Shown here: positions 1 through 64,000 of the stretch, in pieces | Position numbering within the stretch: the stretch's first letter is position 1 | Layout: each line of letters begins with the position of its first letter | DNA from: Lachnospiraceae bacterium | GTDB taxonomy: Bacteria; Bacillota; Clostridia; Lachnospirales; Lachnospiraceae | Reading direction: 5' to 3' | DNA: 64,000 nt | NCBI GenBank assembly: GCA_017427775.1 | Contig: JAFRSD010000023.1 | Coordinates: forward strand, 1-64,000 | Made by a program: the position numbers and the translations under genes | The notes under the pieces: generated by a model | Databases searched by the model: none | What the model was told of the DNA's origin: nothing | The model's input: only the letters and a program-made list of their open reading frames with translations

Positions 1-3000
1 AATGGTGGTCACTTCGTCTTTCTTCTTTAATTCCACGGTTCCGACATAAGGCACCTTAACGTAGCCCGACGGAGCCTCGTCCTCAACCACAACATACTTT
101 CCGAGAGGAAGGTCGTCCGTAAAGACTTCCGAATCCGTGCTGGTAAGCGTTGCGACTGCGTCCGACACGTTATATGTAACATCCGTTCCGGAAACTGTCA
201 CATCGTCTGCCTTGAATACGAGGAATTTTGCACCCGCAAGGCTCCCTGTTGCGAATTTCGGGGTTTTCAACGTGCCGTACTCGGTAGTCGTCTCCGTATA
301 ACCGACAAATGTTTCGCCGGTCTTCTTGACACCGATTCTTCCGTAGATCCGAGTGTTCACAATCGGGTTGCCGCCGTTCACGGTAGCGTTTCCGTTCGGA
401 ACCAACTCTACTTCATATACCGTATCAATGAGAACATGTTCTTTATCGGTCTTGGTCTCTTTTATATATACCTTTCTTCCCGAAAGCGGGATAAGGAATT
501 CCCCGCTCAAAGCTTTTCCGTCAACTCCGGTGGTCAGCTTGGCGAGTTCCGTCGCACAGGCGGGCTCGTCATAGATTGTAAACTCAACTCCGGCAAGCGG
601 TCCGTCCCCGTCCGTCTTTACAAGGGAAAGAGTTCCTTTACGGTATTCATTCGTCCATGCCGCAGAAACCGTGGAATCCGCAACAACTGTCACGGTTTCA
701 TCGCCGGCCGCATTCCACGGGAACGTCTCCCCAAGCACAGGAGCGGCACTACTTCCGTCACCGTCAACTTCCTTAACCGTGTAAACACCGATAGGAAGGT
801 TCTCGATTACGGTCTCGGCCGTCAGATTACCCGCAGTAATTATCAGAGAAACCCAGTGGTCAGCCGACTCACCGCCGGTCGGTCCCTGAACCAGGAACCA
901 GAATGTCGTATCTTCATCAAGCGCTTTATCAATCGACTTGGAAAGCTTCAGCTTCCCAACCTTCAGAGTGTTCATCCACTCCGCCACAGGCACTTCACTC
1001 GGCTTAGTTACAACGGATGCGGTTCCTGTTGCTTCATAAGGCATTGCTTCGGAAGGAGTCAGTTCCGTATCACTTCCGTCCGCAGTTACTTCCGCAATCA
1101 GATAGGTTCCCGGAACAGCACACGTAATATTCGACGTGGTCGCCTCGGTATTTCCCGCAGTGATCGTTATGCTTGTCCAGCTCTTTGCGCCAAACGGATC
1201 CGTAATTCGGAACCAGAACGTGCGGTTAACCTGAGAAGCCTGCGACAGCTTCTTGGTAATCTTGAAGTAGGTGGGAACCACCTCGTTCGTCCACGTCGCC
1301 GTAGCCGTCTCGCCGCCCGTTACGGTTACGCTGCCTATACCGCTTGCTGTAAACGGAAACGCATCTGTAGTGGAAACCGCCGTGGTGCTGCCGTTGCCTG
1401 TTACCTCTGCAACAGTATAGTTACCGATTGGAAGATCTCTGAGAAGCTCCTGAGCGCCCGTACTGCCGGCCGGAATCGTTACGGATTTCCAATACGTCTT
1501 CGCCGGAAAATGGTCGTTTCCCGATACAGGCCCCTTTATCATAAACCAAAACGTCCGCGCCTCGGGAAGCAGTCTGTCAAGGTTTTTCTTCAATAAAATA
1601 TTGCCGGAAAGGGGAGCATCGGCCACATTTACCTGTCCATTCGTCAGTGCAATCGCATTATCATACGAAACGGTTGCCACGTTCGTCCAAGACGAGCCGC
1701 CTGCAGGTCTGCGGTCAACCGTAATAGTTCCCGTTGCAGCGCCCGCAATGGATATTCTAAAGGTATCAGTATTCAGAGCATAGCCAGACGGGGCGGTATA
1801 TTCTTTAAAATAGAACGTCTGTGCCGCACTCTTCAGGTCAAACTTCAGATTGAACTTACCGCTTGTATTGGTCGTAAAAGACGAAATACCCGTCGCGTCA
1901 TTCACAAGCGTAGTACACCCATCATTACTATAGAGACGGAACACAGCGCCGTTGACGGCGGTCGATGTATCACCTTCAAGGTGCTTGTATACCACGAAGC
2001 CGACAGACGTACCTTTATTTACAGCATTAATCGTATAACTCTGCGTTTCAAAGTCATCTTTCGAAAAGGTATGCTCCCAAGCATACGGCTGGCCGGTGCC
2101 GGTATCGATATTACTGAAACCGTGAGGCGCTTTCGTTTCTACGACACGCACCTTACCATCATTGTCCTCGGTAACCTCAATGGGCTGGCGCTCATTACTC
2201 ATATTATAAGTATAATACGTGCCCGTCGTACCGTTTTCAGCAATCTTATAATTCACTGAAGTTTTCCACGAGTTTGATGCCTTCGACCACTCATACAGGG
2301 CGAACTGCGCTCCGGAAAGTTTTGTTCCGGTGCCGTCCTCGGTCTTATTGATTACAATATCGCCTCTGGCATGAGTCGGCTTCAAGTCGACAGCAAGACG
2401 ATACATGGACTTTCCATAAGGATTGTTATTGACAGAAACACCCGTCCCGCCAATAGATTCAATCTGCCAAACTGAATTATACGGAGTGTTAAAGTGCGGG
2501 TTAGTGGAATCCGCAAAGCCCTCTCTCCACTCCGAAGCGGATGCAGAACCAAAGCCTCGTCCTCGGGCATCCCAAAGAAAAGGCGTCCAGTTCGACTCAC
2601 CCTGCCGAACACTACCCTTTCCTTTTTCGGTTTCCATATCAAAACCAAACTTTGTAATCAACGCCTGACGAGCGCGATCGTAAGAATTATGAAGGACAGC
2701 CCTCGCCTCATTTCCGTGATTATTCGCATAGGCAGCATTCGGAATGTCATAAGGATCGTCTTGCGGAAGATTGAACAACGCAACAGCGGAATGATTGACA
2801 TTCTTAATCGCATTGGCAGCAAACGGACCTGGCGTTGTCGGGTTACCGGCATTTTCCGTCAAAGAAAAAAGCAGGTCTCCGGTCACGGCGCCACTCCCAT
2901 AACTCGCCTTGTCAACGATGTTTCCAATCTCAAAGTGAGCCGTATACTTCGAATTATTACTGTGATGCAGATGAATGATATCACCGGTTCCATTATAACG

Positions 3001-3450
3001 GAAAATAGAGTTTGAACTCGTGTGAGGATCAAAAATCCCGCCGCCAAAGTACGCATTCAGAGGATAAGTATGCCCATGGTCATCGTAGAAATAGTCGTAA
3101 CCCATCGCCATAAGAGCGGTAATCACCATACCATAGCAGTCGTTTGTCGTGCCATTGATAACCGTCGGATGATACGGCGTGCCGGACGTGACACGGCTGC
3201 CCTGCGAGGAGTAGTACGTACCGTTCACGTAGTATCCGCTGGCAGAGCCGCCAGCAGCATAGCCTCTGCCAACCATCGACAGAAGCGTTTTCGCATAGCA
3301 GGTTCGGAACTCCGCTTCCGTAAACGGATCACCCTCCGCAGCAAGCGCTTTCGTAACAACAGGCTTAACCAGTCCCGTTTCCGGCAAAACACCGAAGACA
3401 AGCACAAAAGCCAACAATAAAGCAACCGTTCGTTTCAAAAAGACTTTCAT
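1..3450 (-). CDS. Secreted NlpC/P60-like plus CnaB/SpaA-repeat surface protein (C-terminus beyond window)
   Basis: The frame is open from an ATG at 3450 to the window edge (1150 codons, no stop), so the C-terminus is missing. Residues 1-38 form a signal peptide ending in AAEG. Residues about 45-230 look like an NlpC/P60 peptidase: Cys105 in NDCYGM, GDLLF at 191-195 and His220 in NHSAVALF match the usual Cys/His spacing. From about residue 330 there are repeated CnaB/SpaA-type domains with KTE, GAQFALYE, KETKAPHG and KEYTAPSGYAL signatures; such domains often form isopeptide bonds. The next gene upstream is the CAP-domain protein. A sortase signal, if any, lies outside. Likely a surface or adhesion protein used around conjugation; the peptidase activity is inferred. 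Confidence 0.8.
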   Translation of the reverse strand, partial: MKVFLKRTVALLLAFVLVFGVLPETGLVKPVVTKALAAEGDPFTEAEFRTCYAKTLLSMVGRGYAAGGSASGYYVNGTYYSSQGSRVTSGTPYHPTVINGTTNDCYGMVITALMAMGYDYFYDDHGHTYPLNAYFGGGIFDPHTSSNSIFRYNGTGDIIHLHHSNNSKYTAHFEIGNIVDKASYGSGAVTGDLLFSLTENAGNPTTPGPFAANAIKNVNHSAVALFNLPQDDPYDIPNAAYANNHGNEARAVLHNSYDRARQALITKFGFDMETEKGKGSVRQGESNWTPFLWDARGRGFGSASASEWREGFADSTNPHFNTPYNSVWQIESIGGTGVSVNNNPYGKSMYRLAVDLKPTHARGDIVINKTEDGTGTKLSGAQFALYEWSKASNSWKTSVNYKIAENGTTGTYYTYNMSNERQPIEVTEDNDGKVRVVETKAPHGFSNIDTGTGQPYAWEHTFSKDDFETQSYTINAVNKGTSVGFVVYKHLEGDTSTAVNGAVFRLYSNDGCTTLVNDATGISSFTTNTSGKFNLKFDLKSAAQTFYFKEYTAPSGYALNTDTFRISIAGAATGTITVDRRPAGGSSWTNVATVSYDNAIALTNGQVNVADAPLSGNILLKKNLDRLLPEARTFWFMIKGPVSGNDHFPAKTYWKSVTIPAGSTGAQELLRDLPIGNYTVAEVTGNGSTTAVSTTDAFPFTASGIGSVTVTGGETATATWTNEVVPTYFKITKKLSQASQVNRTFWFRITDPFGAKSWTSITITAGNTEATTSNITCAVPGTYLIAEVTADGSDTELTPSEAMPYEATGTASVVTKPSEVPVAEWMNTLKVGKLKLSKSIDKALDEDTTFWFLVQGPTGGESADHWVSLIITAGNLTAETVIENLPIGVYTVKEVDGDGSSAAPVLGETFPWNAAGDETVTVVADSTVSAAWTNEYRKGTLSLVKTDGDGPLAGVEFTIYDEPACATELAKLTTGVDGKALSGEFLIPLSGRKVYIKETKTDKEHVLIDTVYEVELVPNGNATVNGGNPIVNTRIYGRIGVKKTGETFVGYTETTTEYGTLKTPKFATGSLAGAKFLVFKADDVTVSGTDVTYNVSDAVATLTSTDSEVFTDDLPLGKYVVVEDEAPSGYVKVPYVGTVELKKKDEVTTI

Positions 3451-3493
3451 AAAACCCTTCTTTCTCACAATATCGCAAGCGCACCATGCGCTT

Positions 3494-4708
3494 TCACTCT
3501 AAACCATCCGGCAGATTGCTTATAGGTATATAAACAATCTCCTGTATTGCACAGTATTGATAACCATTTCCATTATACCATTCGACAACTTTTACAACAC
3601 CGACAGTTACCCATTCCTGTTCGCTTCCACCAGTGCCAAGCATATTAGCTCGATGCGCCGGAGAATTATACCAGTTTTGAAACAATGCATTCGCGCACTC
3701 TTCTGCGCCCATCGGTGTCACGTGCGTGTTTCCGTAAATGCCTGTTCCTATCTGCCCGCCCTCATGATTCGCTGTACCTTCCAAGCAACACTTCTTTGCT
3801 ACGCGTAAAGCGTGCGAGTTCAATCGGTCACCAGTTCCAGGATTGTTTACATCATAATAAATGTAGGGATTCTCCACCTTCCGAATGCCATTCTGCGCAC
3901 GATAATTATCAATAAGCCGAGCAAGCGCATTCGCTATATCCGTCCGCTCACGCGGCTCCGCCCACACGGGTTCAACCTTCGTCTTACTTAAATGATTTTC
4001 CCGTACAAGTGCAGTCCCACTGCCCCATTGAATTTCATCAATATAACTCTGTTCAGACGTGGCAAAATTGACATTTCGCCGGATTACAACAACCGTATCC
4101 CCGCGCTTCTTCCCCTGATTATCAATCTTCTGCATCTTATGAGGATCCGTAGACATATAAACGGCCTTGTCATACACGCAGAAATCATCGACCGCGATCC
4201 ACATGGTAATCGGATTTGCAAGCAACGACGCTTCCGTCGGTGTAGGAACAGGCGTAGGCGTAAATGTAGGCGTCGGCGTTTTGGTCGGTTTTGGCGTGAC
4301 CGTGTTCGTCGGGGCCTTTGTCGGCTCCTTTGTTGGAACAGGAGTTGCCGTGTTCGTAGGCACCGGTGTAGGACTATCAGTCGGTGCCGGCGTCGGGCTA
4401 TCCGTAGGCAGAGGCTCTTCCGTTGGCGTGGGTTCCTCAGTAGGTGTCAGTTCTTCCGTTGGCGTCGGTGCCGGCGTCGGCGTTTCCGTTGGAATAGGAG
4501 TCGGCGACAACGTCGGAGTAGGCAGTGGAGTCGGACAGTCGGTTGGTGCCGGCGTTGGGCTGTCGGTCGGAACCGATGTCGGAGTATTCACAACCGGAGG
4601 GGTCGGTTCCGGCGGGGAGGTATCGTTCATCTTCCAAATAACGACACCAAGAACACCAGCGATCACAACCGCACTGAGTATAATTATGATTTTCCATTTC
4701 GTCTTCAT
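3494..4708 (-). CDS. Membrane-anchored CAP (SCP/PR1-like) domain protein with Pro/Thr linker
   Basis: The ATG at 4708 follows GGGAG at proper spacing; a GTG at 4729 is a weaker in-frame alternative. A single N-terminal membrane segment (IIIILSAVVIAGVLGVVIW) is followed by about 115 residues of PTPTP/PTDSP repeats, which act as a spacer through the wall. The C-terminal part has CAP features: NSHALRVAKKC, NHEGG, and NWYNSPAHRANML near the end. Bacterial CAP proteins are extracellular and of unclear activity. A long hairpin with a U run and two promoters lie upstream. The repeat DNA produces long reverse-frame ORFs that are not genes. Confidence 0.8.
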   Translation of the reverse strand: MKTKWKIIIILSAVVIAGVLGVVIWKMNDTSPPEPTPPVVNTPTSVPTDSPTPAPTDCPTPLPTPTLSPTPIPTETPTPAPTPTEELTPTEEPTPTEEPLPTDSPTPAPTDSPTPVPTNTATPVPTKEPTKAPTNTVTPKPTKTPTPTFTPTPVPTPTEASLLANPITMWIAVDDFCVYDKAVYMSTDPHKMQKIDNQGKKRGDTVVVIRRNVNFATSEQSYIDEIQWGSGTALVRENHLSKTKVEPVWAEPRERTDIANALARLIDNYRAQNGIRKVENPYIYYDVNNPGTGDRLNSHALRVAKKCCLEGTANHEGGQIGTGIYGNTHVTPMGAEECANALFQNWYNSPAHRANMLGTGGSEQEWVTVGVVKVVEWYNGNGYQYCAIQEIVYIPISNLPDGLE

Positions 4709-4741
4709 TTCTATCTCCCTTCTCTCCACACATCACTAAAA

Positions 4742-4809
4742 AACAGCGATCGGAGAAAGACTAACGTGCTTTTAGCGGCCCGCGCTGATGTTAGTCTCTC
4801 CAATCGCTG
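4742..4809 (-). terminator. Long stem-loop with U run in the leader of the CAP-protein gene
   Basis: Arms 4742-4764 and 4789-4809 pair over about 20 bases (ACAGCGAT, GGAGA, GACTAAC and their complements), enclosing a small AGCG/CGCT hairpin. On the minus strand a TTTTTT tract follows. It starts about 10 nt after the nearer promoter, so it may be an attenuator as well as a terminator. Confidence 0.65.
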
Positions 4810-4970
4810 TATGCTTTTCTAAAACAAACATAACACGACATAAGACTTTTGTCAACACTTTTGTATTTCTCGTCGTAAAATGCACTTAAATCGCATTCTG
4901 GGCGCTTACAGGCGCATTCCTGCATGTTATCGGTATATTGTCTGTTTAGGAGTGGTGTATCCTGTATCAT
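4791..4970 (-). CDS. Possible small Cys-rich protein (doubtful)
   Basis: An open frame of 59 codons from an ATG at 4970 encodes a peptide with ECACKRPEC and CYVC, a spacing that could bind zinc. However, the ATG lies inside the -10 box of the distal promoter, a second promoter lies inside the frame, and the stop lies in the downstream hairpin. It may be a leader sequence rather than a gene. Confidence 0.2.
   Translation of the reverse strand: MIQDTPLLNRQYTDNMQECACKRPECDLSAFYDEKYKSVDKSLMSCYVCFRKAYSDWRD
4826..4854 (-). promoter_or_regulatory. Promoter TTGACA-17-TATGTT for the CAP-protein gene
   Basis: The -35 TTGACA is at 4854-4849 and the -10 TATGTT at 4831-4826, spacer 17. A start near 4819 gives a leader of about 110 nt containing the long hairpin. 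Confidence 0.65.
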
Positions 4971-4994
4971 ACCGCCCTTCAGACAGTCTGTCAA
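4966..4994 (-). promoter_or_regulatory. Distal promoter TTGACA-17-TATGAT
   Basis: The -35 TTGACA is at 4994-4989 and the -10 TATGAT at 4971-4966, spacer 17, just after the stop of the 5005-6165 gene. It would add a second, longer leader to the CAP-protein transcript. Confidence 0.55.
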
Positions 4995-5004
4995 GGGTTA
5001 TCGA

Positions 5005-6165
5005 TTAGCGAAAGAAGCTGGGATCCGGCGTCTTATACTTATACTCGCCACTCGATTCCTGACGGAGCTCCATCAAAGCCGTTCCGAGAACACATCTTCT
5101 CTTGATACAGAACTCCTCAACCGCGGCCTCGCTGGTAAGATAAACATGGTCAACCTCGCTGCTCTCAAGAAGCTCAATCATTTCTTCCTTCAACCGAGCC
5201 GCCGCGCTCATATCCTCGATGGCAATAAATACCGCAGTTTCGACAACTTCATAATCGTCGGCCGTTTCCTTTGCCTTTCCTGCACTCCACTTGGCAAGTG
5301 CAAGCTGGTTCTTACGAACGCGCGCAAAATCGTCCGCCTTAATCAAGGCAATATTGTAGCTCGTAAGCTGCGACGTGAAGATGCACACCTTCTTCCGAGT
5401 CCGTCCGTTCTCTCCGACCTGGCGCGAAGGAAAAACGATACGCCCCGGAGTGAGCGACATTCCGCCAAGCTCGTCCGCGAATTCACGGATGTACTTGTAT
5501 TTCGGAAAATGATACTCAATCGTGGCAAAGTACGGATCAAGATTGTTTTCCGGAATGTAGGTTCTCGCAAACGCTACCTGAACGAAGTTCGCCGCCACCA
5601 ATCCATATACAGATGCTTCGTCAAGCTGCGGCAGCGAAATCGAGCGAAGGTCCACGCCCTGATGGCGAAACGCCGAAGTCACGTATCTCGCACCATTTGC
5701 CGTAAGGCAGACAGCCGCCACCCGCACGCTTTGGAACGGACGCACATAATCCGCTTTTCCAGCACGTTGTTCGCGCTTGCAGACAAGACTCAGAATCTGA
5801 TACTTCTGAATCAGAGAATCAATCGTGTTCGGATCGCTTGGCATCGAAATCTGGTACACCCTTCTCACGAGCGGAAGGAAAAACCTAATCGTCTTAACGT
5901 CCGAATAAATAAAATCATTGATAAGAATTAAAAGTGTTTCCGCGGAAGGATCCGTCGGGGAATAGTTGTTATCCGGAAGCGGTGTGTTCAAAAGCGCATC
6001 CACCTGCTGCGCGGAATGGAACCGGTTCTTGTCATGGGAATACAGGCCGTACCCCTGACGAAACACATGCAGGCAGTCTCCTAGGCGGAGAATATCCGCA
6101 AGAGACATTTCAGACTTACTGACTTCCGCCGTTCCCACCGGCGAAGCGTTATTATTCGTTGCCAT
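5005..6165 (-). CDS. Unknown plasmid protein with winged-helix-like N-terminus (replication-relaxation-like?)
   Basis: 386 residues, soluble, no signal or membrane segment. SD AGGAGAAAAG precedes the ATG, 14 bp after the S1-like gene, so they are probably co-transcribed. Residues about 95-170 read like a winged helix followed by CLTANGARYV, a pattern seen in replication-relaxation-type proteins of Firmicute plasmids and ICEs. The middle has VCIFTSQLTSYNIALIK and the end a DHVYLTSEAAVEEF strand-helix unit. The protein encoded at 46749-47624 has a similar plan. The family call is tentative. Confidence 0.55.
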   Translation of the reverse strand: MATNNNASPVGTAEVSKSEMSLADILRLGDCLHVFRQGYGLYSHDKNRFHSAQQVDALLNTPLPDNNYSPTDPSAETLLILINDFIYSDVKTIRFFLPLVRRVYQISMPSDPNTIDSLIQKYQILSLVCKREQRAGKADYVRPFQSVRVAAVCLTANGARYVTSAFRHQGVDLRSISLPQLDEASVYGLVAANFVQVAFARTYIPENNLDPYFATIEYHFPKYKYIREFADELGGMSLTPGRIVFPSRQVGENGRTRKKVCIFTSQLTSYNIALIKADDFARVRKNQLALAKWSAGKAKETADDYEVVETAVFIAIEDMSAAARLKEEMIELLESSEVDHVYLTSEAAVEEFCIKRRCVLGTALMELRQESSGEYKYKTPDPSFFR

Positions 6166-6179
6166 TTCTTTTCTCCTGT

Positions 6180-7421
6180 TTATTCAAATCCCTCCGTCAC
6201 GGGATGCTCCTTCTCCCGCAACGAATCATAGGCCTCGTCATCCGCCGTTACTTCCGGAACCCGGTCGTTTTTACGTTCCCGCTTCGGAAGATACGCTCCG
6301 CCGTCATCAAAAACAACCCCCAACGCCTTTCCCTCAAGTTGGAGTCTGGCCTCGTTCATTCTTTGAATCTCGACGACATACACACCACCCTTGTTGATAC
6401 CGACACGACGGTTTCCGAATCTTACAAACACGCGAACGTCCGTACCCTTGATGTGTCCGTACCAGCGGGTGTATCCGTTCAGCCCCGCCGTGTTCGTAAG
6501 GAAATTCTCGCACACAACCTGCACCGTGGATCCAATCGGATAATTCTTGACCTTGCTCTGAAAGGAACTGACATCGTTTCGGTCCATGGTGTTTCTCCGA
6601 GAAACCACCCATCCGGTGTTAATCGTCGGATCCTTGATCAGTTTCGGGTCAACATGATACAACACCTCAACTTCGACCTCATCTCCGGGATGCGCCTGTT
6701 CCTCAAGCCGCACCGTTCTCGGCTTTCTGGACCAGTTATCCTGCCGGCACACGCCGACAATCTCCAGGTTGAAGAGATTCAGGATCACTCGCTTGCCCTT
6801 CACACTTTCCACGACAGCGGGAACGATGCAGCGCTGAACGCCTACTTCGTTCTTTTTCTTTTCAACAAGTTCATCATAGCGGTTTTTAATGAAGGTCTGA
6901 AGCTGTCCATCGCGAAGGCTCTGTCCTTTCGCACGGAAGGACTCTTCGTATTCCTTTCCGTCAGCTTCGGCTTGTGCACGCAAGGCTTCAAGGTGCGGTG
7001 TAAGGGCGCGCTGCATCTCATTGATCATCGTCCGGATGCGTCGGTTTGCCCGGTCACGGACACTTCCGTCACCGATAACGGCCTTTACTCTTGAGACATA
7101 AACCGTATTACCGTCGATTCCCGTGACAGCCGCCACAAAATGACGCCCAATCACGCCCCTTGCCTCCGAAGGGGTGATGGTCTTGTTTTCATAAAGGTCT
7201 TCCGGCTTCAACACAAGGTCGCATCCATGAAGATTTTGATGAAGCGAACCGTCCGGGCCGACCGTTTCCACAACAAACTGTATCGGGTTGCCTTTCTTCA
7301 TGATTTCGGTGTATCGCGCCAAAAATGCATCCGTATCGGAAACGGCAGCACCTTTTTCTCCCTTGTACTTTTCCAACATCGGGATATCAATGTCCATAAA
7401 ACGTTCAAATTTGTTTGCCAT
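6180..7421 (-). CDS. S1-domain-like RNA-binding protein
   Basis: 413 residues. Two segments look like S1/OB folds: about 70-115 (FVAAVTGIDGNTVYVSRVKA) and about 185-250 (CIVPAVVESVKGKRVILNL then GDEVEVEVLYH). A helical region lies between them, and a charged tail follows. RNA binding is the usual role of such domains; why it sits in a conjugation/surface operon is not known. The SD is preceded by a small hairpin at 7437-7449. The upstream gene ends 36 bp away. Confidence 0.6.
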   Translation of the reverse strand: MANKFERFMDIDIPMLEKYKGEKGAAVSDTDAFLARYTEIMKKGNPIQFVVETVGPDGSLHQNLHGCDLVLKPEDLYENKTITPSEARGVIGRHFVAAVTGIDGNTVYVSRVKAVIGDGSVRDRANRRIRTMINEMQRALTPHLEALRAQAEADGKEYEESFRAKGQSLRDGQLQTFIKNRYDELVEKKKNEVGVQRCIVPAVVESVKGKRVILNLFNLEIVGVCRQDNWSRKPRTVRLEEQAHPGDEVEVEVLYHVDPKLIKDPTINTGWVVSRRNTMDRNDVSSFQSKVKNYPIGSTVQVVCENFLTNTAGLNGYTRWYGHIKGTDVRVFVRFGNRRVGINKGGVYVVEIQRMNEARLQLEGKALGVVFDDGGAYLPKRERKNDRVPEVTADDEAYDSLREKEHPVTEGFE

Positions 7422-7436
7422 TTCAGGCTCCTTTCC

Positions 7437-7449
7437 TCGGTTTTTCCGA
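7437..7449 (-). promoter_or_regulatory. SD-adjacent hairpin
   Basis: Minus strand TCGG-AAAAA-CCGA stem directly before GGAAAGGAG of the S1-like gene; same arrangement as the many SD hairpins in 26-40 kb. Confidence 0.4.
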
Positions 7450-7457
7450 TTAAAAAT

Positions 7458-8174
7458 TTAAAATGCTTTCGATAAGAACAGGCAGAGCGCCGGGATCCCC
7501 AACAATAGCGCGGTGATGACCGCCGGGATTACGATACAAAATCCAATGTACCCTCTCTTTACCCATTTCCTGTTCTCTTTATGCGACTTTGCAAGAATGA
7601 TTCCGAATACCAGGCTTAACGGAATCAAGCAGACGCCAACGACCAAAAACACAGGGTACCCCGTCCGCAGCCATCGCGGCAGTTTTTCGATATCTTCCTC
7701 GCGGATGTTCATCCACTTGCGGATCTTGCCGAACACGGTTTTCGCATTGTTCTCAATATCGTCCTTTTCCATAAGGAAGTCCACATAGATGCGGTCACGC
7801 TTGCTCGGTTCCGGCGAAGGCGTCAGAGTAGGCTCCTCTGCGACTGCCCCCGTCCCGTTTTCGTCCGGTGTCGGTGTTGGCTCCGGCGTAGGGTCCGGCT
7901 CCTCTGTCGGAGACGGACTAGGCTCGGGAGTCGGTTCCGGTGTCGGCGTAGCAGTCGGTTCAGGAGTCGGTGTAGGAGTGGGTTCCTCCGTTACCGTCGG
8001 TTCCTCTGTCGGCGCAGGCTCTTCCGAAGGCGTAGGCTCTTCGTTGTTTTCCGTTACCGTCACATTCGTTCCCTCTCCAGACGAATCACCTTCTTCCGCT
8101 TCCGTCTTCTGAAAGCACAGAACGGAAACCGCAAGGAACATCAGAAGAACCCCCAGTATTTTTATCTTTTTCAT
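7458..8174 (-). CDS. Exported Pro/Glu/Thr-rich protein with two C-terminal membrane segments
   Basis: The ATG at 8174 (start MKKIKILG) is preferred: it is followed by a signal peptide, and GGAGTGG lies just before it, overlapping the end of the upstream gene. Residues about 40-130 are EEPTP/EPTPTP repeats. The C-terminal third has two hydrophobic segments (YPVFLVVGVCLIPLSLVFGI and FCIVIPAVITALLLGIPALC) separated by a basic loop. Topology suggests a spacer exposed outside and a membrane base. No known family recognised; it resembles the other Pro/Thr-linker proteins here only in design. Confidence 0.7.
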   Translation of the reverse strand: MKKIKILGVLLMFLAVSVLCFQKTEAEEGDSSGEGTNVTVTENNEEPTPSEEPAPTEEPTVTEEPTPTPTPEPTATPTPEPTPEPSPSPTEEPDPTPEPTPTPDENGTGAVAEEPTLTPSPEPSKRDRIYVDFLMEKDDIENNAKTVFGKIRKWMNIREEDIEKLPRWLRTGYPVFLVVGVCLIPLSLVFGIILAKSHKENRKWVKRGYIGFCIVIPAVITALLLGIPALCLFLSKAF

Positions 8175-8176
8175 TT

Positions 8177-9061
8177 TCACTCTTCCACTCCTCCCTTCTC
8201 CTCGGGCCTCACAAGAGAGCACGCAATCGAATCCCCGTCGCAGGTCGCCAGCAGTCTTTTTGCATCCGCGCACATCACTACAAACGGATTTAAGGTTTCC
8301 TGAAAATACAGCGGAACCGGAAGAATCGCGGCCCGGAAATCCAGCCTTCCATCACGGAAGCTTGCTTCCCGGTAGGCATCGTTCAGAAATGCCCTCGCAT
8401 CCCCGGCAGGATAACCGCTTAACACGGCATATACGCCGTTCGTAAGATACATCTTCCTTGCGCCGTCAAGCCGCGGAAGAACCGCATCGGAAATCCACAC
8501 GTCCAGTCGCTCCTCAAACGCCCAGATATCCGGGAACGTCCGCTCCTCTGCGGGAGCGAAAAACAACACGCTTCCCTGCTCCGACAATCCGACCAGTCCT
8601 GCAGAAAGCGCTTCCTTCCAATTTCTCGGAACACTCGCCTGATTCGCTCTTCCGATAATCGACCAGTACATCCAGTCCGTGTATTCGTAAACATGGTTTT
8701 TCTTCAAGGATAGCCTCGCACGCATCGGAAGAAACCGGTTCCCGACAACCACAACGACCAGGTCGTCCTTTTTGGAACCCTTCCCGATACGGAACCGAAG
8801 AACGGTATCCGCATCGACCGTAATCGGTTCAAATGCCCCACCGGTAAGCGGACAATCATTCGCTACACTGACACATAAAGAACCGCTCGTTCCGAACGTT
8901 GCCTCGTAAGTCCCGCCCGCAAAGCGAATCAATCCGCCGTGCGCATCGCTTCCGAATACGGAGGCGATTCCTTCCGCATACAGCTTTAATAGTTCGGGAG
9001 GGGATGCGGCATCGCCGCCGGTAAGAAGCGCCTTTCGCAACTTTTCAAATTTCTCTCTCAC
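8177..9061 (-). CDS. Hypothetical protein
   Basis: 294 residues, soluble, no motif recognised. The coding frame is supported by operon packing: its stop is 2 bp before the ATG of the next gene, and the upstream gene ends 9 bp away. Contains a beta-rich stretch (LVVVVVGNRFLPMRARLSL) and a Trp/Tyr-rich patch (YEYTDWMYWSI). Position between T4SS and surface genes suggests a role in the transfer apparatus, which is only a guess. Confidence 0.6.
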   Translation of the reverse strand: MREKFEKLRKALLTGGDAASPPELLKLYAEGIASVFGSDAHGGLIRFAGGTYEATFGTSGSLCVSVANDCPLTGGAFEPITVDADTVLRFRIGKGSKKDDLVVVVVGNRFLPMRARLSLKKNHVYEYTDWMYWSIIGRANQASVPRNWKEALSAGLVGLSEQGSVLFFAPAEERTFPDIWAFEERLDVWISDAVLPRLDGARKMYLTNGVYAVLSGYPAGDARAFLNDAYREASFRDGRLDFRAAILPVPLYFQETLNPFVVMCADAKRLLATCDGDSIACSLVRPEEKGGVEE

Positions 9062-9070
9062 GGAAACCTC

Positions 9071-9379
9071 CTATAAATCAATCCGCCGGAGTTCAAACAT
9101 CTGCCCCTGGGGCGCGGTGTTTATCTGGTCGACTGCTGCCAAAAACCGGCAAATCGGCTCGCCGACCGCAACGCGCTCAATTTTATCTTTACCGCCCTCA
9201 ACCGGAACCGCAACCTTACCCTCCATAACGGATGCGATTGCCTCTTTGACAGCAAACGCGATAAAGTTCAATTCAACTGCGGATAATGCCACTCTTCCGT
9301 TCTTCTCAAAATCAAGTGCAAATTCCACATGCCCGCTTCGATTTTTTGTGTACTGCTGCCAAAGCTCTTTTTCCGTCAT
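9071..9379 (-). CDS. Small hypothetical protein
   Basis: 102 residues, start after TAGGAGGAG. No signal or membrane segment. Begins MTEKELWQQYTKN; the middle is a predicted helix (NFIAFAVKEAIASVM). It sits tightly between the Pro/Thr-linker protein (9 bp downstream of that stop) and the 294-residue hypothetical protein, so it belongs to the same operon. Function unknown. Confidence 0.6.
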   Translation of the reverse strand: MTEKELWQQYTKNRSGHVEFALDFEKNGRVALSAVELNFIAFAVKEAIASVMEGKVAVPVEGGKDKIERVAVGEPICRFLAAVDQINTAPQGQMFELRRIDL

Positions 9380-9388
9380 AAACTCCTC

Positions 9389-10621
9389 CTATCGGAACAG
9401 TCTCGGCTCCGTCAGTGCGACAATTCCGCTGCCGAAGGCCGCCGTGCTGTCCGTCATACATACGGGACAGACATCAACGAATTGGTAATATCTCTCCGCT
9501 CCGTTCGAAAGTCCCTTGAAGAGACCGCTCGTCCCATAAAGGCTCCCCGCATTGTTGATCCGTACATCGTATATGATGCGGCAGCGGACAACCGGAACAA
9601 GAATTACCATGTCATCAATCGCTGCTTCTTCGAAGTAAACACAGTTCGTATCCGCAACGACCAGAATCTCGGAATCAATATATTGGGATTTATACAGGTT
9701 CTTGACTCCGGAAACATAACTTCCGAAGGTCGTATGCTTTCCGCCGGTATACAGGAAAGGCTGACTTCCAAGCGATACCCCGCCGGCTGCGAAGAACATC
9801 GAGGAATACGTGTTGCCGTCCGCGTTGAACAGCTGCTTTAACATCTTCTTTGCATTGGAAACGGCCACCGACTTATCCATTTTGTAGACGGCATTGTCCC
9901 CCGGCTGTCTTCCGACCATACTCACGAATCCGTAAAACTCTCCCGTGCCCTGGAATGAAACGGCAGCATACTTGTTAGTATACTGGTCGGAATGCACATT
10001 CACGCGAAGGTCGGCAAGATCCGTGATCGGTGTCGGTGTCAGCGTGGGTGCCTTTGTGGGCTCCTTCGTTGGCTCCAGGGTAGGAGTCGGCGATTTCGTC
10101 GGTTCCTTTGTGGGCGTCGGTATCGGCGTCGGCGTCTTGGTCGGTACCGGTGTCGGCGTCTTTGTCGGAGCCTGCGTCGGCGCTTTTGTCGGAGTCTGCG
10201 TAGGTTTGTCCGGCGCCTTCGTCAGTTCTTTCGTCGGCTGTAAGGTCGGCGTGTTGGTCGGTGCATTCGTCGGCGCCTGCGTAACCGTCGGTGTCTGATC
10301 GCCTGTCGGTGTCAGTTCACCCGTAGGAGACGGTTCCCCACTCGGAGTCGGTTCTTCGGACGGAACAGGGGTGGGCGTATCACTCGGGACCGGCGTTGGA
10401 CTATCCGTCGGCGTCACCCCGTCTGTCGGAGTCGCCGTTGCCGGGTTCCCCATAGGATTCCGCTGTGCAATCTTCCCGGACTCTCCCTCAAGACTCGTTC
10501 CCTTCTTTGCCGCATCGGTCGGCTTATTATCCGACTTCAAGGAAGGAATGAACCAAAGAAATGTTGCGAGTATAAACGCAAGTACGGCAACCGACGTCAA
10601 AACGATAATCGATTTCTTCAC
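9389..10621 (-). CDS. Membrane-anchored Pro/Thr-linker protein with unknown C-terminal domain
   Basis: 410 residues. N-terminal anchor (IIVLTSVAVLAFILATFLWFIP), then about 140 residues of TPTP/KAPT repeats, then a globular domain from about residue 205 with ILVVADTNCVYFEE and a VCPVC pair near the end. The start is 4 bp after the stop of the large fusion gene, so they are coupled. The layout matches the CAP protein at 3494-4708: anchor, wall spacer, extracellular domain. The outer domain was not recognised. Confidence 0.75.
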   Translation of the reverse strand: MKKSIIVLTSVAVLAFILATFLWFIPSLKSDNKPTDAAKKGTSLEGESGKIAQRNPMGNPATATPTDGVTPTDSPTPVPSDTPTPVPSEEPTPSGEPSPTGELTPTGDQTPTVTQAPTNAPTNTPTLQPTKELTKAPDKPTQTPTKAPTQAPTKTPTPVPTKTPTPIPTPTKEPTKSPTPTLEPTKEPTKAPTLTPTPITDLADLRVNVHSDQYTNKYAAVSFQGTGEFYGFVSMVGRQPGDNAVYKMDKSVAVSNAKKMLKQLFNADGNTYSSMFFAAGGVSLGSQPFLYTGGKHTTFGSYVSGVKNLYKSQYIDSEILVVADTNCVYFEEAAIDDMVILVPVVRCRIIYDVRINNAGSLYGTSGLFKGLSNGAERYYQFVDVCPVCMTDSTAAFGSGIVALTEPRLFR

Positions 10622-10624
10622 CCG

Positions 10625-13600
10625 TCATTCCCCCTTTTTAACATCATCAACCATCAGGCACTGCCCTTTGGATAAGCTCCTTGTTAAGGTAAGCGTTCCA
10701 CTGAAACTTCCGACATAATTCTCTTCCGCTCCGACTGCCTCGTCCGTTTTGATTTCGGTAGCCACGAAATCGGACATGGTAACGATAGCATTCTCCGGGA
10801 GCGAATCTTTCGCAACAAGAACGGTAATCATCTTGCTTTCCGTTTCCGTAATCTGTTGCTTCAGCCGGTCTGTTTCGTCCTTCCCTTGACGATATACCAA
10901 ATAGAGCAGTCCGCCGAAGGCAAGTGCCAGAATTAAAACGCAAACGAAAAAGGTAACACCGCTCGCCCCGCCTTTTCTCCGTTCTTCCATTTTCAGACGG
11001 TGAAGGTCGGCACGTTCTTCCGCTTTCGCAATGGCTCGGCGCTCCTTCTCTGCCCGTCTGGCCTCACGGTCTTTCACGTCCTCTTCCTGAGAGTTCAGCT
11101 CCTTTACGCGGCGGACAAAATCTTTCTTCTGCGCTTCCAGATCGGAAAGGTCTGCTTCAATCGTCTTTCTCTCTGCATCCTGCTGACGCTTCTGCTTGTC
11201 AAGCATGCCTTGCATCAGCTTCAGGTCATTTTCTTTGCTCTCTAATTCCTCACGGCGTTCTTCTATCTGCGCCTCCGCTGCCTTAATGCGGTTGCGCTCT
11301 TCCACCATGCGGAGTTCAAATTCCTCTTCCTTCTTGCGGACTTCCCTTGCCTTTTCCGCATATACGGAAGCCGCTTCGTCCTGTTTCTTCTCGGCATCGG
11401 CGTTGGCGTTTGCGATAATCCGCTCCGCTTCCACCTCCGCCTGCGCACGCTTCTCGTTCACCTCGGAACGGAGTGCATCCAGCTCCTGCTGCTTTTCGAG
11501 AAGCTTCCGATATTCTGCGTCATTTGCCAGCTGCGTTTCCGCTTTCTTCCGCTCCGCTTCCTTCGCTGCCTCGATACGAATCCTCTCCGCATCAGCCTTT
11601 GCCTGTCGGATGAACTCTTCTCGCTGTGACTCAAACTCCCTCTTCTCCGCCCTGGCATTCTCTAACTCACGAAGAAGTTCGCTGCGGTCACCGTCGGCTT
11701 CTGATCGGAATGCGGACATGGTCTCCGACAGTTTCCGCTCGTATTCCTTCCGGCTTTCCACCGCCGCGTTCTCCGCGGCGGATAAGCTCTCCCGAAGGGA
11801 AGCGTTCTCATTCGATAACGATTCGATCTCCCCGTGCGTCGATTCGAGATTCGATTCGGCACGACCGAGAGCCTGTTCCAACGATGCGATACGGGATCTC
11901 TGTTCGTCTCGCTCTTTGGTAATATCCTCAAGCATCGTCGACGCGGCGGTGGACCCGTCACGAAGGGATGCTATCACATTTTCTTTACCCGTTACTGTTT
12001 CCTGTAAGGAAGCAATGGAAGAATCTCTTTCCGTAATGGCAGACTGCAAGGATGTAATCTGTGCCATCAGACGGTTCTGTTCTTCCGAAAGCTGTGCCAC
12101 CCGCTGTTCCGCTTCGGTCGCGGCGGTGGAAAGGGTTTCACGGTCACGTCCCGCAGCCTCAGACGAATGCATCAACGCTTCATACTGCTCGCGCAGAGAG
12201 TCATAAGTCTGACGCATCACGTCATAATCCGCGCGGGACACACACTGCTCGCTGATGTATTTGTTCTGCTGCTCAATATTAAGGTTTGCCTGATTCAGCT
12301 GTGCAATCAGGTCATTGTTCGCAACCGCAAGCTCTGATATCCGGCCCTGCATCTCCGCGCGTTCCTCTTCCGTCATGCCGTTCACGGCAGCGGGACTTTG
12401 CGGTTCCGCAGGTTGTGTGGGTTCCGTAACAACTGCTGCCGTCGAATCTACCATCTTCTCAGACGAAGCATACATCGGACTGTCCCCGATGGTAGAGCCA
12501 TTCTCACTGTTCCCGCTTCCTTTCTTATTAAAAGGAAACGGCTTTCCGGAAAGCGGCACGAAGGTTTTCGGCTTCTCAACGGCAAACTCGTCGAAAGTTA
12601 CTTCTTCTGCGGGAGCCGGCTGGTAATTAACCGTTTCCATCTGTACCGGAGCACTTGGCAGCGGGGCATCGGGAACGCGGGTATCATACAAACCAAGCGC
12701 CCGGATTACGCCGGAGAGTTCTTCCTCTCCTCCCTCATAGATGCCATACCCGTTCACATGCTCGGGATTGATATAGAACAGAAGGTTGCCATACTCCTTC
12801 CAGAGATTGTTCGGCTTTCTCGGCGGTTCCTCATTCAGAAATACGATAAGCGGCCGGATCCCGATTGCCTGCACTGCGGAAAGAAGGCGCTCCATTCTCG
12901 TGATGGCATCGTCTTTTAAGCGGTCGCTGCGTACAGCGATCACAACGTCCGTGATCATCTCGCTGACCTCGTCGCTCTGCACCAAACGGAAGAAGGACGA
13001 ACCTACATCAAGGATGGCTGGCGTATCTTCTCCGGGGAGGAGCAGGTAGCGCATCAGAAACGACGCGTCCACGCGGTCTTTGGAAATGGAAATGCCGTTG
13101 CTCTGTTCGTAATAAAAGTCAACACCACGATAGGTATTGGTGCCTTCCGGCGGGCGATTCCCCTGATACAAAAGCGCCGCATGCTGAATCGGCTTCGTAA
13201 CGACATTGGCAAGAAGCTTCTCTACATAATATCCCTGTTCGGGAGGGAGTTCCTGGAACGCAACCTTCCGTCCGCTTGCGGCAATCGCAAGCGCAAGGTT
13301 CATGGCAAGCTGGGATGCGCCTACCTGCGCACTGCAGGAGCAGACAGCAACAACCCTCCGTCTTCCGATCGGAACACGGCTTCTGGCTATCGGCGCTTCA
13401 AAGAAGAAGTTCTTTCCGCGCTTCGCTTTGCTCCTTGCATCCATGCCGGCGAGCATATCGCTTGCAGGGACACGGGTAACCGGGCGAACCTCGGAAGGCG
13501 GCGTGATACGAAGGTACTTGTACGCCTCTTCTGCCGTCCTCACATGCCAGGAAGTGGCAATCAGCTTTGATGCCGATTCCACATCGGAAAGAAAATAAAC

Positions 13601-13942
13601 ATCAAAAAAGCCCGCACGAAGGAACAGAAGCAGCTCTTCATCGCTTACTTCCTCGCGCGGACGATTGATTATGATTATGATTCGGATGTTTCCGCTCGGT
13701 GAATATCGTCGGAGCTGTTCCAAGGCATCAACCTCAAAACGTCTTCCGGCGAACACCTGAGACAGGATCAGATGGACGTCGTCGACGGACTGCTTGAGAT
13801 AATCGACCATTTCCTTTGCATCGGACACACAGGTCACCTGCACATCGTGGTCGGCCGTTCTCGCGGCAGTCACCAACATCTTTCTTAAAGAATTTGCATC
13901 CTGATAGAAAGAATCGAATGCGACTAATACTTTGCTAGCCAT
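10625..13942 (-). CDS. Receiver-like/MinD-like (TadZ/CpaE-type) - coiled coil - membrane - SAF (CpaB-type) fusion protein
   Basis: The ATG at 13942 (MASKVLVAFDSF) follows a GGAG; a TTG at 14008 is a weaker alternative. About 1105 residues. Residues 1-125 resemble a receiver domain; about 170-400 resemble a MinD/ParA-type ATPase (VVAVCSCSAQVGASQLAMNL) whose Walker A lacks the usual lysines, as in TadZ/CpaE-type proteins. Residues about 505-985 are a long charged coiled coil. One membrane segment follows (TFFVCVLILALAFGGLLYLVY) and then a SAF domain (VLVAKDSLPENAIV, ending RSLSKGQCLMVDDV) as in CpaB/RcpC of Tad pili. No other Tad genes are in the window. It may act as a polar or scaffold protein of the transfer machine; inferred. 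Confidence 0.75.
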   Translation of the reverse strand: MASKVLVAFDSFYQDANSLRKMLVTAARTADHDVQVTCVSDAKEMVDYLKQSVDDVHLILSQVFAGRRFEVDALEQLRRYSPSGNIRIIIIINRPREEVSDEELLLFLRAGFFDVYFLSDVESASKLIATSWHVRTAEEAYKYLRITPPSEVRPVTRVPASDMLAGMDARSKAKRGKNFFFEAPIARSRVPIGRRRVVAVCSCSAQVGASQLAMNLALAIAASGRKVAFQELPPEQGYYVEKLLANVVTKPIQHAALLYQGNRPPEGTNTYRGVDFYYEQSNGISISKDRVDASFLMRYLLLPGEDTPAILDVGSSFFRLVQSDEVSEMITDVVIAVRSDRLKDDAITRMERLLSAVQAIGIRPLIVFLNEEPPRKPNNLWKEYGNLLFYINPEHVNGYGIYEGGEEELSGVIRALGLYDTRVPDAPLPSAPVQMETVNYQPAPAEEVTFDEFAVEKPKTFVPLSGKPFPFNKKGSGNSENGSTIGDSPMYASSEKMVDSTAAVVTEPTQPAEPQSPAAVNGMTEEERAEMQGRISELAVANNDLIAQLNQANLNIEQQNKYISEQCVSRADYDVMRQTYDSLREQYEALMHSSEAAGRDRETLSTAATEAEQRVAQLSEEQNRLMAQITSLQSAITERDSSIASLQETVTGKENVIASLRDGSTAASTMLEDITKERDEQRSRIASLEQALGRAESNLESTHGEIESLSNENASLRESLSAAENAAVESRKEYERKLSETMSAFRSEADGDRSELLRELENARAEKREFESQREEFIRQAKADAERIRIEAAKEAERKKAETQLANDAEYRKLLEKQQELDALRSEVNEKRAQAEVEAERIIANANADAEKKQDEAASVYAEKAREVRKKEEEFELRMVEERNRIKAAEAQIEERREELESKENDLKLMQGMLDKQKRQQDAERKTIEADLSDLEAQKKDFVRRVKELNSQEEDVKDREARRAEKERRAIAKAEERADLHRLKMEERRKGGASGVTFFVCVLILALAFGGLLYLVYRQGKDETDRLKQQITETESKMITVLVAKDSLPENAIVTMSDFVATEIKTDEAVGAEENYVGSFSGTLTLTRSLSKGQCLMVDDVKKGE

Positions 13943-14185
13943 AATGAAAACTCCATTGCCATTCAGTTCGGCAAGAGTCTTCGGCTCTTCTACCGCCTCC
14001 GCTACCAAGCGTAGGATGTTGAGTTGGGAAAAACAGGGGATAGTTCCCCTTCCTAATCATTCTGCGTAGCCGTCGCAGAGTTGGCAGAAATCCGAAGCCA
14101 ATGCCCGTCGAAAGTTGCCGGATCCGTTCTTTTCACTCGCTTGCCGAAACTCCCATAACGGCAGACGAAAACGAATCTTTAAGAC

Positions 14186-14215
14186 ATCATAAATCACTTT
14201 TATATGATTTGTCAA
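14186..14215 (-). promoter_or_regulatory. Promoter TTGACA-18-TATGAT with palindrome in the spacer
   Basis: The -35 is at 14215-14210 and the -10 at 14191-14186. The spacer contains the inverted repeat AATCA...TGATT, a possible operator. It drives the large fusion gene and probably the whole 13942-to-surface-gene operon. The leader (about 235 nt) also contains a GGGG/CCCC hairpin at 14036-14049 followed by a short T run. Confidence 0.65.
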
Positions 14216-14277
14216 GGTTTGAGGCCGAAAAGTACGCAAATCAGCAGAAAATCTGCCGATTTTACCTCAAATCACTA

Positions 14278-14322
14278 CAAAAAACGAGCCTCCGGACTCA
14301 TTTTAGAGTCCCAAAGGCCCGT
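14278..14322 (-). terminator. Intrinsic terminator after the VirB6-like gene
   Basis: Minus strand stem ACGGGCCT..GGGACTC with GAGTCC..AGGCTCGT, then TTTTTT. It ends the T4SS operon and separates it from the promoter at 14186-14215. The rest of 13943-14327 shows no gene. Confidence 0.7.
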
Positions 14323-14327
14323 TCTCT

Positions 14328-16832
14328 TTACTGCTGGTTGTTATTTTGTCCGTTATTAAAGAACTTGGATACCGCTTCCGCTCTCTGTTCCTGCGACGAA
14401 GACGGCTGTCTCTGCGTCACCTGGTCCGCTGCGCGGTTATGAAACTTCCGCCCGACCGTCGTTTTCGCTCCGGTCGTTTTATCGGTCTGCTGATGTCTGT
14501 AGTTAATCACCGGCGCAGTGCCGTTGTTCTCTGCACGCATCTTCGCCTTTGCGGCGTTCAGATAAGCAAAGCCCTGCCCCTGTCCAGTGAAACGCTGCAG
14601 AACCTCACGATGCGCGCTGAGTTCCTGTGCCGACCACGGCGTAAACATAAATTGCCCGCCTTCAACGCTGGTGTGCGACATCGCAACCGTTCTTGCTTTC
14701 CGGAGTTTTTCTCGTTCCACACGAAGCGCCTCCGCGTCCGTCGCAAGCGCGGAACCGTCAGGATTTCGCAGATACGCCGCCGCCACCTGCGCCCTTCCGA
14801 CATTGCCGTACATCAGCTGAGGACTGGTCGCGTCCTGATAGGAATTGGAGAAATTCATGCTCATTCCATCAGCAGGCATCATGCCGTTTGCAACACCGGC
14901 TCCCGCAAACATGTCAAGAACCGAAATCGTGCGGTCGTTATAGGCAACCGATTCCGTTAAGTCGGAGCCGATACCGCCCGTAACCGAGAACGCCGTCTTA
15001 TCCGTATAGGTATTGGTAAGCCACTGCGCCGCTTCCCTTCCTGCAGAGAAGTTTGATTCAGGAACCGCGCTGTCAGCAATACTTTGATAGTCCACAGGCC
15101 CGGCCTGAGAAGAATCAAACGGGTACGGCTCGATAGAAGTTCCGACAGATGCAGGCTGTACGGGAGTCTGTGTAGGCTCCGGCATCCAATCCATCGGCAT
15201 CTGTGCCGCATGTACTGCAGCCCTCCCCCGAAGACCTTCCGCCATGGATGATACCCCCGCTCCGACAACCCTTCCGCCGGCATATCCGGGAACATAGCCT
15301 GCCGTTCCGCCGATGGCACGCCCCATGCTCATACCAGCAATACCTCCGACCGGTCCATACATGGCTCCGGCCATCATGCCCATGCCGCCGCCTGCCGCCG
15401 CAGCCATTTGCCCGGTGACTCTTCCTGCCGCTCGGGACAACGTATGTCTCTCGGCCTTTCTTTGACGGTAAAAGTTTGCCATCTGTTCGTGCGTAAGGTG
15501 TCCTTTGTATCCGTCCTTATCAAAGTTATTAACATTCGCATGCGCTTGGTACATGGCATTGATGAACGGCTTATCCGCATCGTCTTCCTTGCTGCTTCCA
15601 AAGGACGAACCTCCAATCGGCAAACCCATTCCGCCCGCCAAGGACTCAGAAGACGTTCCGTCTGCATCCGCGCCGCCTTCCCCGGAGGCACTGTCATTCG
15701 CATCAATCCGTCCTCCGGCACCTTCCGGCATCGCGCTTGCCGCCTTCGTGCCGGAATCCGTCCCGCCTCCATCATCAGAACCAAGTCTTCCGGCGTTGCT
15801 GTAGCCGGTTGTGTCGCCCTGCTTTGTGTCTACTCTTGCAAGATCATCATGAAGCTCGGCATTTTCCTTGTCTTCCTTATCTGCATCATGGTCTTCCTTG
15901 ATACTCTTCGCCGCACCGGCAACACCTCTTCCGGCCGCTCTTCCGGCAGCCGCCATCGCCATAGTTGCACCGGAAGCGACGATTCCCGCAACATCCGCGC
16001 CCTCAATCCCGAGCTTTGCAAAAGCAAACTTTCGAACGGGAAGTAACGCAAACATACTTATCAGAATAACCAGCGCGCCAGCGCCCTGATTTAAGAGTCC
16101 GATAGGGACAAGGAACAGAACGAAGTCCACCATGGGAATCAGCATCCAGCCGAGAAACGTCTTAAACCAAGCCTTCAGCCGTTCCGTTTCATTCACGGAC
16201 TGCAGCGCTATGATCGGAAGGACCCCGAGCATGACCGTCTGCATGATAGCTATAGTTATATAGAAGAAAGCAAAATAAATACCGACTAGGACAAAAGCAA
16301 GAAACAGAATTGCCTGATTTACCTGTTCGTCCGCCCCATCACGATATACGTCATAAAGACTGCTGCCGGAAAGTGCAACCGATGACATCACGGTTTTCAA
16401 GAAAAATTCCCGAAGCCAAAGGAAAAAGCTCAGAATTCCCGGCACCCACGCAACCACAAGGAGCGAGACAGAGACATTCGCAAGCGCCGCCTTTGCCTCG
16501 ATCCGTTTTGACGCCCCCGGGCTGATTGCAGCTCGAAGAAGCGCATACATAAACGTCAACGCAATCATGATAAGGAAGATGTTCCGCGTGGCAACAAACA
16601 GCCTCGCACCGAGCACGCCATAAACATTTCCTCTGCCAAGATTAAAAAATGCATTGGTCCGTTCATTCGACGTGTTGATCATCAGCTTATCAATCGTGAT
16701 GTCAGCTCCGTCGAGAAAATCGTACGCAAAATCGGCAATCCCATAAATCAGTTTGGCAAGAACCTCGCTGATAGATTTACCAAGGTCAAACAGAAACGGC
16801 AATGTCTTTACGCTTATATACACATACGTCAC
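14328..16832 (-). CDS. VirB6/TrbL-like polytopic T4SS channel protein
   Basis: 834 residues. The N-terminal 280 residues hold about six to seven membrane segments (for example FLIMIALTFMYALL, IYFAFFYITIAIMQTVMLGVLP, MVDFVLFLVPIGLL), typical of VirB6/TrbL channel proteins. A long Gly/Ala/Ser- and Asp-rich tail of about 550 residues follows, with a small apolar Ala/Gly patch about residues 470-560. The start overlaps the VirB4 stop by 4 bp. The order VirB4 then VirB6 fits Gram-positive conjugation loci. The length of the tail is unusual and its role is unknown. Confidence 0.75.
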   Translation of the reverse strand: MTYVYISVKTLPFLFDLGKSISEVLAKLIYGIADFAYDFLDGADITIDKLMINTSNERTNAFFNLGRGNVYGVLGARLFVATRNIFLIMIALTFMYALLRAAISPGASKRIEAKAALANVSVSLLVVAWVPGILSFFLWLREFFLKTVMSSVALSGSSLYDVYRDGADEQVNQAILFLAFVLVGIYFAFFYITIAIMQTVMLGVLPIIALQSVNETERLKAWFKTFLGWMLIPMVDFVLFLVPIGLLNQGAGALVILISMFALLPVRKFAFAKLGIEGADVAGIVASGATMAMAAAGRAAGRGVAGAAKSIKEDHDADKEDKENAELHDDLARVDTKQGDTTGYSNAGRLGSDDGGGTDSGTKAASAMPEGAGGRIDANDSASGEGGADADGTSSESLAGGMGLPIGGSSFGSSKEDDADKPFINAMYQAHANVNNFDKDGYKGHLTHEQMANFYRQRKAERHTLSRAAGRVTGQMAAAAGGGMGMMAGAMYGPVGGIAGMSMGRAIGGTAGYVPGYAGGRVVGAGVSSMAEGLRGRAAVHAAQMPMDWMPEPTQTPVQPASVGTSIEPYPFDSSQAGPVDYQSIADSAVPESNFSAGREAAQWLTNTYTDKTAFSVTGGIGSDLTESVAYNDRTISVLDMFAGAGVANGMMPADGMSMNFSNSYQDATSPQLMYGNVGRAQVAAAYLRNPDGSALATDAEALRVEREKLRKARTVAMSHTSVEGGQFMFTPWSAQELSAHREVLQRFTGQGQGFAYLNAAKAKMRAENNGTAPVINYRHQQTDKTTGAKTTVGRKFHNRAADQVTQRQPSSSQEQRAEAVSKFFNNGQNNNQQ

Positions 16833-18910
16833 CCCCTCTGTAACATCGCGCGCTCCTGCGCCTCATACTGCGCCCTCTTATCACGGTCAGATTCGGCGAA
16901 CCGCCACTCCGTCTCGGGAAGAAAGGCAACATTAACAAACAGCGGACGCTGGTTGTCAATGACACAGCACTCACCTTTGCGGACAGACTTCGGGTCATTC
17001 CCGCCGCCACCGAGAGAGGAAATCTGCGCGCACTGCGTATCCGTCAGTCCGGTCACTCGCTGGATGTAATCCAGGTCGGCCCTCTCGTGTTTGAACAGAT
17101 ACATGGCCGCCATGTTGCGGAGCATGGACTCGGAGTTCTGCAGGTCTGAAATATCCTTCACCGACTGCAGAACAAGCCAGATGCTTGTCATTCTGGTACG
17201 GACGGTCCGGATTGCATCGTCCAAGAGGACCGCCGCTCTTTTCTGACGAAGCGTTCTGTGTGCCTCGTCGACGAGAACAATCAGACGATTGGAACTTCTG
17301 TCCGTTCCGTTCTGCCGAACAATATTGTCCATGATGTACTCGAGAACAATCAGCTGCGCCGTATCTCTCTCGGCATCTGACAAAGACGAGATGTCGAAAT
17401 TCACGAACGGCGTGGCATTGTCGAAGAAGATTTCGCTTTCCCCGTCAAAATACGGACGAGGTCCGCGAACGCAACGGTAAGAGCTGTTGTTCTGATGACG
17501 GTAGTATTCCTCCTCGGAAATGCGCTCCATCGAACGGGCATCGTAACAGAGACATTCCACATAAGAACCGAGCGCGTCTTTTAAGATGTCGGTAACGCGC
17601 CGGTGAATATCGCTGTTATCCGTCGCACCCAGGCGAAGCATTTCCATATAAAAGTCCGAAAAAACAGGATTCGGTTTCCGAAGAACCTCCCCGTTCTCGT
17701 CCTCATAGTAAAGAGATTCCGGCGCTCCGTCCACAATCTCATAACGGCGGTATGTGTTCATTACCGCTTCCCGCACGATAGCTTCCGCTGCCGCAGCAAT
17801 CTCGACCTCGGGCTCACGTCCGGCAAAAGCAAGATTCAAAATGCTTTGGGTAAGGGAGTTGATCTTAGCAGAAAGGTTCAAGACCGGAACAACGTTTCCG
17901 CTCGCAGGATCAACCACTTCTTCATAATCAACCGCAAACAGATTCAGCTTATTCGAGGATCCCGGAGCAAGCACGAAGTTTACACCCTGCATTTCCTCGC
18001 AAAGAACCGAATACTCTCCCCGTCCGCCTACAGGCTTCGTGTCGATACACGCAAACCGCGTGCGGTACAACTCGCGGTAGCGGGCCGCTGAAACCTTAAC
18101 GCACACGGATTTACCGGTTCCGGTTTTCCCCGCAAACAGCATCGAAAATCCCTCGTGGGTCCCGTGAAAGCAATCATGGAAGAACGGGCCACCGGTTCCG
18201 CGAACCGTTCCGACCGGAATGCCGGATTCGTGCGAGTAGGAAAAGCTGGTATGCGGAAAGATGGTACAAAGGCTCGCATCGTCCATTTCGTGCATCGGGC
18301 AGATGTCCGATTTCAGGAGCCCGCGCTTCAGTTCAAAGATCGAATTCAGCGGGGAACAGGACTTGTACGCCTCAACCTGCGCCGCATAACAGCTGACGAC
18401 TTCCATGCTGCCACGAACTTCATTGACGAATTTCTTCGTTGCGGTATCAAGGTCCTTAAGGGTTCTCGCATAAATCAGGAACAGGAACCGCACGCCAAAA
18501 AGCTTAATCGCGCCCGTCTCAATCTTCTGCTGCCAGGCAACCGTGGACTGATAAGCCTCCTGCAGACGTCTTCTCTTATTGGTATTGTGTTCGACTCCGA
18601 TATCCGCCTCAATAGCCGTAAGTTTCCGGTCGAGCTGCCGCTGTGCTTTGTCGCTGGACAAAGGAGCGAAATAAATCTCCGCATCAACGTTCGGAAAGGT
18701 AGTCATATTCGCGAATGTCTGCGCAAATACGCTGACCTTGGGCATCTTTGCAATCGTCATGGCACGGCAATAATAATCAATACCGCCATCATTTATCGTT
18801 ATATACGACTCACTGAAATCCGCAACGCCGTTCGGGAGCAGCCCCGCGACCACGTTTTTCTGTCTTTCCTTGAGGCTCGGAACAGATTTTGCTTTAGTAT
18901 TCTTATCCAT
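16829..18910 (-). CDS. virB4: VirB4-type T4SS ATPase
   Basis: 693 residues. Walker A GKTGTGKS at 261-268, Walker B LIVLVDEAH near 540, and a RecA-like C-terminal domain with LVLQSVKDISDL as in VirB4/TraC ATPases. It energises substrate transfer and pilus or channel assembly at the inner face of the membrane. The N-terminal 240 residues are shorter than usual; a separate protein encoded just upstream (18912-19877) carries VirB4-N-terminus-like sequence. Stop and start overlap with the neighbours (2-4 bp), so translation is probably coupled. Confidence 0.9.
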   Translation of the reverse strand: MDKNTKAKSVPSLKERQKNVVAGLLPNGVADFSESYITINDGGIDYYCRAMTIAKMPKVSVFAQTFANMTTFPNVDAEIYFAPLSSDKAQRQLDRKLTAIEADIGVEHNTNKRRRLQEAYQSTVAWQQKIETGAIKLFGVRFLFLIYARTLKDLDTATKKFVNEVRGSMEVVSCYAAQVEAYKSCSPLNSIFELKRGLLKSDICPMHEMDDASLCTIFPHTSFSYSHESGIPVGTVRGTGGPFFHDCFHGTHEGFSMLFAGKTGTGKSVCVKVSAARYRELYRTRFACIDTKPVGGRGEYSVLCEEMQGVNFVLAPGSSNKLNLFAVDYEEVVDPASGNVVPVLNLSAKINSLTQSILNLAFAGREPEVEIAAAAEAIVREAVMNTYRRYEIVDGAPESLYYEDENGEVLRKPNPVFSDFYMEMLRLGATDNSDIHRRVTDILKDALGSYVECLCYDARSMERISEEEYYRHQNNSSYRCVRGPRPYFDGESEIFFDNATPFVNFDISSLSDAERDTAQLIVLEYIMDNIVRQNGTDRSSNRLIVLVDEAHRTLRQKRAAVLLDDAIRTVRTRMTSIWLVLQSVKDISDLQNSESMLRNMAAMYLFKHERADLDYIQRVTGLTDTQCAQISSLGGGGNDPKSVRKGECCVIDNQRPLFVNVAFLPETEWRFAESDRDKRAQYEAQERAMLQRG

Positions 18911-18911
18911 A

Positions 18912-19877
18912 TCAAACCTCCGTCCTTACAATGCCGTCATGTCCTACCGTGCGGCGCTCTCCGAGAAGCGAAAGAATCTCTTCGTCGCTGACGTTTCTTC
19001 CGGACGGGTGTGCGTGACGGTACATTGCAAGCTGTAAGTCTTCATCAGACAATCGTTTTGCCGAAACACCTGCGGAGTTAAGTCTTGCACGAAGGTTATG
19101 AATGGCAATCTCAAGTTCATGTTTTGCGTTGTCCGCACGAACCTCAAAGGGCTCATTCATTTCGTCCGCCGGAACATCATAACTGACAAAGTACGCATAA
19201 TCCTGGAACTGTTCCTCCTGTCCCTCCGTAAAGCCGTTCAGGTAAGCAATCATAGATTTCATGTGCCGCTCCTGCTTTTCAAGGCTTTCGATCGCGGACA
19301 GAAACTGCGCGCGCCTCTGTTCAATCTCCTCCTGACGCTGCATGGCCTCCGCCATAGGCATTTCCGTAATGCTTACATCAAAAGCATCCAGTCTCGCCTT
19401 CGTATCCGTAAACTCCTTGTGGATTCTCTCAAGCGCCTGCTCATGCTTCGTGATTTGTTTGCTGATATCAAAGCTGTGATACGAAGAATAAAGGCTGACC
19501 GGCATGGCAATGCTCTTAATCAAAGTCCGATACTGCCCGATGCAGTTCATCTGAACAGACTCGTCGGATGAAAAATAATCAAACCCGTAACACCGAACCC
19601 CTGCCGTAAACCGCAGACCGTTATTCTGTACAATCATACCGGAGAAAAAACCATCAACCGGAAGCAGCTGCGTCGCCGGATAAGCCACGGCGGCGCCTTT
19701 CTTTCCTCCCGCATTCCCTTTAGTGGGTTTCTTATCTTTTTTGTTCTTACGAAGAAATAAGACCAAGAAAATCAGCGAGCCGATAAACAGACCGGCAACC
19801 AACACTACCAAAACAAGGTCTGAAGCCTTATCAATCGAATTCGCCGATGTCAAAAACGAAACGATATTCTTTATCAT
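18912..19877 (-). CDS. Membrane-anchored protein resembling the VirB4 N-terminal domain
   Basis: 321 residues. One N-terminal membrane segment (LVLVVLVAGLFIGSLIFLVLFL), a basic linker, then LRFTAGVRCYGFDYFSSDE and a region like the N-terminal part of VirB4 (query of membrane or partner contacts). Then a Glu/Gln-rich coiled coil. It ends 2 bp before the VirB4 start. I infer that it works with VirB4 as a split N-terminal partner. Assignment by resemblance only. Confidence 0.6.
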   Translation of the reverse strand: MIKNIVSFLTSANSIDKASDLVLVVLVAGLFIGSLIFLVLFLRKNKKDKKPTKGNAGGKKGAAVAYPATQLLPVDGFFSGMIVQNNGLRFTAGVRCYGFDYFSSDESVQMNCIGQYRTLIKSIAMPVSLYSSYHSFDISKQITKHEQALERIHKEFTDTKARLDAFDVSITEMPMAEAMQRQEEIEQRRAQFLSAIESLEKQERHMKSMIAYLNGFTEGQEEQFQDYAYFVSYDVPADEMNEPFEVRADNAKHELEIAIHNLRARLNSAGVSAKRLSDEDLQLAMYRHAHPSGRNVSDEEILSLLGERRTVGHDGIVRTEV

Positions 19878-19899
19878 ATATTTGCAACCTCACATTATA

Positions 19900-20283
19900 T
19901 TAAGTAAGGATCGGAACATCATCCTCTTCTTCCTGCACCTTCTCAACTTCCGGCTCTTCGTCGTCATCATTATAAATGGGAATATAGACGCCTCGCTTCC
20001 CATGATGGAGGAACCATCGCCAGATCTTCTGCGAAAGCAGAAGCCGGCCTCCATGAAGGGTGTTCGTACCCGGGAGGCGTACTGTGAACAACAGAAATCC
20101 GGCAAGGGCGAACAGGACAAGTGCGCCCCAACCGACCAAATCAAGCCCGAAAGCAGAAAAAAGAACCTTAAAAATGAATCCAACGGAAGCAAACGAAAGC
20201 GTTGCAATCAAGGATTGCGTAGAAAAAATCTTAAACCAGGTTTCTTTGCTTTCGCGAAGCTCCTCGGGAATTTCAAAAGTCAT
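19900..20283 (-). CDS. PrgI-family T4SS membrane protein (VirB3-like)
   Basis: The ATG at 20283 (MTFEIPEEL) follows GAAAGGAAGAG. 127 residues with two adjacent membrane segments (SLIATLSFASVGFIFKVLF, GALVLFALAGFLLFTV) and an acidic tail. Short two-pass proteins starting with IPEEL and located next to VirB4 are the PrgI family of Gram-positive conjugation systems, in the place of VirB3. Confidence 0.8.
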   Translation of the reverse strand: MTFEIPEELRESKETWFKIFSTQSLIATLSFASVGFIFKVLFSAFGLDLVGWGALVLFALAGFLLFTVRLPGTNTLHGGRLLLSQKIWRWFLHHGKRGVYIPIYNDDDEEPEVEKVQEEEDDVPILT

Positions 20284-20296
20284 AATCTCTTCCTTT

Positions 20297-21667
20297 CTAT
20301 ATTCCAAACAAGACTGTCACCAACATTGAGAGCACCCAAACACTTGCACCAATGATTACAATCAGACCAAGCCACCCCTGCAGCTCCATCTTCAATCGCA
20401 TAAGCATAAAACCGCTTGCATCAATCAAAACCACACGGAATATTGCCCACCCAAGACCGAAGATACTCGCCGTAATCGCCAATCTTCGAAGCAATTTAAA
20501 TACCGACGAAAGCTTTTCCGCATCTTTTGAAGAGGGGTTCACCTGAAATAGGCTTACATCCTGCATGATGGCCATCGGATCGTCATTGCTGATATCCAAC
20601 CCGGAGTCAACATATCTCGATGCTTCCATTAAACTAACCTCTCTATCCTTGGAGCCGAGGTTTTTAAGCATTAGGCTTCCTCCACCATTTCCGCCGACCG
20701 CATATCCGCAAAGGGTCGCTGTAACTTTCCCTTCCCTTTCAACATCCGAGAATGTCCGCACGATACTTTCATCACGAAATAATGACTGTCCGTATGATCT
20801 TCCGGCGCTGTCCGTGTACGAGACTCTCACATCAATGACAACCTGATACTTCGCTCCTGCCTCAAGGTCATAAAAAAGAACGGAATTGTTTGCCGGCTTT
20901 GCTGCCGTATCAGTTCTAATATCATCCGTATAGAAATAGTAGTCGCCGCCGGGGCCAAGACCGTTCAACGGGTCTTCATAAAGTCCGGCAGTTTTATAAA
21001 AACGACTCGTCATCGTTTTTGATTTAAAGTCCTCCGTCATGGCATTCGTATGCTGTTGGTTGGATGCAATAAGTAACGTCGTTTTACACACATCCTTAAA
21101 TGCATTTGAACCGGCGGGAGCCTTTTTTAAAGTAATGTAGGCTTTGATTTCACCATTTTTTACATCAGCATAAAAATTATAACTGTCGGACCCATAGCGA
21201 AAGGATTGCGCCAATGCAAGCCAATAGTTCATGCTCATGGAATCGCTGGCATTCCACCCGCTTGCCCCTAAATATGGCCTCGATGCATTTAATCCATTTT
21301 TTTTAGGCAGATTTGTAAGCTGCGCCTCCGGCAAGACCGTGATAAAGATGGCCGGATGACAGCTCCACAGACCGGAATACAACGGATAGTTCATTCCGGC
21401 ACCTACGGTAATCCCGTGCGACCAGAAGAAGCCCTTCCGATGCGTCACCGTTCCGGTGCCAACGCTTTCCTCACTGCCGTAAACAGCCCGAAGAAGTCCC
21501 CACGTGGAAGACACCTCCTCTACGCCAGCATAACCCTTAAAGTCTTTGTCGCTCGACGGAAATTCAACATACTCGTCCTCTCCGGCAAAAGCAAGCCCAG
21601 TAAAACAGGGAAGCAAAAAAATCACAAGGAAGAGCAACACAAAAACACGAGCAAATTTCTTTCTCAT
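20297..21667 (-). CDS. Exported protein with two C-terminal membrane segments, T4SS locus
   Basis: The ATG at 21667 overlaps the previous stop as ATGA. About 456 residues: signal peptide (VFVLLFLVIFLLPCFTGLAFAGE), an extracellular middle of about 380 residues, and two hydrophobic segments at the end (ITASIFGLGWAIFRVVLI, LIVIIGASVWVLSMLVTVLFGI). Not recognised. Between PrgI and a small membrane protein, so probably part of the outer section of the channel. Confidence 0.65.
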   Translation of the reverse strand: MRKKFARVFVLLFLVIFLLPCFTGLAFAGEDEYVEFPSSDKDFKGYAGVEEVSSTWGLLRAVYGSEESVGTGTVTHRKGFFWSHGITVGAGMNYPLYSGLWSCHPAIFITVLPEAQLTNLPKKNGLNASRPYLGASGWNASDSMSMNYWLALAQSFRYGSDSYNFYADVKNGEIKAYITLKKAPAGSNAFKDVCKTTLLIASNQQHTNAMTEDFKSKTMTSRFYKTAGLYEDPLNGLGPGGDYYFYTDDIRTDTAAKPANNSVLFYDLEAGAKYQVVIDVRVSYTDSAGRSYGQSLFRDESIVRTFSDVEREGKVTATLCGYAVGGNGGGSLMLKNLGSKDREVSLMEASRYVDSGLDISNDDPMAIMQDVSLFQVNPSSKDAEKLSSVFKLLRRLAITASIFGLGWAIFRVVLIDASGFMLMRLKMELQGWLGLIVIIGASVWVLSMLVTVLFGI

Positions 21668-22002
21668 AACAGCGCCCCCCCTAAGCCCAAGAAAATGGAA
21701 ACGATCTTCCTCACCAGCAAAAAGGTAATCAGGCACATGGCCCAGATAAAAAGAAATCTCTTAAAATCTGCTTTTGCAGCAGGATCCCCGGCATTCATAA
21801 TTGCCCGAATGCACCGGACAATAAAGATGATCACAAACCCGAGAATCACTCCCACGGTGAACAAGCGGTATAGTCCAGCAACTATACCGCCTCTGAAAAG
21901 CCTGTTCCACAAACTGTCACCTGTATCATTACTTGCTTTTTCAAGCCAATCATAAGGACGGCCTGCGGGAGTCGGGGCGCTGTTTAACCATGGTATTTTC
22001 AT
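21664..22002 (-). CDS. Small two-pass membrane protein
   Basis: 112 residues, membrane segments at about 45-65 (LFTVGVILGFVIIFIVRCI) and 85-110 (FLFIWAMCLITFLLVRKI). ATGA overlap with the next gene. The SD AGGAGG lies in front of the start. Context suggests a T4SS component; no specific family recognised. Confidence 0.65.
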   Translation of the reverse strand: MKIPWLNSAPTPAGRPYDWLEKASNDTGDSLWNRLFRGGIVAGLYRLFTVGVILGFVIIFIVRCIRAIMNAGDPAAKADFKRFLFIWAMCLITFLLVRKIVSIFLGLGGALL

Positions 22003-22025
22003 AACAGCCTCCTCTCAACTCCGGA

Positions 22026-22436
22026 TTATTGCATGTTCTGCGCAATTCCGATCAACCAGTTTACAAGGAATACGGCACAGTTACCTAAGACAAGTGCGAC
22101 GACAAGGATTATCAAACCGTTCTTCATCTTCTGACGGTTCGTAGGATCTCCGAGTCCGAACGCAAGAGAAATCGCAAGAACGATGATGGCAATAACGCCG
22201 ACCGTGTCAAGCACAATCAAAAGAAACTTTACGACGGATCTACCGACTTTCTTCACGGTATTGGTCTGCGCGTCCAAAAGACCGGAATCATCCTTTTCGT
22301 TCAGGTAGTCGACATTGGTGGTCGAATTGCCTTTGTTGCTGTCATCCGCTGCGCTTGCCACGCAGACACTGCCAAAGAGCACGATGCTGATAATTGCAAG
22401 CAGAAGCGCCGTGCGGGTTACAAGAGACTTTTTCAT
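22026..22436 (-). CDS. VirB2/TrbC-like pilin candidate
   Basis: The ATG at 22436 (MKKSLVTRT) follows AAAGGAGG. About 136 residues: signal peptide ending VASAA, a short polar part, then two membrane segments (FLLIVLDTVGVIAIIVLAISLAF and IILVVALVLGNCAVFLVNWL). Small size, signal and two C-terminal membrane helices fit VirB2/TrbC pilins. First gene of the T4SS operon, under a near-perfect promoter. Confidence 0.65.
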   Translation of the reverse strand: MKKSLVTRTALLLAIISIVLFGSVCVASAADDSNKGNSTTNVDYLNEKDDSGLLDAQTNTVKKVGRSVVKFLLIVLDTVGVIAIIVLAISLAFGLGDPTNRQKMKNGLIILVVALVLGNCAVFLVNWLIGIAQNMQ

Positions 22437-22497
22437 AATGTTTTCCTCCTTTAGGAAATAGGTTAATAATATGCCGAGCGCGCCCGCGCTCAATTTG

Positions 22498-22526
22498 ATT
22501 TTACGACACAACAGACAGTGTGTCAA
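22498..22526 (-). promoter_or_regulatory. Promoter TTGACA-17-TAAAAT of the T4SS operon
   Basis: The -35 is at 22526-22521 and the -10 at 22503-22498. The transcript would begin with the hairpin GAGCGCG/CGCGCTC near 22470-22492, then the pilin gene SD. Confidence 0.7.
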
Positions 22527-22555
22527 GGTGTGTCCGTGACTTAATGGTCACATCG

Positions 22556-22581
22556 CAGTACATATCCTAAGATATGTACTG
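22556..22581. promoter_or_regulatory. 26-bp palindrome upstream of the T4SS promoter
   Basis: Arms CAGTACATATC and GATATGTACTG flank a 4-base centre, with a smaller GTGAC/GTCAC repeat nearby at 22535-22551. Lies 30 bp upstream of the -35 box and just after the clamp gene stop. Likely a regulator site; no T run, so not a terminator. Confidence 0.5.
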
Positions 22582-22601
22582 AGTCTGGCCACTAAAGGTC
22601 A

Positions 22602-24536
22602 TCATTTGCCCGTCCGAACAGGAAGCTGGAGGATAACCTGGCTTCCGTCCTTATTGGTCAAGTAAAAAGCGTCCTTCTCGCCGTTAAAGGAAACGAAAAG
22701 GTTTTCGTCCGGCGCAAACGCACTCACGTTACGAAGCGTAAGCTTCGCTGCGACGGCAATCGTAAGTGCCGGGCCGGTGGTCTTTCCGTAGGTGCCGATC
22801 AAAACGTCGCTCTCCCCGAGCTTCGCCTTGACGCTCGGTCCGTCAATCGTAAGAATCACCGGCTTCTTCTCATTGGCAGGGTCTCCGCCAGCCAACAGAA
22901 GTCCGAATCTCTGCTTGATCTCCTCACCGCGAAGAACGACACGCGTCTTGCCTTCCGACTTCAGCATGGTCTCAAGAGGCGGGAACTTATCCGCCTTGTA
23001 GCGGATGATGTACTGCCGTCCGTCGGCCTTGCAGGTAATGGCAAGGAGCTTCTCACCGAAGTTGAAGAATACCGGTACCTTGTTGTCTTCCGGCCACTTG
23101 ATGTTACGGATGACAATCGGTACCGTGAAACGCTGGTCCTCGGGAGTACCGTTTGCGCGTCCCTTAATCTGTGCCGCGGAAATCGAATAGCTGTCAGAAG
23201 AATACACCGTAATCTTCTCGCCTCCGTCCGTGATCGTAAACAGAAGATCGGTAAGCGCCGCTGCCTTACTCTTATCCTTTGCGGCGCAAACGCTTGCACG
23301 GAGTGCAGTCGTAAGCGATGCGGGATACAGAGCGACCGCAACACCGTCACCGTCCACCTTATCGGGAAGCATCGCGTCGGGCTCGACCAAAGGAACAAAG
23401 AAGTTGGTTTCGGATCCCGTCAGGCACAGCCTGGTGTCCTTGACACCGAATCGCACCTCGTCCTCGATTCCGACAAGGCTCTTAACGAGAATCGTCAAAC
23501 GGTCAAGGTCAACGGCAACCGCAACCACCGCACCGGACACCTTCGTAACAGGCGCAACAAACTTTGCCTGTACCGGCTCCTTGTACGCCTGCAGTCCGAC
23601 AAAGTCCTTACCTTCACCGCCAAGCGCTATCAGAACCTTTGCGCCGGATGCAACGGCCTGCATGTTCTCAAGCGCCGCACTCAAAGACTTCGGAGACGCA
23701 AGAAACGCCGCACGCTCGCCTTCTTCCAGTTTCAGAACCTTTGTTGTCGGAACCGCATCCACCTTCGCTTCCTCCTTCTTGGTCTTGGTCTTCGCACTCT
23801 TCTCCTCCGCAGGCTTTTCCGTCTCGGCTTCCGGAGTTACCACCGTGCCGCCTTCGAACGGGACTTCCGAATCGGCCTCGGTTTCCTTCGGAGCTTCCGC
23901 AACCTCTTCCGGTTCTGTCTCTTCTTCCGCAGGCTTCGGGAAGGTTTCGGCTCCAGACAAGATGGCGCGGTCAATCTCCAACATGGCTTCCTCGTCCAAT
24001 TCCACCGCAGGCTCCGGCATATTGACGCGTTCCTTGATTACCATCAGACCGTTGGTACCAATGATAATGGTTCCCTCGGTAGCCGTCATGACACGCACGT
24101 TTGCATCAAACAGCTCGCACACATCCTTGCCTACCAGACCGGCAGCTTCCTCGGTGATGCCTCTCGCTTCGCCTTCGTAGATAACCTTGGCTCCCGTGCG
24201 GACCGCTTCATGCCCGTAAAACATGGCAGGCGCTTCCACTTCGGAAAGAGCAAGGTCCCCAAAGGTAACGGTATCGCCGTCAAGCGAAATCTTCACATCA
24301 AGGCCCGCTTCGGCAATCGCTGCCTTAACCTCGCTAGCTGCGAAGTTGGCGGTCATTGCCTGGCATCCGTCTGCAGGACACTTGTGGTTGAACTCAACCA
24401 TCTCGTGTTCGGAAGATGCTCCAACAGTAACAATCGCCATCTGACCGCGGATAGAAGTCCGTACATAGCAGTAATCGGACTTAACACTTGTGATCGTTTC
24501 GATCACTTTCTTTGAAATACTGTAACTCGTTGCCAT
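22602..24536 (-). CDS. dnaN: Divergent DnaN-like sliding clamp (DNA polymerase III beta-like)
   Basis: The ATG at 24536 (MATSYSISKK) follows AGGAGG-like GGAGGAACG. 644 residues, much longer than the usual 370. The C-terminal half has clamp features: ITVYSSDSYSISAAQIKG, an internal FNFGEKLLAITCKADGRQY strand, and the end VSFNGEKDAFYL...VILQLPVR that matches the beta-clamp C-terminus. The N-terminal 220 residues look like a further clamp-like domain, and an acidic Glu/Pro/Ala linker (about 225-300) joins them. The plasmid also has clamp loader genes and SSB, which supports a replication role. Confidence 0.7.
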   Translation of the reverse strand: MATSYSISKKVIETITSVKSDYCYVRTSIRGQMAIVTVGASSEHEMVEFNHKCPADGCQAMTANFAASEVKAAIAEAGLDVKISLDGDTVTFGDLALSEVEAPAMFYGHEAVRTGAKVIYEGEARGITEEAAGLVGKDVCELFDANVRVMTATEGTIIIGTNGLMVIKERVNMPEPAVELDEEAMLEIDRAILSGAETFPKPAEEETEPEEVAEAPKETEADSEVPFEGGTVVTPEAETEKPAEEKSAKTKTKKEEAKVDAVPTTKVLKLEEGERAAFLASPKSLSAALENMQAVASGAKVLIALGGEGKDFVGLQAYKEPVQAKFVAPVTKVSGAVVAVAVDLDRLTILVKSLVGIEDEVRFGVKDTRLCLTGSETNFFVPLVEPDAMLPDKVDGDGVAVALYPASLTTALRASVCAAKDKSKAAALTDLLFTITDGGEKITVYSSDSYSISAAQIKGRANGTPEDQRFTVPIVIRNIKWPEDNKVPVFFNFGEKLLAITCKADGRQYIIRYKADKFPPLETMLKSEGKTRVVLRGEEIKQRFGLLLAGGDPANEKKPVILTIDGPSVKAKLGESDVLIGTYGKTTGPALTIAVAAKLTLRNVSAFAPDENLFVSFNGEKDAFYLTNKDGSQVILQLPVRTGK

Positions 24537-24580
24537 TTTTCGTTCCTCCTTTGTATTAGTGTTTTTAGGTTTTTGGGCAA

Positions 24581-24673
24581 CAAAAAAACACCGATACCGC
24601 ATGGACGAACGTGGCAACTAAATCTGTCTCAGACAGACTATTGCGCGACTCCGTCGCATGCATCGATGTTTAT
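24581..24673 (-). ncRNA. Structured leader RNA of the clamp gene (leader family member)
   Basis: Starts just after the promoter. Closing stem AACATCGAT (24670-24662) with ATCGGTGTT (24595-24587), followed by TTTTTT. Inside are GCGAC-GGA-GTCGC and a TCTGT/ACAGA hairpin. The TGCATGCG..GGA..CGC helix also occurs near 62.9 kb with compensatory changes. The closing stem plus U run could act as an attenuator. Confidence 0.5.
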
Positions 24674-24679
24674 GGCAAT

Positions 24680-24708
24680 ATCATAGCACTTCTATTATAG
24701 AAAAGCAA
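24680..24708 (-). promoter_or_regulatory. Promoter TTGCTT-17-TATGAT (extended -10) of the clamp gene
   Basis: The -35 is at 24708-24703 and the -10 at 24685-24680 with TGC in front. The spacer has the palindrome TTCTAT-A-ATAGAA. Confidence 0.6.
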
Positions 24709-24720
24709 GCAAAATCTGTA

Positions 24721-24861
24721 TTCCACCGCCGCTTGCGGCGGCACTTTTCGGAATCATGCCTTTTCTTCTCAAAACCTCGAATCGAGGGACGCGGTCGAAT
24801 CGTCTCGATTTCGACTAAAAGGACAAAAAAAATACCGCCACCCCGAAGGGCGGCGGTGGAA
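24721..24861. repeat. TTCCACCGCCGC inverted-repeat-bounded element, copy A
   Basis: 12-bp perfect terminal inverted repeats (24721-24732 and 24850-24861). Each end also forms its own hairpin; the right one (minus strand CCGCCGCCC..GGGTGGCGG then T8) is the terminator of the toxin-antitoxin unit. The centre has a TCGAATCGA-type inverted repeat. Copies B and C are at 34150 and 50365. Confidence 0.6.
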
Positions 24862-24872
24862 AAAACTAAAAA

Positions 24873-25172
24873 CTAAACATATGTGACCTGGTCTTCCGGA
24901 ACAAATTCGATTCGAAGAACCTTACCCATTCCTTTAGCCAGCTTCTGAAGGGTACGAACAGAAGGGTTCGATTTTCCCTTTTCAAGTTTGCTGATGTCAC
25001 CCTGCGCAATCCCGGAAAGCTCAGAAAGCTGTTTCTGGGTAAGTCCGGACTCGCATCTTGCGTCAATAAACGCCTGAATCAAGGCTCGCTCCGGCTGGAG
25101 CGCTTCGTACTCTTTCCGAAACTCCGGATCCTTCAGTTGTTCTTTGAGAAAGTCATCAAAATTAGTGCTCAT
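24873..25172 (-). CDS. higA: XRE-family antitoxin (HigA-like)
   Basis: 99 residues. Helix-turn-helix at about 42-95 (TQKQLSELSGIAQGDISKLEKG). ATGA overlap with the toxin gene upstream. As in HigBA units the toxin gene comes first. The antitoxin usually binds the toxin and represses its own promoter. Confidence 0.85.
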   Translation of the reverse strand: MSTNFDDFLKEQLKDPEFRKEYEALQPERALIQAFIDARCESGLTQKQLSELSGIAQGDISKLEKGKSNPSVRTLQKLAKGMGKVLRIEFVPEDQVTYV

Positions 25173-25528
25173 ATCGAACGCTCCTTTCGTTCTAAAAATT
25201 CTTTCCGATATTTTTTCGCAAGTTCAATCTCCCCCGGAGGGGTTTTCTGCGTCTTCTTCACAAACCCGTTCGTAAGAACAGCCTGCCTTCCGACAAAGAA
25301 GAAGTATAGAATGCGTGAAATATCGGAACCGGCCTGCGCACGAAGTTCAAAGATCCCGTCGCCTAGATGTTCGGAATAAGGAAGCCGAAGCCGGTTTCCG
25401 TTTTTCTTCAGCAAAGCAACCATCATAGACATCTTTGCCCTCATCTTGGTATCGAGCCCGTCCAGAAACTCCTTTGCAGGTTTACGCCCGTCCGGGCAGT
25501 CATAAAACAAAACCTCAAAATCGTCCAT
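25169..25528 (-). CDS. higB: RelE/HigB-type toxin (Gp49-like)
   Basis: 119 residues, with PYSEHLGDGIFELRAQAG, ILYFFFVGRQAVLTNGF and KKTQKTPPGEIELAKKY, the signature order of the phage Gp49-like/HigB family. Members are ribosome-dependent mRNases. Followed by the XRE antitoxin gene in coupled order; plasmid stabilisation is the likely role. Confidence 0.85.
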   Translation of the reverse strand: MDDFEVLFYDCPDGRKPAKEFLDGLDTKMRAKMSMMVALLKKNGNRLRLPYSEHLGDGIFELRAQAGSDISRILYFFFVGRQAVLTNGFVKKTQKTPPGEIELAKKYRKEFLERKERSI

Positions 25529-25543
25529 TCTTCCTCCAGTCTT

Positions 25544-25572
25544 AGAATATAGTATATATCCTATATTGTCAA
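25544..25572 (-). promoter_or_regulatory. Promoter/operator of the HigBA-like unit
   Basis: TTGACA at 25572-25567 and TATTCT at 25549-25544, spacer 17. The inverted repeat ATATAG...CTATAT fills the spacer, a likely binding site for the XRE antitoxin. Confidence 0.6.
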
Positions 25573-25597
25573 GGTCTTTTTTCTGTCAGAATAAAAA

Positions 25598-26170
25598 TCA
25601 CAGCTCGTCTTCATCTTCGTCATCATAGCTCTCCCAACCTTGGTCGGGATCGTACGGACTGATGCCGCATTCCTCATAGACTGCGTTAGGGTCGTGGGTA
25701 ATCTTAATCGGAAAAGGAAGTGCCGAGTTATCCTCTTCATAGCACGCAATCTCAATCCCGATTGTACGCCATTCGGGGAAATATCCGCAATTATTTTCCT
25801 TCATATACTCCACAACCTCTTCGCGCGTCTTCGTCAGGTCCGCATAAGCCGGGTACCATTTGTTTTCCGCAACAGTAAGTTCAACATGCTCCTGATACTC
25901 GGGGTGGTCTTTATGATACTGCTCAAGCCACTCTTTCCGTTTTTGAGCTGCCGGGAACACATGCTCCGGGTGCTTCGAAAGATACTCGCGGTTCCAAGCG
26001 GCTACCAGATCATAAATGTCATGGCCTCCGAAATTGCCATAGCCGTCATAGCAATGCTCCACGATATGCCCGCCACCGAATTCCTTCGGAACGAGAACAT
26101 AGACATCTCTCCAACGATTATCGACAATCTGTTTCTTTGTAATACAATCAAGCCAACTAAACTGACCCAT
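25598..26170 (-). CDS. Plasmid accessory protein of unknown function (MGQFSWLDC type)
   Basis: The ATG at 26170 starts MGQFSWLDCIT; the SD GGAAAGGAA is abutted by a hairpin. 190 residues, acidic, ending in a run of Asp/Glu. Proteins with this N-terminus are common on Firmicute plasmids and ICEs but have no assigned role that I know of. Internal VYVLVPKEFGGGHIVEHCYDG looks like a beta sheet. Soluble. Confidence 0.6.
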   Translation of the reverse strand: MGQFSWLDCITKKQIVDNRWRDVYVLVPKEFGGGHIVEHCYDGYGNFGGHDIYDLVAAWNREYLSKHPEHVFPAAQKRKEWLEQYHKDHPEYQEHVELTVAENKWYPAYADLTKTREEVVEYMKENNCGYFPEWRTIGIEIACYEEDNSALPFPIKITHDPNAVYEECGISPYDPDQGWESYDDEDEDEL

Positions 26171-26183
26171 ACTATTCCTTTCC

Positions 26184-26208
26184 GGCAAACCTCCCCGCGG
26201 AGGCTGCC
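26184..26208 (-). promoter_or_regulatory. SD-adjacent hairpin
   Basis: Minus strand GGCAGCCTCC..GGAGG..GCC stem directly abutting GGAAAGGAA of the gene starting at 26170. Confidence 0.45.
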
Positions 26209-26277
26209 ACTCATGTTTAATGTAATGACACCCTCCTTTGGGTTGGTAACCGGTCACGGGCCCGGTTTACGTCTTAA

Positions 26278-26916
26278 TCAGCAGAACGCTTCAGCATGAA
26301 TCCCGAAAAGAGATTCCGGAACGTACTTGATGATTTCGTCAAGCCATCCGCCGTCACGTCTCAAGCTGACAGCCAGCTCCGTATGAAATTTCTCATGCGG
26401 AATTCCGTCCGTCGAAAAAACTCCCGGAATCCAGTCGGACACAGGATAAGTCGTTCCCCTCGTTCTCCGGATACGAACGCGGTAAAGGCCATCGTCCCAT
26501 ACCTCGTCATAAGGATCACCGGGAACACGGTCCGCGTCTGTCAGATGAAACCTCTCAAGAAGTTCTTCGCACTTCTTGGTAAGATAGGCGTCAACCTCTC
26601 GCGCGGGGATCCGAACGGATTCCTCTTTTTTTGCAACAACGCCCCGCGTCTGCCTTCCGCCGTTTCCGGGTTCGCCGTCCCAGCCCTGTTCCTCGTTGTA
26701 GCGCGTAACAAACAAAGCCTTGCCGGATTGCGGCACGTCAGAAACCGCTCTTGCAGCGGCGCTTACATTCCCAACCAAAGTCGCGAGGGATTCCTTCGGC
26801 AAAACCGCCAGACTCTCCTTGTGTCTGCAAAGAGGTACGCACGGACAGCCGTCACAGTCGCGCCGGGAATCACAGACCTTGATTGCGTCCTGAAGGAAAT
26901 TGATCGCCCCTGTCAT
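26278..26916 (-). CDS. Hypothetical protein with Cys cluster
   Basis: 212 residues. An N-terminal CDSRRDCDGCPCVPLC cluster could hold a metal. The C-terminal half (WDDGLYRVRIRRTRGTTYPV) is beta-rich. Start overlaps the upstream stop as ATGA, with GGAGG inside the upstream gene, so it is coupled to the DpnD/PcfM-like gene. Function unknown. Confidence 0.6.
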   Translation of the reverse strand: MTGAINFLQDAIKVCDSRRDCDGCPCVPLCRHKESLAVLPKESLATLVGNVSAAARAVSDVPQSGKALFVTRYNEEQGWDGEPGNGGRQTRGVVAKKEESVRIPAREVDAYLTKKCEELLERFHLTDADRVPGDPYDEVWDDGLYRVRIRRTRGTTYPVSDWIPGVFSTDGIPHEKFHTELAVSLRRDGGWLDEIIKYVPESLFGIHAEAFC

Positions 26917-27329
26917 GAGCGCTCACCTCCTTCCGCGACCGTATGAAATTCCGTGGCGACAAGGTCGTCCGGCTTCAGCACGTAGTCGTAATTGTGCGGG
27001 TCATAATACCGCTGTTCCGCGATATACTCCGCCTCGGCAGCATTCTTCGCCAGCACCTTAAACGTCTTCTGACTCGTTTCCGTGATCTCGACCTCAAAGA
27101 TCGGCTTCTTCGGGGCAGCCGCGAACAACATGTGATACTGATCAAGGGATTTTCCTCTCACATCCCAGTTATCACTCTTGATATATGTGCACTCGTTGTA
27201 TCCCGCCCTGGAGAGTTCCTCCGTGGAGCTGTAAACCTCTTCCATCGCGATATCACAGAACCGCGGGGAATACAGATGGTCACCCTTCTCGAGGATTCCC
27301 TCGAGCTTGTCATTCAGTTTCTGAAACAT
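26913..27329 (-). CDS. DpnD/PcfM-like protein
   Basis: The ATG at 27329 (MFQKLNDKL) has GGAAGGAG in front. 138 residues. The C-terminal part (FEVEITETSQKTFKVLAKNAAEAEYIAEQRYYD) matches the pattern of the DpnD/PcfM-like C-terminal domain found on Firmicute plasmids and phages. Function of that domain is not established. Confidence 0.6.
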   Translation of the reverse strand: MFQKLNDKLEGILEKGDHLYSPRFCDIAMEEVYSSTEELSRAGYNECTYIKSDNWDVRGKSLDQYHMLFAAAPKKPIFEVEITETSQKTFKVLAKNAAEAEYIAEQRYYDPHNYDYVLKPDDLVATEFHTVAEGGERS

Positions 27330-27343
27330 AAATTCTCCTTCCT

Positions 27344-27359
27344 TCCGCACTTTCGCGGA
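27344..27359 (-). promoter_or_regulatory. SD-adjacent hairpin
   Basis: Minus strand TCCGC-GAAAGT-GCGGA stem directly before AGGAAGGAG of the DpnD/PcfM-like gene. Confidence 0.45.
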
Positions 27360-27374
27360 GTAAAAATTTAACCT

Positions 27375-27722
27375 TTAACCGACTTGCATTGTCGAACTTA
27401 CGGGCTTCAGGATGCCAACCAGATGCGTCGCGAATACTTTTCTTGCAACCGTTTCAAGACACAGGTCGATTCGCCCTTCCCAGCCGACGGTCTCCCAATC
27501 ATCATAGAGGCTATAGAGCGGGTCGTCCTTCCGGTCAAACGCAACAGCGTCATCAACATCCCAATACAAATCACTGACCTGTCGCAGCAAGTCATCGATT
27601 TTTGCTTCCGTACGCTCTGCTTCCGGAATATCATCCGAAAGATACAGAATCCGCTGTGTTTCATAAGCTTCATCCGGGAAAGCCGATGAGTCTTCATAGA
27701 TATTCAAGACAATCGGTATCAT
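27375..27722 (-). CDS. Small acidic hypothetical protein
   Basis: The ATG at 27722 (MIPIVLNIYED) follows GGAAAGGAG. 115 residues, very acidic in the middle (DLYWDVDDAVAFDRKDD). No motif recognised. Hairpin abuts the SD. Part of the run of small accessory genes. Confidence 0.5.
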   Translation of the reverse strand: MIPIVLNIYEDSSAFPDEAYETQRILYLSDDIPEAERTEAKIDDLLRQVSDLYWDVDDAVAFDRKDDPLYSLYDDWETVGWEGRIDLCLETVARKVFATHLVGILKPVSSTMQVG

Positions 27723-27736
27723 GTTTCTCCTTTCCG

Positions 27737-27754
27737 TGTCGGCACCGGCCGACA
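27737..27754 (-). promoter_or_regulatory. SD-adjacent hairpin
   Basis: Minus strand TGTCGGCCGGTGCCGACA, a 7-bp stem, directly before CGGAAAGGAG. A further CCGGACA/TGTCCGG hairpin lies upstream in 27800-27825. Confidence 0.5.
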
Positions 27755-27842
27755 CTATTAAATGAAATAGTTGTCGGCCGAAACCTAACGGTTACTGCCT
27801 GCCGGACATCATATTGGTGTCCGGGTAAAAATGTTTCGTCTT

Positions 27843-28322
27843 TTATGCTACGCGGTCCACACCTCCGTTCACGGGTTCAATTCCGACGGAACCGAATTCG
27901 GAATTGTAGTCACCCGTATACACATACGCCATGACATACGCTTCCTCCTCGCGGTCAATGGGCGAAAGGTCTTCCCAATCGAATACCCACTCCTCCTTTG
28001 CTCTGGTTACATAAAGGTACGTGTACCAGTCGCCGAACTTCGTATGCGTCAGGATCACATGATACACAAGGCATCCGTGCTCCTTCTCAAACTCAGTTAC
28101 ATGCTTCTGCTCCTCTTCCGTAAGCCAGTACAGGATTCCGCGGAACACTCCATCGAGACGCTCGCTCTTATTGAGCTTTCCGTTGCGAAACTCCTCGATT
28201 GCCTGCTCGGTAATCGACAGGAAGTTCATGCGTTCGACCGCTTCCGCAATCATCTCCTCGCGTGTTGCGAGTTCCTGCTCTTCTTCCTCTTCAAGGAAGA
28301 TGTTTTCGTTTGTTTCATTCAT
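27843..28322 (-). CDS. Hypothetical protein, paralogue of the upstream gene (copy 1)
   Basis: 159 residues, acidic. Shares a plan with the protein at 28396-28839: EAVxRM near the start, a helix ending in AIxEF, an LTxEEQ/LTPQEQ motif, then LVYHV/LIYHV and an aromatic strand, ending with a PVxGGxxR motif. The two genes are probably an old tandem duplication. Function unknown. Confidence 0.6.
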   Translation of the reverse strand: MNETNENIFLEEEEEQELATREEMIAEAVERMNFLSITEQAIEEFRNGKLNKSERLDGVFRGILYWLTEEEQKHVTEFEKEHGCLVYHVILTHTKFGDWYTYLYVTRAKEEWVFDWEDLSPIDREEEAYVMAYVYTGDYNSEFGSVGIEPVNGGVDRVA

Positions 28323-28338
28323 GCTTTCGCTCCCTTCC

Positions 28339-28359
28339 GCAGCCTCGCACGGAGGCTGC
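28339..28359 (-). promoter_or_regulatory. SD-adjacent hairpin
   Basis: Minus strand GCAGCCTCCGTGCGAGGCTGC, an 8-bp stem, directly before GGAAGGGAG of the 27843-28322 gene. Confidence 0.5.
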
Positions 28360-28395
28360 TAAAAAATCAGTCAACCTCCGGCTCAGCCGGGAAAG

Positions 28396-28839
28396 TTACA
28401 CGTCCATACGCATCAGGCCGCCGTCAACAGGACGAACCTCGATGTCCCATACCTGATAGTCCTTGTACTCAGGCATCTTGGGAATGTCCACATATGCCTT
28501 TGCGAAACAAGAAAAACCCGTCCGGCACTTCATCAGCTCGCCCCGCTCCTCATTCCACTTGTCGCCGTTTTTATAATCAACAAAAAAGAACGAATACACT
28601 CGATACTCTCCAATGCAATGTTCCAGAACATGATAGATAAGAACATCACAGTGTTCTTCGTATCCGTCAACAAGCTCCTGCTCCTGGGGCGTAAGGTAAA
28701 ACGTCGCTCCCGGATTCCCTACGGAAGGTCTGCTGATTTGCCTCCTTCCGTATTTTACGAATTCCGTGATGGATTCTTCCGAAAACCCAAGAATCCGCAT
28801 GCGCTTTACCGCCTCATTCACTAACATTTCTCTAATCAT
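28396..28839 (-). CDS. Hypothetical protein, paralogue of the downstream gene (copy 2)
   Basis: 147 residues. Starts MIREMLVNEAVKRMRILGF and carries LTPQEQELVDGYEEHCDVLIYHV and PVDGGLMR, matching the 27843-28322 protein motif by motif. SD AGAAGGAG with hairpin in front. Soluble; function unknown. Confidence 0.6.
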   Translation of the reverse strand: MIREMLVNEAVKRMRILGFSEESITEFVKYGRRQISRPSVGNPGATFYLTPQEQELVDGYEEHCDVLIYHVLEHCIGEYRVYSFFFVDYKNGDKWNEERGELMKCRTGFSCFAKAYVDIPKMPEYKDYQVWDIEVRPVDGGLMRMDV

Positions 28840-28854
28840 TTTGATTCTCCTTCT

Positions 28855-28874
28855 GCAGCCCCTCCGTGGGCTGC
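28855..28874 (-). promoter_or_regulatory. SD-adjacent hairpin
   Basis: Minus strand GCAGCCC-ACGG-AGGGGCTGC stem just before AGAAGGAG. Similar arms to the 28339 hairpin but different order, so stem identity is kept more loosely than position. Confidence 0.45.
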
Positions 28875-28994
28875 CATGTTTTTAAGATGACAACCCTCGG
28901 TCGGAGCGCCGAAGAAGATCCGCTGCCACGAAACGGCAACCGGGTCTCGTTGATGCCGGGCTTATGCCCGGCGGGAAAAGACAGGTCCGATACC

Positions 28995-29306
28995 CTACCA
29001 GGTATCATTGGCGAATTCGGGCTTCAGCTTTCCGTCTTCCGTATAGGATGCCGGATCGGCTTCCGGTACGTCCCAGGAAAGCGTCGCCCCATAGTACATT
29101 GCCGCAGCCTGTGCGGGCGTTACCCCGATGCTTCTGTTAGCATCCCGAACGAACAGATCGCTGTAAGCGATGTCGTAACGGTCCTGTTCCAGTTCATCCG
29201 AAGTAAAGAACCCGTGTTCACCGCGTCGCAAAACGACAAGGTGATGGTCTTCCACGTCATACCCAAAACAGTAGGACGGGAGCCCCGGTCTTGTGGCGCA
29301 TGCCAT
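28995..29306 (-). CDS. Small hypothetical protein
   Basis: 103 residues, start ATG 6 bp after AAAGGAG. Begins MACATRPGLPSYCFGYDVEDHHLV; contains a helix-rich middle (VTPAQAAAMYYGATLSW). No recognised motif. Stands alone between two small-gene clusters, with several GC hairpins in the 28840-28990 leader. Confidence 0.5.
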   Translation of the reverse strand: MACATRPGLPSYCFGYDVEDHHLVVLRRGEHGFFTSDELEQDRYDIAYSDLFVRDANRSIGVTPAQAAAMYYGATLSWDVPEADPASYTEDGKLKPEFANDTW

Positions 29307-29372
29307 AAAAAACTCCTTTCTTCCGTAATGGAGTAAAATAGACGAAGCTTCCGCCCCGTCTTCCAGCAGTGT

Positions 29373-29891
29373 CTAAATGTACGGACACCGCCACCAATCT
29401 TCGGGTCTGGATTTATGAAGCTTTGGAACCTCCACGTCCAGAACGACGAAGAACAACTGTGCTTCCTTCTGCAGGAGCGTCTTGTGTTCGCCGTAAAACA
29501 ACGGGCCGAACTCCTTGAACACACCTTTATCGCCCGGCTCCCGAAGGTAACCTTCTCTACGGAGTTCCTTTGTAAGGAACAGGGATCTCTCATTTCGGTC
29601 ATCGTAACTGTCCGTATTCGAATACCAATAGAGCCACGCAAACGCGGCTTTGACGATATTCTTCCATCCGGTTTTGTCCGAATCCTGATAGAGTTCCCTT
29701 CAGATCGTACCGTAATTGGTCGACCAGGCATTTACCACCCAAGACAATGTACTCTTAATCTTTCGCCAGTCCGGAGCCTTCTGCCGAAGCAGACTGACAA
29801 GCTCCTCCTCACGTTCGGAAAGCGGCCCCATCCCGCGGTGGTAATTAAACATCTCGGCAATCGCCGGTCTGGCACTGATCGCGTTACTCAT
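29373..29891 (-). pseudogene. Hypothetical gene interrupted by an in-frame TGA
   Basis: From the ATG at 29891 (ATGA overlap with the upstream gene) the frame encodes 63 residues, hits TGA at 29702-29700, and then stays open in the same frame for 108 more codons to TAG at 29375-29373. The second part reads like real protein (GWKNIVKAAFAWLYWYSNTD, KTLLQKEAQLFFVVLDVEVP) and has no start codon of its own at its beginning. A CGA-to-TGA nonsense change, a sequencing error or readthrough would each explain it. Function unknown. Confidence 0.6.
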
Positions 29892-30139
29892 ACGAGTACC
29901 TCCTTCCGCATTGGAAGACGAATCGGTCTTCCGGAAAGAAACGCACTCCGGATGGTCGCCGCTTCCGCAACCGAACAGACAGCTGAGGTCTCAACGGCCG
30001 GCAGCCAGTCATTTGGTGCCTTCACAGCGCCAAGCGTGACCAATGCCTCAATTTGAGTCGCGCTGCGGTGATATCTCACACGCAAGCGCTTCCCATTCCG
30101 GTAATACTCCGCCGAGCGAAGCTTTGTTGCTGTTGCCAT
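29888..30139 (-). CDS. Small basic hypothetical protein
   Basis: ATG at 30139, 6 bp after GAAAGGAG (a TTG at 30145 is less likely). 83 residues. First gene of the unit that begins at the structured leader near 30.3 kb; coupled by ATGA to the interrupted gene. N-terminus (KLRSAEYYRNGKRLRVRYHRS) is basic; no family recognised. Confidence 0.55.
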   Translation of the reverse strand: MATATKLRSAEYYRNGKRLRVRYHRSATQIEALVTLGAVKAPNDWLPAVETSAVCSVAEAATIRSAFLSGRPIRLPMRKEVLV

Positions 30140-30153
30140 ACGCAACTCCTTTC

Positions 30154-30166
30154 TGCCTTTTTGGCA
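30154..30166 (-). promoter_or_regulatory. SD-adjacent hairpin
   Basis: Minus strand TGCC-AAAAA-GGCA stem immediately before GAAAGGAG of the 29888-30139 gene. Confidence 0.45.
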
Positions 30167-30296
30167 TAAAAAATAGCCCGAAGCAACGATTGTTACCTGC
30201 GGGCAGACACAAAAAAAAGGAAGGAAAGAATCCTCCCGAGCAGCTGCACATCAAAAAGATGTGCGGAAAATATAAAAACACAGAGCGCCATGCGCT

Positions 30297-30371
30297 GCAC
30301 ACCGAGGGGTGCTGAAACGGCCATTACTTGGCATTCCTATTCGGCATCCGCCGAACGCATCAATCTGTGAT
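30297..30371 (-). ncRNA. Structured leader RNA (leader family member)
   Basis: Starts at the promoter below. Helices in order: TTCGGC-GGAT-GCCGAA (30355-30340), GCCA-AGTAA-TGGC (30332-30320) and GCACC-CCTC-GGTGTGC (30312-30297). The order and loops match the leader near 40.05 kb. The leader continues to the first gene at 30139 with further hairpins (GCGC at 30283-30296; GCACATC near 30248-30263). Confidence 0.5.
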
Positions 30372-30377
30372 GCATTA

Positions 30378-30406
30378 ACAATAGCATATTTTCACAAAAA
30401 AAGCAA
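30378..30406 (-). promoter_or_regulatory. Promoter TTGCTT-17-TATTGT (extended -10)
   Basis: The -35 is at 30406-30401 and the -10 at 30383-30378, preceded by TGC. Drives the 30139-to-28995 small genes. Same class as the promoters near 24.7 and 40.1 kb. Confidence 0.5.
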
Positions 30407-30438
30407 TAAAAAAGAGTGCCTGCCGAAGCAAGCACTCT
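30407..30438 (-). terminator. Intrinsic terminator of the PAPS-reductase-like gene
   Basis: Minus strand AGAGTGC..GCACTCT stem with TTCG in the loop region, followed by TTTTTT. It sits 5 bp after the stop of the gene at 30443. Confidence 0.75.
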
Positions 30439-30442
30439 AATT

Positions 30443-31171
30443 TTAATGAAATTCACGTAACCGTCCTCGAAGCGGGTTCCAGGATGCCCCGGAAATGTTC
30501 TCCGTGGATTCCTCCATGGCGATCAGTTCCGCACGCAGCTCCTTCGGAACCGCTGCCCACTCCGCCGGCTTCACCCAAGGGCAGAACCAGCAGCCGCCTC
30601 GATTTGACAGCTCGTATACAGGAGACAAAAGACCGTAATCCTCACAGATCATTTTGGACTCCGCCTGGGTAATCCCATACTCTGCCAGAAGGGAACGCTT
30701 ATTCGGCTGCCGGTACAACGAACGGAGCCGTATCGGTTCGTCCGCGCAGATTCCGACGATTGTTACCGCATCTTTGGCATCATCCTCATAAAAGCGTTCC
30801 AGCACGCGCGTCTTCAGGTCTCTTTTCACCCAACACCTTCCCATGGTAGCCATTGGAAAGCCCCGCATCTGACCAATCCGGTCGGGATACGAGGATTTTT
30901 CGATTGTCTTATGAAACAGGCTTACATAGTCCCAATCGGCATTTCGGAGCACTCTGACTTTGTAACCCCACGACTGAAACCTCGGAAAAGCCGTCTCATA
31001 TAAAAAATGGATATGCTCTGGATTTTCCCCGGAGATTCCTCTGTGTTTGTCGTACATGACTTCACAGAAGACAATCTCGTCAAGCGGTATCCCTTGTTCA
31101 TGTGCGAGAATGACACTCGCGGTACTGTCCTTGCCGCCGGAATAGGCGACCAGAGTTTTCGGAGTTGACAA
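30443..31171 (-). CDS. PAPS-reductase/PP-loop family protein
   Basis: 242 residues. The PP-loop SGGKDST at 10-16 binds ATP; GGCWFCPW near residue 195 gives a Cys pair typical of the PAPS-reductase-like proteins carried by phages and plasmids. These may modify DNA, RNA or sulphur compounds; no dnd partner genes are nearby, so the substrate is unknown. The start is a TTG directly after an in-frame stop, without a clear SD, so the first few residues are uncertain. Confidence 0.75.
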   Translation of the reverse strand: MSTPKTLVAYSGGKDSTASVILAHEQGIPLDEIVFCEVMYDKHRGISGENPEHIHFLYETAFPRFQSWGYKVRVLRNADWDYVSLFHKTIEKSSYPDRIGQMRGFPMATMGRCWVKRDLKTRVLERFYEDDAKDAVTIVGICADEPIRLRSLYRQPNKRSLLAEYGITQAESKMICEDYGLLSPVYELSNRGGCWFCPWVKPAEWAAVPKELRAELIAMEESTENISGASWNPLRGRLREFH

Positions 31172-31295
31172 GCGGAGTTATCGGCATCTGCCGTAACAAG
31201 CGGATCTTGATCACCATTAGAACGCGTCCTTAAAAAAAGGCTCTCCGTCCCGCAGGGGCTTCTCCTTTAGCTCGCCACTCACCATCGCTGACCTG

Positions 31296-31568
31296 CTAAG
31301 CGATGCGCGTCCTCCTTAACTGTCGTAATTCCGCCTCGTTGGCCGCAAGCATGCGGCGCCACGATGCGATGCTCTCCTTATCTCCTCTGGCAATATCGCA
31401 TTGTATCATGTCTCGAATATCAGCGATTGCTTCCAAAAGTTCTTCCTCGCTGACTTCTCCTTCCGTCACGCAGCTTTCTTCCCCGCACAACCCGTAAAGC
31501 GGGTTGTCGCGCAGGTCGCTGTAATAGTAATTTGCGGAAGGCTTTCTTTCTGAGCGTCTTTTGCCCAT
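31296..31568 (-). CDS. Small hypothetical protein
   Basis: The ATG at 31568 (MGKRRSERKP) follows AGAAAGGAG with a hairpin in front. 90 residues, basic N-terminus, acidic helix in the middle (SEEELLEAIADIRDMI), basic end. No family recognised. Confidence 0.55.
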   Translation of the reverse strand: MGKRRSERKPSANYYYSDLRDNPLYGLCGEESCVTEGEVSEEELLEAIADIRDMIQCDIARGDKESIASWRRMLAANEAELRQLRRTRIA

Positions 31569-31581
31569 AAAAACTCCTTTC

Positions 31582-31596
31582 TGCGGAAAAACCGCA
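31582..31596 (-). promoter_or_regulatory. SD-adjacent hairpin
   Basis: Minus strand TGCGG-TTTTT-CCGCA stem immediately before GAAAGGAG of the 31296-31568 gene. Confidence 0.45.
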
Positions 31597-31600
31597 CAGG

Positions 31601-31972
31601 TTAAAAGTCCCTCTCCCATTCCGACGGTTCCAAAAGCTCCTGTCCGAACAGGTTGTACCAGCGTCCGCAATCCGGACATTGGCTTGCTCCCATATAGGTG
31701 TTATAGAGCCGGAACTTCTCTCCGCATTCGCACTGTGCCAATGCGGGCAGTCGGTACGAACGGGTTCTCTTTACGATTCCACGGTCAAGATACCGCTTCG
31801 GATCCTTTACGCAGCGCTCGTAATTTGTCCTGTTCGCATCGGTGAGAATGACTTCTTTTGTGGCTTCATCAACCGGAAACGTAAACCCGGAATCAATCCA
31901 TACGGTACTTTCAAATTCGCGACGGTACTCCACTTCCTCGACCCTCTTCTCCTCTTCCAAGACATTAAGCAT
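31601..31972 (-). CDS. Small zinc-ribbon-like protein
   Basis: The ATG at 31972 (MLNVLEEEKRVEEV) follows GGAAGGAGG. 123 residues. CxCGEKF and CPDCGRWY near residues 90-110 form a probable zinc ribbon; the end is acidic and aromatic. The long upstream extension in this frame overlaps the neighbouring gene and lacks an SD, so it was cut. Function unknown. Confidence 0.6.
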   Translation of the reverse strand: MLNVLEEEKRVEEVEYRREFESTVWIDSGFTFPVDEATKEVILTDANRTNYERCVKDPKRYLDRGIVKRTRSYRLPALAQCECGEKFRLYNTYMGASQCPDCGRWYNLFGQELLEPSEWERDF

Positions 31973-32024
31973 CGAAACCTCCTTCCTGAACCCGCAGAAA
32001 ACCAAATCCGGATTCGTTCGGGAT

Positions 32025-32510
32025 TTACAGAGCGAGGTGTTCCGTCTTGCAGACAACCTCCGCGTCCGCGGGAATTTCCAAAAGTCGCTCGGCTTTGCAA
32101 TAGCGGTGCTCTCCGCTCTGCTCGTACAGCTTGCCAAGCTCCAGAAGTTCCGCCTGCAGCTGATAATACTCTTCCTTACTCTCAATGAAGTTGTCAAAGT
32201 TGTCGATTTCAAGGCTTTCACATACTTCCATTGCGGAATCCGTGAAGTCCTTGATCCGCTCGTCCGTCCTTCCGAACATCAGCTCCATATGGTCATGGCA
32301 ATAGCCCTCCATTCTCGGATTGTTCGTCATCCGCATGAATTCACGGATAACCGGCGACACGTTCGGCATCGCATCCTGAATCAGTTCGCCAAACAAATAG
32401 TGCTTTGTAAAGCCGTCTACTTCGTCACCGAACAAAGTGACCATACTGAGCTTGTGTTTTCCGCTCATTTTGCAAAAAGGGCACTCTCTTATAGATTCTA
32501 AAAATTTCAT
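32025..32510 (-). CDS. Hypothetical protein with N-terminal CxxC
   Basis: The ATG at 32510 (MKFLESIRECPFCKM) follows GGAAAGG. 161 residues; one CPFC pair and later YCHDHMELMFG could bind a metal. Rest is helical and acidic. Its leader is duplicated on the other side of the AbiE module (see repeats). Confidence 0.55.
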   Translation of the reverse strand: MKFLESIRECPFCKMSGKHKLSMVTLFGDEVDGFTKHYLFGELIQDAMPNVSPVIREFMRMTNNPRMEGYCHDHMELMFGRTDERIKDFTDSAMEVCESLEIDNFDNFIESKEEYYQLQAELLELGKLYEQSGEHRYCKAERLLEIPADAEVVCKTEHLAL

Positions 32511-32518
32511 GTTATTTT

Positions 32519-32570
32519 CCTTTCCGGGTAGCGCTCGGCTACCCTTAAAAAAGTTAATGATAGCCAAGCC
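32519..32570. repeat. Left direct repeat flanking the AbiE-like module
   Basis: 52 bp matching 34088-34140 at about 80 percent: CCTTTCCGGGTAGC.CTCGG, CTACCCTTA, then AATGATAGCCAAGCC. It includes the SD and SD hairpin of the gene starting at 32510. Confidence 0.6.
32526..32544 (-). promoter_or_regulatory. SD-adjacent hairpin
   Basis: Minus strand GGGTAGC-CGAGC-GCTACCC stem just before GGAAAGGA of the gene starting at 32510. Confidence 0.5.
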
Positions 32571-32593
32571 TCCAAAAAGGCATTTTGGGGAAA

Positions 32594-32622
32594 TGAAAAA
32601 GACGCCTGTAGAGCGTCTTTCG
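32594..32622 (-). terminator. Intrinsic terminator of the AbiE-like module
   Basis: Minus strand AAAGACGC..GCGTCTTTTT, 20 bp after the toxin stop. Confidence 0.7.
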
Positions 32623-32641
32623 TCTTTTCCCATGTTTTCAG

Positions 32642-33346
32642 TCATACAGAAAGAATCTCCCGAAGAAACTCCTTTACCGAGGAATAAACCTCGTCAAACG
32701 TAGGTTTATTAACGGCTCCGGAGAAACGGAATTTCTCGTAAGAATGACGAAGTTCGTCTTCTCGCGATAAGAACCCCTCAAAACTTCCAAGCACTCGTCC
32801 GTTCCGCGCAATCACGTCCAACACCATCGTTTTGTCGAAAGTAAAGGCTTTCGAAAGATAATAAAGATCTATGACATCTTTAATTCTCCGGAATACTTTT
32901 TCCGTAGAAACTACGAAAACCTTATCCGCAATTATCTGAATTGGAGCTACCCCTCGGAACTGTATTCCTTCAATCATGTAAATCTTCGTTGCCGACACCG
33001 GACGGTTTACATCCATGTCGATAGTGAAAAGAAGTTTGCAGCTTTTCTCATCCCGGATTTCAAATCCGGCCGATCGACCATCCCCATAAGGACGGTAAGC
33101 AACAATCCTAATTCCTATTCGGCTTACCGCTTTCTGCAACGATTCGGTAAGTTGCTCCATTGACGGCCAATCGTCAGATATCCAGTTCGCATCAATATCA
33201 ACCGTATGCCGGATTTCTTCTGTATAACCCACCTCTGCCAGACACGCTTTAAGAACCATGGAGCCCTTAAAGCTGACAGGGATTCCACTATCATGGATTG
33301 CTTTCATTACCGCATACATCAGCTTTTCTTCTGCCGTTAACTGCAT
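32642..33346 (-). CDS. AbiEii-like nucleotidyltransferase toxin
   Basis: 234 residues. FKGSMVLKACLAE and, 20 residues on, RHTVDIDANW match the G-S and D-x-D motifs of the AbiEii/DUF1814 nucleotidyltransferase toxins. ADKVFVVSTEKVFRRIKDVIDLYYL in the middle is also typical. Type IV toxin-antitoxin pairs of this kind give phage abortive infection or stabilise plasmids. The antitoxin gene lies 11 bp upstream. Confidence 0.75.
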   Translation of the reverse strand: MQLTAEEKLMYAVMKAIHDSGIPVSFKGSMVLKACLAEVGYTEEIRHTVDIDANWISDDWPSMEQLTESLQKAVSRIGIRIVAYRPYGDGRSAGFEIRDEKSCKLLFTIDMDVNRPVSATKIYMIEGIQFRGVAPIQIIADKVFVVSTEKVFRRIKDVIDLYYLSKAFTFDKTMVLDVIARNGRVLGSFEGFLSREDELRHSYEKFRFSGAVNKPTFDEVYSSVKEFLREILSV

Positions 33347-33357
33347 ATCGCTCCTCC

Positions 33358-34008
33358 CTAGTCAGAATAATACTCTGCCGCGTCCCGGGCTAAAGACTCG
33401 AACCGCTCCTGATACTCAGGCGGGACCACAATGCCGGCGAAACTATTTTCATGTTCAAAATAGTACCGGCTGAGGGCCTCTGTGATTCCCTGCATGTCGA
33501 GCAAGTCCTCATTAGTCAGGGCATCGCAAAGTGTTCGGTTAAACTTTGTGTACCGGATTCCGTTCTTACTCTCAACTTCGTATGTCGAAATCCGATTTCC
33601 CAGAACTACCACTCCGTTATATCGAGTCATAGAATCATCGCCATATACCCATATGACAAATTCATCATTGCGCCCTCCGAATCGTTCCTCGCACATGAGC
33701 GCCTCGTCCAACCCAAACACAACGTCTCTTCCAAGTGCTTCATACACCGCTTCAAGCCACGCCATTGCTCCAATATAGTCGCAACGTCGCGGAAGATTCA
33801 GCTTCTTTGCATTATATTCGGGAAGAGTTGCCGTCTTATGATTAACCAAGTCGCTCTTTACGCGTTCCTCTAAGAGAAGCTCTATGTATTCCGGCGGCTT
33901 ACGTATACCGGCTTCCCAATTTTGCACAGTACGAACTGGTATTCCGTAACGCGCAGAAAAACCACTTTGCGTTTCCTTTAGTTGCTCTCGCATCTCTCTT
34001 ATCGTCAT
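33358..34008 (-). CDS. Antitoxin with XRE-type helix-turn-helix, partner of the AbiEii-like toxin
   Basis: The ATG at 34008 (MTIREMREQL) lies 6 bp after AGAGGTG. About 216 residues. HTH at 1-40 (TQSGFSARYGIPVRTVQNWEAG), followed by a domain of unknown family, as in antitoxins paired with AbiEii-like toxins. A palindrome lies in its promoter spacer, so it is likely self-repressing. Confidence 0.7.
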   Translation of the reverse strand: MTIREMREQLKETQSGFSARYGIPVRTVQNWEAGIRKPPEYIELLLEERVKSDLVNHKTATLPEYNAKKLNLPRRCDYIGAMAWLEAVYEALGRDVVFGLDEALMCEERFGGRNDEFVIWVYGDDSMTRYNGVVVLGNRISTYEVESKNGIRYTKFNRTLCDALTNEDLLDMQGITEALSRYYFEHENSFAGIVVPPEYQERFESLARDAAEYYSD

Positions 34009-34027
34009 AATAATCACCTCTGACAAA

Positions 34028-34056
34028 ATAATAACACCCAATGGGTGTGTTGTCAA
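34028..34056 (-). promoter_or_regulatory. Promoter/operator of the AbiE-like module
   Basis: TTGACA at 34056-34051 and TATTAT at 34033-34028, spacer 17, filled by the palindrome ACACCCATTGGGTGT (34034-34048). Confidence 0.75.
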
Positions 34057-34087
34057 TGTCTGTACCGAAAGAATACTATGACGTCCT

Positions 34088-34140
34088 CCTTTCCGGGTAG
34101 CACTCGGCTACCCTTATTGTGTAATAATGATAGCCAAGCC
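34088..34140. repeat. Right direct repeat flanking the AbiE-like module, with orphan SD hairpin
   Basis: Second copy of the 32519-32570 repeat. Its hairpin (34095-34113, GGGTAGC..GCTACCC) and GGAAAGGAGG are intact, but no ATG follows on the minus strand. It looks like a leader cut off from its gene by the module. Confidence 0.6.
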
Positions 34141-34149
34141 CCGCAAGGC

Positions 34150-34285
34150 TTCCACCGCCGCTTCACGCGGCGGTTAAGACTTCGCCTCGGTCAATCGAAT
34201 CGAGCAGCGAGCCCGTCCGTCGATTTTCGAAACGAAGGAAAAAGAAAGCGCCGCCACCCGGTTGCCCGGGCAAGCGGCGGTGGAT
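34150..34285. repeat. TTCCACCGCCGC inverted-repeat-bounded element, copy B
   Basis: Ends 34150-34161 and 34274-34284 are 11-bp inverted repeats. The right end hairpin (minus strand CCGCCGC..GCGGCGG) sits after a gene end, as in copy A; the T run is weaker. The centre has TCGAATCGA and GTCGATTTTCGAA, shared with copy C. Confidence 0.6.
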
Positions 34286-34315
34286 TAGCGGGCCGAAGCC
34301 CGCCTCACCGAAAGA

Positions 34316-34702
34316 TTAGTTCCAACCGTCCGGAACAATCACAGTAACACTTCTACCGTCTGCAGTGACGATATCGTATACGGTTCCCTTTGGATCATCA
34401 ATCTCAAGGTCTTCCGCATCACCATTCTTGTCAAAGACAAGTTCGGTATTCTCGGGGACAACATCCCAGACGCTTTCCGTTCTGTGCGTGTTCACACAAG
34501 ACCATTTGCACGGAAAAGCGATAATGCTCCGACCTAAGATCAACATCGGAAGGGTTCCGTCAGGACACTCCGTCCAATTCCCGATGATCATCTGGGCTCC
34601 GACACTGTCTTTGTATTGGAAGAGCAAGATGCCACTCTCCCTATTTGTTAACTCAGTAAGACTCTTTGCTTCATTTTTAACTACCTGATTGAGCGTATTC
34701 AT
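34316..34702 (-). CDS. Hypothetical protein
   Basis: 128 residues, SD AAAGGAGG. Beta-rich C-terminus (GTVYDIVTADGRSVTVIVPDGW). No motif recognised. The possible dnaX frameshift product would overlap its start by about 25 bp, so it may be translationally coupled. Copy B element lies just downstream. Confidence 0.55.
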   Translation of the reverse strand: MNTLNQVVKNEAKSLTELTNRESGILLFQYKDSVGAQMIIGNWTECPDGTLPMLILGRSIIAFPCKWSCVNTHRTESVWDVVPENTELVFDKNGDAEDLEIDDPKGTVYDIVTADGRSVTVIVPDGWN

Positions 34703-34934
34703 AATGCTCCTCCTTTCGCTGCTTGTTGTTAGTTAGCGGTACCACACGGATATAGTCCGTGAAGCCAAGTACGTTGACGAATGTCCGGATAATATTCCGA
34801 ACCGCACAGGAATCGGAACCGACATAGGTCAGTCCGTCAACCGTGAGCGCTCTTGCGGTAGCGAGTGCCGCCGTAAGGACTTGGCTGTTCGCCGTATAAA
34901 TCAGATCCCGTACAGCACCGTCTACCCGAAAAAA
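34677..34934 (-). other. Possible programmed -1 frameshift site and extension of dnaX
   Basis: The heptamer T TTT TTC (34934-34928) lies in the zero frame two codons before the dnaX stop TAG (34924-34922). After a -1 shift the frame is open for 83 codons to TAA at 34679-34677. The extension reads like protein (VRDLIYTANSQVLTAALA, GLTYVGSDSCAVRNIIRTF) and has no ATG, GTG or TTG start of its own near its beginning. An indel in the assembly or a real mutation cannot be excluded. Confidence 0.5.
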
Positions 34935-36316
34935 TCGTCGAACGACATTCCGTACCCGTCGTCCTCGGACAATTCCGCCATGCTCCGTCCGTCTTCAAAG
35001 TCACCGTCGTCAGAAATCGGACGAACGGCAACCACAATTTCTTCTTCCTCCGAAGGCATTTCCCTCGCAGGTTCTCTCAACGTAGGCTCGGCAGGTCTCT
35101 TCGGTTCTTCAGGTCTTTCGAGCAATTTCTGAACGGTAGATTCCAAAGCGCTCACACGCTTCGTCAGCTGTCCAATCAGTTCCTCCAGCTTCTGTTTCAC
35201 CGAATCATCAATGACCGGCTTAACTTCCGCCACATCCGCATGCTCGGATATCTGCTTCACGTTACAGATAAGTCCGACCTTGCACATGGTCGCGTCATTC
35301 TGCCTTGCCACATCCGTCTTTGCCTTAAACGCCGCATCACACGCTGCCGCAAGGGACGCAAGCGACGCTTCCGTCAAAGGCTGAACGAGAGTAAGATACT
35401 GCTCGGTGTAATTCAACGCTGCCTTCTTGTTGTATTTCAGTTCCATGGCATCAGTCAAAAGTCTTGATGTTACCGTGAGCGCCCGAGCGAAATCATTTTC
35501 GCCGGCCTCTGCGATGGCATCCACGCCCCTGCCGATTCCGTCAATATCTGCTCTGGTAAGCGCCAACGCCAAATCCCTATGTCCGGTTTTGATCTCGCCA
35601 AACAGGATTCTCGTTACCGCTTCCTCACCGAAATCGTTCTCGTCCGCTAAAAGATTCAGGATCTTCTTTGCGTCCCGCATCGCGCCGTTGGCGTTATGCG
35701 CGATTTTCCGACAGACATCTTCGGTCGCTCCGAACTGATGCCCTTCTGCTATTCTTAAAAGCTCCGCTGTAATCACGGGTTCGGGAATAGCCGAAAAGTG
35801 AAACTTCTGGCACCTTGAAAGAATCGCCGCCGGGATCTTCTCTGCATTGGTCGTGCAGAAAATGATGGTGACATATTCCGGAGGCTCCTCCAAAAGTTTA
35901 AGCATTGCGCCCCAGGCTCCTGCGGAAAGGCTCTGGCATTCATCGACGATGAAAACCTTCTTTTTACCGAGGGGCTGGTACTCGCTTGCTTCGATGATGC
36001 TTTGCACAACATCATCCTTTCGTGTCTCTTTAGACGCGTTAATGTCAATCACGTCGGCGCACTCGCCAGCCATGATGGATTTACAGGATGCACACTCACA
36101 GCAAGGCTCACCGTCCTGCGGATTCTCGCAGTTCAGATACATGGCGAGAATATTTGCCGTCGTCGTCTTACCGCACCCAAAATGTCCTTCAAAAATGTAA
36201 GCAGCTCCGACGCTCCCCGCTGCCATCTGCCTCCGCAACGTCTCCGTAACCATGTCCTGACCTACCACATAGCGGAGCTTGCGCGGGCGTTCCTGAATGT
36301 TCAGATTGTACTTCAT
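34922..36316 (-). CDS. dnaX: DNA polymerase III gamma/tau-like clamp loader subunit
   Basis: 464 residues. Walker A GHFGCGKTTT at 44-53, a zinc module from Cys63 and C72-C78, Walker B VFIVDECQS near 118-126, and LLEEPPEYVTIIFCTTN plus a SRC sensor motif, the classic DnaX order. Residues about 370-430 are a Pro/Glu-rich linker; the end is short and acidic. SD AAAGGAG; hairpin 36340-36359 upstream. It loads a sliding clamp; the plasmid has its own clamp-like and delta-prime-like genes. Confidence 0.88.
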   Translation of the reverse strand: MKYNLNIQERPRKLRYVVGQDMVTETLRRQMAAGSVGAAYIFEGHFGCGKTTTANILAMYLNCENPQDGEPCCECASCKSIMAGECADVIDINASKETRKDDVVQSIIEASEYQPLGKKKVFIVDECQSLSAGAWGAMLKLLEEPPEYVTIIFCTTNAEKIPAAILSRCQKFHFSAIPEPVITAELLRIAEGHQFGATEDVCRKIAHNANGAMRDAKKILNLLADENDFGEEAVTRILFGEIKTGHRDLALALTRADIDGIGRGVDAIAEAGENDFARALTVTSRLLTDAMELKYNKKAALNYTEQYLTLVQPLTEASLASLAAACDAAFKAKTDVARQNDATMCKVGLICNVKQISEHADVAEVKPVIDDSVKQKLEELIGQLTKRVSALESTVQKLLERPEEPKRPAEPTLREPAREMPSEEEEIVVAVRPISDDGDFEDGRSMAELSEDDGYGMSFDDFFG

Positions 36317-36339
36317 TCATTTACTCCTTTCATCGAGAA

Positions 36340-36359
36340 GGGGTGACCGAAGCCACCCC
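36340..36359 (-). promoter_or_regulatory. Hairpin upstream of the dnaX SD
   Basis: Minus strand GGGGTGGC-TTCG-GTCACCCC stem about 10 bp before GAAAGGAG. Confidence 0.4.
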
Positions 36360-36367
36360 GCAAGTGT

Positions 36368-37084
36368 TTACGCAAGCGCCGCATAGAGCGCTGCGTTCAG
36401 TTCGTTCGCAGTCGGAAGTGTCCGTAGACACTTCGCTTCTGCTTCAGAGCAAACGCGGATGCGCTCCGCGGTTTTTTGTGTGCCGTCCGAAAGCTCGTCG
36501 GAATATAACAGCCGCAAGGCACGGAAGATTCGGAATACGTCTTCTTTGTAAAGCGCAAAGAAGGAATCCTTGTCTTTCTCCTTATACAGCCGCAACGCCT
36601 TCAAAACTTCATAGGCACGGTGATTGGAACGGAAAGCTTTCATCAGTTCGTCGAACACCTGATTCTCTCCGTCCGGAAGGTCATCGGAACCGGCGAGGTA
36701 CTGCCGGTATTCCGGGTACGGATTCCTCTTTGGAACCGTAACAGCTTCGCATCGACTTTCGATGGTCTGACTTAAGGGAAGGCGCGAGCAAAGAACGAAG
36801 CAACGCTTCTCGTTCTCAATCTCCGTAAGAAGCGCGCCCTGGCACATCGGAGACAGACGTTCCGCGTTCAGAACAAGGACCACCATCTGCGGAAGCGTCA
36901 CGGCATCATACGACAGATGCTCTAACTTCTCCCGGATCTCGTCCATGCCGATGCCGTAGGGAATATCCCAAATAAGATAATCCGCCGTGGCGTCATACCC
37001 TTCTCCGAATTCCGAACAAAGCCGTTCGTCCGCAACGCGGCACATCTCTTCGTTCAGTTCCCCATACAAAAGCAGGTTCTTCAT
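36368..37084 (-). CDS. Delta-prime-like clamp loader subunit
   Basis: 238 residues. No Walker A, but VVLVLNAERLSPMCQGALLTEIENEKRCFVLCSR and TIESRC follow the Walker B, sensor 1 and SRC order of delta-prime (HolB) type subunits. The C-terminal half is helical. Next to dnaX, HD and SSB genes, so probably a minimal clamp loader. Pairing with the delta subunit, absent here, is unknown. Confidence 0.65.
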   Translation of the reverse strand: MKNLLLYGELNEEMCRVADERLCSEFGEGYDATADYLIWDIPYGIGMDEIREKLEHLSYDAVTLPQMVVLVLNAERLSPMCQGALLTEIENEKRCFVLCSRLPLSQTIESRCEAVTVPKRNPYPEYRQYLAGSDDLPDGENQVFDELMKAFRSNHRAYEVLKALRLYKEKDKDSFFALYKEDVFRIFRALRLLYSDELSDGTQKTAERIRVCSEAEAKCLRTLPTANELNAALYAALA

Positions 37085-37098
37085 ATGCCCTCCTCCTT

Positions 37099-38133
37099 TC
37101 AGTCATTATCGTTTGTTCTCTTTACCGCGATGTAGCGCCCGAGAAGCTTCGAATACTGCTCCTGATCCGTTCTGGTATAGGACTGATGAGCGAAGCAGCC
37201 GTAATGGTCGGTCTCCACGCTGATTCGGTCCGCCAGTGCAACGAGGTTACCCTCGACCGTATAGGCTTTCACCGCACCGGAAGCGTTGATGGTTCCGCAG
37301 AGCATGCAATGCTCCAGGTTCTCCAGATCCTCTTCCGTCATGGACCTTTTCTTGCGCCTCATGATTCGATTGGCAATCGGAAGCACTTCCTCACGGAAAA
37401 TCACGGCCGTTGTGGACCGCATGCGGGAGTGATAGGTCTTCTCTCCGCGCGGGAACGCCGTAACGTCTCGGCACTTGTCAAGGTCACTTAAAATGCAGCC
37501 GGCAATCACCATATCCCGGTCGTACAAGGTCATGTACGGAGCGCCGATTGCCATGAGCGGATTCTTCTGCGCAACAAAGAACAGCTTTTCCGCAATATGA
37601 CGGAGCAAACCGCCGTTATATGCGTGATGCCATTCATGTCCGGCAGGAAGCGTCTGCAGTTCCTTAAGATGCTTCTCGAACATCTCATTTACAAGGTCTT
37701 TTAAGCCGCGGGCATCGTCCATCGAATCGATAAACGAGCGAACATAGTCCGTCAGCTCATCACGGTCATCCTTGGTAAGGAAGTACGCAAATTCCGTCCA
37801 GTCCTTCACCTCGGAATCATTGAGGCAGCGCCACTGTCCCGCGTTCACGAGAAGTCTCGCCTTTCCGTCGTGCATATCCACCGTGGCGGTCATTTCTACG
37901 ATATGACCGTTCATGTTGGCGGCATCCTCACGGCTTAATCTCTGGTCGCCCCAGAGTTTTCCGGGAAACTCACCCGTGCTGTCGCAGAGCGTTATGTCGA
38001 TATACGACGCTCCTCTTCCGCTTGCGGGAACATAGTTCACTTTTTTCGCAAGCCCCTTAACCCTGTAATTCTTTCCTACGTTATCGAACAGGCACGCCTG
38101 CCCGAGCTTGGTAAATTCATTACCGCTTACCAT
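37099..38133 (-). CDS. OB-fold plus HD-domain protein (YhaM-like exonuclease family)
   Basis: 344 residues. The N-terminal 110 residues resemble an OB fold (YIDITLCDSTGEFPGKLWG), and the rest an HD domain with HHAYNGGLLRHI and ILSDLDKCRD. Such OB-HD proteins include the YhaM/CBF1 3'-5' exoribonucleases. The second Asp of the HD pair is replaced (DLDK), so activity may be altered. Hairpin abuts the SD. Confidence 0.65.
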   Translation of the reverse strand: MVSGNEFTKLGQACLFDNVGKNYRVKGLAKKVNYVPASGRGASYIDITLCDSTGEFPGKLWGDQRLSREDAANMNGHIVEMTATVDMHDGKARLLVNAGQWRCLNDSEVKDWTEFAYFLTKDDRDELTDYVRSFIDSMDDARGLKDLVNEMFEKHLKELQTLPAGHEWHHAYNGGLLRHIAEKLFFVAQKNPLMAIGAPYMTLYDRDMVIAGCILSDLDKCRDVTAFPRGEKTYHSRMRSTTAVIFREEVLPIANRIMRRKKRSMTEEDLENLEHCMLCGTINASGAVKAYTVEGNLVALADRISVETDHYGCFAHQSYTRTDQEQYSKLLGRYIAVKRTNDND

Positions 38134-38149
38134 TTTTGTTCTCCTTTCT

Positions 38150-38170
38150 GCGGACGGAAAACCCGTCCGC
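38150..38170 (-). promoter_or_regulatory. SD-adjacent hairpin
   Basis: Minus strand GCGGACGGGTTTTCCGTCCGC, an 8-bp stem, directly before AGAAAGGAG of the OB-HD gene. Confidence 0.55.
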
Positions 38171-38216
38171 TTAAAAACTTAAACGAACGGGATCCTGTCC
38201 CGAAAGGTTTTGAAGT

Positions 38217-38642
38217 CTAGATGAACGGCAACTCTTCGTCAATTCCGTCCGGAATGTCCATGAAGCCTTCGTTTGCATTTGCGGGCTTCGCCGGTGCGTT
38301 GTTTGCGCTTCCGGAAGAAGCATTCTTGCTCTCCGCAAACTCGACTTCCTCCACCATAATTCTCGTGCCGTAAACCTTCTGGCCGTCCTTATTGGTGTAA
38401 TTGTCGTTCTCTACTCTTCCGCAAAGGACAATTTTCGTCCCCTGCTTCAGATACTTCTCAACAAATTCGGCCTGCTTTCCGAAGCAGGTGCAGTTGAAAA
38501 AGTCGGCTTCCGGTTCTCCCTCTCTGCGGAATCTCCGGTCAACCGCGATACTAAAGCGGGCCACTGCCGTAGCGTTGGCTCCCTGTGAATAACGAACCTC
38601 GGGATCTCTTGTGAGACGTCCCATAAACATGCACTTGTTCAT
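38217..38642 (-). CDS. ssb: Single-stranded DNA-binding protein
   Basis: 141 residues. OB fold with MNKCMFMGRLTRDPEVRYSQG and the FNCTCFGKQAEFVEKYLKQG strand, then a flexible tail and an acidic tip ending DEELPFI, as in bacterial SSB. The SD itself lies in the loop of a small hairpin (ACTGA-AAGGAG-TCAGT). Protects ssDNA in plasmid replication and transfer and recruits partners through the tip. Confidence 0.92.
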   Translation of the reverse strand: MNKCMFMGRLTRDPEVRYSQGANATAVARFSIAVDRRFRREGEPEADFFNCTCFGKQAEFVEKYLKQGTKIVLCGRVENDNYTNKDGQKVYGTRIMVEEVEFAESKNASSGSANNAPAKPANANEGFMDIPDGIDEELPFI

Positions 38643-38668
38643 AACTGACTCCTTTCAGTGTAAAAAAA

Positions 38669-39064
38669 TTACGCCACCGTAGCAGCGCTTGATTTAAGAC
38701 ACATCTGATTGCGTGTCGCATAGTACAGAAAAACTGCCTGCTCATATTCCGTAAGGTCGGCAGGCTGGTAGAAACACTGGCTTACAACCGCTCTCGCTTC
38801 CTCGATCGTGCATTCCGCACCGGCCCCAGTGAATCGGATTCCGCGTATTGTAAAACCGGCTGAGGCATCGACAGGCTTCCGGCCTGTCATGCGCTCAATT
38901 CGTTTTGCGAGGCACTCGGTATCCCTGATCAGAGCGGATACCTTGTCCTGCATCACGATTTCTCCGTCTGAGATTGCTTCGGCCACTCGACAGAGCAACA
39001 TCATGTGTTCAACATACGCATCAACGAGCTGCACGTATGCTAACGGACGTTTCTCGTTGTTCAT
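38669..39064 (-). CDS. Hypothetical protein
   Basis: The ATG at 39064 overlaps the upstream stop as ATGA. 131 residues, mostly helical (AYVEHMMLLCRVAEAISDGEI), ending near the ssb leader. No motif recognised. Part of the ssb unit; function unknown. Confidence 0.55.
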   Translation of the reverse strand: MNNEKRPLAYVQLVDAYVEHMMLLCRVAEAISDGEIVMQDKVSALIRDTECLAKRIERMTGRKPVDASAGFTIRGIRFTGAGAECTIEEARAVVSQCFYQPADLTEYEQAVFLYYATRNQMCLKSSAATVA

Positions 39065-39918
39065 GCCGCCCACCCCGCGAAAATCAGCTGAACCTCACCG
39101 GAGTTCGGAACGACATACTTCTTGAAACGCGCCTCAAAGGCATCACCTACAGTAAGGGCGCGAAGATAATTTATCGTGTCCTCGTCATATGTCTGGTTGA
39201 ACCAGTAACGAAGCGCGATGCTTACATTACGAACCTTAACCTTCGCTCCATATCCTGTGACGGTTCGCTTGTCCTTTCCAAGACAAGCCTGGAACGCAGA
39301 CAGCAGCTCTACCCTTCCCGTAAAGGAATCCGGCAGGGAACTTGCCGCGGGGTAATACCCGTTCTTTCCGTTGTTCCCGTCCGTAACCGGTCCTTTCGGA
39401 ACCGTTGCAGGTTTCTGTACGATTGGCGGCGTCTCCGCGTTCTTCTCTTCCTCTCCTTTGTCCCAGGGGAAACTTTCCTCTACGGGAACCGCTTCTGTCG
39501 AAGGGCTCGTTACCTTTTTTGGTAACTCGACCTGCTTTCCGCAGAAGTTCGGAATGGAATAACCGAAGATGGTGCAGAATGCGCCGACCAGACCTTCCCG
39601 ATAACCGTTGGCCGGAAACTTTGCCTGTCGCAAAACATTTCCGCCGTCATCAAAGATGGTCAACAGTCCGGAGCCTGTCTCCGGATCAAAATCATACAGC
39701 CAGCGCGTCCAACCGAACACGTTCGTAAGAACACGGTTAACGGGTGTGGCTGCATTCACGGATGAGTCCTCGCTCAACAGATTGCGGACACGATCCAATG
39801 CTTCGGAAGGCTCGATGCCGTTAACCGTAACTCTCTGAGTAACAACGTTTTTGGCATTTCCCTTCTTCTCTTCTGCCGGAACAACTTCGCTGGTTCCGAC
39901 AAGCTTCTTCGTTGCCAT
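39061..39918 (-). CDS. Hypothetical protein
   Basis: The ATG at 39918 (MATKKLVGTSE) follows GAAGGGAG with a hairpin. 285 residues. Two globular parts joined by a Pro/Glu-rich linker (about 140-190); no motif recognised. First gene after the structured leader near 40.05 kb. Confidence 0.6.
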   Translation of the reverse strand: MATKKLVGTSEVVPAEEKKGNAKNVVTQRVTVNGIEPSEALDRVRNLLSEDSSVNAATPVNRVLTNVFGWTRWLYDFDPETGSGLLTIFDDGGNVLRQAKFPANGYREGLVGAFCTIFGYSIPNFCGKQVELPKKVTSPSTEAVPVEESFPWDKGEEEKNAETPPIVQKPATVPKGPVTDGNNGKNGYYPAASSLPDSFTGRVELLSAFQACLGKDKRTVTGYGAKVKVRNVSIALRYWFNQTYDEDTINYLRALTVGDAFEARFKKYVVPNSGEVQLIFAGWAA

Positions 39919-39934
39919 AACAACGCTCCCTTCT

Positions 39935-39946
39935 GCCAATTTTGGC
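39935..39946 (-). promoter_or_regulatory. SD-adjacent hairpin
   Basis: Minus strand GCCAA-AATTGGC inverted repeat directly before AGAAGGGAG of the 39061-39918 gene. Confidence 0.4.
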
Positions 39947-40028
39947 GAAAAAAAATAGCAGGGAAGACATTCTTCTCTGCTTCTACCTGTCGCTTACGCA
40001 ACTGTTTCCATTGTGATCATCCGACCAC

Positions 40029-40100
40029 GACACACCGAGGTGTCTCAGTAAGCCTTGCTGGCTGTAACTGTACGGCAACTGCCGTATGCATCAAATGATT
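40029..40100 (-). ncRNA. Structured leader RNA (leader family member)
   Basis: Helices in order: TACGGC-AGTT-GCCGTA (40086-40071), AGCC-AGCAA-GGCT inside CAGT/ACTG (40070-40046), and GACAC-CTCGGT-GTGTC (40044-40029). Same order, and a matching AGCAA loop, as in the leaders at 30.3 and 62.9 kb. Confidence 0.55.
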
Positions 40101-40106
40101 ACTCTT

Positions 40107-40135
40107 ACATTAGCACAAGTTTTGGTAAAATGCAA
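40107..40135 (-). promoter_or_regulatory. Promoter TTGCAT-17-TAATGT (extended -10)
   Basis: The -35 is at 40135-40130 and the -10 at 40112-40107 with TGC in front. Drives the 39918-to-ssb unit. Confidence 0.5.
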
Positions 40136-40172
40136 GAGATTTGTGAGAAGAAGGCTATTCTGTTGTCGTGTT

Positions 40173-41417
40173 TCAAATTACGTCAGCGCGTCTTTTTCGC
40201 ATGGCAAGTTCAATCTGTTCCCAGAACTCCTGCGTGTATTCCCGCTGTGTAAAGCATTCAAACCGGTTTGTATCCTTTCTGACCGTTAATTTATCTTGGT
40301 CCGGAGCATGAAAAGCAATATAGTTCGCACTTCTCTCCTCCTGACGCTTTCTCCATGTCTTTGTCAGAATCTGGCGGATGATGGTCACAAGAAAATACTT
40401 GCTTTCATTACGAACAGGTCCCTGATGCTCGGTAATCTGATGGATCGCGGAAGCCACACATTCGCCATCAATGCCGGAAAGAATCTCCCTTACTTTTGAA
40501 AACGAATACCGAGTTCCGCACACCGAAAGCTCATGAACCGAGCAGTATCCGTCGGCAAGGACAGACAGGATGTCTTCGAATTCCGATTCTGAGAGCGTAT
40601 CATTGAAACGGGTTTCCGCCTCAAAAGATACAGATTCATAAGAAATTTTTTCCCGAAGAATCTTATTCGCATTATCATTACTGATCACGATTTCATCCGT
40701 CACATTTACGCCGGAGGCGTTTGTTTTATGATTGATGACAGGAATTGTATTGTTGTTAAGGGATTTTGAGTTTTTAAGGTCAAGGACTTTATTTGTCTCA
40801 CGAATTTGAGCCACGGTTTTTGATGCACGGCCTGAGCAAAAAGAAGAACGCTTCTGTTTTGCAGAACGAAGAAGCCGGACAGCCGGATCCCCGTCGGAAC
40901 CGAGAAGCATTGCGTCGCTGTAAGCAAACTTTCCGTCATCATTCCGGGCCCCGATCATAAGAATGACATGCGATTCGCAGAGTTCCTTCTGATAGCGCTG
41001 GATGGTACTTCTTGAAGCTTTTATCTTCTTCGCGAGCTCCCTTGCGGAAACGGAGGTCGCAAGCTGCATGCCAATAGCGATGCCTTTGGCTTCCAGGGAT
41101 AAGTCTTTGCGGAAAAGGTAGCCGTTCCATACAGGAACGGATTTCCCTAAAGTCTCAGAAAAGGAAATCTGCATGGTTGCTGATGTCACCTTTGGCCTGT
41201 CGACGGAAATAAGTCCGAGACCAGAAAGACGCTTTAAGGCAGAACGAACGGCGGCACATTTCCCATTCGCATAGGCAGAAAGGCCTGATGTGGAAAAATG
41301 ATATTCTTTCGGAAGTCCGGATAAGGAATGAATCAGAGCGTACAGTCCGAGATCGGAAGGACGCATCAAAGAAAGCGGAAGTTCCCCCGGAAGGGATACA
41401 TACTGAGGATTTGACAT
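40173..41417 (-). CDS. Replication initiator-like protein with two winged-helix domains (RepA_N/DnaD type)
   Basis: 414 residues, SD AGGAGAG. A winged helix at about 15-75 (TSGLSAYANGKCAAVRSALKRL) and a second at about 105-150 (FRKDLSLEAKGIAIGM, ASRSTIQRYQKEL) suggest RepA_N/DnaD-type initiators or helicase loaders of Gram-positive plasmids. Its leader carries an attenuator and is opposed by a short antisense RNA, the control layout of such plasmids. This is the best replication initiator candidate. Confidence 0.65.
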   Translation of the reverse strand: MSNPQYVSLPGELPLSLMRPSDLGLYALIHSLSGLPKEYHFSTSGLSAYANGKCAAVRSALKRLSGLGLISVDRPKVTSATMQISFSETLGKSVPVWNGYLFRKDLSLEAKGIAIGMQLATSVSARELAKKIKASRSTIQRYQKELCESHVILMIGARNDDGKFAYSDAMLLGSDGDPAVRLLRSAKQKRSSFCSGRASKTVAQIRETNKVLDLKNSKSLNNNTIPVINHKTNASGVNVTDEIVISNDNANKILREKISYESVSFEAETRFNDTLSESEFEDILSVLADGYCSVHELSVCGTRYSFSKVREILSGIDGECVASAIHQITEHQGPVRNESKYFLVTIIRQILTKTWRKRQEERSANYIAFHAPDQDKLTVRKDTNRFECFTQREYTQEFWEQIELAMRKRRADVI

Positions 41418-41487
41418 GATTTTACTCTCCTGTTCTTTCGTAGCGGGAAAATGAGAAAATAAGCCTTATTTTCCATGCAAAAAGAGA

Positions 41488-41521
41488 CCGTTTTAGCGCA
41501 AAAACATTGACATCTAAACGG
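41488..41521 (-). terminator. Attenuator in the rep leader
   Basis: Minus strand CCGTTTAG (41521-41514) pairs with CTAAAACGG (41496-41488) with one bulge, followed by TCTCTTTTTGC. Lies between the rep promoter and the rep start, as expected for ctRNA-controlled attenuation. Confidence 0.55.
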
Positions 41522-41535
41522 TTTTGTAGTAAAAT
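41507..41535 (+). promoter_or_regulatory. Promoter TTGACA-17-TAAAAT of the antisense RNA
   Basis: The -35 is at 41507-41512 and the -10 at 41530-41535. It faces the rep gene leader and directs transcription away from rep. Confidence 0.75.
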
Positions 41536-41541
41536 CAGGGT

Positions 41542-41640
41542 ATAAGAAAGAGAGCCTACAGCTCGATCTCGATTGGCAACGGAGTCGATATAGACTTCAC
41601 GGAAATGCAGTAGTTGGCGCTATTGCATTTCTTTTTCTTT
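41542..41640 (+). ncRNA. Probable countertranscribed RNA (ctRNA) against the rep leader
   Basis: About 100 nt from its promoter to the terminator GAAATGCA..TGCATTTC followed by TTTTTCTTTT (41602-41640). No ORF. It is fully complementary to the rep leader that starts near 41676. This is the arrangement used by pSK41/pIP501-type plasmids for copy control; binding would favour the attenuator. Confidence 0.65.
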
Positions 41641-41682
41641 TATCCTGATTTAAAAGACGACAAACACAATCTCTTGTGGTCG

Positions 41683-41691
41683 AGTATAGCA
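41683..41691 (-). promoter_or_regulatory. Extended -10 promoter of the rep gene
   Basis: Minus strand TGCTATACT at 41691-41683; no good -35 (region is a T-run). Start near 41676 gives a leader of about 260 nt including the ctRNA target and the attenuator. Confidence 0.45.
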
Positions 41692-41710
41692 TATCCTACT
41701 AAAAAAATAC

Positions 41711-41740
41711 ACACCCCTTTGGAAACGTCCAAAGAGGTGT
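41711..41740. terminator. Bidirectional intrinsic terminator
   Basis: CACCCCTTTGG and CCAAAGAGGTG arms with T runs on both strands (TTTTTGTATATTTT on plus, ATTTTTTTA on minus). It separates the second Rep candidate from the rep promoter. Confidence 0.75.
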
Positions 41741-41827
41741 TTTTGTATATTTTGTACATTTGATTGAAAATATCAGAGAGTTTCTACATATTAAAAGGTG
41801 AGAAATTTGAATTGTGCATTTTCAACA

Positions 41828-41883
41828 GTTTATGTAACACAACTTGCGTTTATGTAACACAACTTGCGCAGTTGTAACAGAAC
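41828..41883. repeat. Tandem 20-bp iterons
   Basis: Two perfect tandem copies of GTTTATGTAACACAACTTGC (41828-41847, 41848-41867), then a partial third (GCAGTTGTAACAGAACT). Located at the 3' end of the second Rep candidate; a probable Rep binding site and part of the origin. Confidence 0.65.
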
Positions 41884-41885
41884 TC

Positions 41886-42869
41886 CTACTTTGATTTAAA
41901 TAACACGCGATAGGCGATTACCTTTTTTCCGGACAACACGCTTTGGATGTCGGAAATCCATTCTCCGTAGGTTTCTTTCACATACTGCTCGAATTTTGCG
42001 CGCAAACGCGTTTGAGCCATCCTTGCGTCTTCGCCGATTCCCGCAATCTGATACAGTTGCTTTAATTGGATTTCACAGCAGTTCTGCTCATCGAGACCGG
42101 TGTTTTCATCGTAACTCCCGTAGTCCCATGCCGCAGCAATCCGTTCGTCAACAAAGGCTGTCCAATCCATCTGTCTGATCTGACTTTCTGTCGGACCGGA
42201 ATAAGATAGAGAATAGCCTTCCGCCCTTTGCTGGAGGCGGAACAGTTCCCGCTGCGCTTGGATACCACCGTTTATACGGTAATAAGTATACCAAATCTCC
42301 TTCTCTCCCTGTTCATCTGTAACAGCATCATACTCTATCGTCATGGTAGGACCGCCATGACCGCCGGTTATTTCCGGATTTTCATCCGAGTAGGAGAAAA
42401 CCTCACATTTGGTTGAGAACAGAAGCTGTACGATATGGTGGATGTATTTGCGAAGGTCGACATTCCGCTTCGGTAACGTCTCGTCCGAATCGTTTTCTAA
42501 TCGTCGGATCAAAGTGGTCAGGCTGAACCGTCTGGGACTTGGAACGCCCTCCATGGTCTGTTCATGAACAATATTCAAAATCGTACAGAAAACACGGAAA
42601 AAAAGGCGTTGGTTAATGGGAGGAAGGGTTGGATCCGAATCCGGAAAAAACGACGCATCAATCTCACTGCTATTAGGAGCAGTCTCCGGCGGGAAAAACA
42701 TCATTCTCACTGCTTCGCCGTTTATAATAAAAGCCGTTCCGGGATTTATCGGAACCGTACTTGCCGGAACGCCGCGCATTCCGACAAAACGGTCTTTTGC
42801 GGAAGTCTTGACGCGCTGAGGAGCGGAAATTCCGGCAAGAGGAAGTTTGTTCTTTTTGTTATCTCCCAT
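41886..42869 (-). CDS. Second candidate replication/partition protein
   Basis: The ATG at 42869 (MGDNKKNK) is 5 bp after the upstream stop. 327 residues. Middle: a possible winged helix (FSLTTLIRRLENDSDETLP, NVDLRKYIHHIVQLLFSTKC), then a beta-rich stretch. C-terminal helix set (LRAKFEQYVKETYGEWISD). Directly followed by the iterons, so it may bind them. It could also be a partition partner of ParA. No family recognised. Confidence 0.5.
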   Translation of the reverse strand: MGDNKKNKLPLAGISAPQRVKTSAKDRFVGMRGVPASTVPINPGTAFIINGEAVRMMFFPPETAPNSSEIDASFFPDSDPTLPPINQRLFFRVFCTILNIVHEQTMEGVPSPRRFSLTTLIRRLENDSDETLPKRNVDLRKYIHHIVQLLFSTKCEVFSYSDENPEITGGHGGPTMTIEYDAVTDEQGEKEIWYTYYRINGGIQAQRELFRLQQRAEGYSLSYSGPTESQIRQMDWTAFVDERIAAAWDYGSYDENTGLDEQNCCEIQLKQLYQIAGIGEDARMAQTRLRAKFEQYVKETYGEWISDIQSVLSGKKVIAYRVLFKSK

Positions 42870-42873
42870 GGCT

Positions 42874-43395
42874 TCATTCGCCCTTCTGCTTTTTGATTTT
42901 CGCCAACAGCTTACGCTCTTCCATTCTTCGTAAAAGGTCAAAATCTTCTTCCGGAATAGTTTTCTTTACGTCGGCCATAAATAAATCTATCATTCGCCGG
43001 TATGCAGCCCTCTTGGTTCCCGCATAAGCTGCAATGCAGGTGTGAAAATCCAGATAGTCTTCCGTCGTGAGGTTGGGAAGAAGAATCGTATTCTTCCGTC
43101 CTTTCGGGAATCGGTCATCCGCTTCTTTCTTTAACTTGGCGGGCTCATTCTTCGAAGCCTTCGGAACAGCCGGTTTCTTTTCGGGCTTTTCCTTCTCTTC
43201 TTTTGTTTTCACTGGCTTTTCAGAAACCGCAATAGGAGAAAGCACTTCATTCGGGTCGGCGCCGGCGGAAGTAACGCCTACGGTTTCCGCATCCTGGCCG
43301 ATGCTGTGCAGGAAGGTCTCGGTTTTAATACCGGGCTTCAGAAAGGTTCCTTTCGCCGGAACCGGGATGGGTTTTACGGACTTGGTTTTACTCAT
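42874..43395 (-). CDS. ParA partner candidate (DNA-binding ParB-like)
   Basis: 173 residues. Low-complexity Lys/Pro/Glu N-terminus, then NTILLPNLTTEDYLDFHTCIAAYAGTKRAAYRRMIDLFMADV, which could be a ribbon-helix-helix or short DNA-binding helix set. Placed 21 bp after parA in the same operon, where a centromere-binding protein is expected. No ParB-type HTH was found. Confidence 0.5.
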   Translation of the reverse strand: MSKTKSVKPIPVPAKGTFLKPGIKTETFLHSIGQDAETVGVTSAGADPNEVLSPIAVSEKPVKTKEEKEKPEKKPAVPKASKNEPAKLKKEADDRFPKGRKNTILLPNLTTEDYLDFHTCIAAYAGTKRAAYRRMIDLFMADVKKTIPEEDFDLLRRMEERKLLAKIKKQKGE

Positions 43396-43416
43396 GATTT
43401 GTTTCCTCCGGTTTTA

Positions 43417-44316
43417 TTATTTTGACGGGTAGAATACGGCAAACGGACTATACGGCGGCTGGCGGAGAGCCAGCTTGAAGAAGATCTCCGTAAGTTCCAC
43501 AACGACTGCGGCATATTGCTTAGTGAGCGCTTTCTGCGGGTTGGAGTATACCGAAAGACCTTTTTCGCGAAGCGTGGTGACAAATAGCGGATCATTTCGT
43601 AAAAATGTCGGGGACAGCGACGTGATTTTGCCAAGTTCAGCCAAGTACCAGGATGCGCCCCGGTCCTTCGCAAAAACCTCGTTTTCCTCGTTAACGCCGG
43701 TCATCGGCGGGAAGGAGCGCACGAGGATTGTGGAAACATCAACGGAATAAAAAGAATACTTCTTCATGAGTGAGTCAATGTCGGCTAGCGCGTTTTTGAC
43801 GCCCGTCAGGCCGCCGAACGAAATATCCGAGCAGGGAATAATCACGTCCGATGCTAACATTGCCATCAGGGTCGTGTACCCTCTCGCAGGAGGACAGTCA
43901 ATTACACAGACATCAAAATCATCCGCGATGACGGACAGTCTCCTGCGCAGTTGGTTGATGTCATTCTGGCTAATGTCCGCAAGCGATTGGTTCCGAGAGG
44001 AACCAAGCAGAATAGAAATCCCGGGATTGTTGGTCTGGCAGATGCAGGAAAGCAGTGACTGCCTGTCGTCCGGGCCAGTGAAAAAATTATACAGGGACTT
44101 CACGCCAAGCTCGGAACACATTTCCTGCGATCCGTCATACTCAGGGGCAAACATACGCGTGCCGTCACAGGATTCGTCAAGGTCGATAAAGAGCACGCGC
44201 GCCTCGGTCTGCCCTTCCGCCGGAGCCACGACATAGGAAATGGCGCTGGCAATGTTGTAGGCGCTTGTGGACTTTCCGACGCCTCCTTTGTTGGATACTA
44301 AACTTACAACCTTCAT
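43417..44316 (-). CDS. parA: ParA-type partition ATPase
   Basis: The ATG at 44316 (MKVVSLVSNKGG) follows GGAGG. 300 residues. Deviant Walker A SNKGGVGKST at 8-17, VLFIDLDES near 50, and IDCPPARGYTTLMAM near 142. Segregates the plasmid by forming DNA-bound gradients. AT-rich palindrome array lies upstream. Confidence 0.9.
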   Translation of the reverse strand: MKVVSLVSNKGGVGKSTSAYNIASAISYVVAPAEGQTEARVLFIDLDESCDGTRMFAPEYDGSQEMCSELGVKSLYNFFTGPDDRQSLLSCICQTNNPGISILLGSSRNQSLADISQNDINQLRRRLSVIADDFDVCVIDCPPARGYTTLMAMLASDVIIPCSDISFGGLTGVKNALADIDSLMKKYSFYSVDVSTILVRSFPPMTGVNEENEVFAKDRGASWYLAELGKITSLSPTFLRNDPLFVTTLREKGLSVYSNPQKALTKQYAAVVVELTEIFFKLALRQPPYSPFAVFYPSK

Positions 44317-44365
44317 GCACACCTCCAAAAGATGGATATAAATATTGTGTAAAGCAGAACTAAAA

Positions 44366-44812
44366 ATCGTTTTAATTTTGATTAAATCTATCTTTTATAG
44401 ATATTTAAAAAGTATATTATTAACCTTTACACACATTCGAACAGGTAAAATACTAATTAAATATATGTTTAAGGAATTGAAAAGGCCGATTTAATCAAGA
44501 TTAAAACTGTCTTTACAGAAGATTTTAATCGGCGTAAAGAATATTTTAAGTACATTATAATCGATACTTTATCATTTTTCAAGCATTATTTTAATTCTAT
44601 TAACACTACATGCGTTTGTTTAAATAAAGAATAAATATATATCGATTGTATTTAATACAGATTTAAGCAATATTGAAAATGTAAAATGTCGTTTTAATAT
44701 GCTTTAATACAGTTGTATAGATTTAAGAAGGATTAAAACAGTATTAAAGAAATAAAAAATGATTTAATATAGTTTAAATATAGCAAGAATGTTTTAATTT
44801 AGATTAAAACAA
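44366..44812. repeat. AT-rich array of 21-bp palindromes (candidate centromere)
   Basis: About seven copies of a palindromic motif of the type GTTTTAAT-nnn-GATTAAAAC, for example at 44368, 44488, 44660, 44690, 44719, 44760 and 44790. No gene seen in 44330-44840. Sited upstream of parA; typical of partition sites. Could also serve as an origin. Confidence 0.55.
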
Positions 44813-44849
44813 ATGTAAATCCTGTGGAAATAGAGAGGGAAGGAAGAGT

Positions 44850-45017
44850 ATGCGCGACAAACCAGTGCCGGACGGAAGAGCACATGCCCGCCAGAGCGCA
44901 CAGAACGGCACAGAATCGCACGGAAATAGCATAGACGATAAAATACCCATGGAAAACAAAAGAACGCAAAATACGCGAAATCTGAGAATGCGCCAAAAAC
45001 ACAGAGAAGGAGAGTAG
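44850..45017 (+). CDS. Possible small basic peptide gene
   Basis: ATG 44850 with GGAAGGAAGAG in front; 55 residues, Arg/Lys/Gln-rich (MRDKPVPDGRAHARQSAQNG, NTRNLRMRQKHREGE). It diverges from the par operon and ends before the terminator. Composition could also arise by chance in this low-complexity stretch. Confidence 0.3.
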   Translation: MRDKPVPDGRAHARQSAQNGTESHGNSIDDKIPMENKRTQNTRNLRMRQKHREGE

Positions 45018-45029
45018 CGAGAGGCAAAA

Positions 45030-45059
45030 AAGAAAAACAGCACCCCAATGGATGCTGTT
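45030..45059 (-). terminator. Intrinsic terminator after the primase-like gene
   Basis: Minus strand ACAGCATCC..GGGTGCTGT then TTTTTCTTTTTT, beginning 7 bp after the stop. Confidence 0.7.
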
Positions 45060-45066
45060 CTCTATC

Positions 45067-46341
45067 CTAATTCACCAAAGTCAGATGTGGAAGGCCACCG
45101 TTTCGGAGCAGGTCGTCGATTCCTTTTCCGATATTGATGTCCCAATCCGCAATCAGAACGCGGAAGCCTCGCTGCTTCAAAAGTTCGACGAAACCGTCCT
45201 GTGCGTGAAGCACCATTCGGTTGTTTTCCTTGTCTGCGTCGTAGGCAACAACGATGGATAATGCGCCGGAGTTCCACATGTAATCAAGAATGGAGTTCCC
45301 GTCTTTGTCCTCCTGGGTGAGAAGTTTGTAACTGCTCACGCCCGGAATGTCGATGAACGTGTTCCGGAGCATTTCCGAACCGATGATGGATTTCTTCTCG
45401 CCCTCCGTACACCAGATGCGAGACTTGTCAAAGCCTTCGCCCCTGCGGGAACGCGGAAGATAGATTCCGGCGCGGCAGCCGATTTTACAGCCGTCCTTGC
45501 CGAAAGAGGTGAAGTTCACATACTTGCCGGATCGGAAGTTGTTTTCCGGATCGGCCTCATATGCTTCCTTTGCGATTGCGAAACCGTCTTTGTCATGATA
45601 CTGACTGTGGTTACGCAATCGCAGGGCGTAAATCTGACCTTTTGCGTTAAAGAGCGGAAAGATGATTCCGCCGTAGCCGCAATAAGTCCAATCGCCCTTA
45701 CTTGTCTGGCGAAAGCCCGGGATATGCTCTAAACTCGGAACGCGCTGCAGAAGCTGCTGGCACGTAATCTTACGTCGGTCATTGATGCTGTGGTAGGCAG
45801 CGCCCAACTGATATCTGACATAGTCAGACTCGGGTACGCTTACGATTTTCCAATAGTCTATCAATCCGTCCGTAAAACCTTCCTTGTGAAGATAGGTCCG
45901 GTCTTCCGGTTCCAACCGAAGAAGCGAAAGGAATTCACGGTAAACGTGATCCAGTGTTGCATCATCGGCCGGAGGATTCTCAGGGACGATTTCCTCGTCG
46001 GCGTAAGTCTTGAACCGCCTCGGTTTCACCTCGCCCTTATTATCCGCCCAGTTCTTTTGACGCGCCTTTTTAAGCGCCGCCGGTTCGAAGCGGATACCTA
46101 CGCTGACACCGTCTCCGGATTCCGCGTAGGATTTGTTCGCTCGGTATTCCTCGCCGTTGACACCGATCACAATGTCTCCGACCGAAACCGTACCGCCGGT
46201 ACGATTGCATACCGAATAAAAGTCATCCCCGATGTAGCCTTCAGGGATTAAGTCCGCCGGAATGGGAAGCCGATAACAGAAATCGGGTTTTCCGCAAATC
46301 CTGCATCTTTCTCCGTGCCGGAGCTGAATGGCGAGCCCCAT
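45067..46341 (-). CDS. Toprim primase-like protein
   Basis: 424 residues. Middle: GGIIFPLFNAKGQIYALRLR; then WCTEGEKKSIIGSEM, the toprim Glu region, and IVVAYDADKENNR, the toprim DxD, and IADWDINIGKGIDDLL at the end. This order fits DnaG-like/DUF3854-type primase proteins of mobile elements. The N-terminal CxxC pair (CRICGKPDFCY) is probably a zinc site. SD AAAGGAGG with hairpin. Confidence 0.75.
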   Translation of the reverse strand: MGLAIQLRHGERCRICGKPDFCYRLPIPADLIPEGYIGDDFYSVCNRTGGTVSVGDIVIGVNGEEYRANKSYAESGDGVSVGIRFEPAALKKARQKNWADNKGEVKPRRFKTYADEEIVPENPPADDATLDHVYREFLSLLRLEPEDRTYLHKEGFTDGLIDYWKIVSVPESDYVRYQLGAAYHSINDRRKITCQQLLQRVPSLEHIPGFRQTSKGDWTYCGYGGIIFPLFNAKGQIYALRLRNHSQYHDKDGFAIAKEAYEADPENNFRSGKYVNFTSFGKDGCKIGCRAGIYLPRSRRGEGFDKSRIWCTEGEKKSIIGSEMLRNTFIDIPGVSSYKLLTQEDKDGNSILDYMWNSGALSIVVAYDADKENNRMVLHAQDGFVELLKQRGFRVLIADWDINIGKGIDDLLRNGGLPHLTLVN

Positions 46342-46365
46342 AGCGTTCCTCCTTTCCTTGTGTTC

Positions 46366-46380
46366 CTCCCGATTTGGGAG
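46366..46380 (-). promoter_or_regulatory. Hairpin upstream of the primase SD
   Basis: Minus strand CTCCC-AAATC-GGGAG stem about 10 bp before GGAAAGGAGG. Confidence 0.4.
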
Positions 46381-46433
46381 TCCCGTTGGTCAACTTGCGG
46401 CCACTGCGTGTAGCGGCATTTAAGCCAAAACAC

Positions 46434-46511
46434 AAAAAAGCGGATACCGATGGTAACTGAAACCAGTTAATCGCGTATCCGCACAGCTCCGCTGTAAGAA
46501 TCAAATCTTAT
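46434..46511 (-). ncRNA. Structured leader RNA of the primase gene (probable attenuator)
   Basis: ACAGC-GGA-GCTGT (46495-46483) is followed directly by GCGGATAC..GTATCCGC (46482-46440) with an AACTG/CAGTT inner hairpin, then TTTTTT. The GGA loop is shared with the 24.6 and 62.9 kb leaders. The stem plus U run would be a terminator in the leader. Confidence 0.5.
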
Positions 46512-46517
46512 GTAAAC

Positions 46518-46546
46518 ATCTTACAGCGAATCAGATTGATTGTCAA
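46518..46546 (-). promoter_or_regulatory. Promoter TTGACA-17-TAAGAT of the primase gene
   Basis: The -35 at 46546-46541 and -10 at 46523-46518 lie in the last codons of the 46521-46733 gene. CGCTGTAAGA and TCTTACAGCG form an inverted repeat across the -10 and leader start. Confidence 0.65.
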
Positions 46547-46733
46547 GGGTAAATTGTTCCGGTGCCTCGGAACGGGTTACGGCGGCTTTATAAATCTCCG
46601 CCAGCTCACCGTTCCGTCCGCCGTTGCCGACGGAACCGCAGATAAGCTGTTGCAGATATAGACCGGCAGCTATATCACGCCGTTCCTTTTTAGCAGCGCA
46701 CCCGTCCTTAATATTCCTTATCAAACGAAACAA
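46521..46733 (-). CDS. Small hypothetical protein with TTG start
   Basis: 70 residues from a TTG at 46733, 8 bp after GGAGG. The frame is in phase with the upstream gene and separated from it by that gene's TGA. Basic N-terminus, then YLQQLICGSVGNGGRNGELAE. A continuation of the upstream gene by readthrough is possible but the SD argues for a separate gene. Confidence 0.5.
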   Translation of the reverse strand: MFRLIRNIKDGCAAKKERRDIAAGLYLQQLICGSVGNGGRNGELAEIYKAAVTRSEAPEQFTLDNQSDSL

Positions 46734-46748
46734 GGTCCGATACCTCCA

Positions 46749-47624
46749 TCATCTACCGCTCAAAGGCTCCAGCTCCGTCCGAACGAGGGAAACGGTTCCG
46801 ATGCCTGGCGTCGCAAGATAAGTCACCACCCGGTCATTCTCCGAAAGAGACAGGTCGTAGGTGAAGAGAACGGCACCCGAGGAGAGAAGGGCCTGCGGTA
46901 ATCTGGCAGAAACCGTTTCCATATGGACGACATCTTCACAAACAAACAGAAGAGCGCCACGGGTTCCGTCCGCTGCCATCTTGGCGATCAACGCCTGGGC
47001 ATCAAATAACGCCCGGTCGACGTAAGCCTCCTGCCGCCGGAGCACAAACACATAACAGTCACCCTTTGAACCGTGAGAGAGGACAGCGGGAACACAGGTG
47101 TGAGAAGACAAAACGACTTTTTGACGCAGTGTAAGGTCTGTATTTTGGAAGACCGGGTCGGAAAGCATCGTGATGTAGGTCTGAAAACCGATTTCGTTGG
47201 AAAGCACGTCACAGGGGTGAGGAAACGGAAGTCCCGGACGGAACATCGTCTTCTTCTGTCCGAACAGGTGGGGCAGAAGAGCGCAGACCGCAACACTCAG
47301 GCAGTAAATGCGCGGCGTTTCCAAGGAATTGCCGTAGGACGCATAGGAACGCACCAAAAAGCCATTGTCGACAAGGCGGTTGATATTGTACAGGTATGAC
47401 TTTTTCGGCTGCACCTGGTACTTTGTCTGCAGCGACAAAAACCGCTCAATGTTACGGCGGTTCGAATATCCGGCCAAGGCAACCGCATAAAGGATCGCGG
47501 CATCGGTGTCGGATAACCGTCTTGCGCGGATAAAGCTCCGCAGGTAATTGATGTCACGCTCCTCGTTCTGCTCGATGACGAGCTGCATGTTTTCACTGTA
47601 GGAAAAAATGGATTTCTCACTCAT
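46749..47624 (-). CDS. Winged-helix protein (replication-relaxation-like)
   Basis: The ATG at 47624 (MSEKSIFSY) follows GGAGG inside the coupling-protein gene end. 291 residues. About 35-125: helices and a wing (KSYLYNINRLVDNGFLVRSYAS, IYCLSVAVCALLPHL). The C-terminal half resembles a beta/alpha domain (GALLFVCEDVVHMETVSARL). Replication-relaxation-type proteins are common near T4SS coupling genes. Plan similar to 5005-6165. Confidence 0.5.
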   Translation of the reverse strand: MSEKSIFSYSENMQLVIEQNEERDINYLRSFIRARRLSDTDAAILYAVALAGYSNRRNIERFLSLQTKYQVQPKKSYLYNINRLVDNGFLVRSYASYGNSLETPRIYCLSVAVCALLPHLFGQKKTMFRPGLPFPHPCDVLSNEIGFQTYITMLSDPVFQNTDLTLRQKVVLSSHTCVPAVLSHGSKGDCYVFVLRRQEAYVDRALFDAQALIAKMAADGTRGALLFVCEDVVHMETVSARLPQALLSSGAVLFTYDLSLSENDRVVTYLATPGIGTVSLVRTELEPLSGR

Positions 47625-47638
47625 GTCCACGCACCTCC

Positions 47639-50305
47639 TCAATCAAAAGACTCGTCACGGTCGATTTCTCCGCCGGCATTGAATGCGGAATTGCCCATGG
47701 AAGACGCGTAGAACGGCTTAGGAGGGATTTTCGGGGCACGGACGGGAGAATCATTGCCCGCATCGTCAGAAACGGGATTTTCGGCGTCCTCGGACGCCAG
47801 AGAGTCAAGCTCGTCAAAGCTAAAGGGGCGGATTGCCTGGTATTCTTCGTTTTTAAGAAGCGGAACAGCAGTAAAGCTCTCCTCCGCGACTGCCGTCTTT
47901 GCGGATTCCTCCACCTGCGCCTTGACCTCCGGCTCCACGGGAAGCGGAGCATCGCCGGAAAGCTCTACGAAGTGCGATTGATAACGCACGATCTGTTTGT
48001 CTTCCTTTTTCTTACGGAACATGCTTCTCGCAGTAAACGGAAGAAGCGGAGTGCCGTTCCGCACGGTGAATACAGTATAGTATGTAAAGTCCTGATAACG
48101 GACATCGGTTCCCTCGAGATTGTTTTCCTCGGTGAGCATTTCACGGGTACCCATGGAGGCGGTCGGATCATCCACGGTAAGGGCAGTCTGCGTCACGGTG
48201 TGCTGCTCCTTAACCACGTTTCTGGTCCCGCCGAGTTCACTGTACAGCTTCATTTCCTCCGGAGGGATACGCCCGAATACAATCTGCGTCGAACAGGACG
48301 ACAGAAGCACGCCCTTTGCGTAGGCGGTCTCATGCGTCTTGTCAAGCTGCGAGAGCGACTGAATCATCAGCGTCATGGAAACACGGTATTTACGGAACAA
48401 TACTGCAGCACGTTCGTAAGCCGCTCCGACGGTCTCAAGCGTTATGGACGCTTCGTCATTGATAAGGAAATGCGGCACACGGGACTGCTCGGTGCCGGGA
48501 CGGCGGTATACGGAATCAAAGAAACAGCGGAGGAAGAATCCAGCGAATGCAGCGGAATCCTGCTGTCCTTTATTATAAGCGTAATTTACAAGCGTTACCT
48601 CGCCTGCTGCCAGAGCGTGGTCAATATCCATGGTGGTAGGAGAGCAGAGGATCTCACGGAATTCACGCTTTGCAAGAAGGTTCTGCACGTTGGTACGAAG
48701 ACCGCGGGACTGCGACCACAGGCCGGATTTGTCGTTCCGGGATTTCTCGGAAGAGTAACCGGCAAGCATATCCTTAGCAATAAAGTCCACATACGGCTGG
48801 AACGTGCGCTGCGGGTCATTCTTCAGTACTTCCGAATTATAAACCGCGATACGCGAAAAATCGCCGAGGAGATAAAGGAAGTCCTCGAGCGTCGGGCAGG
48901 TACGGTTCGGATCCTTGTTGACATACGGAAATGCAAACAGAAGCTCGACGAGCATGGCAATCGTAAGAGAACGGTTCACGGTAAGGAAGTACTGGTCGGA
49001 ACCGGTTCCCTCGTTGATGGCACCGATAACATCGGCAACCAAGGTCGCACGCCGAACAATTTCGTCCTTCAGCATCCAAGACGGAATGGAAGGCGAGATA
49101 TACAAGGGATTAAAGCCGGTCCATCCTTCCGCACGCTCACCCGTGTCGGAAAGCACGGGCTCGATACGGTTAACCGGAATGTGAAGGGAACGGCACAGGG
49201 CATAGATTTTGTCCGCAAGCGCCGAGTCGGGAGCAACGAGCGTCAGCCCGCAGGGACGGTATTTCAAAATGTAATAATAGTATTCGTCCTCGTAACCGGG
49301 CTCCGGGCGGACATCCTCGGGCCTCCAGTCCCACTCAGAAGCAATCGGGCGGATCACAGTCGCATGGTGGCTGCGCACCATTTTCTCAAGCATCTGACGG
49401 AGAAGGTTGTCGTTTTCGACACGCTTTGCCAGGTCGCCTTTAAACATCTGCTCGGCTGTAAGGGCGGTTTTACCGGAACCGGTAGGACCGACAATCAGCG
49501 TATGGAGCATACGGTCGGTCTCAAAGACAGGGACAACCTTCTTTTTCTCGGCCGTATAAATGTAGTTGGCATCATAGGCATTCTTCCGGTTGGGACGGAT
49601 ATCGAAAGTGTTCGCAAAACGGAAACGGTATATCCAGGTCAGGTCCTGCCAAAGGTTCGCGTCAAAGAAGGAGATAAGAGCGATTCCGACAAGCACGACC
49701 GGGAACAGAATCCAGTACATTGCGAGGATCCACACAAAGCGGGACGGCATAAGCGGATGTACGGGAATCCATGCCCAGAAGTACATACCGAGCGAAAAAC
49801 TCACAAGATACGTACAGCGAAGCACGGACACGATCAGATGCCCGCTTAAAACATAGAATGCTATTTTTTTCGGCCGGTGGAAATTGAAGTCCTCGGACAG
49901 ATTGCCGAAGATAAGAACAACTGCGAGCGGCGGAATCCAAAGCACCATCCACGGTGTCGGCAGGAGCCATGTGGGGTGCATACTAAGACCCCCTGCGACT
50001 AACCGCACGGTGTCGACCGCTAAACCGATTGCACAAATCAGGATCGTGAGTTTGCAAAGAGTGGCACCGAAGCGCCGTAAGAATTTGCGCACACGCGAAC
50101 GAACCGGATGAATCTTCCGTTCATACCGCTCTGCTCCGGAAACAAGAATGTCCTCGTCACCGCGTTCGGTGAGACGCTTCTCGTATTCCTGCGCTTCATC
50201 ATCAAGGGCAACCGATTGCCGTTCGGTACTGCTCTGGATGCTGCGATTTAAGATGTCAAAGGATTGTGACTGATATGCGCGAGTTGCGCTCCCATCATTT
50301 TCCAT
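47639..50305 (-). CDS. virD4: VirD4/TraG-type coupling protein
   Basis: The ATG at 50305 (MENDGSATRAY) follows GGGAGG. 888 residues. Membrane segments at about 85-235, Walker A IVGPTGSGKT near residue 272, Walker B PHFLINDEAS near 613 and the TraG family motif MLIQSLSQLDK. It brings relaxase-bound DNA to the channel. The C-terminal tail is acidic and Pro-rich. Long reverse-frame ORFs in this region are artefacts. Confidence 0.9.
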   Translation of the reverse strand: MENDGSATRAYQSQSFDILNRSIQSSTERQSVALDDEAQEYEKRLTERGDEDILVSGAERYERKIHPVRSRVRKFLRRFGATLCKLTILICAIGLAVDTVRLVAGGLSMHPTWLLPTPWMVLWIPPLAVVLIFGNLSEDFNFHRPKKIAFYVLSGHLIVSVLRCTYLVSFSLGMYFWAWIPVHPLMPSRFVWILAMYWILFPVVLVGIALISFFDANLWQDLTWIYRFRFANTFDIRPNRKNAYDANYIYTAEKKKVVPVFETDRMLHTLIVGPTGSGKTALTAEQMFKGDLAKRVENDNLLRQMLEKMVRSHHATVIRPIASEWDWRPEDVRPEPGYEDEYYYYILKYRPCGLTLVAPDSALADKIYALCRSLHIPVNRIEPVLSDTGERAEGWTGFNPLYISPSIPSWMLKDEIVRRATLVADVIGAINEGTGSDQYFLTVNRSLTIAMLVELLFAFPYVNKDPNRTCPTLEDFLYLLGDFSRIAVYNSEVLKNDPQRTFQPYVDFIAKDMLAGYSSEKSRNDKSGLWSQSRGLRTNVQNLLAKREFREILCSPTTMDIDHALAAGEVTLVNYAYNKGQQDSAAFAGFFLRCFFDSVYRRPGTEQSRVPHFLINDEASITLETVGAAYERAAVLFRKYRVSMTLMIQSLSQLDKTHETAYAKGVLLSSCSTQIVFGRIPPEEMKLYSELGGTRNVVKEQHTVTQTALTVDDPTASMGTREMLTEENNLEGTDVRYQDFTYYTVFTVRNGTPLLPFTARSMFRKKKEDKQIVRYQSHFVELSGDAPLPVEPEVKAQVEESAKTAVAEESFTAVPLLKNEEYQAIRPFSFDELDSLASEDAENPVSDDAGNDSPVRAPKIPPKPFYASSMGNSAFNAGGEIDRDESFD

Positions 50306-50352
50306 GATTACCTCCCAATAATCAAGGTTCACAGTTGAATTGTTCAATGCTC

Positions 50353-50382
50353 ATTATCGCATACTCCACCGCCGCGTGTCAA
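50353..50382 (-). promoter_or_regulatory. Promoter TTGACA-18-GATAAT of the coupling-protein operon
   Basis: The -35 at 50382-50377 and -10 at 50358-50353; the left end of element C (GCGGCGGTGGA) forms the spacer. Two further TTGACA sites (at 50401 and 50436) lie upstream inside the element. Confidence 0.6.
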
Positions 50383-50564
50383 GGGCGTTATGGTTTGTCA
50401 AGGAGATGCAACAAAAACGGCCGTCTTGCTTGTCAAGGATGTGGTCACTGTCCGTTCGAATCGAATCGAAGGCGCGGTCGATTTTCGAATCGCTTCGCGA
50501 ACGAGAAGGGACGGGAGAGTAGAAGAAAAAAAAGAATCCGCCGCCCGTGAGGGGCGGCGGTGGA
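50365..50564. repeat. TTCCACCGCCGC inverted-repeat-bounded element, copy C
   Basis: Ends 50365-50375 and 50554-50564. Centre (50456-50505) has GTCGATTTTCGAA and a TTCGAATCGAATCGAA repeat, as copy B. It lies between the divergent operons and its left end is part of the minus promoter. Confidence 0.6.
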
Positions 50565-50609
50565 AGAAGAAATGGAAGAAATGCCGACAAAGCAATCGGC
50601 AGTATTGTA

Positions 50610-50663
50610 AAGTATATACAAGTATATATTTGTATTGACAAGTATATACGAAAGGTGTATGAT
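50610..50663 (+). promoter_or_regulatory. Promoter TTGACA-17-TATGAT with three AAGTATATA operator repeats
   Basis: Repeats at 50610-50618, 50620-50628 and 50640-50648, phased by 10 and 20 bp; -35 at 50635-50640, -10 at 50658-50663. The last repeat is in the spacer. Likely bound by the RHH-like protein encoded next, giving self-control. Confidence 0.65.
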
Positions 50664-50785
50664 TAAGGTGAGAAAAAAGAAACGAACCCGGTAATCCGCG
50701 AGCCGGGAGGACGGGGAATACCCCGAAGCGCAGACGAACCACCTGCCGGATGCGTAAGGAGAAAGCGGAAAGAAGGAGAGTAACG

Positions 50786-51175
50786 ATGGCTAAGAGCACA
50801 AACAAAACCCAACAGGCGCTTTGCATCAAGCTGAACAAAGAATTGACGCATGACCTCAAGATGTACAGCAACATCACAGGAAAAGCCGTATCCCGCGTGA
50901 TTGCGGAATGCCTGGAGCAGCGTCTGATGCCTCTGCGGGACCACGAAACGGGGACGATTCGACCGGTATACGGTCAGTTCCGTACCAATCCGAGTGACGC
51001 ACCGCAGATGTGTTACGTCCTTAATGAGACGACCATGTACGGGGAGCCGTACTACACCATCTACTTCGACGGGAACATCAGAAGCGTTCCGCGCGAGCAG
51101 GTCGCAACCGACCTCAAAGACCTGAAGCTCCCGCTCGATATCGAGATAGCAGCAGGAGAAGGCGAAGAAGAGTAA
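50786..51175 (+). CDS. RHH-like DNA-binding protein (candidate regulator)
   Basis: The ATG at 50786 (MAKSTNKTQQA) follows AAGGAGAG. 129 residues. N-terminal ALCIKLNKELTHDLKMYSNI and GKAVSRVIAECLEQRL fit a strand-helix-helix. First gene of the plus operon, next to three phased repeats. C-terminal part acidic. Auxiliary relaxosome role also possible. Confidence 0.6.
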   Translation: MAKSTNKTQQALCIKLNKELTHDLKMYSNITGKAVSRVIAECLEQRLMPLRDHETGTIRPVYGQFRTNPSDAPQMCYVLNETTMYGEPYYTIYFDGNIRSVPREQVATDLKDLKLPLDIEIAAGEGEEE

Positions 51176-51200
51176 CCCTCCTCTGCGGAGAGGAGACCTA

Positions 51201-51683
51201 ATGTATACCATTTTTAATGCAACAAGCGTTGCAAGAAAAGAGGACGTCGTTACAACGTTCCGTCCGGAACCGAAACCGGTAAGGGAAAGCAATCTGAAAA
51301 ACGACGCCATTGAAATTGAGAAGTACCTGAGATTCTTAAAGAAGAATCCGAACCCTACGGCCTGGCAGATCCGCAAGCATCTGAAAGAAAACGACATGTG
51401 GATGTCCGTGCTTGACAACCGGATTAACGACTGCGAGCATATCATCGCCCTCGCGACCTTCGCGGATGTGGACGAAGAGACGTTGAAGCAGGCACACGAA
51501 ATCCTTACCGATGCTCTTGGAACGAGAATGCGTCTAAAGGGACACCGTCAGGAGTGCCTTTACAAGCTCAACAACACAAGTCAGCCGTTCGAGGGACTCC
51601 GCGAATACCGCGTGAGAACACTTCACGAGCCGTTTGGACGTGTGGTGACGGTCGAAAACGGAGCAATGGTATTTCACCCTTAA
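51201..51683 (+). CDS. Hypothetical protein
   Basis: 160 residues, 25 bp after the RHH-like gene, SD GGAGA. Helix-rich (EIEKYLRFLKKNPNPTAWQIRKHLKEN, possibly a winged helix) with a C-terminal beta part. Could bind DNA with the RHH partner; no family recognised. Confidence 0.55.
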   Translation: MYTIFNATSVARKEDVVTTFRPEPKPVRESNLKNDAIEIEKYLRFLKKNPNPTAWQIRKHLKENDMWMSVLDNRINDCEHIIALATFADVDEETLKQAHEILTDALGTRMRLKGHRQECLYKLNNTSQPFEGLREYRVRTLHEPFGRVVTVENGAMVFHP

Positions 51684-51807
51684 TATTTTCCGGAAGCCGT
51701 CCGATAACGGCAGCACAAACGGCAGCGGCGCAGAAGAACCGGGAATCCTTCACAGGCTTGCGCTTCTGACGAAAAAATCCCACTGACTCCGATAGCAGGA
51801 GGGTCCT

Positions 51808-53481
51808 ATGGACGAAGATAAAAAGAAACGGAAAAAGGGTAAGCGCGCCATAGCGATTGTGATTACCCTGCTTCCTTTCCTGTTTGTAATCCTTTGCGCG
51901 ATTGTTGTTGTAGCCGTGGTAGAAGGGCTGTTTGATTTTGATGACGAAGAAGCGGAAGACAGCATCCGCTACATACAGGAAGGCGGAAGCGCGGAAGATT
52001 TAAACCCGGACATTCTTGACCAGATGCATCTGACGCAGGACGGCATGGACGCGCTTGCTCAATATGCAACAAACGAGACGTGGCAGGATGTTTACGATAT
52101 AACACTTCCATATTACCTTTACATACATGAGCAAAGCCAAAAGAACAACCGTGTTCCGGCGGGAGCAAAAGCAATTAGATCCGACAAAGAGCATTATCGG
52201 AAATATCTCTGCTATGAGGACGTAACGATTACGGGCCCCGACCTTTCGCAGTTCAACCTGACCTGGCAGGACATCTATATGTTCGCAACCACCATCTATA
52301 TCGGGGAAAGGAACGAGGAATACATCGACGGCAATGACATCCATGAAGTCGCCGGCGTCATGAAGCCCGGCGTAATCTATGACGAGAAGGCGGAAAGTGC
52401 GCTTGAAACCGTCATGAAATATGATGCCATCAGCATGGAAGAGTTCAAAAAGCTCGAAGGAGTGAAGGAACTTCCCCCGATAACGGTAAAAGAAAAAGTC
52501 GCGGTTACCCCGTCGCCGACACCGACGCCAACACCGTTACCGCCGGGACGGCCAACACCGACACCTACACCCACGCCAACACCGCTGCCATCCGGAGCAC
52601 CGACACATACGCCGACGCCGACACCGGTTCCCGTGGAAGAGGAAATCATAGCTAGAATTGAGATTCATTATACGATCCGTCTGCTGCCGAAGAGAATTGA
52701 AGCATGGAACATAAGATACGACGTCAGCTTCCCCGAAGACGAAGACCTGACACAGCCGCCGACGATGGAAAACGCAAGCATCTATGCCCGGAAGTTTGAA
52801 GACCGCGTCGGACAGATAGCGAAACGGTACGATGTGGATCCCGACCTGTTTGAACTGATTGTAGACGTGGTTGACCCGTCGGAAAGAGCCGTGTTCGCAG
52901 ATGCGCTCGGCAAACTGAAGGAAACCTCCATGGGCGTATATGCGCCGTATCATATCGACCTAGAATACAGCGACACAACCGATGTAAACGAAATGTCATG
53001 GCCGGTTCCCGGAGAGCACCGACTTGCCTCATTGTATGAATGGCGTGACGCGATTAAGTTGCCTGACGGAAGATGGACCAAACCCGGCATTCATTCCGGC
53101 TGGGATATCGGAGCAGAGTTCGGAGCAGAAATCGTAGCCGTGCTTGCGGGAACCGTGCATGGCGTGTCATATGACGATTCATCAGGCAACTATTTGATGA
53201 TCGATCACGGCAACGGAGTGGCAACCCTTTACCTGCACTGCAGCAAGATTCTCGTTAAGGCGGGGGATTACGTGCAGCAGAACCAGATTATCGCGTATGT
53301 TGGTTCAACAGGTTCCAGTACAGCGCCGCATCTTCACTTTACAATGCGGATAGACCGGAAGAACACGGATCCCGCGCCGTATCTTTGGCCGGCATACGAA
53401 CGGGACACGGAGATAAAGTATCAGCCAAACGAAGACGCGATATATAAATACAACGCATGGAAGAAGAACCATCCGGATTGA
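51808..53481 (+). CDS. Membrane-anchored M23 metallopeptidase (wall hydrolase)
   Basis: 557 residues, SD AGGAGGG. N-terminal membrane segment about 14-40, an extracellular helical domain, a Pro/Thr linker about 234-275, a second domain, then an M23 peptidase with HSGWDIGA near residue 430 and HLHF near 508. It cuts peptidoglycan for the channel (the VirB1 role). The linker repeats match the style of the other surface proteins. Confidence 0.85.
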   Translation: MDEDKKKRKKGKRAIAIVITLLPFLFVILCAIVVVAVVEGLFDFDDEEAEDSIRYIQEGGSAEDLNPDILDQMHLTQDGMDALAQYATNETWQDVYDITLPYYLYIHEQSQKNNRVPAGAKAIRSDKEHYRKYLCYEDVTITGPDLSQFNLTWQDIYMFATTIYIGERNEEYIDGNDIHEVAGVMKPGVIYDEKAESALETVMKYDAISMEEFKKLEGVKELPPITVKEKVAVTPSPTPTPTPLPPGRPTPTPTPTPTPLPSGAPTHTPTPTPVPVEEEIIARIEIHYTIRLLPKRIEAWNIRYDVSFPEDEDLTQPPTMENASIYARKFEDRVGQIAKRYDVDPDLFELIVDVVDPSERAVFADALGKLKETSMGVYAPYHIDLEYSDTTDVNEMSWPVPGEHRLASLYEWRDAIKLPDGRWTKPGIHSGWDIGAEFGAEIVAVLAGTVHGVSYDDSSGNYLMIDHGNGVATLYLHCSKILVKAGDYVQQNQIIAYVGSTGSSTAPHLHFTMRIDRKNTDPAPYLWPAYERDTEIKYQPNEDAIYKYNAWKKNHPD

Positions 53482-53492
53482 GAGAACAAAGA

Positions 53493-54521
53493 ATGGAAGC
53501 AAAGACCATTACAAGAGAGCGTACGGAGATAGAGAGGCGGATTGACATCATCGAGGAAGATATCGCCAAGATAGATGTCCGCCTCTTGAAGCTGTTGCTG
53601 CAGGACAAGACAACAAAGAAGAATATCCTTTGGTGCACGACAGATTATGAAAATCTCGGGTCCGTATATGACGAGCATAATCAGATCCTTTTGGAAGCCA
53701 TCACAGGGTTGTTTTACAACGTAATTCAGCCCAGAGCGGCAAAGTCCAAAGAAATACAGGAAATGCGGTCAAAAAAGAGGGCGGAAGTATTCACTCCGTC
53801 TTGGGTCTGTAACGATCAGAACAACCTGATAGACGACGCGTGGTTTGGCCGTAAGGATGTCTTCAACCGTCCAAAAGGACAGACGGCATGGATTGCCACC
53901 GAAGGGAAAATAGAATTCCCGGAAGGAAAGACCTGGCGCCAATATGTCGACGATAAGCGGCTTGAAATCACCTGCGGAGAAGCCCCGTATCTTGTAAGCC
54001 GATACGACACGACAACCGGCGACCTGATTCCGCCTTTCGCAAGAGTGGGCTTATTTGACCGAAAAATGCGCATTGTAACCGAGAACTGTGAAATGGACGA
54101 TGAATGGATGAAATGGTCCATGCGGGCATTAAAGAGCGTCTACGGGTATGAATTTCAGGGAGATAGCGTGCTGATCGCACGAGAAAACCTTCTTTACGAT
54201 TACATAGACTACTACAAGGAACGGTTTCATGCGGAGCCATCGCTGAATCTTCTTCGAGAAGTTGCCAACATCATTGCGTGGAACATCTGGCAGATGGACG
54301 GCCTAAAGTATGTGGTTCCGTACTCCTGTCACGATGAAGAAACGATTGACCGGCAGCTTTCTTTCGCAGATTGGGACAAGCCAGCCGAAAGAAAGCCCTG
54401 TCCAGGATGCGCAAAGGGTGACATTCACCTGCATAACGGCATCTACTGTCGTATATTTGACTGGACGAATAAGTGTAAAAGCATTCCCTTCATTTCCCTG
54501 TTCAAAAAGGAGGAAGCGTAA
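53493..54521 (+). CDS. SAM-binding half of a split DNA methyltransferase (RM subunit)
   Basis: The ATG at 53493 is taken as start (one at 53457 overlaps the M23 gene); SD is weak in both. About 342 residues. EVFTPSWVC (about 99-107) resembles methyltransferase motif X, ITCGEAPYLVSRYD (about 159-172) motif I, and YGYEFQGDSVLIARENLL (about 217-234) motif II. No NPPY is present; that motif lies in the next gene (54522-59156). CPGC near the end may bind metal. Directly abuts the next gene. Confidence 0.65.
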   Translation: MEAKTITRERTEIERRIDIIEEDIAKIDVRLLKLLLQDKTTKKNILWCTTDYENLGSVYDEHNQILLEAITGLFYNVIQPRAAKSKEIQEMRSKKRAEVFTPSWVCNDQNNLIDDAWFGRKDVFNRPKGQTAWIATEGKIEFPEGKTWRQYVDDKRLEITCGEAPYLVSRYDTTTGDLIPPFARVGLFDRKMRIVTENCEMDDEWMKWSMRALKSVYGYEFQGDSVLIARENLLYDYIDYYKERFHAEPSLNLLREVANIIAWNIWQMDGLKYVVPYSCHDEETIDRQLSFADWDKPAERKPCPGCAKGDIHLHNGIYCRIFDWTNKCKSIPFISLFKKEEA

Positions 54522-57500
54522 ATGGAACGATTTGACAGTACCGTATCTTATACCGTGATATACGTATACAGCATTCCCGATGATAAACATAAGGGACTGC
54601 TTAAAGTTGGCATGACCACGCTTTCCTCGGACTTAAAACCCGCCGAACTTGTTCCAAATTGTCGCGCTTTGAATCAAGCTGCAATCAAGCGAATCGCCCC
54701 GGGTGCAACCACAATGGGCGTTCATTATGACCTTAAATACACAGAGCTCGGAAGACGGGAAAAAGACGGAGAAGCCTTCGCGTTCCCGGATAAAAAGGTT
54801 CATGAAGTACTGCTCAACTCAGGAATCAAGCAGGTCTTCCCGGACAAAGTAAAGGGAAGAGAGTGGTTCGAGACAGACCTTGCGACCGTCAAGGCAGCAA
54901 TAGCAGCAGTAAAGGAATGGAAAGACAGCCTTTCCTCCGAGTTCCCCGTTAACCCCGAAGAACCAGTTCAAAAACCCATTGAATTCCGCGAAGAGCAGGA
55001 AGCCGCCGTTGAAAAGACCAGAAAAGTCTTCAAGAAGGACGATGATATGCTCTGGTACGCGAAAATGCGCTTCGGAAAGACCCTTTCCGCTTTGGAAGTG
55101 GTTCGCAGAGAGCAGTACCAGCGCGTCATCATTGTAACACACCGCCCTGTAGTCGACGACGGATGGAGCGAAGATTTCCGCAAGGTGTTCTTCCCGGGCA
55201 ATTCCAAACACGAATATCTTTACGAACGGAAAACACAGGATTCCACATACATTTTCGACGAAAAGACCGATGCGGAGAACGACCGCAAAATCCGCCGCCT
55301 TGTGAACGATGGTTCCTACTTCATATATTTCGCATCCGTACAGGATCTTCGTGGGTCGCAGCTCGTCGGCGGCAATTTTAACAAGAACAATGCGGTGTTT
55401 GAAACCGATTGGGATTTAATCATCGTTGATGAAGCACATGAAGGAACCCAGACGGAGCTCGGCGATAATGTCCTCACACTGTTGCGCAAGAAAAAAACAA
55501 AAGTTCTTTCGCTTTCCGGAACACCCTTCAATCTCCTCGGGCATTACAGTGAGGATAATGTATACACATGGGACTACGTAATGGAACAGAGGGCGAAGGA
55601 AGAATGGGACGGAGTGCATTTTGGGGACCACAACCCCTACGCAGCACTGCCGAAGATGCACATTTTTACCTATGACCTCGGAGATACGCTAAAGAAATAT
55701 GTTTCTGACGAATATGGAAGCAAATCCTTCCGTTTTTCGGAGTTCTTCCGCGTTTACTATAAAGGACCGAACGGCAAACGGGAGCTTCCCGCCGGTGCAG
55801 TTGAGGGACGGTTCGTAAACGAGAACGATGTGAAATCCTTCCTTGACCTGCTTGTAAGAGAAGATACCGGCAGCGGATATCCGTATTCCACTCAGGAGTA
55901 CCGCGATATGTTTCGTCATACGCTCTGGATGGTGCCTGGCGTAAAAGAAGCAAAGGCATTAGCCGAACTTTTGCGAAAACACCCTGTTTTCGGAAAGTTT
56001 TCTATTGTGAATGTTGCCGGGGCCGGTGATACAGCAGAGGAATCCTTCATCAAAGAACCGCTAGCTGAAGTAAAAAAGAGCATAAAAGAAAATGATTATA
56101 CCATCACGCTATCCTGCGGAAAATTGACAACAGGTGTTACGGTGCCGGAATGGACCGCATGCCTGATGCTTTCCGGCAATTACACAACCGCTGCCGCACA
56201 GTACATGCAGACCATTTTTCGAGTGCAGTCACCGGGACAGATAAACGGGAAGCAGAAAACGGACTGCTATGTTTTTGATTTTGCACCGGATCGAACACTG
56301 AAAGTCCTGACAGAAACCGTTCATTTGTCAAGAAAACCCGGAAAAAGTGAGAAAAAGCGACGAGAGGCTATGACCGAGTTCTTAAATTACTGCCCGGTTA
56401 TCGCCATCGCAGGCTCCAGAACACGCAAATACAGCGTTGAGTCCATGATGGAGCAGCTGAAGCAGATTTATGCGGAACGAGCGGTCAATAGCGGGTTCGA
56501 GGACGAATCACTATATAATGATGAACTTTTGAAGCTTGATGAAATTGATGCGGCCAAATTTAACGCTCTGCGCGGAATCATTGGGTCGTCAAAAGCCGCG
56601 AAAAAGAAAGACAGTGTAACGGTCAACAATCAAGGATTAACTGATGAGCAGGTTTCACACCTCTTTGATGATACAGAGGAGGATGAACCGAAAAAAGAAC
56701 CCCTTACACCGGAACAACTTGCAGAAAAGTTGGCCAAGGAGCAAGCGAAGAAAGCTCGAAAGAAGGCAATCGATATCCTTCGCGGAATTTCGATTCGTAT
56801 GCCATTGATGATATACGGAGCAGATGTTTCGATTGAAGAGGACATTGACATTGATGATTTTGTAAACCTTGTCGATGATGAATCTTGGCAGGAGTTTATG
56901 CCACAAGGAGTAACGAAAAAGATTTTCGCCGATTTCACAAAATACTACGACCGTGACGTCTTTATTGCTGCGGGAAAACGCATTCGAAGAATGGCTGCGG
57001 CTGCAGACGAAGAAACACCGACTCGGCGAGTTGGTCTTATAACGGAAATCTTTAGACATTTCAAGAACCCCGACAAGGAAACGGTTCTTACCCCTTGGCG
57101 TGTAGTAAACATGCATATGTCCGATACGCTTGGTGGCTGGTGCTTCTTCAACGACAGGTTTGAGGAAGACACGGAAGAGGAAAAGAAACGGCTGGAAGAA
57201 CCACGCTTCGTAGATCGTGGACGTATTACTCGCAAAGTTTTTTCAGAAACATCCTGTATATTGGAATTAAATTCAAAAACAGGTCTTTACCCCTTGTATG
57301 TTGCATACAGCTCCTACAAGCAGAAAATGGAGGGCATGAGCGATGACGATTGGGAACCGCGAGATTGTCAGGAGTTTTGGGACGAGACCATAGAAAACAA
57401 TATCTTTGTAATCTGCAAAACGCCCATGGCAAAGCAGATTACAATCCGCACGCTGTGCGGTTATAGTAAGGCCAAAGTTAACATTCATTACTTTGATGAT

Positions 57501-59156
57501 TTGGTCAACATGCTCCGGAACAAACCGGAACAGTTCAAGCAAAAGGTTCTTAAAGGAAATTACTGGAAGAAAGAGGTGAGCGAAGTGAGATTTAACGCCC
57601 TGGCATGTAATCCTCCGTATCAAGAATTGGATTCCAATGAGGGACGCGGCGCATCCCCTATATTCCCCCTCTTCGTTGAGGCCGCAAAAAATCTGGAGCC
57701 AGACTATGTCTCAATGATAATTCCCGCGCGCTGGTACGCAGGCGGAAAAGGGCTCGATGACTTCCGTGAGAAGATGCTTAAAGATAAGCACATAACGAAG
57801 CTGGTTGACATTGAAAACAGCAAAGAGTGTTTCCCTACAGCCGACATTGCCGGCGGAGTATGCTACTTCCTCTGGGAAAGAGACAACGAAAGTCCCGAGT
57901 GTGAAGTTGTAAACATTTCGCACGGGGAAGCATCCGAAGCAAGGCGAAAGCTGGACGAGTATCCCGTTTTCATACGTTCCAATGAAGCCTTAAGTATTCT
58001 CAAGAAGGTTCTTTCAAAAACAAACGATTTCATGGAAGACGAGGTTCTAACTCAAAAGCCGTTCGGTTTCCGAACATATGAGAGGGGGAAAAAGAAGCCT
58101 TTTGACGGAGCAATTAAGCTGATTCACAGTGAAGGCGTAGGTTATGTTTCTAAAACCGATGTCGGAAAGAATGAAGAGAAAATAGACAGATACAAAGTTG
58201 TGGTGGGTCGATTTGTTCCAGGAAACGGTGAGATTGAAGTTAAGCCGAGCGAAGGATATCGAGTAACCACTAAACCTAAGCTTTTGTATCCGGGAGAAAT
58301 TTGCACAGAGACATACATCGTTGTAGCAACATTCGAGGAAGAAGCAGCTGCAAAGAATTTTATCGAATACTATAAGTGTCGGTTTCCTCGTTTTCTCCTT
58401 CGTCTCTCTGTATCGTCGGTCAATATCAGTAAGGAAATGTTCAGGTTTGTGCCCAAAATGGACTTCTCACATCGTTGGGCAGACGAAGAACTCTATCGTT
58501 ATTTTGGGTTGACCGAGTCAGAACAGCAACTGATTGAAAAAACAATGCGGTCAATGAACGAGCCTGGATATTATGAGGGGCTTCTCAGCACATCATATGC
58601 AAATGTTGTAAACACACTTCTGAAAAAGTACGGAAAGGCAAAACACGACTACTTCAAGGATACCAACTGCACTACAAGGAACAAGTTGGCATCCCGCGCC
58701 GAATCGGAAGGATTATATTGCCATCATATTGACGAGGACAAGGCAATTCTGTTGAGCAACGATAAATTTGCTTCGAAGAATCCGTTTGAGTACCAGAAGG
58801 CCAATCGGCTCGTGTATTGCAACGTCTTGGAGCACCTGATCCTTCACACGAAGATTGCCGAGGAACCACGCAACAAAGATGCGAATGCAGACGAGCTGCA
58901 GGGGATCGGAGGGGCCGTTACGTTCCTTTGCAAGGAGCTGAATGACATCTATTCCGGCAAGGAATATACCGAAGAATGGCGTCAGAAGATAGCCGAACAG
59001 GTTAAGGATAGCTTCGACGATTATATCAGCGTTTTAAAACACCTTTGGAACGTAATCAAAGAAAATCCCATCTACCGCATGATTATCACAAAAGAAAGCC
59101 TCTGTGTAGGCACAGACGGCAAGGTAGTACAGGAAGTCCTTGCTGCGCTTGATTAA
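54522..59156 (+). CDS. GIY-YIG / SF2 helicase / Eco57I-type methylase / HNH restriction-modification protein
   Basis: 1544 residues in four parts. 10-130: GIY-YIG-like (T5orf172 type, YVYSIPDDKHKGLLKVGM). 150-640: SF2 helicase with MRFGKT at 182-187, VDEAH at 302-306, SGTP at 332-335 and a C-terminal lobe with TTGVTVPEWTACLM near 537. 1000-1330: methylase NPPY near 1031 and a target-recognition-like part. 1385-1450: HNH nuclease (YCHHIDED, RLVYCNVLEHLILH). The motif I half is in the previous gene. Likely a restriction or exclusion system carried with the plasmid. Confidence 0.8.
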   Translation: MERFDSTVSYTVIYVYSIPDDKHKGLLKVGMTTLSSDLKPAELVPNCRALNQAAIKRIAPGATTMGVHYDLKYTELGRREKDGEAFAFPDKKVHEVLLNSGIKQVFPDKVKGREWFETDLATVKAAIAAVKEWKDSLSSEFPVNPEEPVQKPIEFREEQEAAVEKTRKVFKKDDDMLWYAKMRFGKTLSALEVVRREQYQRVIIVTHRPVVDDGWSEDFRKVFFPGNSKHEYLYERKTQDSTYIFDEKTDAENDRKIRRLVNDGSYFIYFASVQDLRGSQLVGGNFNKNNAVFETDWDLIIVDEAHEGTQTELGDNVLTLLRKKKTKVLSLSGTPFNLLGHYSEDNVYTWDYVMEQRAKEEWDGVHFGDHNPYAALPKMHIFTYDLGDTLKKYVSDEYGSKSFRFSEFFRVYYKGPNGKRELPAGAVEGRFVNENDVKSFLDLLVREDTGSGYPYSTQEYRDMFRHTLWMVPGVKEAKALAELLRKHPVFGKFSIVNVAGAGDTAEESFIKEPLAEVKKSIKENDYTITLSCGKLTTGVTVPEWTACLMLSGNYTTAAAQYMQTIFRVQSPGQINGKQKTDCYVFDFAPDRTLKVLTETVHLSRKPGKSEKKRREAMTEFLNYCPVIAIAGSRTRKYSVESMMEQLKQIYAERAVNSGFEDESLYNDELLKLDEIDAAKFNALRGIIGSSKAAKKKDSVTVNNQGLTDEQVSHLFDDTEEDEPKKEPLTPEQLAEKLAKEQAKKARKKAIDILRGISIRMPLMIYGADVSIEEDIDIDDFVNLVDDESWQEFMPQGVTKKIFADFTKYYDRDVFIAAGKRIRRMAAAADEETPTRRVGLITEIFRHFKNPDKETVLTPWRVVNMHMSDTLGGWCFFNDRFEEDTEEEKKRLEEPRFVDRGRITRKVFSETSCILELNSKTGLYPLYVAYSSYKQKMEGMSDDDWEPRDCQEFWDETIENNIFVICKTPMAKQITIRTLCGYSKAKVNIHYFDDLVNMLRNKPEQFKQKVLKGNYWKKEVSEVRFNALACNPPYQELDSNEGRGASPIFPLFVEAAKNLEPDYVSMIIPARWYAGGKGLDDFREKMLKDKHITKLVDIENSKECFPTADIAGGVCYFLWERDNESPECEVVNISHGEASEARRKLDEYPVFIRSNEALSILKKVLSKTNDFMEDEVLTQKPFGFRTYERGKKKPFDGAIKLIHSEGVGYVSKTDVGKNEEKIDRYKVVVGRFVPGNGEIEVKPSEGYRVTTKPKLLYPGEICTETYIVVATFEEEAAAKNFIEYYKCRFPRFLLRLSVSSVNISKEMFRFVPKMDFSHRWADEELYRYFGLTESEQQLIEKTMRSMNEPGYYEGLLSTSYANVVNTLLKKYGKAKHDYFKDTNCTTRNKLASRAESEGLYCHHIDEDKAILLSNDKFASKNPFEYQKANRLVYCNVLEHLILHTKIAEEPRNKDANADELQGIGGAVTFLCKELNDIYSGKEYTEEWRQKIAEQVKDSFDDYISVLKHLWNVIKENPIYRMIITKESLCVGTDGKVVQEVLAALD

Positions 59157-59172
59157 CAAAAAGGAGTAGGGT

Positions 59173-59259
59173 ATGACTCTGAAACAGATTTGTACTGAAG
59201 TTGCAGAAATCGAAGCCATCACCTACGAAGACCTGCAGCGTTATAAAAAAGGCGAATAG
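59173..59259 (+). CDS. Small peptide gene after the RM gene
   Basis: 28 residues (MTLKQICTEVAEIEAITYED), ATG after AAGGAGTAGGGT, 17 bp after the RM stop. Good SD and operon position support translation; function unknown. Could be an RM accessory peptide. Confidence 0.45.
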   Translation: MTLKQICTEVAEIEAITYEDLQRYKKGE

Positions 59260-59264
59260 GAAGG

Positions 59265-59311
59265 CATAAAAAATGACTGCCCCACCCAAAAGGTGAGACA
59301 GTCATTTTCTT
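59265..59311. terminator. Bidirectional terminator between RM and ardC
   Basis: AAAATGACTG..CAGTCATTTT stem with CCACC/GGTG, T run on both strands. Ends the plus operon and the ardC unit. Confidence 0.75.
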
Positions 59312-60333
59312 TATACGGCAATCTCATGTACCGGAAGAAGAGAAAGCCCGGTATGAGAACCGATCGTGCCATACTTTAAAACACTGATGCGGATGCCGTA
59401 ATCTGCATCTCCGAAAACATCAACATACCTTCCGTACAGCCAGTCAGAGGCGCTTTCCGCCTTGTTGAGTGCATCCGTGAAGTCCTTCAGCTCACAACTC
59501 TTAAGCCACGAAAGAAGATACGCCGTATGGTTCGTCTCTTCTTTCTGCTCCAGCTCAATCCCGAGCTGTGCGCATAAAAGAACCGCACCAACCTCGGCAA
59601 CGAGTTCCTCAGCCGCATATTTCGCGGATCCGAAACCGCCGCTCAGGTCACGGTCAAGGCGCTTCTTTGCGCCTGTTGCATGGACAAGCTCATGGAAAGC
59701 CGTCCCGTAAAAACCAGAAGAAGACTTGAAGAACATCTTTTCCGGGAGATAAATCCGGTCCTCGGACGGACGGTAAAAGGACTCTCCGCCACCGTAGACG
59801 ATTTCAACTGGCGAAACCGCGAGCATCTGCTCCCCGATCTCGTCTGGTGTAAAGGCGTTGACAGGAAGAACCTCGAGAGGAATGTCCGTCAGACTGACGT
59901 TGAAAACCGTGTAACAGGAAATTCCGGTGAAGACAGTTTCCTTCTTGCCGTCCTCCCTTTCCACATCCTTAAAGTTGTAATGAAAGACCGGAACGCCGTG
60001 CCCTTTCGCGTCTGTAATGAAGTGGCGGTCAGCCTTCTTCATGGCGTCAAACGTGATCCACCGGTTATCCGTGTAATGCTTGGCCTGCGCTACAATCGCA
60101 AGCAGGAAAGCATTGCAGCCACGGTAGGCCTTGCCCGTCGCAAAGCTTTTCTGTCTCCCGGAAGCCGCCAGCCAGGGCATCTTCCAAAGAGGTGTGCCGG
60201 ACGAAAGACCTTCAAGAACCATCTTCCGAAGGTTTTCCTGTGCCTCCTTCATTCGTTCTTTGGCCGTTGTTCCGGCTCCGCTGCCGTTCTTTTTGAAATT
60301 ATGATACTTACCCATAAACAAAATTGCCGCCAT
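59311..60333 (-). CDS. ardC: ArdC-type antirestriction protein
   Basis: 340 residues. N-terminal ssDNA-binding-like part (RKMVLEGLSSGTPLWKMPWLA, GKAYRGCNAFLL) then a zincin domain with HELVHATG (HExxH) and AEELVAEVGA. ArdC proteins protect incoming conjugative DNA from restriction. It sits next to, and convergent with, the plasmid's own RM system. Translation appears to be controlled by a bistable hairpin around its start. Confidence 0.85.
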   Translation of the reverse strand: MAAILFMGKYHNFKKNGSGAGTTAKERMKEAQENLRKMVLEGLSSGTPLWKMPWLAASGRQKSFATGKAYRGCNAFLLAIVAQAKHYTDNRWITFDAMKKADRHFITDAKGHGVPVFHYNFKDVEREDGKKETVFTGISCYTVFNVSLTDIPLEVLPVNAFTPDEIGEQMLAVSPVEIVYGGGESFYRPSEDRIYLPEKMFFKSSSGFYGTAFHELVHATGAKKRLDRDLSGGFGSAKYAAEELVAEVGAVLLCAQLGIELEQKEETNHTAYLLSWLKSCELKDFTDALNKAESASDWLYGRYVDVFGDADYGIRISVLKYGTIGSHTGLSLLPVHEIAV

Positions 60334-60376
60334 AAAAGGCGGCTCTCCTTTCTGTAAAGATTGCCGCCTTTCGGCG
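60326..60376 (-). promoter_or_regulatory. Alternative hairpins around the ardC SD and start codon
   Basis: Three exclusive pairings: CGCC-GAAA-GGCG (60376-60365); AAAGGCGGC with GCCGCCTTT (60371-60363 and 60343-60335), which puts the SD in its loop; and GCCGCC-TTTTAT-GGCGGC (60343-60326), which puts the ATG in the loop. A translational switch is suggested. Confidence 0.55.
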
Positions 60377-60390
60377 AGAGTAATGAAAAA

Positions 60391-61599
60391 CTAAGGAACG
60401 ATCTCTAAAAGGTCAAACAAAGACATCTGGACCGCACCGTCATCCTTTGGTACGGACGGTTTCACGGTATTCTTTTCCGCAAGAAGACGAAGGTATTCGT
60501 CATTCCCGAGCACCTTGACCGCCTTTTTGCGTTCAAATTCGTCCAGCTCTTTCGTTAATACAAGCTTCCGGTATCTTCGGGCTTTTGCTTCCGCATTCTT
60601 TGCAAGCCGCTTCTGTTTGTTCTGCTTCGCAAGCTTTTTCTCGTCAATGACATGAGAAATCCTGATTCCCGCTGCAATATCCGCTAAATCCTGCTCCAGA
60701 TCACGAACGTCCTTTTTGACAACCCGGAAGTTTGTAAACTTCCAATGCAGGTCGATTTCACCCTTTTCCGCTTGGTAGGCTGTCAGATTCCCGATCAGAC
60801 GCCCTAAGGTGTTGGATCTGATCGAGAGCATCCTCGGTTCCTTGTTGACCTTTAAAAAGCGCTCAGCGAGTTTGAGATTCACGGGTTTTCCGAAGTATTG
60901 GTATCCTTTATGGACCGTGTGAAACCGTTCGCCCTCAAAGATGGTTCCGTCTTTCCCGTAATTCCGCCCTTCGAGTTCAATATCATAATAGATATTTCCC
61001 TTGACCTTTCCGAGGTCTTCCTTCAGCACATCGCAGTAAGCACATGTCCCGAGTGTGATACAGGTATCGGGATTGTATCTCATTTCCCAGCATTCCTTCC
61101 ATTCATCGTATTTTAACTGATGCGGACAGGAACGTTCATGCGTGCGAAGGAATTCCAAACGAAGCTGTTCCTTGCGGTCTTCCAGCTCTTTTTCGGCGCG
61201 TTCCACACTGTTCTCCTCGTTGTATGGCTGAAGACTCAGGTGAGCGCTGCAGAAACGGTTGTTCCGATACAAAGAAAAAGGCTCCGGACGTCTTTTGCAG
61301 CTGCTGCAGACGGGATAGCTGTACGGGCAGTGAAAAACAGGATTATCATTCTCGTGACACCATGCAACACCGTACCAATGCATCGAAAATACATTTTTCC
61401 CGAGGATTTGAAGTCCGCATGGTGTTTCATAGACGCGCTCCCACCTTGCTTTCGGCGTAAACTCAAAACCGCCGGACAGATTTTCAAGCACGTCAGTACG
61501 GCTGAAGCCCCCTCCCGCGACACGAACATTATCCGGATGGTTCGTTACGGTATACCCTTCGGCAAGCAGTTTCTGCGTCAAAAGATTATATTCCGACAT
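60391..61599 (-). CDS. Cys-rich hypothetical protein with C-terminal clamp-binding-like motif
   Basis: 402 residues. N-terminal half has Cys clusters (CPYSYPVCSSCKRRP, and CITLGTCAYC) likely to bind zinc. A basic helical stretch about 320-360 follows. The end QMSLFDLLEI matches the beta-clamp-binding consensus QLxLF. Start overlaps the upstream stop as TGATG. Function unknown; clamp tethering is inferred. Confidence 0.6.
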   Translation of the reverse strand: MSEYNLLTQKLLAEGYTVTNHPDNVRVAGGGFSRTDVLENLSGGFEFTPKARWERVYETPCGLQILGKNVFSMHWYGVAWCHENDNPVFHCPYSYPVCSSCKRRPEPFSLYRNNRFCSAHLSLQPYNEENSVERAEKELEDRKEQLRLEFLRTHERSCPHQLKYDEWKECWEMRYNPDTCITLGTCAYCDVLKEDLGKVKGNIYYDIELEGRNYGKDGTIFEGERFHTVHKGYQYFGKPVNLKLAERFLKVNKEPRMLSIRSNTLGRLIGNLTAYQAEKGEIDLHWKFTNFRVVKKDVRDLEQDLADIAAGIRISHVIDEKKLAKQNKQKRLAKNAEAKARRYRKLVLTKELDEFERKKAVKVLGNDEYLRLLAEKNTVKPSVPKDDGAVQMSLFDLLEIVP

Positions 61600-61871
61600 C
61601 AGATCACCCCCTTACAGGGTTCCATACCGAACGCCTCCAGCATACGCGCCCGGAGTGCGTCAACGGTCATTCCGTACTCTTCCTCGGCAACACAGGATTC
61701 GCACATACAAAATCCGATCTGAAGAGCGTTCGCAATCCGCTGGTCCCAGCTGTTCAACTGCCGTCCGCAATATACGCACGTCTCGTCAAGCCAACGGACA
61801 TGGTCTTTCGGAGGTCCCGCCATCGCTTCCCAGCGCCGGACATCCGCCTCCGTTATCTTCTCTTTTTTCAT
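61599..61871 (-). CDS. Small zinc-ribbon-like protein
   Basis: 90 residues, with CVYCGRQL and CMCESC as a probable zinc site. TGATG overlap with the next gene. Its SD is 30 bp upstream of the ATG, with a GCCGTCC/GGGCGGC hairpin between them; looping out would bring SD and start close together. Confidence 0.6.
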   Translation of the reverse strand: MKKEKITEADVRRWEAMAGPPKDHVRWLDETCVYCGRQLNSWDQRIANALQIGFCMCESCVAEEEYGMTVDALRARMLEAFGMEPCKGVI

Positions 61872-61882
61872 GATAAAACACA

Positions 61883-61900
61883 GCCGCCCTCACGGACGGC
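61883..61900 (-). promoter_or_regulatory. Hairpin between SD and start codon
   Basis: Minus strand GCCGTCC-GTGA-GGGCGGC lies between GAAAGGAGGT and the ATG at 61871. A second hairpin (CGCCC-AAA-GGGCG, 61921-61933) lies before the SD. Confidence 0.45.
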
Positions 61901-61937
61901 ACCTCCTTTCAATGAGTCACCGCCCTTTGGGCGTAAA

Positions 61938-61988
61938 TGAAAAAATCCGGAGCAGGCTCGTCCCAAGGGAGTCGCCCGCTGCCGGATT
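61938..61988 (-). terminator. Intrinsic terminator
   Basis: Minus strand AATCCGG..CCGGATT stem with a branched inner part, then TTTTTT, about 20 bp after the 62008-62223 gene. Confidence 0.65.
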
Positions 61989-62007
61989 GGAAAAGTGAGC
62001 TTTTTGC

Positions 62008-62223
62008 TCACATGGTGGAAGTAAGAGCGTTGATCATCTCGCTGCCGCTTATGCAAAGCGCGGTATGGTAATAACCGGCCTCCTTCGGATCGGTATTGAG
62101 GTAATTTAATCGCTCATTCGTTTCCTCATAAGTGCCATAGAAGATGCCGACCTTTACGGGCCGCTGCGACTTCTCGGGCTGATACGGGAAACGCTTTAAA
62201 AGAAACGAGAAATACTCCCTCAT
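62008..62223 (-). CDS. Small hypothetical protein
   Basis: 71 residues, ATGA overlap with the upstream membrane protein gene. Contains YGTYEETNERLNYLNTDPKEAGYYHT. No motif recognised. Confidence 0.5.
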   Translation of the reverse strand: MREYFSFLLKRFPYQPEKSQRPVKVGIFYGTYEETNERLNYLNTDPKEAGYYHTALCISGSEMINALTSTM

Positions 62224-62708
62224 ATTCTCGCGCCTCCTTTCTGATGTGCTTCATAGTGATAGCACAGGAAAAATACGATAACAGCGGGGATATTCCACCT
62301 AAGGTAATACTTCCACGCCTTTCTCGGTGTTAAGTGACGTTTCCAGGCTTTCCGCATCCGTCGGGTTGTATAGTGCTGATAGCACAATAACCACTCCGGA
62401 ATCTTGACAAGGATATAAGCACCGATTGCCAAGGAAAGAAGCTGGCAGATCAGAACCGCCAAGGTAGCATACCAGTAAGCATTCATCGAATGCTCGGTTG
62501 GCGCGTACACATAACCGTCATGCACGATGGCCATGACGCTCATAAGCACCTTCATTCCCTGAAGAAACAGAAGCATCAATCCGAAAACGGCAGTACACAA
62601 ATAAGTGGCTGCCACGGGAACAGGCCAGTGAAATTCCTGAACTTCGCTAACTTCCGCGTCATTAACTTCCGGAGCATTCTCCGGGTACAACATATAAATC
62701 TTTGCCAT
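62220..62708 (-). CDS. Small membrane protein with three segments
   Basis: The ATG at 62708 (MAKIYMLYPEN) follows AAAGGAG. 162 residues; segments at about 35-60, 80-105 and 140-155, with a basic loop (RRMRKAWKRHLTPRKAW) before the last. Function unknown; possibly an entry exclusion protein, which would be a guess. Confidence 0.55.
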   Translation of the reverse strand: MAKIYMLYPENAPEVNDAEVSEVQEFHWPVPVAATYLCTAVFGLMLLFLQGMKVLMSVMAIVHDGYVYAPTEHSMNAYWYATLAVLICQLLSLAIGAYILVKIPEWLLCYQHYTTRRMRKAWKRHLTPRKAWKYYLRWNIPAVIVFFLCYHYEAHQKGGARI

Positions 62709-62723
62709 AACGGCTCCTTTCTT

Positions 62724-62735
62724 CCGCTTCAGCGG
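62724..62735 (-). promoter_or_regulatory. SD-adjacent hairpin
   Basis: Minus strand CCGCTGAAGCGG (4-5 bp stem) directly before AAGAAAGGAG of the membrane protein gene. Confidence 0.4.
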
Positions 62736-62820
62736 AGTAAAAATGGGTAAAAAAACAGCGCATGCCATGAGCTGCGCTTCGTAACTGTATGAAAAAGGCA
62801 AATGCCTGAAAAAAGGAAAT

Positions 62821-62911
62821 AAAAAAAGACGCTACCGCGTCGCAAACAAGTTGCTTTTCGGACCTTGCTGGTCATATCTTTGCGGTTCCACCGCATGCAA
62901 CATCTTAATAT
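62821..62911 (-). ncRNA. Structured leader RNA, three-way junction plus terminator (leader family member)
   Basis: P1 GTTGC (62901-62897) with GCAAC (62854-62850); P2 GCGGT-GGA-ACCGC (62894-62882); P3 GACC-AGCAA-GGTC (62873-62861); then GACGC-GGTA-GCGTC followed by TTTTTTT (62841-62821). P2 covaries with the 24.6 kb leader, and the P3 loop equals that at 40.05 kb. Confidence 0.6.
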
Positions 62912-62917
62912 ACCAAA

Positions 62918-62946
62918 AGTATCGCACAAAATCTCGGGAAAGTCAA
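62918..62946 (-). promoter_or_regulatory. Promoter TTGACT-17-GATACT
   Basis: The -35 is at 62946-62941 and the -10 at 62923-62918. It starts the 62708-to-ardC transcript. Confidence 0.55.
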
Positions 62947-62975
62947 GAAAAACAGGGACACCCTGCCGGTTTTTA

Positions 62976-63004
62976 TTGACAAGTCCTGCGCGGTTTGCTA
63001 CGAT
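62976..63004 (+). promoter_or_regulatory. Promoter TTGACA-17-TACGAT
   Basis: The -35 at 62976-62981 and -10 at 62999-63004. The leader has tandem AATAACACGG repeats (near 63033-63053) that may be an operator. Confidence 0.6.
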
Positions 63005-63062
63005 GAAGGCAATAACACAAAACACAACACAAAATAACACGGAATAACACGGAGAAAAACGA

Positions 63063-63482
63063 ATGAAAAATTGGAAGCCCGTAACGGAAAAGTTGCGGAA
63101 GATAACCGTCACGCCGTTCATAAGCGTGGCAAACGGGACAATGCGCATCCCGATGAACGCAATCCGGCTTTTGCCGGAGCAGCCGGCGGAATACCACTCA
63201 TTACAGCTCCTGATCTGCGAACAAGAGAAGGGCGAAACCATCGGCCTACGCTTCCTGAAAGAAGAAGCCAAAGAACCGGAAACGGTAGAATTAAAAAGAG
63301 CGTATCTGGATTCAGGTAACCTGAAGCAGTTTTTCTTCTGCGACCGTATACGTCTCCGCTTTCTGTTCGGTGAAAAAGAGACCATGTCCTTAAAGGCCAC
63401 GCGATATGCAGTCACCAATGACGACGAGGATCCGAACATCCTGATTGTCGGAGACAGACTCAGCAAGGAGGGAGACGCATGA
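63063..63482 (+). CDS. Hypothetical protein
   Basis: 139 residues. First gene of a plus operon; the SD is weak (GGAG 5-8 bp before). Beta-rich (LQLLICEQEKGETIGLRFL). ATGA overlap with the next gene. No motif recognised. Confidence 0.55.
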   Translation: MKNWKPVTEKLRKITVTPFISVANGTMRIPMNAIRLLPEQPAEYHSLQLLICEQEKGETIGLRFLKEEAKEPETVELKRAYLDSGNLKQFFFCDRIRLRFLFGEKETMSLKATRYAVTNDDEDPNILIVGDRLSKEGDA

Positions 63483-64000
63483 TACGGAAAAAGATTGAAA
63501 AAGCGGTTGTAATAGGCTTTGCGGTACTTGCCGTTTTCGTGTTTGTGCGCGGATTCTGGCTGAAAAACCGAAAAGAGCCGGAAAAGAAGCAAGGTGATGA
63601 AAAGGAAGTTTCCGTAACCGCGACGGAATCGGTCGTTAAAAACAACACCCCGACTGCTGCCATACCGACAGGAGGAGAAGAGCCGACCGCCGCTCTGACG
63701 CCGACCGACAGCATCACCCCGACGGCAGACCCTACGGCAACCAGCACGCCATTTCCGACGCCGACCGAAGTTCCGATCAACATCTTAAACAAGCCAACGC
63801 CTGTACCGACACTCCCCACACCGACACCGGTACCGGAAGGAATCGAGGATCCCGGTGTGGATGACCGTGACCTCGTACTCATGGACATATTCCTTGCGGA
63901 CGGATATGAAACTCTTTACGACACCTTTTCGCTGTTCCGCAAAACGGAGACCACAACGGATATCGCAAATGCCAGGATGCGAAGGCGGACGGAATACCTG
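63479..64000 (+). CDS. Membrane-anchored Pro/Thr-linker protein (C-terminus beyond window)
   Basis: ATG at 63479 overlaps the upstream stop. N-terminal anchor (VVIGFAVLAVFVFVRGFWL), then a linker rich in TPTA/PTPT about residues 50-125, then the start of an outer domain. It shares the design of 9389-10621, 3494-4708 and 7458-8174. The frame is open to the window edge. Confidence 0.7.
   Translation, partial: MIRKKIEKAVVIGFAVLAVFVFVRGFWLKNRKEPEKKQGDEKEVSVTATESVVKNNTPTAAIPTGGEEPTAALTPTDSITPTADPTATSTPFPTPTEVPINILNKPTPVPTLPTPTPVPEGIEDPGVDDRDLVLMDIFLADGYETLYDTFSLFRKTETTTDIANARMRRRTEYL

Follow-up and report, generated by a model that had tools for sequence, protein, structure and literature searches.

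A covarying leader RNA behind several promoters of one plasmid

Several minus-strand transcription units in the 64,000-nucleotide stretch of DNA analysed here (the window) begin with a small set of helices shortly after a promoter, which raises the question of whether these leaders are copies of one RNA and, if so, what that RNA does. A preliminary description had placed five of them, at 24581-24673, 30297-30371, 40029-40100, 46434-46511 and 62821-62911; positions and strand hold, and at each we found -35 and -10 boxes separated by a spacer of 17 and followed by two hairpins, P1 and P2 (Table 1). TGn stands ahead of the -10 box in four of the five leaders, the 46.5 kb copy having CTG there. 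P1 is a 6-bp hairpin with a GGA, GGAT or AGTT loop and is paired in all five rows. P2 mostly has a short lower stem and, beyond an internal loop, an upper stem of 3-4 bp, with loops such as GGTAT and, as had been described, AGCAA (40.05 and 62.9 kb) and AGTAA (30.3 kb); the P2 hairpins of the 24.6 and 46.5 kb copies are longer and differ from those of the other leaders.

Covariation was judged by shuffles and slid controls, standing in for R-scape. Across P1 and P2 of the five leaders, 90.0% of 50 cells are paired and eight of the ten pairs show two-sided change. The covariation score was 0.730 against 0.364 in shuffles, none of 500 shuffles scoring as high, and the slid control reached at most 0.140. 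We confirm the compensatory exchange of AC/GT for GT/AC between the copies at 24.6 and 62.9 kb. These data show that the five leaders are one related, covarying RNA family. Placing P2 directly after P1 rests on the lower P2 stem, for which 5 of 5,000 permutations were equally good (70 of 5,000 without u46; 136 of 5,000 without u46 and u78 and with a wider offset).

Table 1. Leader units of the window, their predicted terminators and the genes behind them
Feature	Position	Strand	Details
u24	24578..24710	-	promoter TTGCTT-17-TATGAT; P1 24644-24658; P2; closing stem P0; U-tract ~24578-24585; R1 59.9 bits
First gene behind u24	22602..24536	-	644 aa, no family
TraG/VirB4-type ATPase gene, farther behind u24	16829-18910	-	
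u30	30270..30408	-	promoter TTGCTT-17-TATTGT; P1 TTCGGC-GGAT-GCCGAA; P2 (AGTAA loop); P0; U-tract ~30278
Two terminators of u30	30165..30240	-	U-tracts 30218 and 30175, ahead of start codon 30139
u40	40043..40137	-	promoter TTGCAT-17-TAATGT; P1 TACGGC-AGTT-GCCGTA; P2 (AGCAA loop)
Terminator of u40	39949..39980	-	GCAGAGAAGAATGTCTTCCCTGC; U-tract 39957, ahead of gene at 39918
Genes behind u40	34316..39918	-	first encodes a 285-aa protein of no assigned family
SSB gene behind u40	38217-38642	-	
TraI_2 helicase-like gene behind u40	37099-38133	-	
Clamp-loader-like gene behind u40	34922-36316	-	AAA protein
Terminator-like hairpin with tail, u40 operon	38161		28 nt ahead of next start codon
u46	46432..46548	-	promoter TTGACA-17-TAAGAT; P1 TACAGC-GGA-GCTGTG; long P2 is the terminator itself; U-tract 46439
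DUF3854 protein gene behind u46	45067..46341	-	
u62	62817..62948	-	promoter TTGACT-17-GATACT; P1 TGCGGT-GGA-ACCGCA; P2 (AGCAA loop); first terminator U-tract ~62825
Second terminator of u62	62749..62777	-	U-tract 62757, ahead of gene at 62708
Genes behind u62	59311..62708	-	last encodes an ArdC-type anti-restriction protein (59311-60333)
Strong terminator between u62 genes	61943		-26.6 kcal/mol

Further copies and their distribution

A covariance model built from the five leaders (R1) was run on their own 2.63 Mb genome, where scoring covered 150 of the 228 first-look candidates. It returned three new copies (E 1.1e-5, 0.01 and 0.1), all sharing the contig and strand of the five; the match after these had only E 2.2. 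A ninth plasmid unit was recognised by its anatomy, not by score; u78 (24.3 bits) was accepted on anatomy, a second model, R2, giving other matches of up to 28.0 bits among 41 relatives. The ends of the contig overlap by 141 bases, and it is therefore probably a circular plasmid, on which eight, and probably nine, transcription units begin with one RNA. Another genome of the genus, G012, has one clear copy (39.8 bits), a near-duplicate with a broken P1 (28.1 bits) and a third that is weak by R1 (14.2 bits, E 0.47) yet shows a promoter and both hairpins; only one of these three appeared in the genus search, whose sensitivity is thus limited. Covarying homologues beyond the original five accordingly comprise three plasmid copies by score and one by anatomy, together with those of G012, and the reading as a conserved regulatory leader RNA is supported by the covariance model, by copies outside its training set and by the covariation counts.

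A wide distribution across Clostridia plasmids was not found. In 397 genomes of the family, three other R1 candidates at 27.0 bits were rejected: one has P1/P2 broken, one carries a 16-nt insert within P1, and the third, with a GATGCA-P1-like string, reads as coding sequence. Three other R2 candidates in the same genomes (31.8-33.9 bits) were likewise rejected. One of them lies ahead of an EF-Tu-like gene and pairs in P1 and P2 but has neither -10 motif nor spacing; in the other two P1 is absent or broken. R1 gave nothing convincing on 26 of the R2 loci from the 41 relatives, nor did the genomes and loci that hold relatives of the plasmid VirB4 (31-36% identity) yield a convincing type I copy. 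A contig scan with an alignment as query retrieved nine loci, one with a single protein none. A consensus pattern matched 55 loci in viral contigs, three of them (four rows) with five or six of six P1 pairs, and none had promoter and P2 on inspection. BLASTN gave short chance matches, both for u30 in plasmids (33 records, best E 0.3 among the matches listed) and for u40 in phages (five records, best E 4). Rfam gave nothing above gathering score in the window; its five matches there at a lax threshold (E up to 5) and four at seven unit loci (E up to 1) all lie off the leader RNA. One of the four, SNORA11 (E 0.51), sits directly behind the G012 leader.

Predicted terminators separate leader and gene

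All nine plasmid units have the same order: a sigma-A-type promoter, P1, P2, at least one predicted intrinsic terminator, a ribosome-binding site and the gene. P1 starts 20-22 nt behind the -10 box in these nine units, the hexamers of the 46.5 kb copy being off by one base as printed, and the -10 box of the 62.9 kb copy being GATACT. Premature termination had been hinted at, and the predicted terminators between leader and gene fit it. Among control genes, a predicted terminator follows the promoter in 5 of 27 (two of 11 other genes of contig C19 and three of 16 in a 60-kb sample of contig C1), against nine of nine units (Fisher p 2e-5). More than one terminator was called in each of u30, u62, u84, u89 and u100, a tandem count weakened by the finding that shuffles of the same stretches also give terminator calls (67 of 270, mainly in long stretches). 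Six groups of related loci have a terminator behind the promoter in only 7 of 28 promoter-like genes.

The genes so headed had been described as replication and accessory genes. SSB stands; the supposed clamp is a clamp-loader-like AAA protein, and the 46.5 kb gene encodes a DUF3854 protein, at most a putative primase. A promoter-like sequence stands before 22436, between the first u24 gene and the TraG/VirB4-type ATPase gene, so that the u24 unit may not extend to the latter.

Antitermination or attenuation

The sequence itself shows a covarying RNA family, set at a fixed distance from the promoter, and the predicted terminators; from there on we infer antitermination, its processivity and its time of use. 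At about even chances, the leaders are promoter-proximal antitermination RNAs, working by analogy like HK022 put or conAn2. RNA polymerase leaving the promoter would soon transcribe P1 and P2, and the folded leader, alone or with a factor, would bind or mark the elongating polymerase. So marked, the enzyme would pass the intrinsic terminators ahead of the first gene, and perhaps also those within the operon, at which polymerase lacking the folded leader would stop. A common RNA on several operons (replication, anti-restriction and others) would let their genes answer one signal, perhaps soon after the plasmid has entered a recipient. We count in favour of antitermination the covarying family, the fixed promoter distance, the predicted terminators in nine of nine units, the tandem terminators of five of them, the distant terminator of u40, the intergenic terminators at 61943 and 38161, the likeness to HK022 put and a second type of leader with the same layout (below). 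Since a chromosome sample also has terminators between co-directional genes, intra-operon terminators are weak evidence and were set aside as main evidence. Counted against it are the terminators in only a quarter of the promoter-like genes of related loci, the absence of put or pLS20 sequence kinship in the stretches compared, and two features that resemble an attenuator rather than a separate put element, namely the P2 of u46, which is itself the terminator, and P0.

P0 is a potential pairing of the 5' transcript end with the stretch ahead of the first U-tract, available in u24, u30, u62 and u78 and less so in u89, u100 and G012b. It brings in the main rival, conditional attenuation. Here the leader would close, either through P0 with its U-tract or through a local hairpin, and end transcription ~80-100 nt past the -10 box; a ligand, a small RNA or a protein of the plasmid would bind P1/P2 and shift the fold, the polymerase itself being unchanged. 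In nine of twelve units the first called U-tract indeed lies ~77-102 nt behind the -10 box; the summed P0 complementarity in the nine units with an early U-tract (u40, G012a and G012c have none) is -87.5 kcal/mol against -59.7 kcal/mol for permuted partners (4 of 3,000 as good), the 3' segments having been chosen after the folds were seen; and the 3' arm of P1 in u84 can alternatively pair with the terminator. However, u46 and u84 have only a poor P0, a single early switch leaves the later terminators of the five multi-terminator units unexplained, and the sole terminator called in u40 is a self-contained hairpin far from the leader, ~65 nt past P2. We regard attenuation as possible but rather unlikely.

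The early U-tracts, which follow promoter and structured RNA in nine of twelve units, would also suit trans-acting small RNAs of ~100 nt with their own terminator, the downstream genes being served by leaky read-through; this is improbable given a gene with a ribosome-binding site behind each of the nine plasmid copies and the want of an early U-tract in u40. Slightly less probable still is that the hairpins, lying near the mRNA 5' end, are stabilisers of the message or insulators against upstream read-through, as reported in PMC8708921 for EGeRS1-B of pLS20, which blocks read-through from upstream promoters; a stabiliser would presumably require neither conserved loops nor a terminator behind them. 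Ribosome-mediated attenuation via leader peptides is very improbable, short ORFs with SD-like sequence occurring in u30, u78, u84 and u89, without mutual likeness by eye, but not in u24, u40, u46, u62 or u100. LoaP systems, based on a NusG paralogue, are present in Bacillota and act on leader hairpins, but an equally marginal place is left to them here, the whole genome having no LoaP protein above the cut-off of 125 bits and a single NusG-like protein, on contig C1, at 79.7 bits.

A second, unrelated leader RNA

Returning to antitermination, a leader RNA (type II) unrelated to that described above (type I) occurs in 11 copies, all on one strand, on plasmid-like contigs of a second Lachnospiraceae genome. 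In all 11 a closed RNA comes first and a separate terminator follows. RNAalifold on a MAFFT alignment of the 11 copies, in which two subtypes are mixed, gave only five pairs, and a permutation test was used for the closing stem. It is conceivable, as a tentative generalisation, that Lachnospiraceae conjugative plasmids each carry a private antiterminator RNA before many operons, such that only transcripts from their own promoters pass the terminators, with unrelated RNAs across lineages sharing one architecture and heading some genes in common (ArdC, DUF5688). If true, each element would have its own dialect of polymerase marking. Few antitermination RNAs without a dedicated protein are known from the source excerpts at hand (put, EAR and probably canT), and two unrelated multi-copy candidates would show that the principle can arise more than once and can act for an entire set of operons. 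They would also offer a testable mechanism for a question raised in PMC8708921, how EGeRS1-type establishment genes are expressed transiently without a promoter repressor of the p576 type.

Comparison with known systems

The sequence gives no support for membership in the put, conAn, EGeRS1 or LoaP systems. R1 and R2 found no match in HK022 27000-40000, assumed to include both put sites, or in pLS20 1-50000 of 65774, where the best scores were 10.4 bits (R1, E 1.9) and 13 bits (R2, E 0.7). According to excerpts of PMC8708921, EGeRS1 and EGeRS2 are conserved multi-copy sequences before several operons of one conjugative plasmid, ardC included; EGeRS1, however, spans some 400-750 bp without a regular sigma-A promoter and EGeRS2 is a repressor-operator promoter, whereas the plasmid units have a leader RNA of ~100 nt behind a sigma-A-type promoter in nine of nine cases. 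The canT RNA of Tn916, assayed as a 452-bp fragment, was compared by description only. In the pLS20 family, conAn (the ConAn1 protein and conAn2 RNA) likewise has an RNA that heads a terminator-containing operon on Gram-positive conjugative plasmids (PMC8955417, in part); here many units have a copy. The HK022 putRNA, as excerpts of PMC9378689 describe it, is ~70 nt long with two stem-loops and acts without a dedicated protein, putL lying directly behind the promoter, with two put copies per element and terminators before the genes. Its stem-loops are long whereas our P1 has only 6 bp, it has two copies against eight or nine, and its processive, protein-free antitermination proceeds via the beta' zinc-binding domain. 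The plasmid leaders likewise present two adjacent stem-loops within ~70 nt, just behind the promoter.

Covarying leader RNAs on a probable Lachnospiraceae plasmid

All five sites at which the preliminary description placed minus-strand leaders in the window (u24, u30, u40, u46 and u62, named by kilobase) were read, and each carries a promoter that is σA-type by consensus only; its spacer is 17, and in most cases TGn precedes the −10 box. A 6-bp hairpin, P1, starts 20–22 nt past that box. Searching the window by a hand-made rule (P1 preceded by GATGCA, one mismatch allowed) gave exactly four sites, all belonging to the five leaders. Evaluation of P1 and the upper stem of the second hairpin, P2, in a MAFFT alignment gave 90.0% paired cells, two-sided changes in 8 of 10 pairs and a covariation of 0.730, which none of 500 shuffles or six slid versions approached, bearing out the claim of a structured, covarying leader family.

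The covariance model that had been proposed for the five copies (R1) was run against their own genome (2,626,342 bases in 49 contigs; scoring covered 150 of the 228 first-look candidates) and recovered these leaders with three new copies, all on the minus strand of C19, the contig that includes the window; the best match after these eight (E 2.2) lies on a different contig. A ninth unit, u78, has the promoter, spacing, P1 and P2. C19 (111,564 bases) has a terminal overlap of 141 bases and so probably forms a circle 111,423 bases long.

In a ten-copy alignment with at least one row misplaced in P1, 86.9% of cells were paired, covariation was 0.718 versus 0.240 in shuffles, and two-sided changes occurred in 24 cells versus 6.9. 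A second model, R2, was built from these ten copies, whose R2 scores are therefore high by construction. The lower P2 stem, starting 0–2 nt past P1 in eleven units, was equalled by 5 of 5000 partner permutations, or by 70 of 5000 without u46. For the closing stem P0, which pairs the 5′ end with the stretch before the first U-tract, 4 of 3000 permutations were as good overall (nine of twelve units tested, 3′ segments picked once folds had been seen); the unit's own partner surpassed all others in u24, u30, u62 and u78 and was not the best in u89, u100 and one copy from another genome (G012b), and P0 was poor in u46 and u84.

Leader RNA copies and intergenic terminators (type I, the plasmid's leader RNA; type II, the second RNA)
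Feature	Sequence	Position	Strand	Score	Genes behind, or remarks
u24	C19		minus		644-aa protein without family; TraG/VirB4-type ATPase further on by position
u40	C19		minus		SSB, TraI_2-like, clamp-loader-like proteins
u46	C19		minus		DUF3854
u62	C19		minus		ArdC, last gene
u78	C19	78718–78816		R2, 24.3 bits only	
u84	C19	84134–84206	minus	R1, E 0.01	DUF5688
u89	C19	89782–89851	minus	R1, E 1.1e-5	1775-aa SNF2-type helicase with methylase-like domain
u100	C19	99997–100070	minus	R1, E 0.1	UvrD-type helicase
Terminator in u62	window	61943			intergenic
Terminator in u40	window	38161			intergenic; 28 nt ahead of next start codon
Type I, G012	L035	9624		39.8 bits	
Type I, G012	L035	11705		28.1 bits	sequence near that of 9624 copy; P1 broken
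Type I, G012	L035	7936		14.2 bits, E 0.47	promoter, P1, P2 nevertheless present
Type II, G060	C154, C17, C99	L029, L031, L034, L145–L155	minus		

Predicted terminators and downstream genes

In all nine plasmid units at least one hairpin with a U-tract was called downstream of the −10 box and ahead of the start codon, compared with 67 of 270 shuffles of the same stretches. A second, slightly different caller, run on automatically chosen promoters, found terminators at all five leader genes visible to it, at 2 of 11 other C19 genes and at 3 of 16 genes in a 60-kb sample of contig C1 (the chromosome sample); Fisher's test for 9/9 versus 5/27 gave 2e-5, each side coming from a different caller. 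Intergenic terminators like those in u62 and u40 numbered one to three in the chromosome sample. Elsewhere in the window (4700–4860, minus), a long closed hairpin and its U-tract separate a promoter from gene 3494–4708, the same order as in the leader units; neither R1 nor R2 detected this element.

The first genes of u24, u30, u40, u62 and u78 had no family. Because a promoter-like sequence intervenes before 22436, the TraG/VirB4-type ATPase may not depend on u24. ArdC is described as a typical establishment gene (PMC8708921). Gene calls behind u30 are uncertain; many ORFs overlap on both strands at 25600–31100, and the few proteins scanned there were Pfam-negative. The plus strand, opposite the leaders, encodes at 54522–59156 a 1544-aa protein that combines a ResIII helicase domain with an Eco57I methylase domain, likely a restriction or defence protein.

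Type I copies in a second genome

Two of 22 genomes of the genus had a match at E ≤0.1, the plasmid's own and G012, where locus L035 holds three type I copies inside 4 kb. Behind them lie a ParE-like gene (under the Pfam cut-off), a 103-aa unknown followed by DprA-family and DUF4160/DUF2442 genes, and a short ORF; the stretch is bordered at one end by genes for iPGM and UPF0236 and at the other by tmRNA and an RNase R-like gene. L035 11683–11778 is nearly identical to 9602–9697, with base changes that disrupt P1, like a decaying duplicate. Two similar short repeats (TTAACGCTCCCTGCTT...GGGGAATCACC; L035 9424–9500) lie directly upstream of a G012 leader. Absence of type I elsewhere is weak evidence, since family-wide searches were strictly filtered and sampled and only one of the three G012 copies came up in the genus search.

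An unrelated leader RNA beside VirB4 relatives

Among 397 family genomes, 5, the plasmid's own included, encode proteins resembling its VirB4; a contig search gave nine loci with such proteins, at least four of these on contigs that, judged by length, are already among the family genomes. Four of the nine are Lachnospiraceae by title and one is titled plasmid; the remaining genera we take to be Lachnospiraceae, and on this basis the host of the window is probably a Lachnospiraceae too. These genomes and loci yielded no convincing type I copy. Across six groups of VirB4-relative loci, 7 of 28 promoter-like genes had a promoter–terminator leader, and this screen brought up type II, an RNA of ∼95 nt unrelated to type I.

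A model built from five type II copies (R3) found 11 in a second Lachnospiraceae genome, G060, with five on each of two contigs carrying VirB4-like genes and one on a third. R3 matched 1 of 397 genomes in the family sample and nothing in the plasmid's own genome, and three stretches with 5 of the 11 copies had no Rfam match at E ≤0.5. By raw count, a terminator was called after all 11 copies, and a start codon follows it in nine; in the other two there is none within 220 nt. The closing stem, which reached −10 kcal/mol or better in 10 of 11 units, was matched by none of 5000 permutations, or by 7 of 5000 when partners were permuted inside subtypes. By position, the 60.3 kb copy is followed by DUF5688 and ArdC genes, which would be part of its operon.

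A candidate antitermination mechanism

No LoaP scored above cut-off in the plasmid's own genome, and the open-access literature, covered as titles and abstract openings with many journals outside coverage, showed no such leaders on Lachnospiraceae plasmids. The main rival reading is conditional attenuation, which we consider less likely. From sequence, the order promoter, folded RNA, terminator and gene, repeated in many copies and by two unrelated RNAs, is best fitted by antitermination, and we give about even chances that the leader RNA, by itself or together with a factor, would act by promoter-proximal antitermination.
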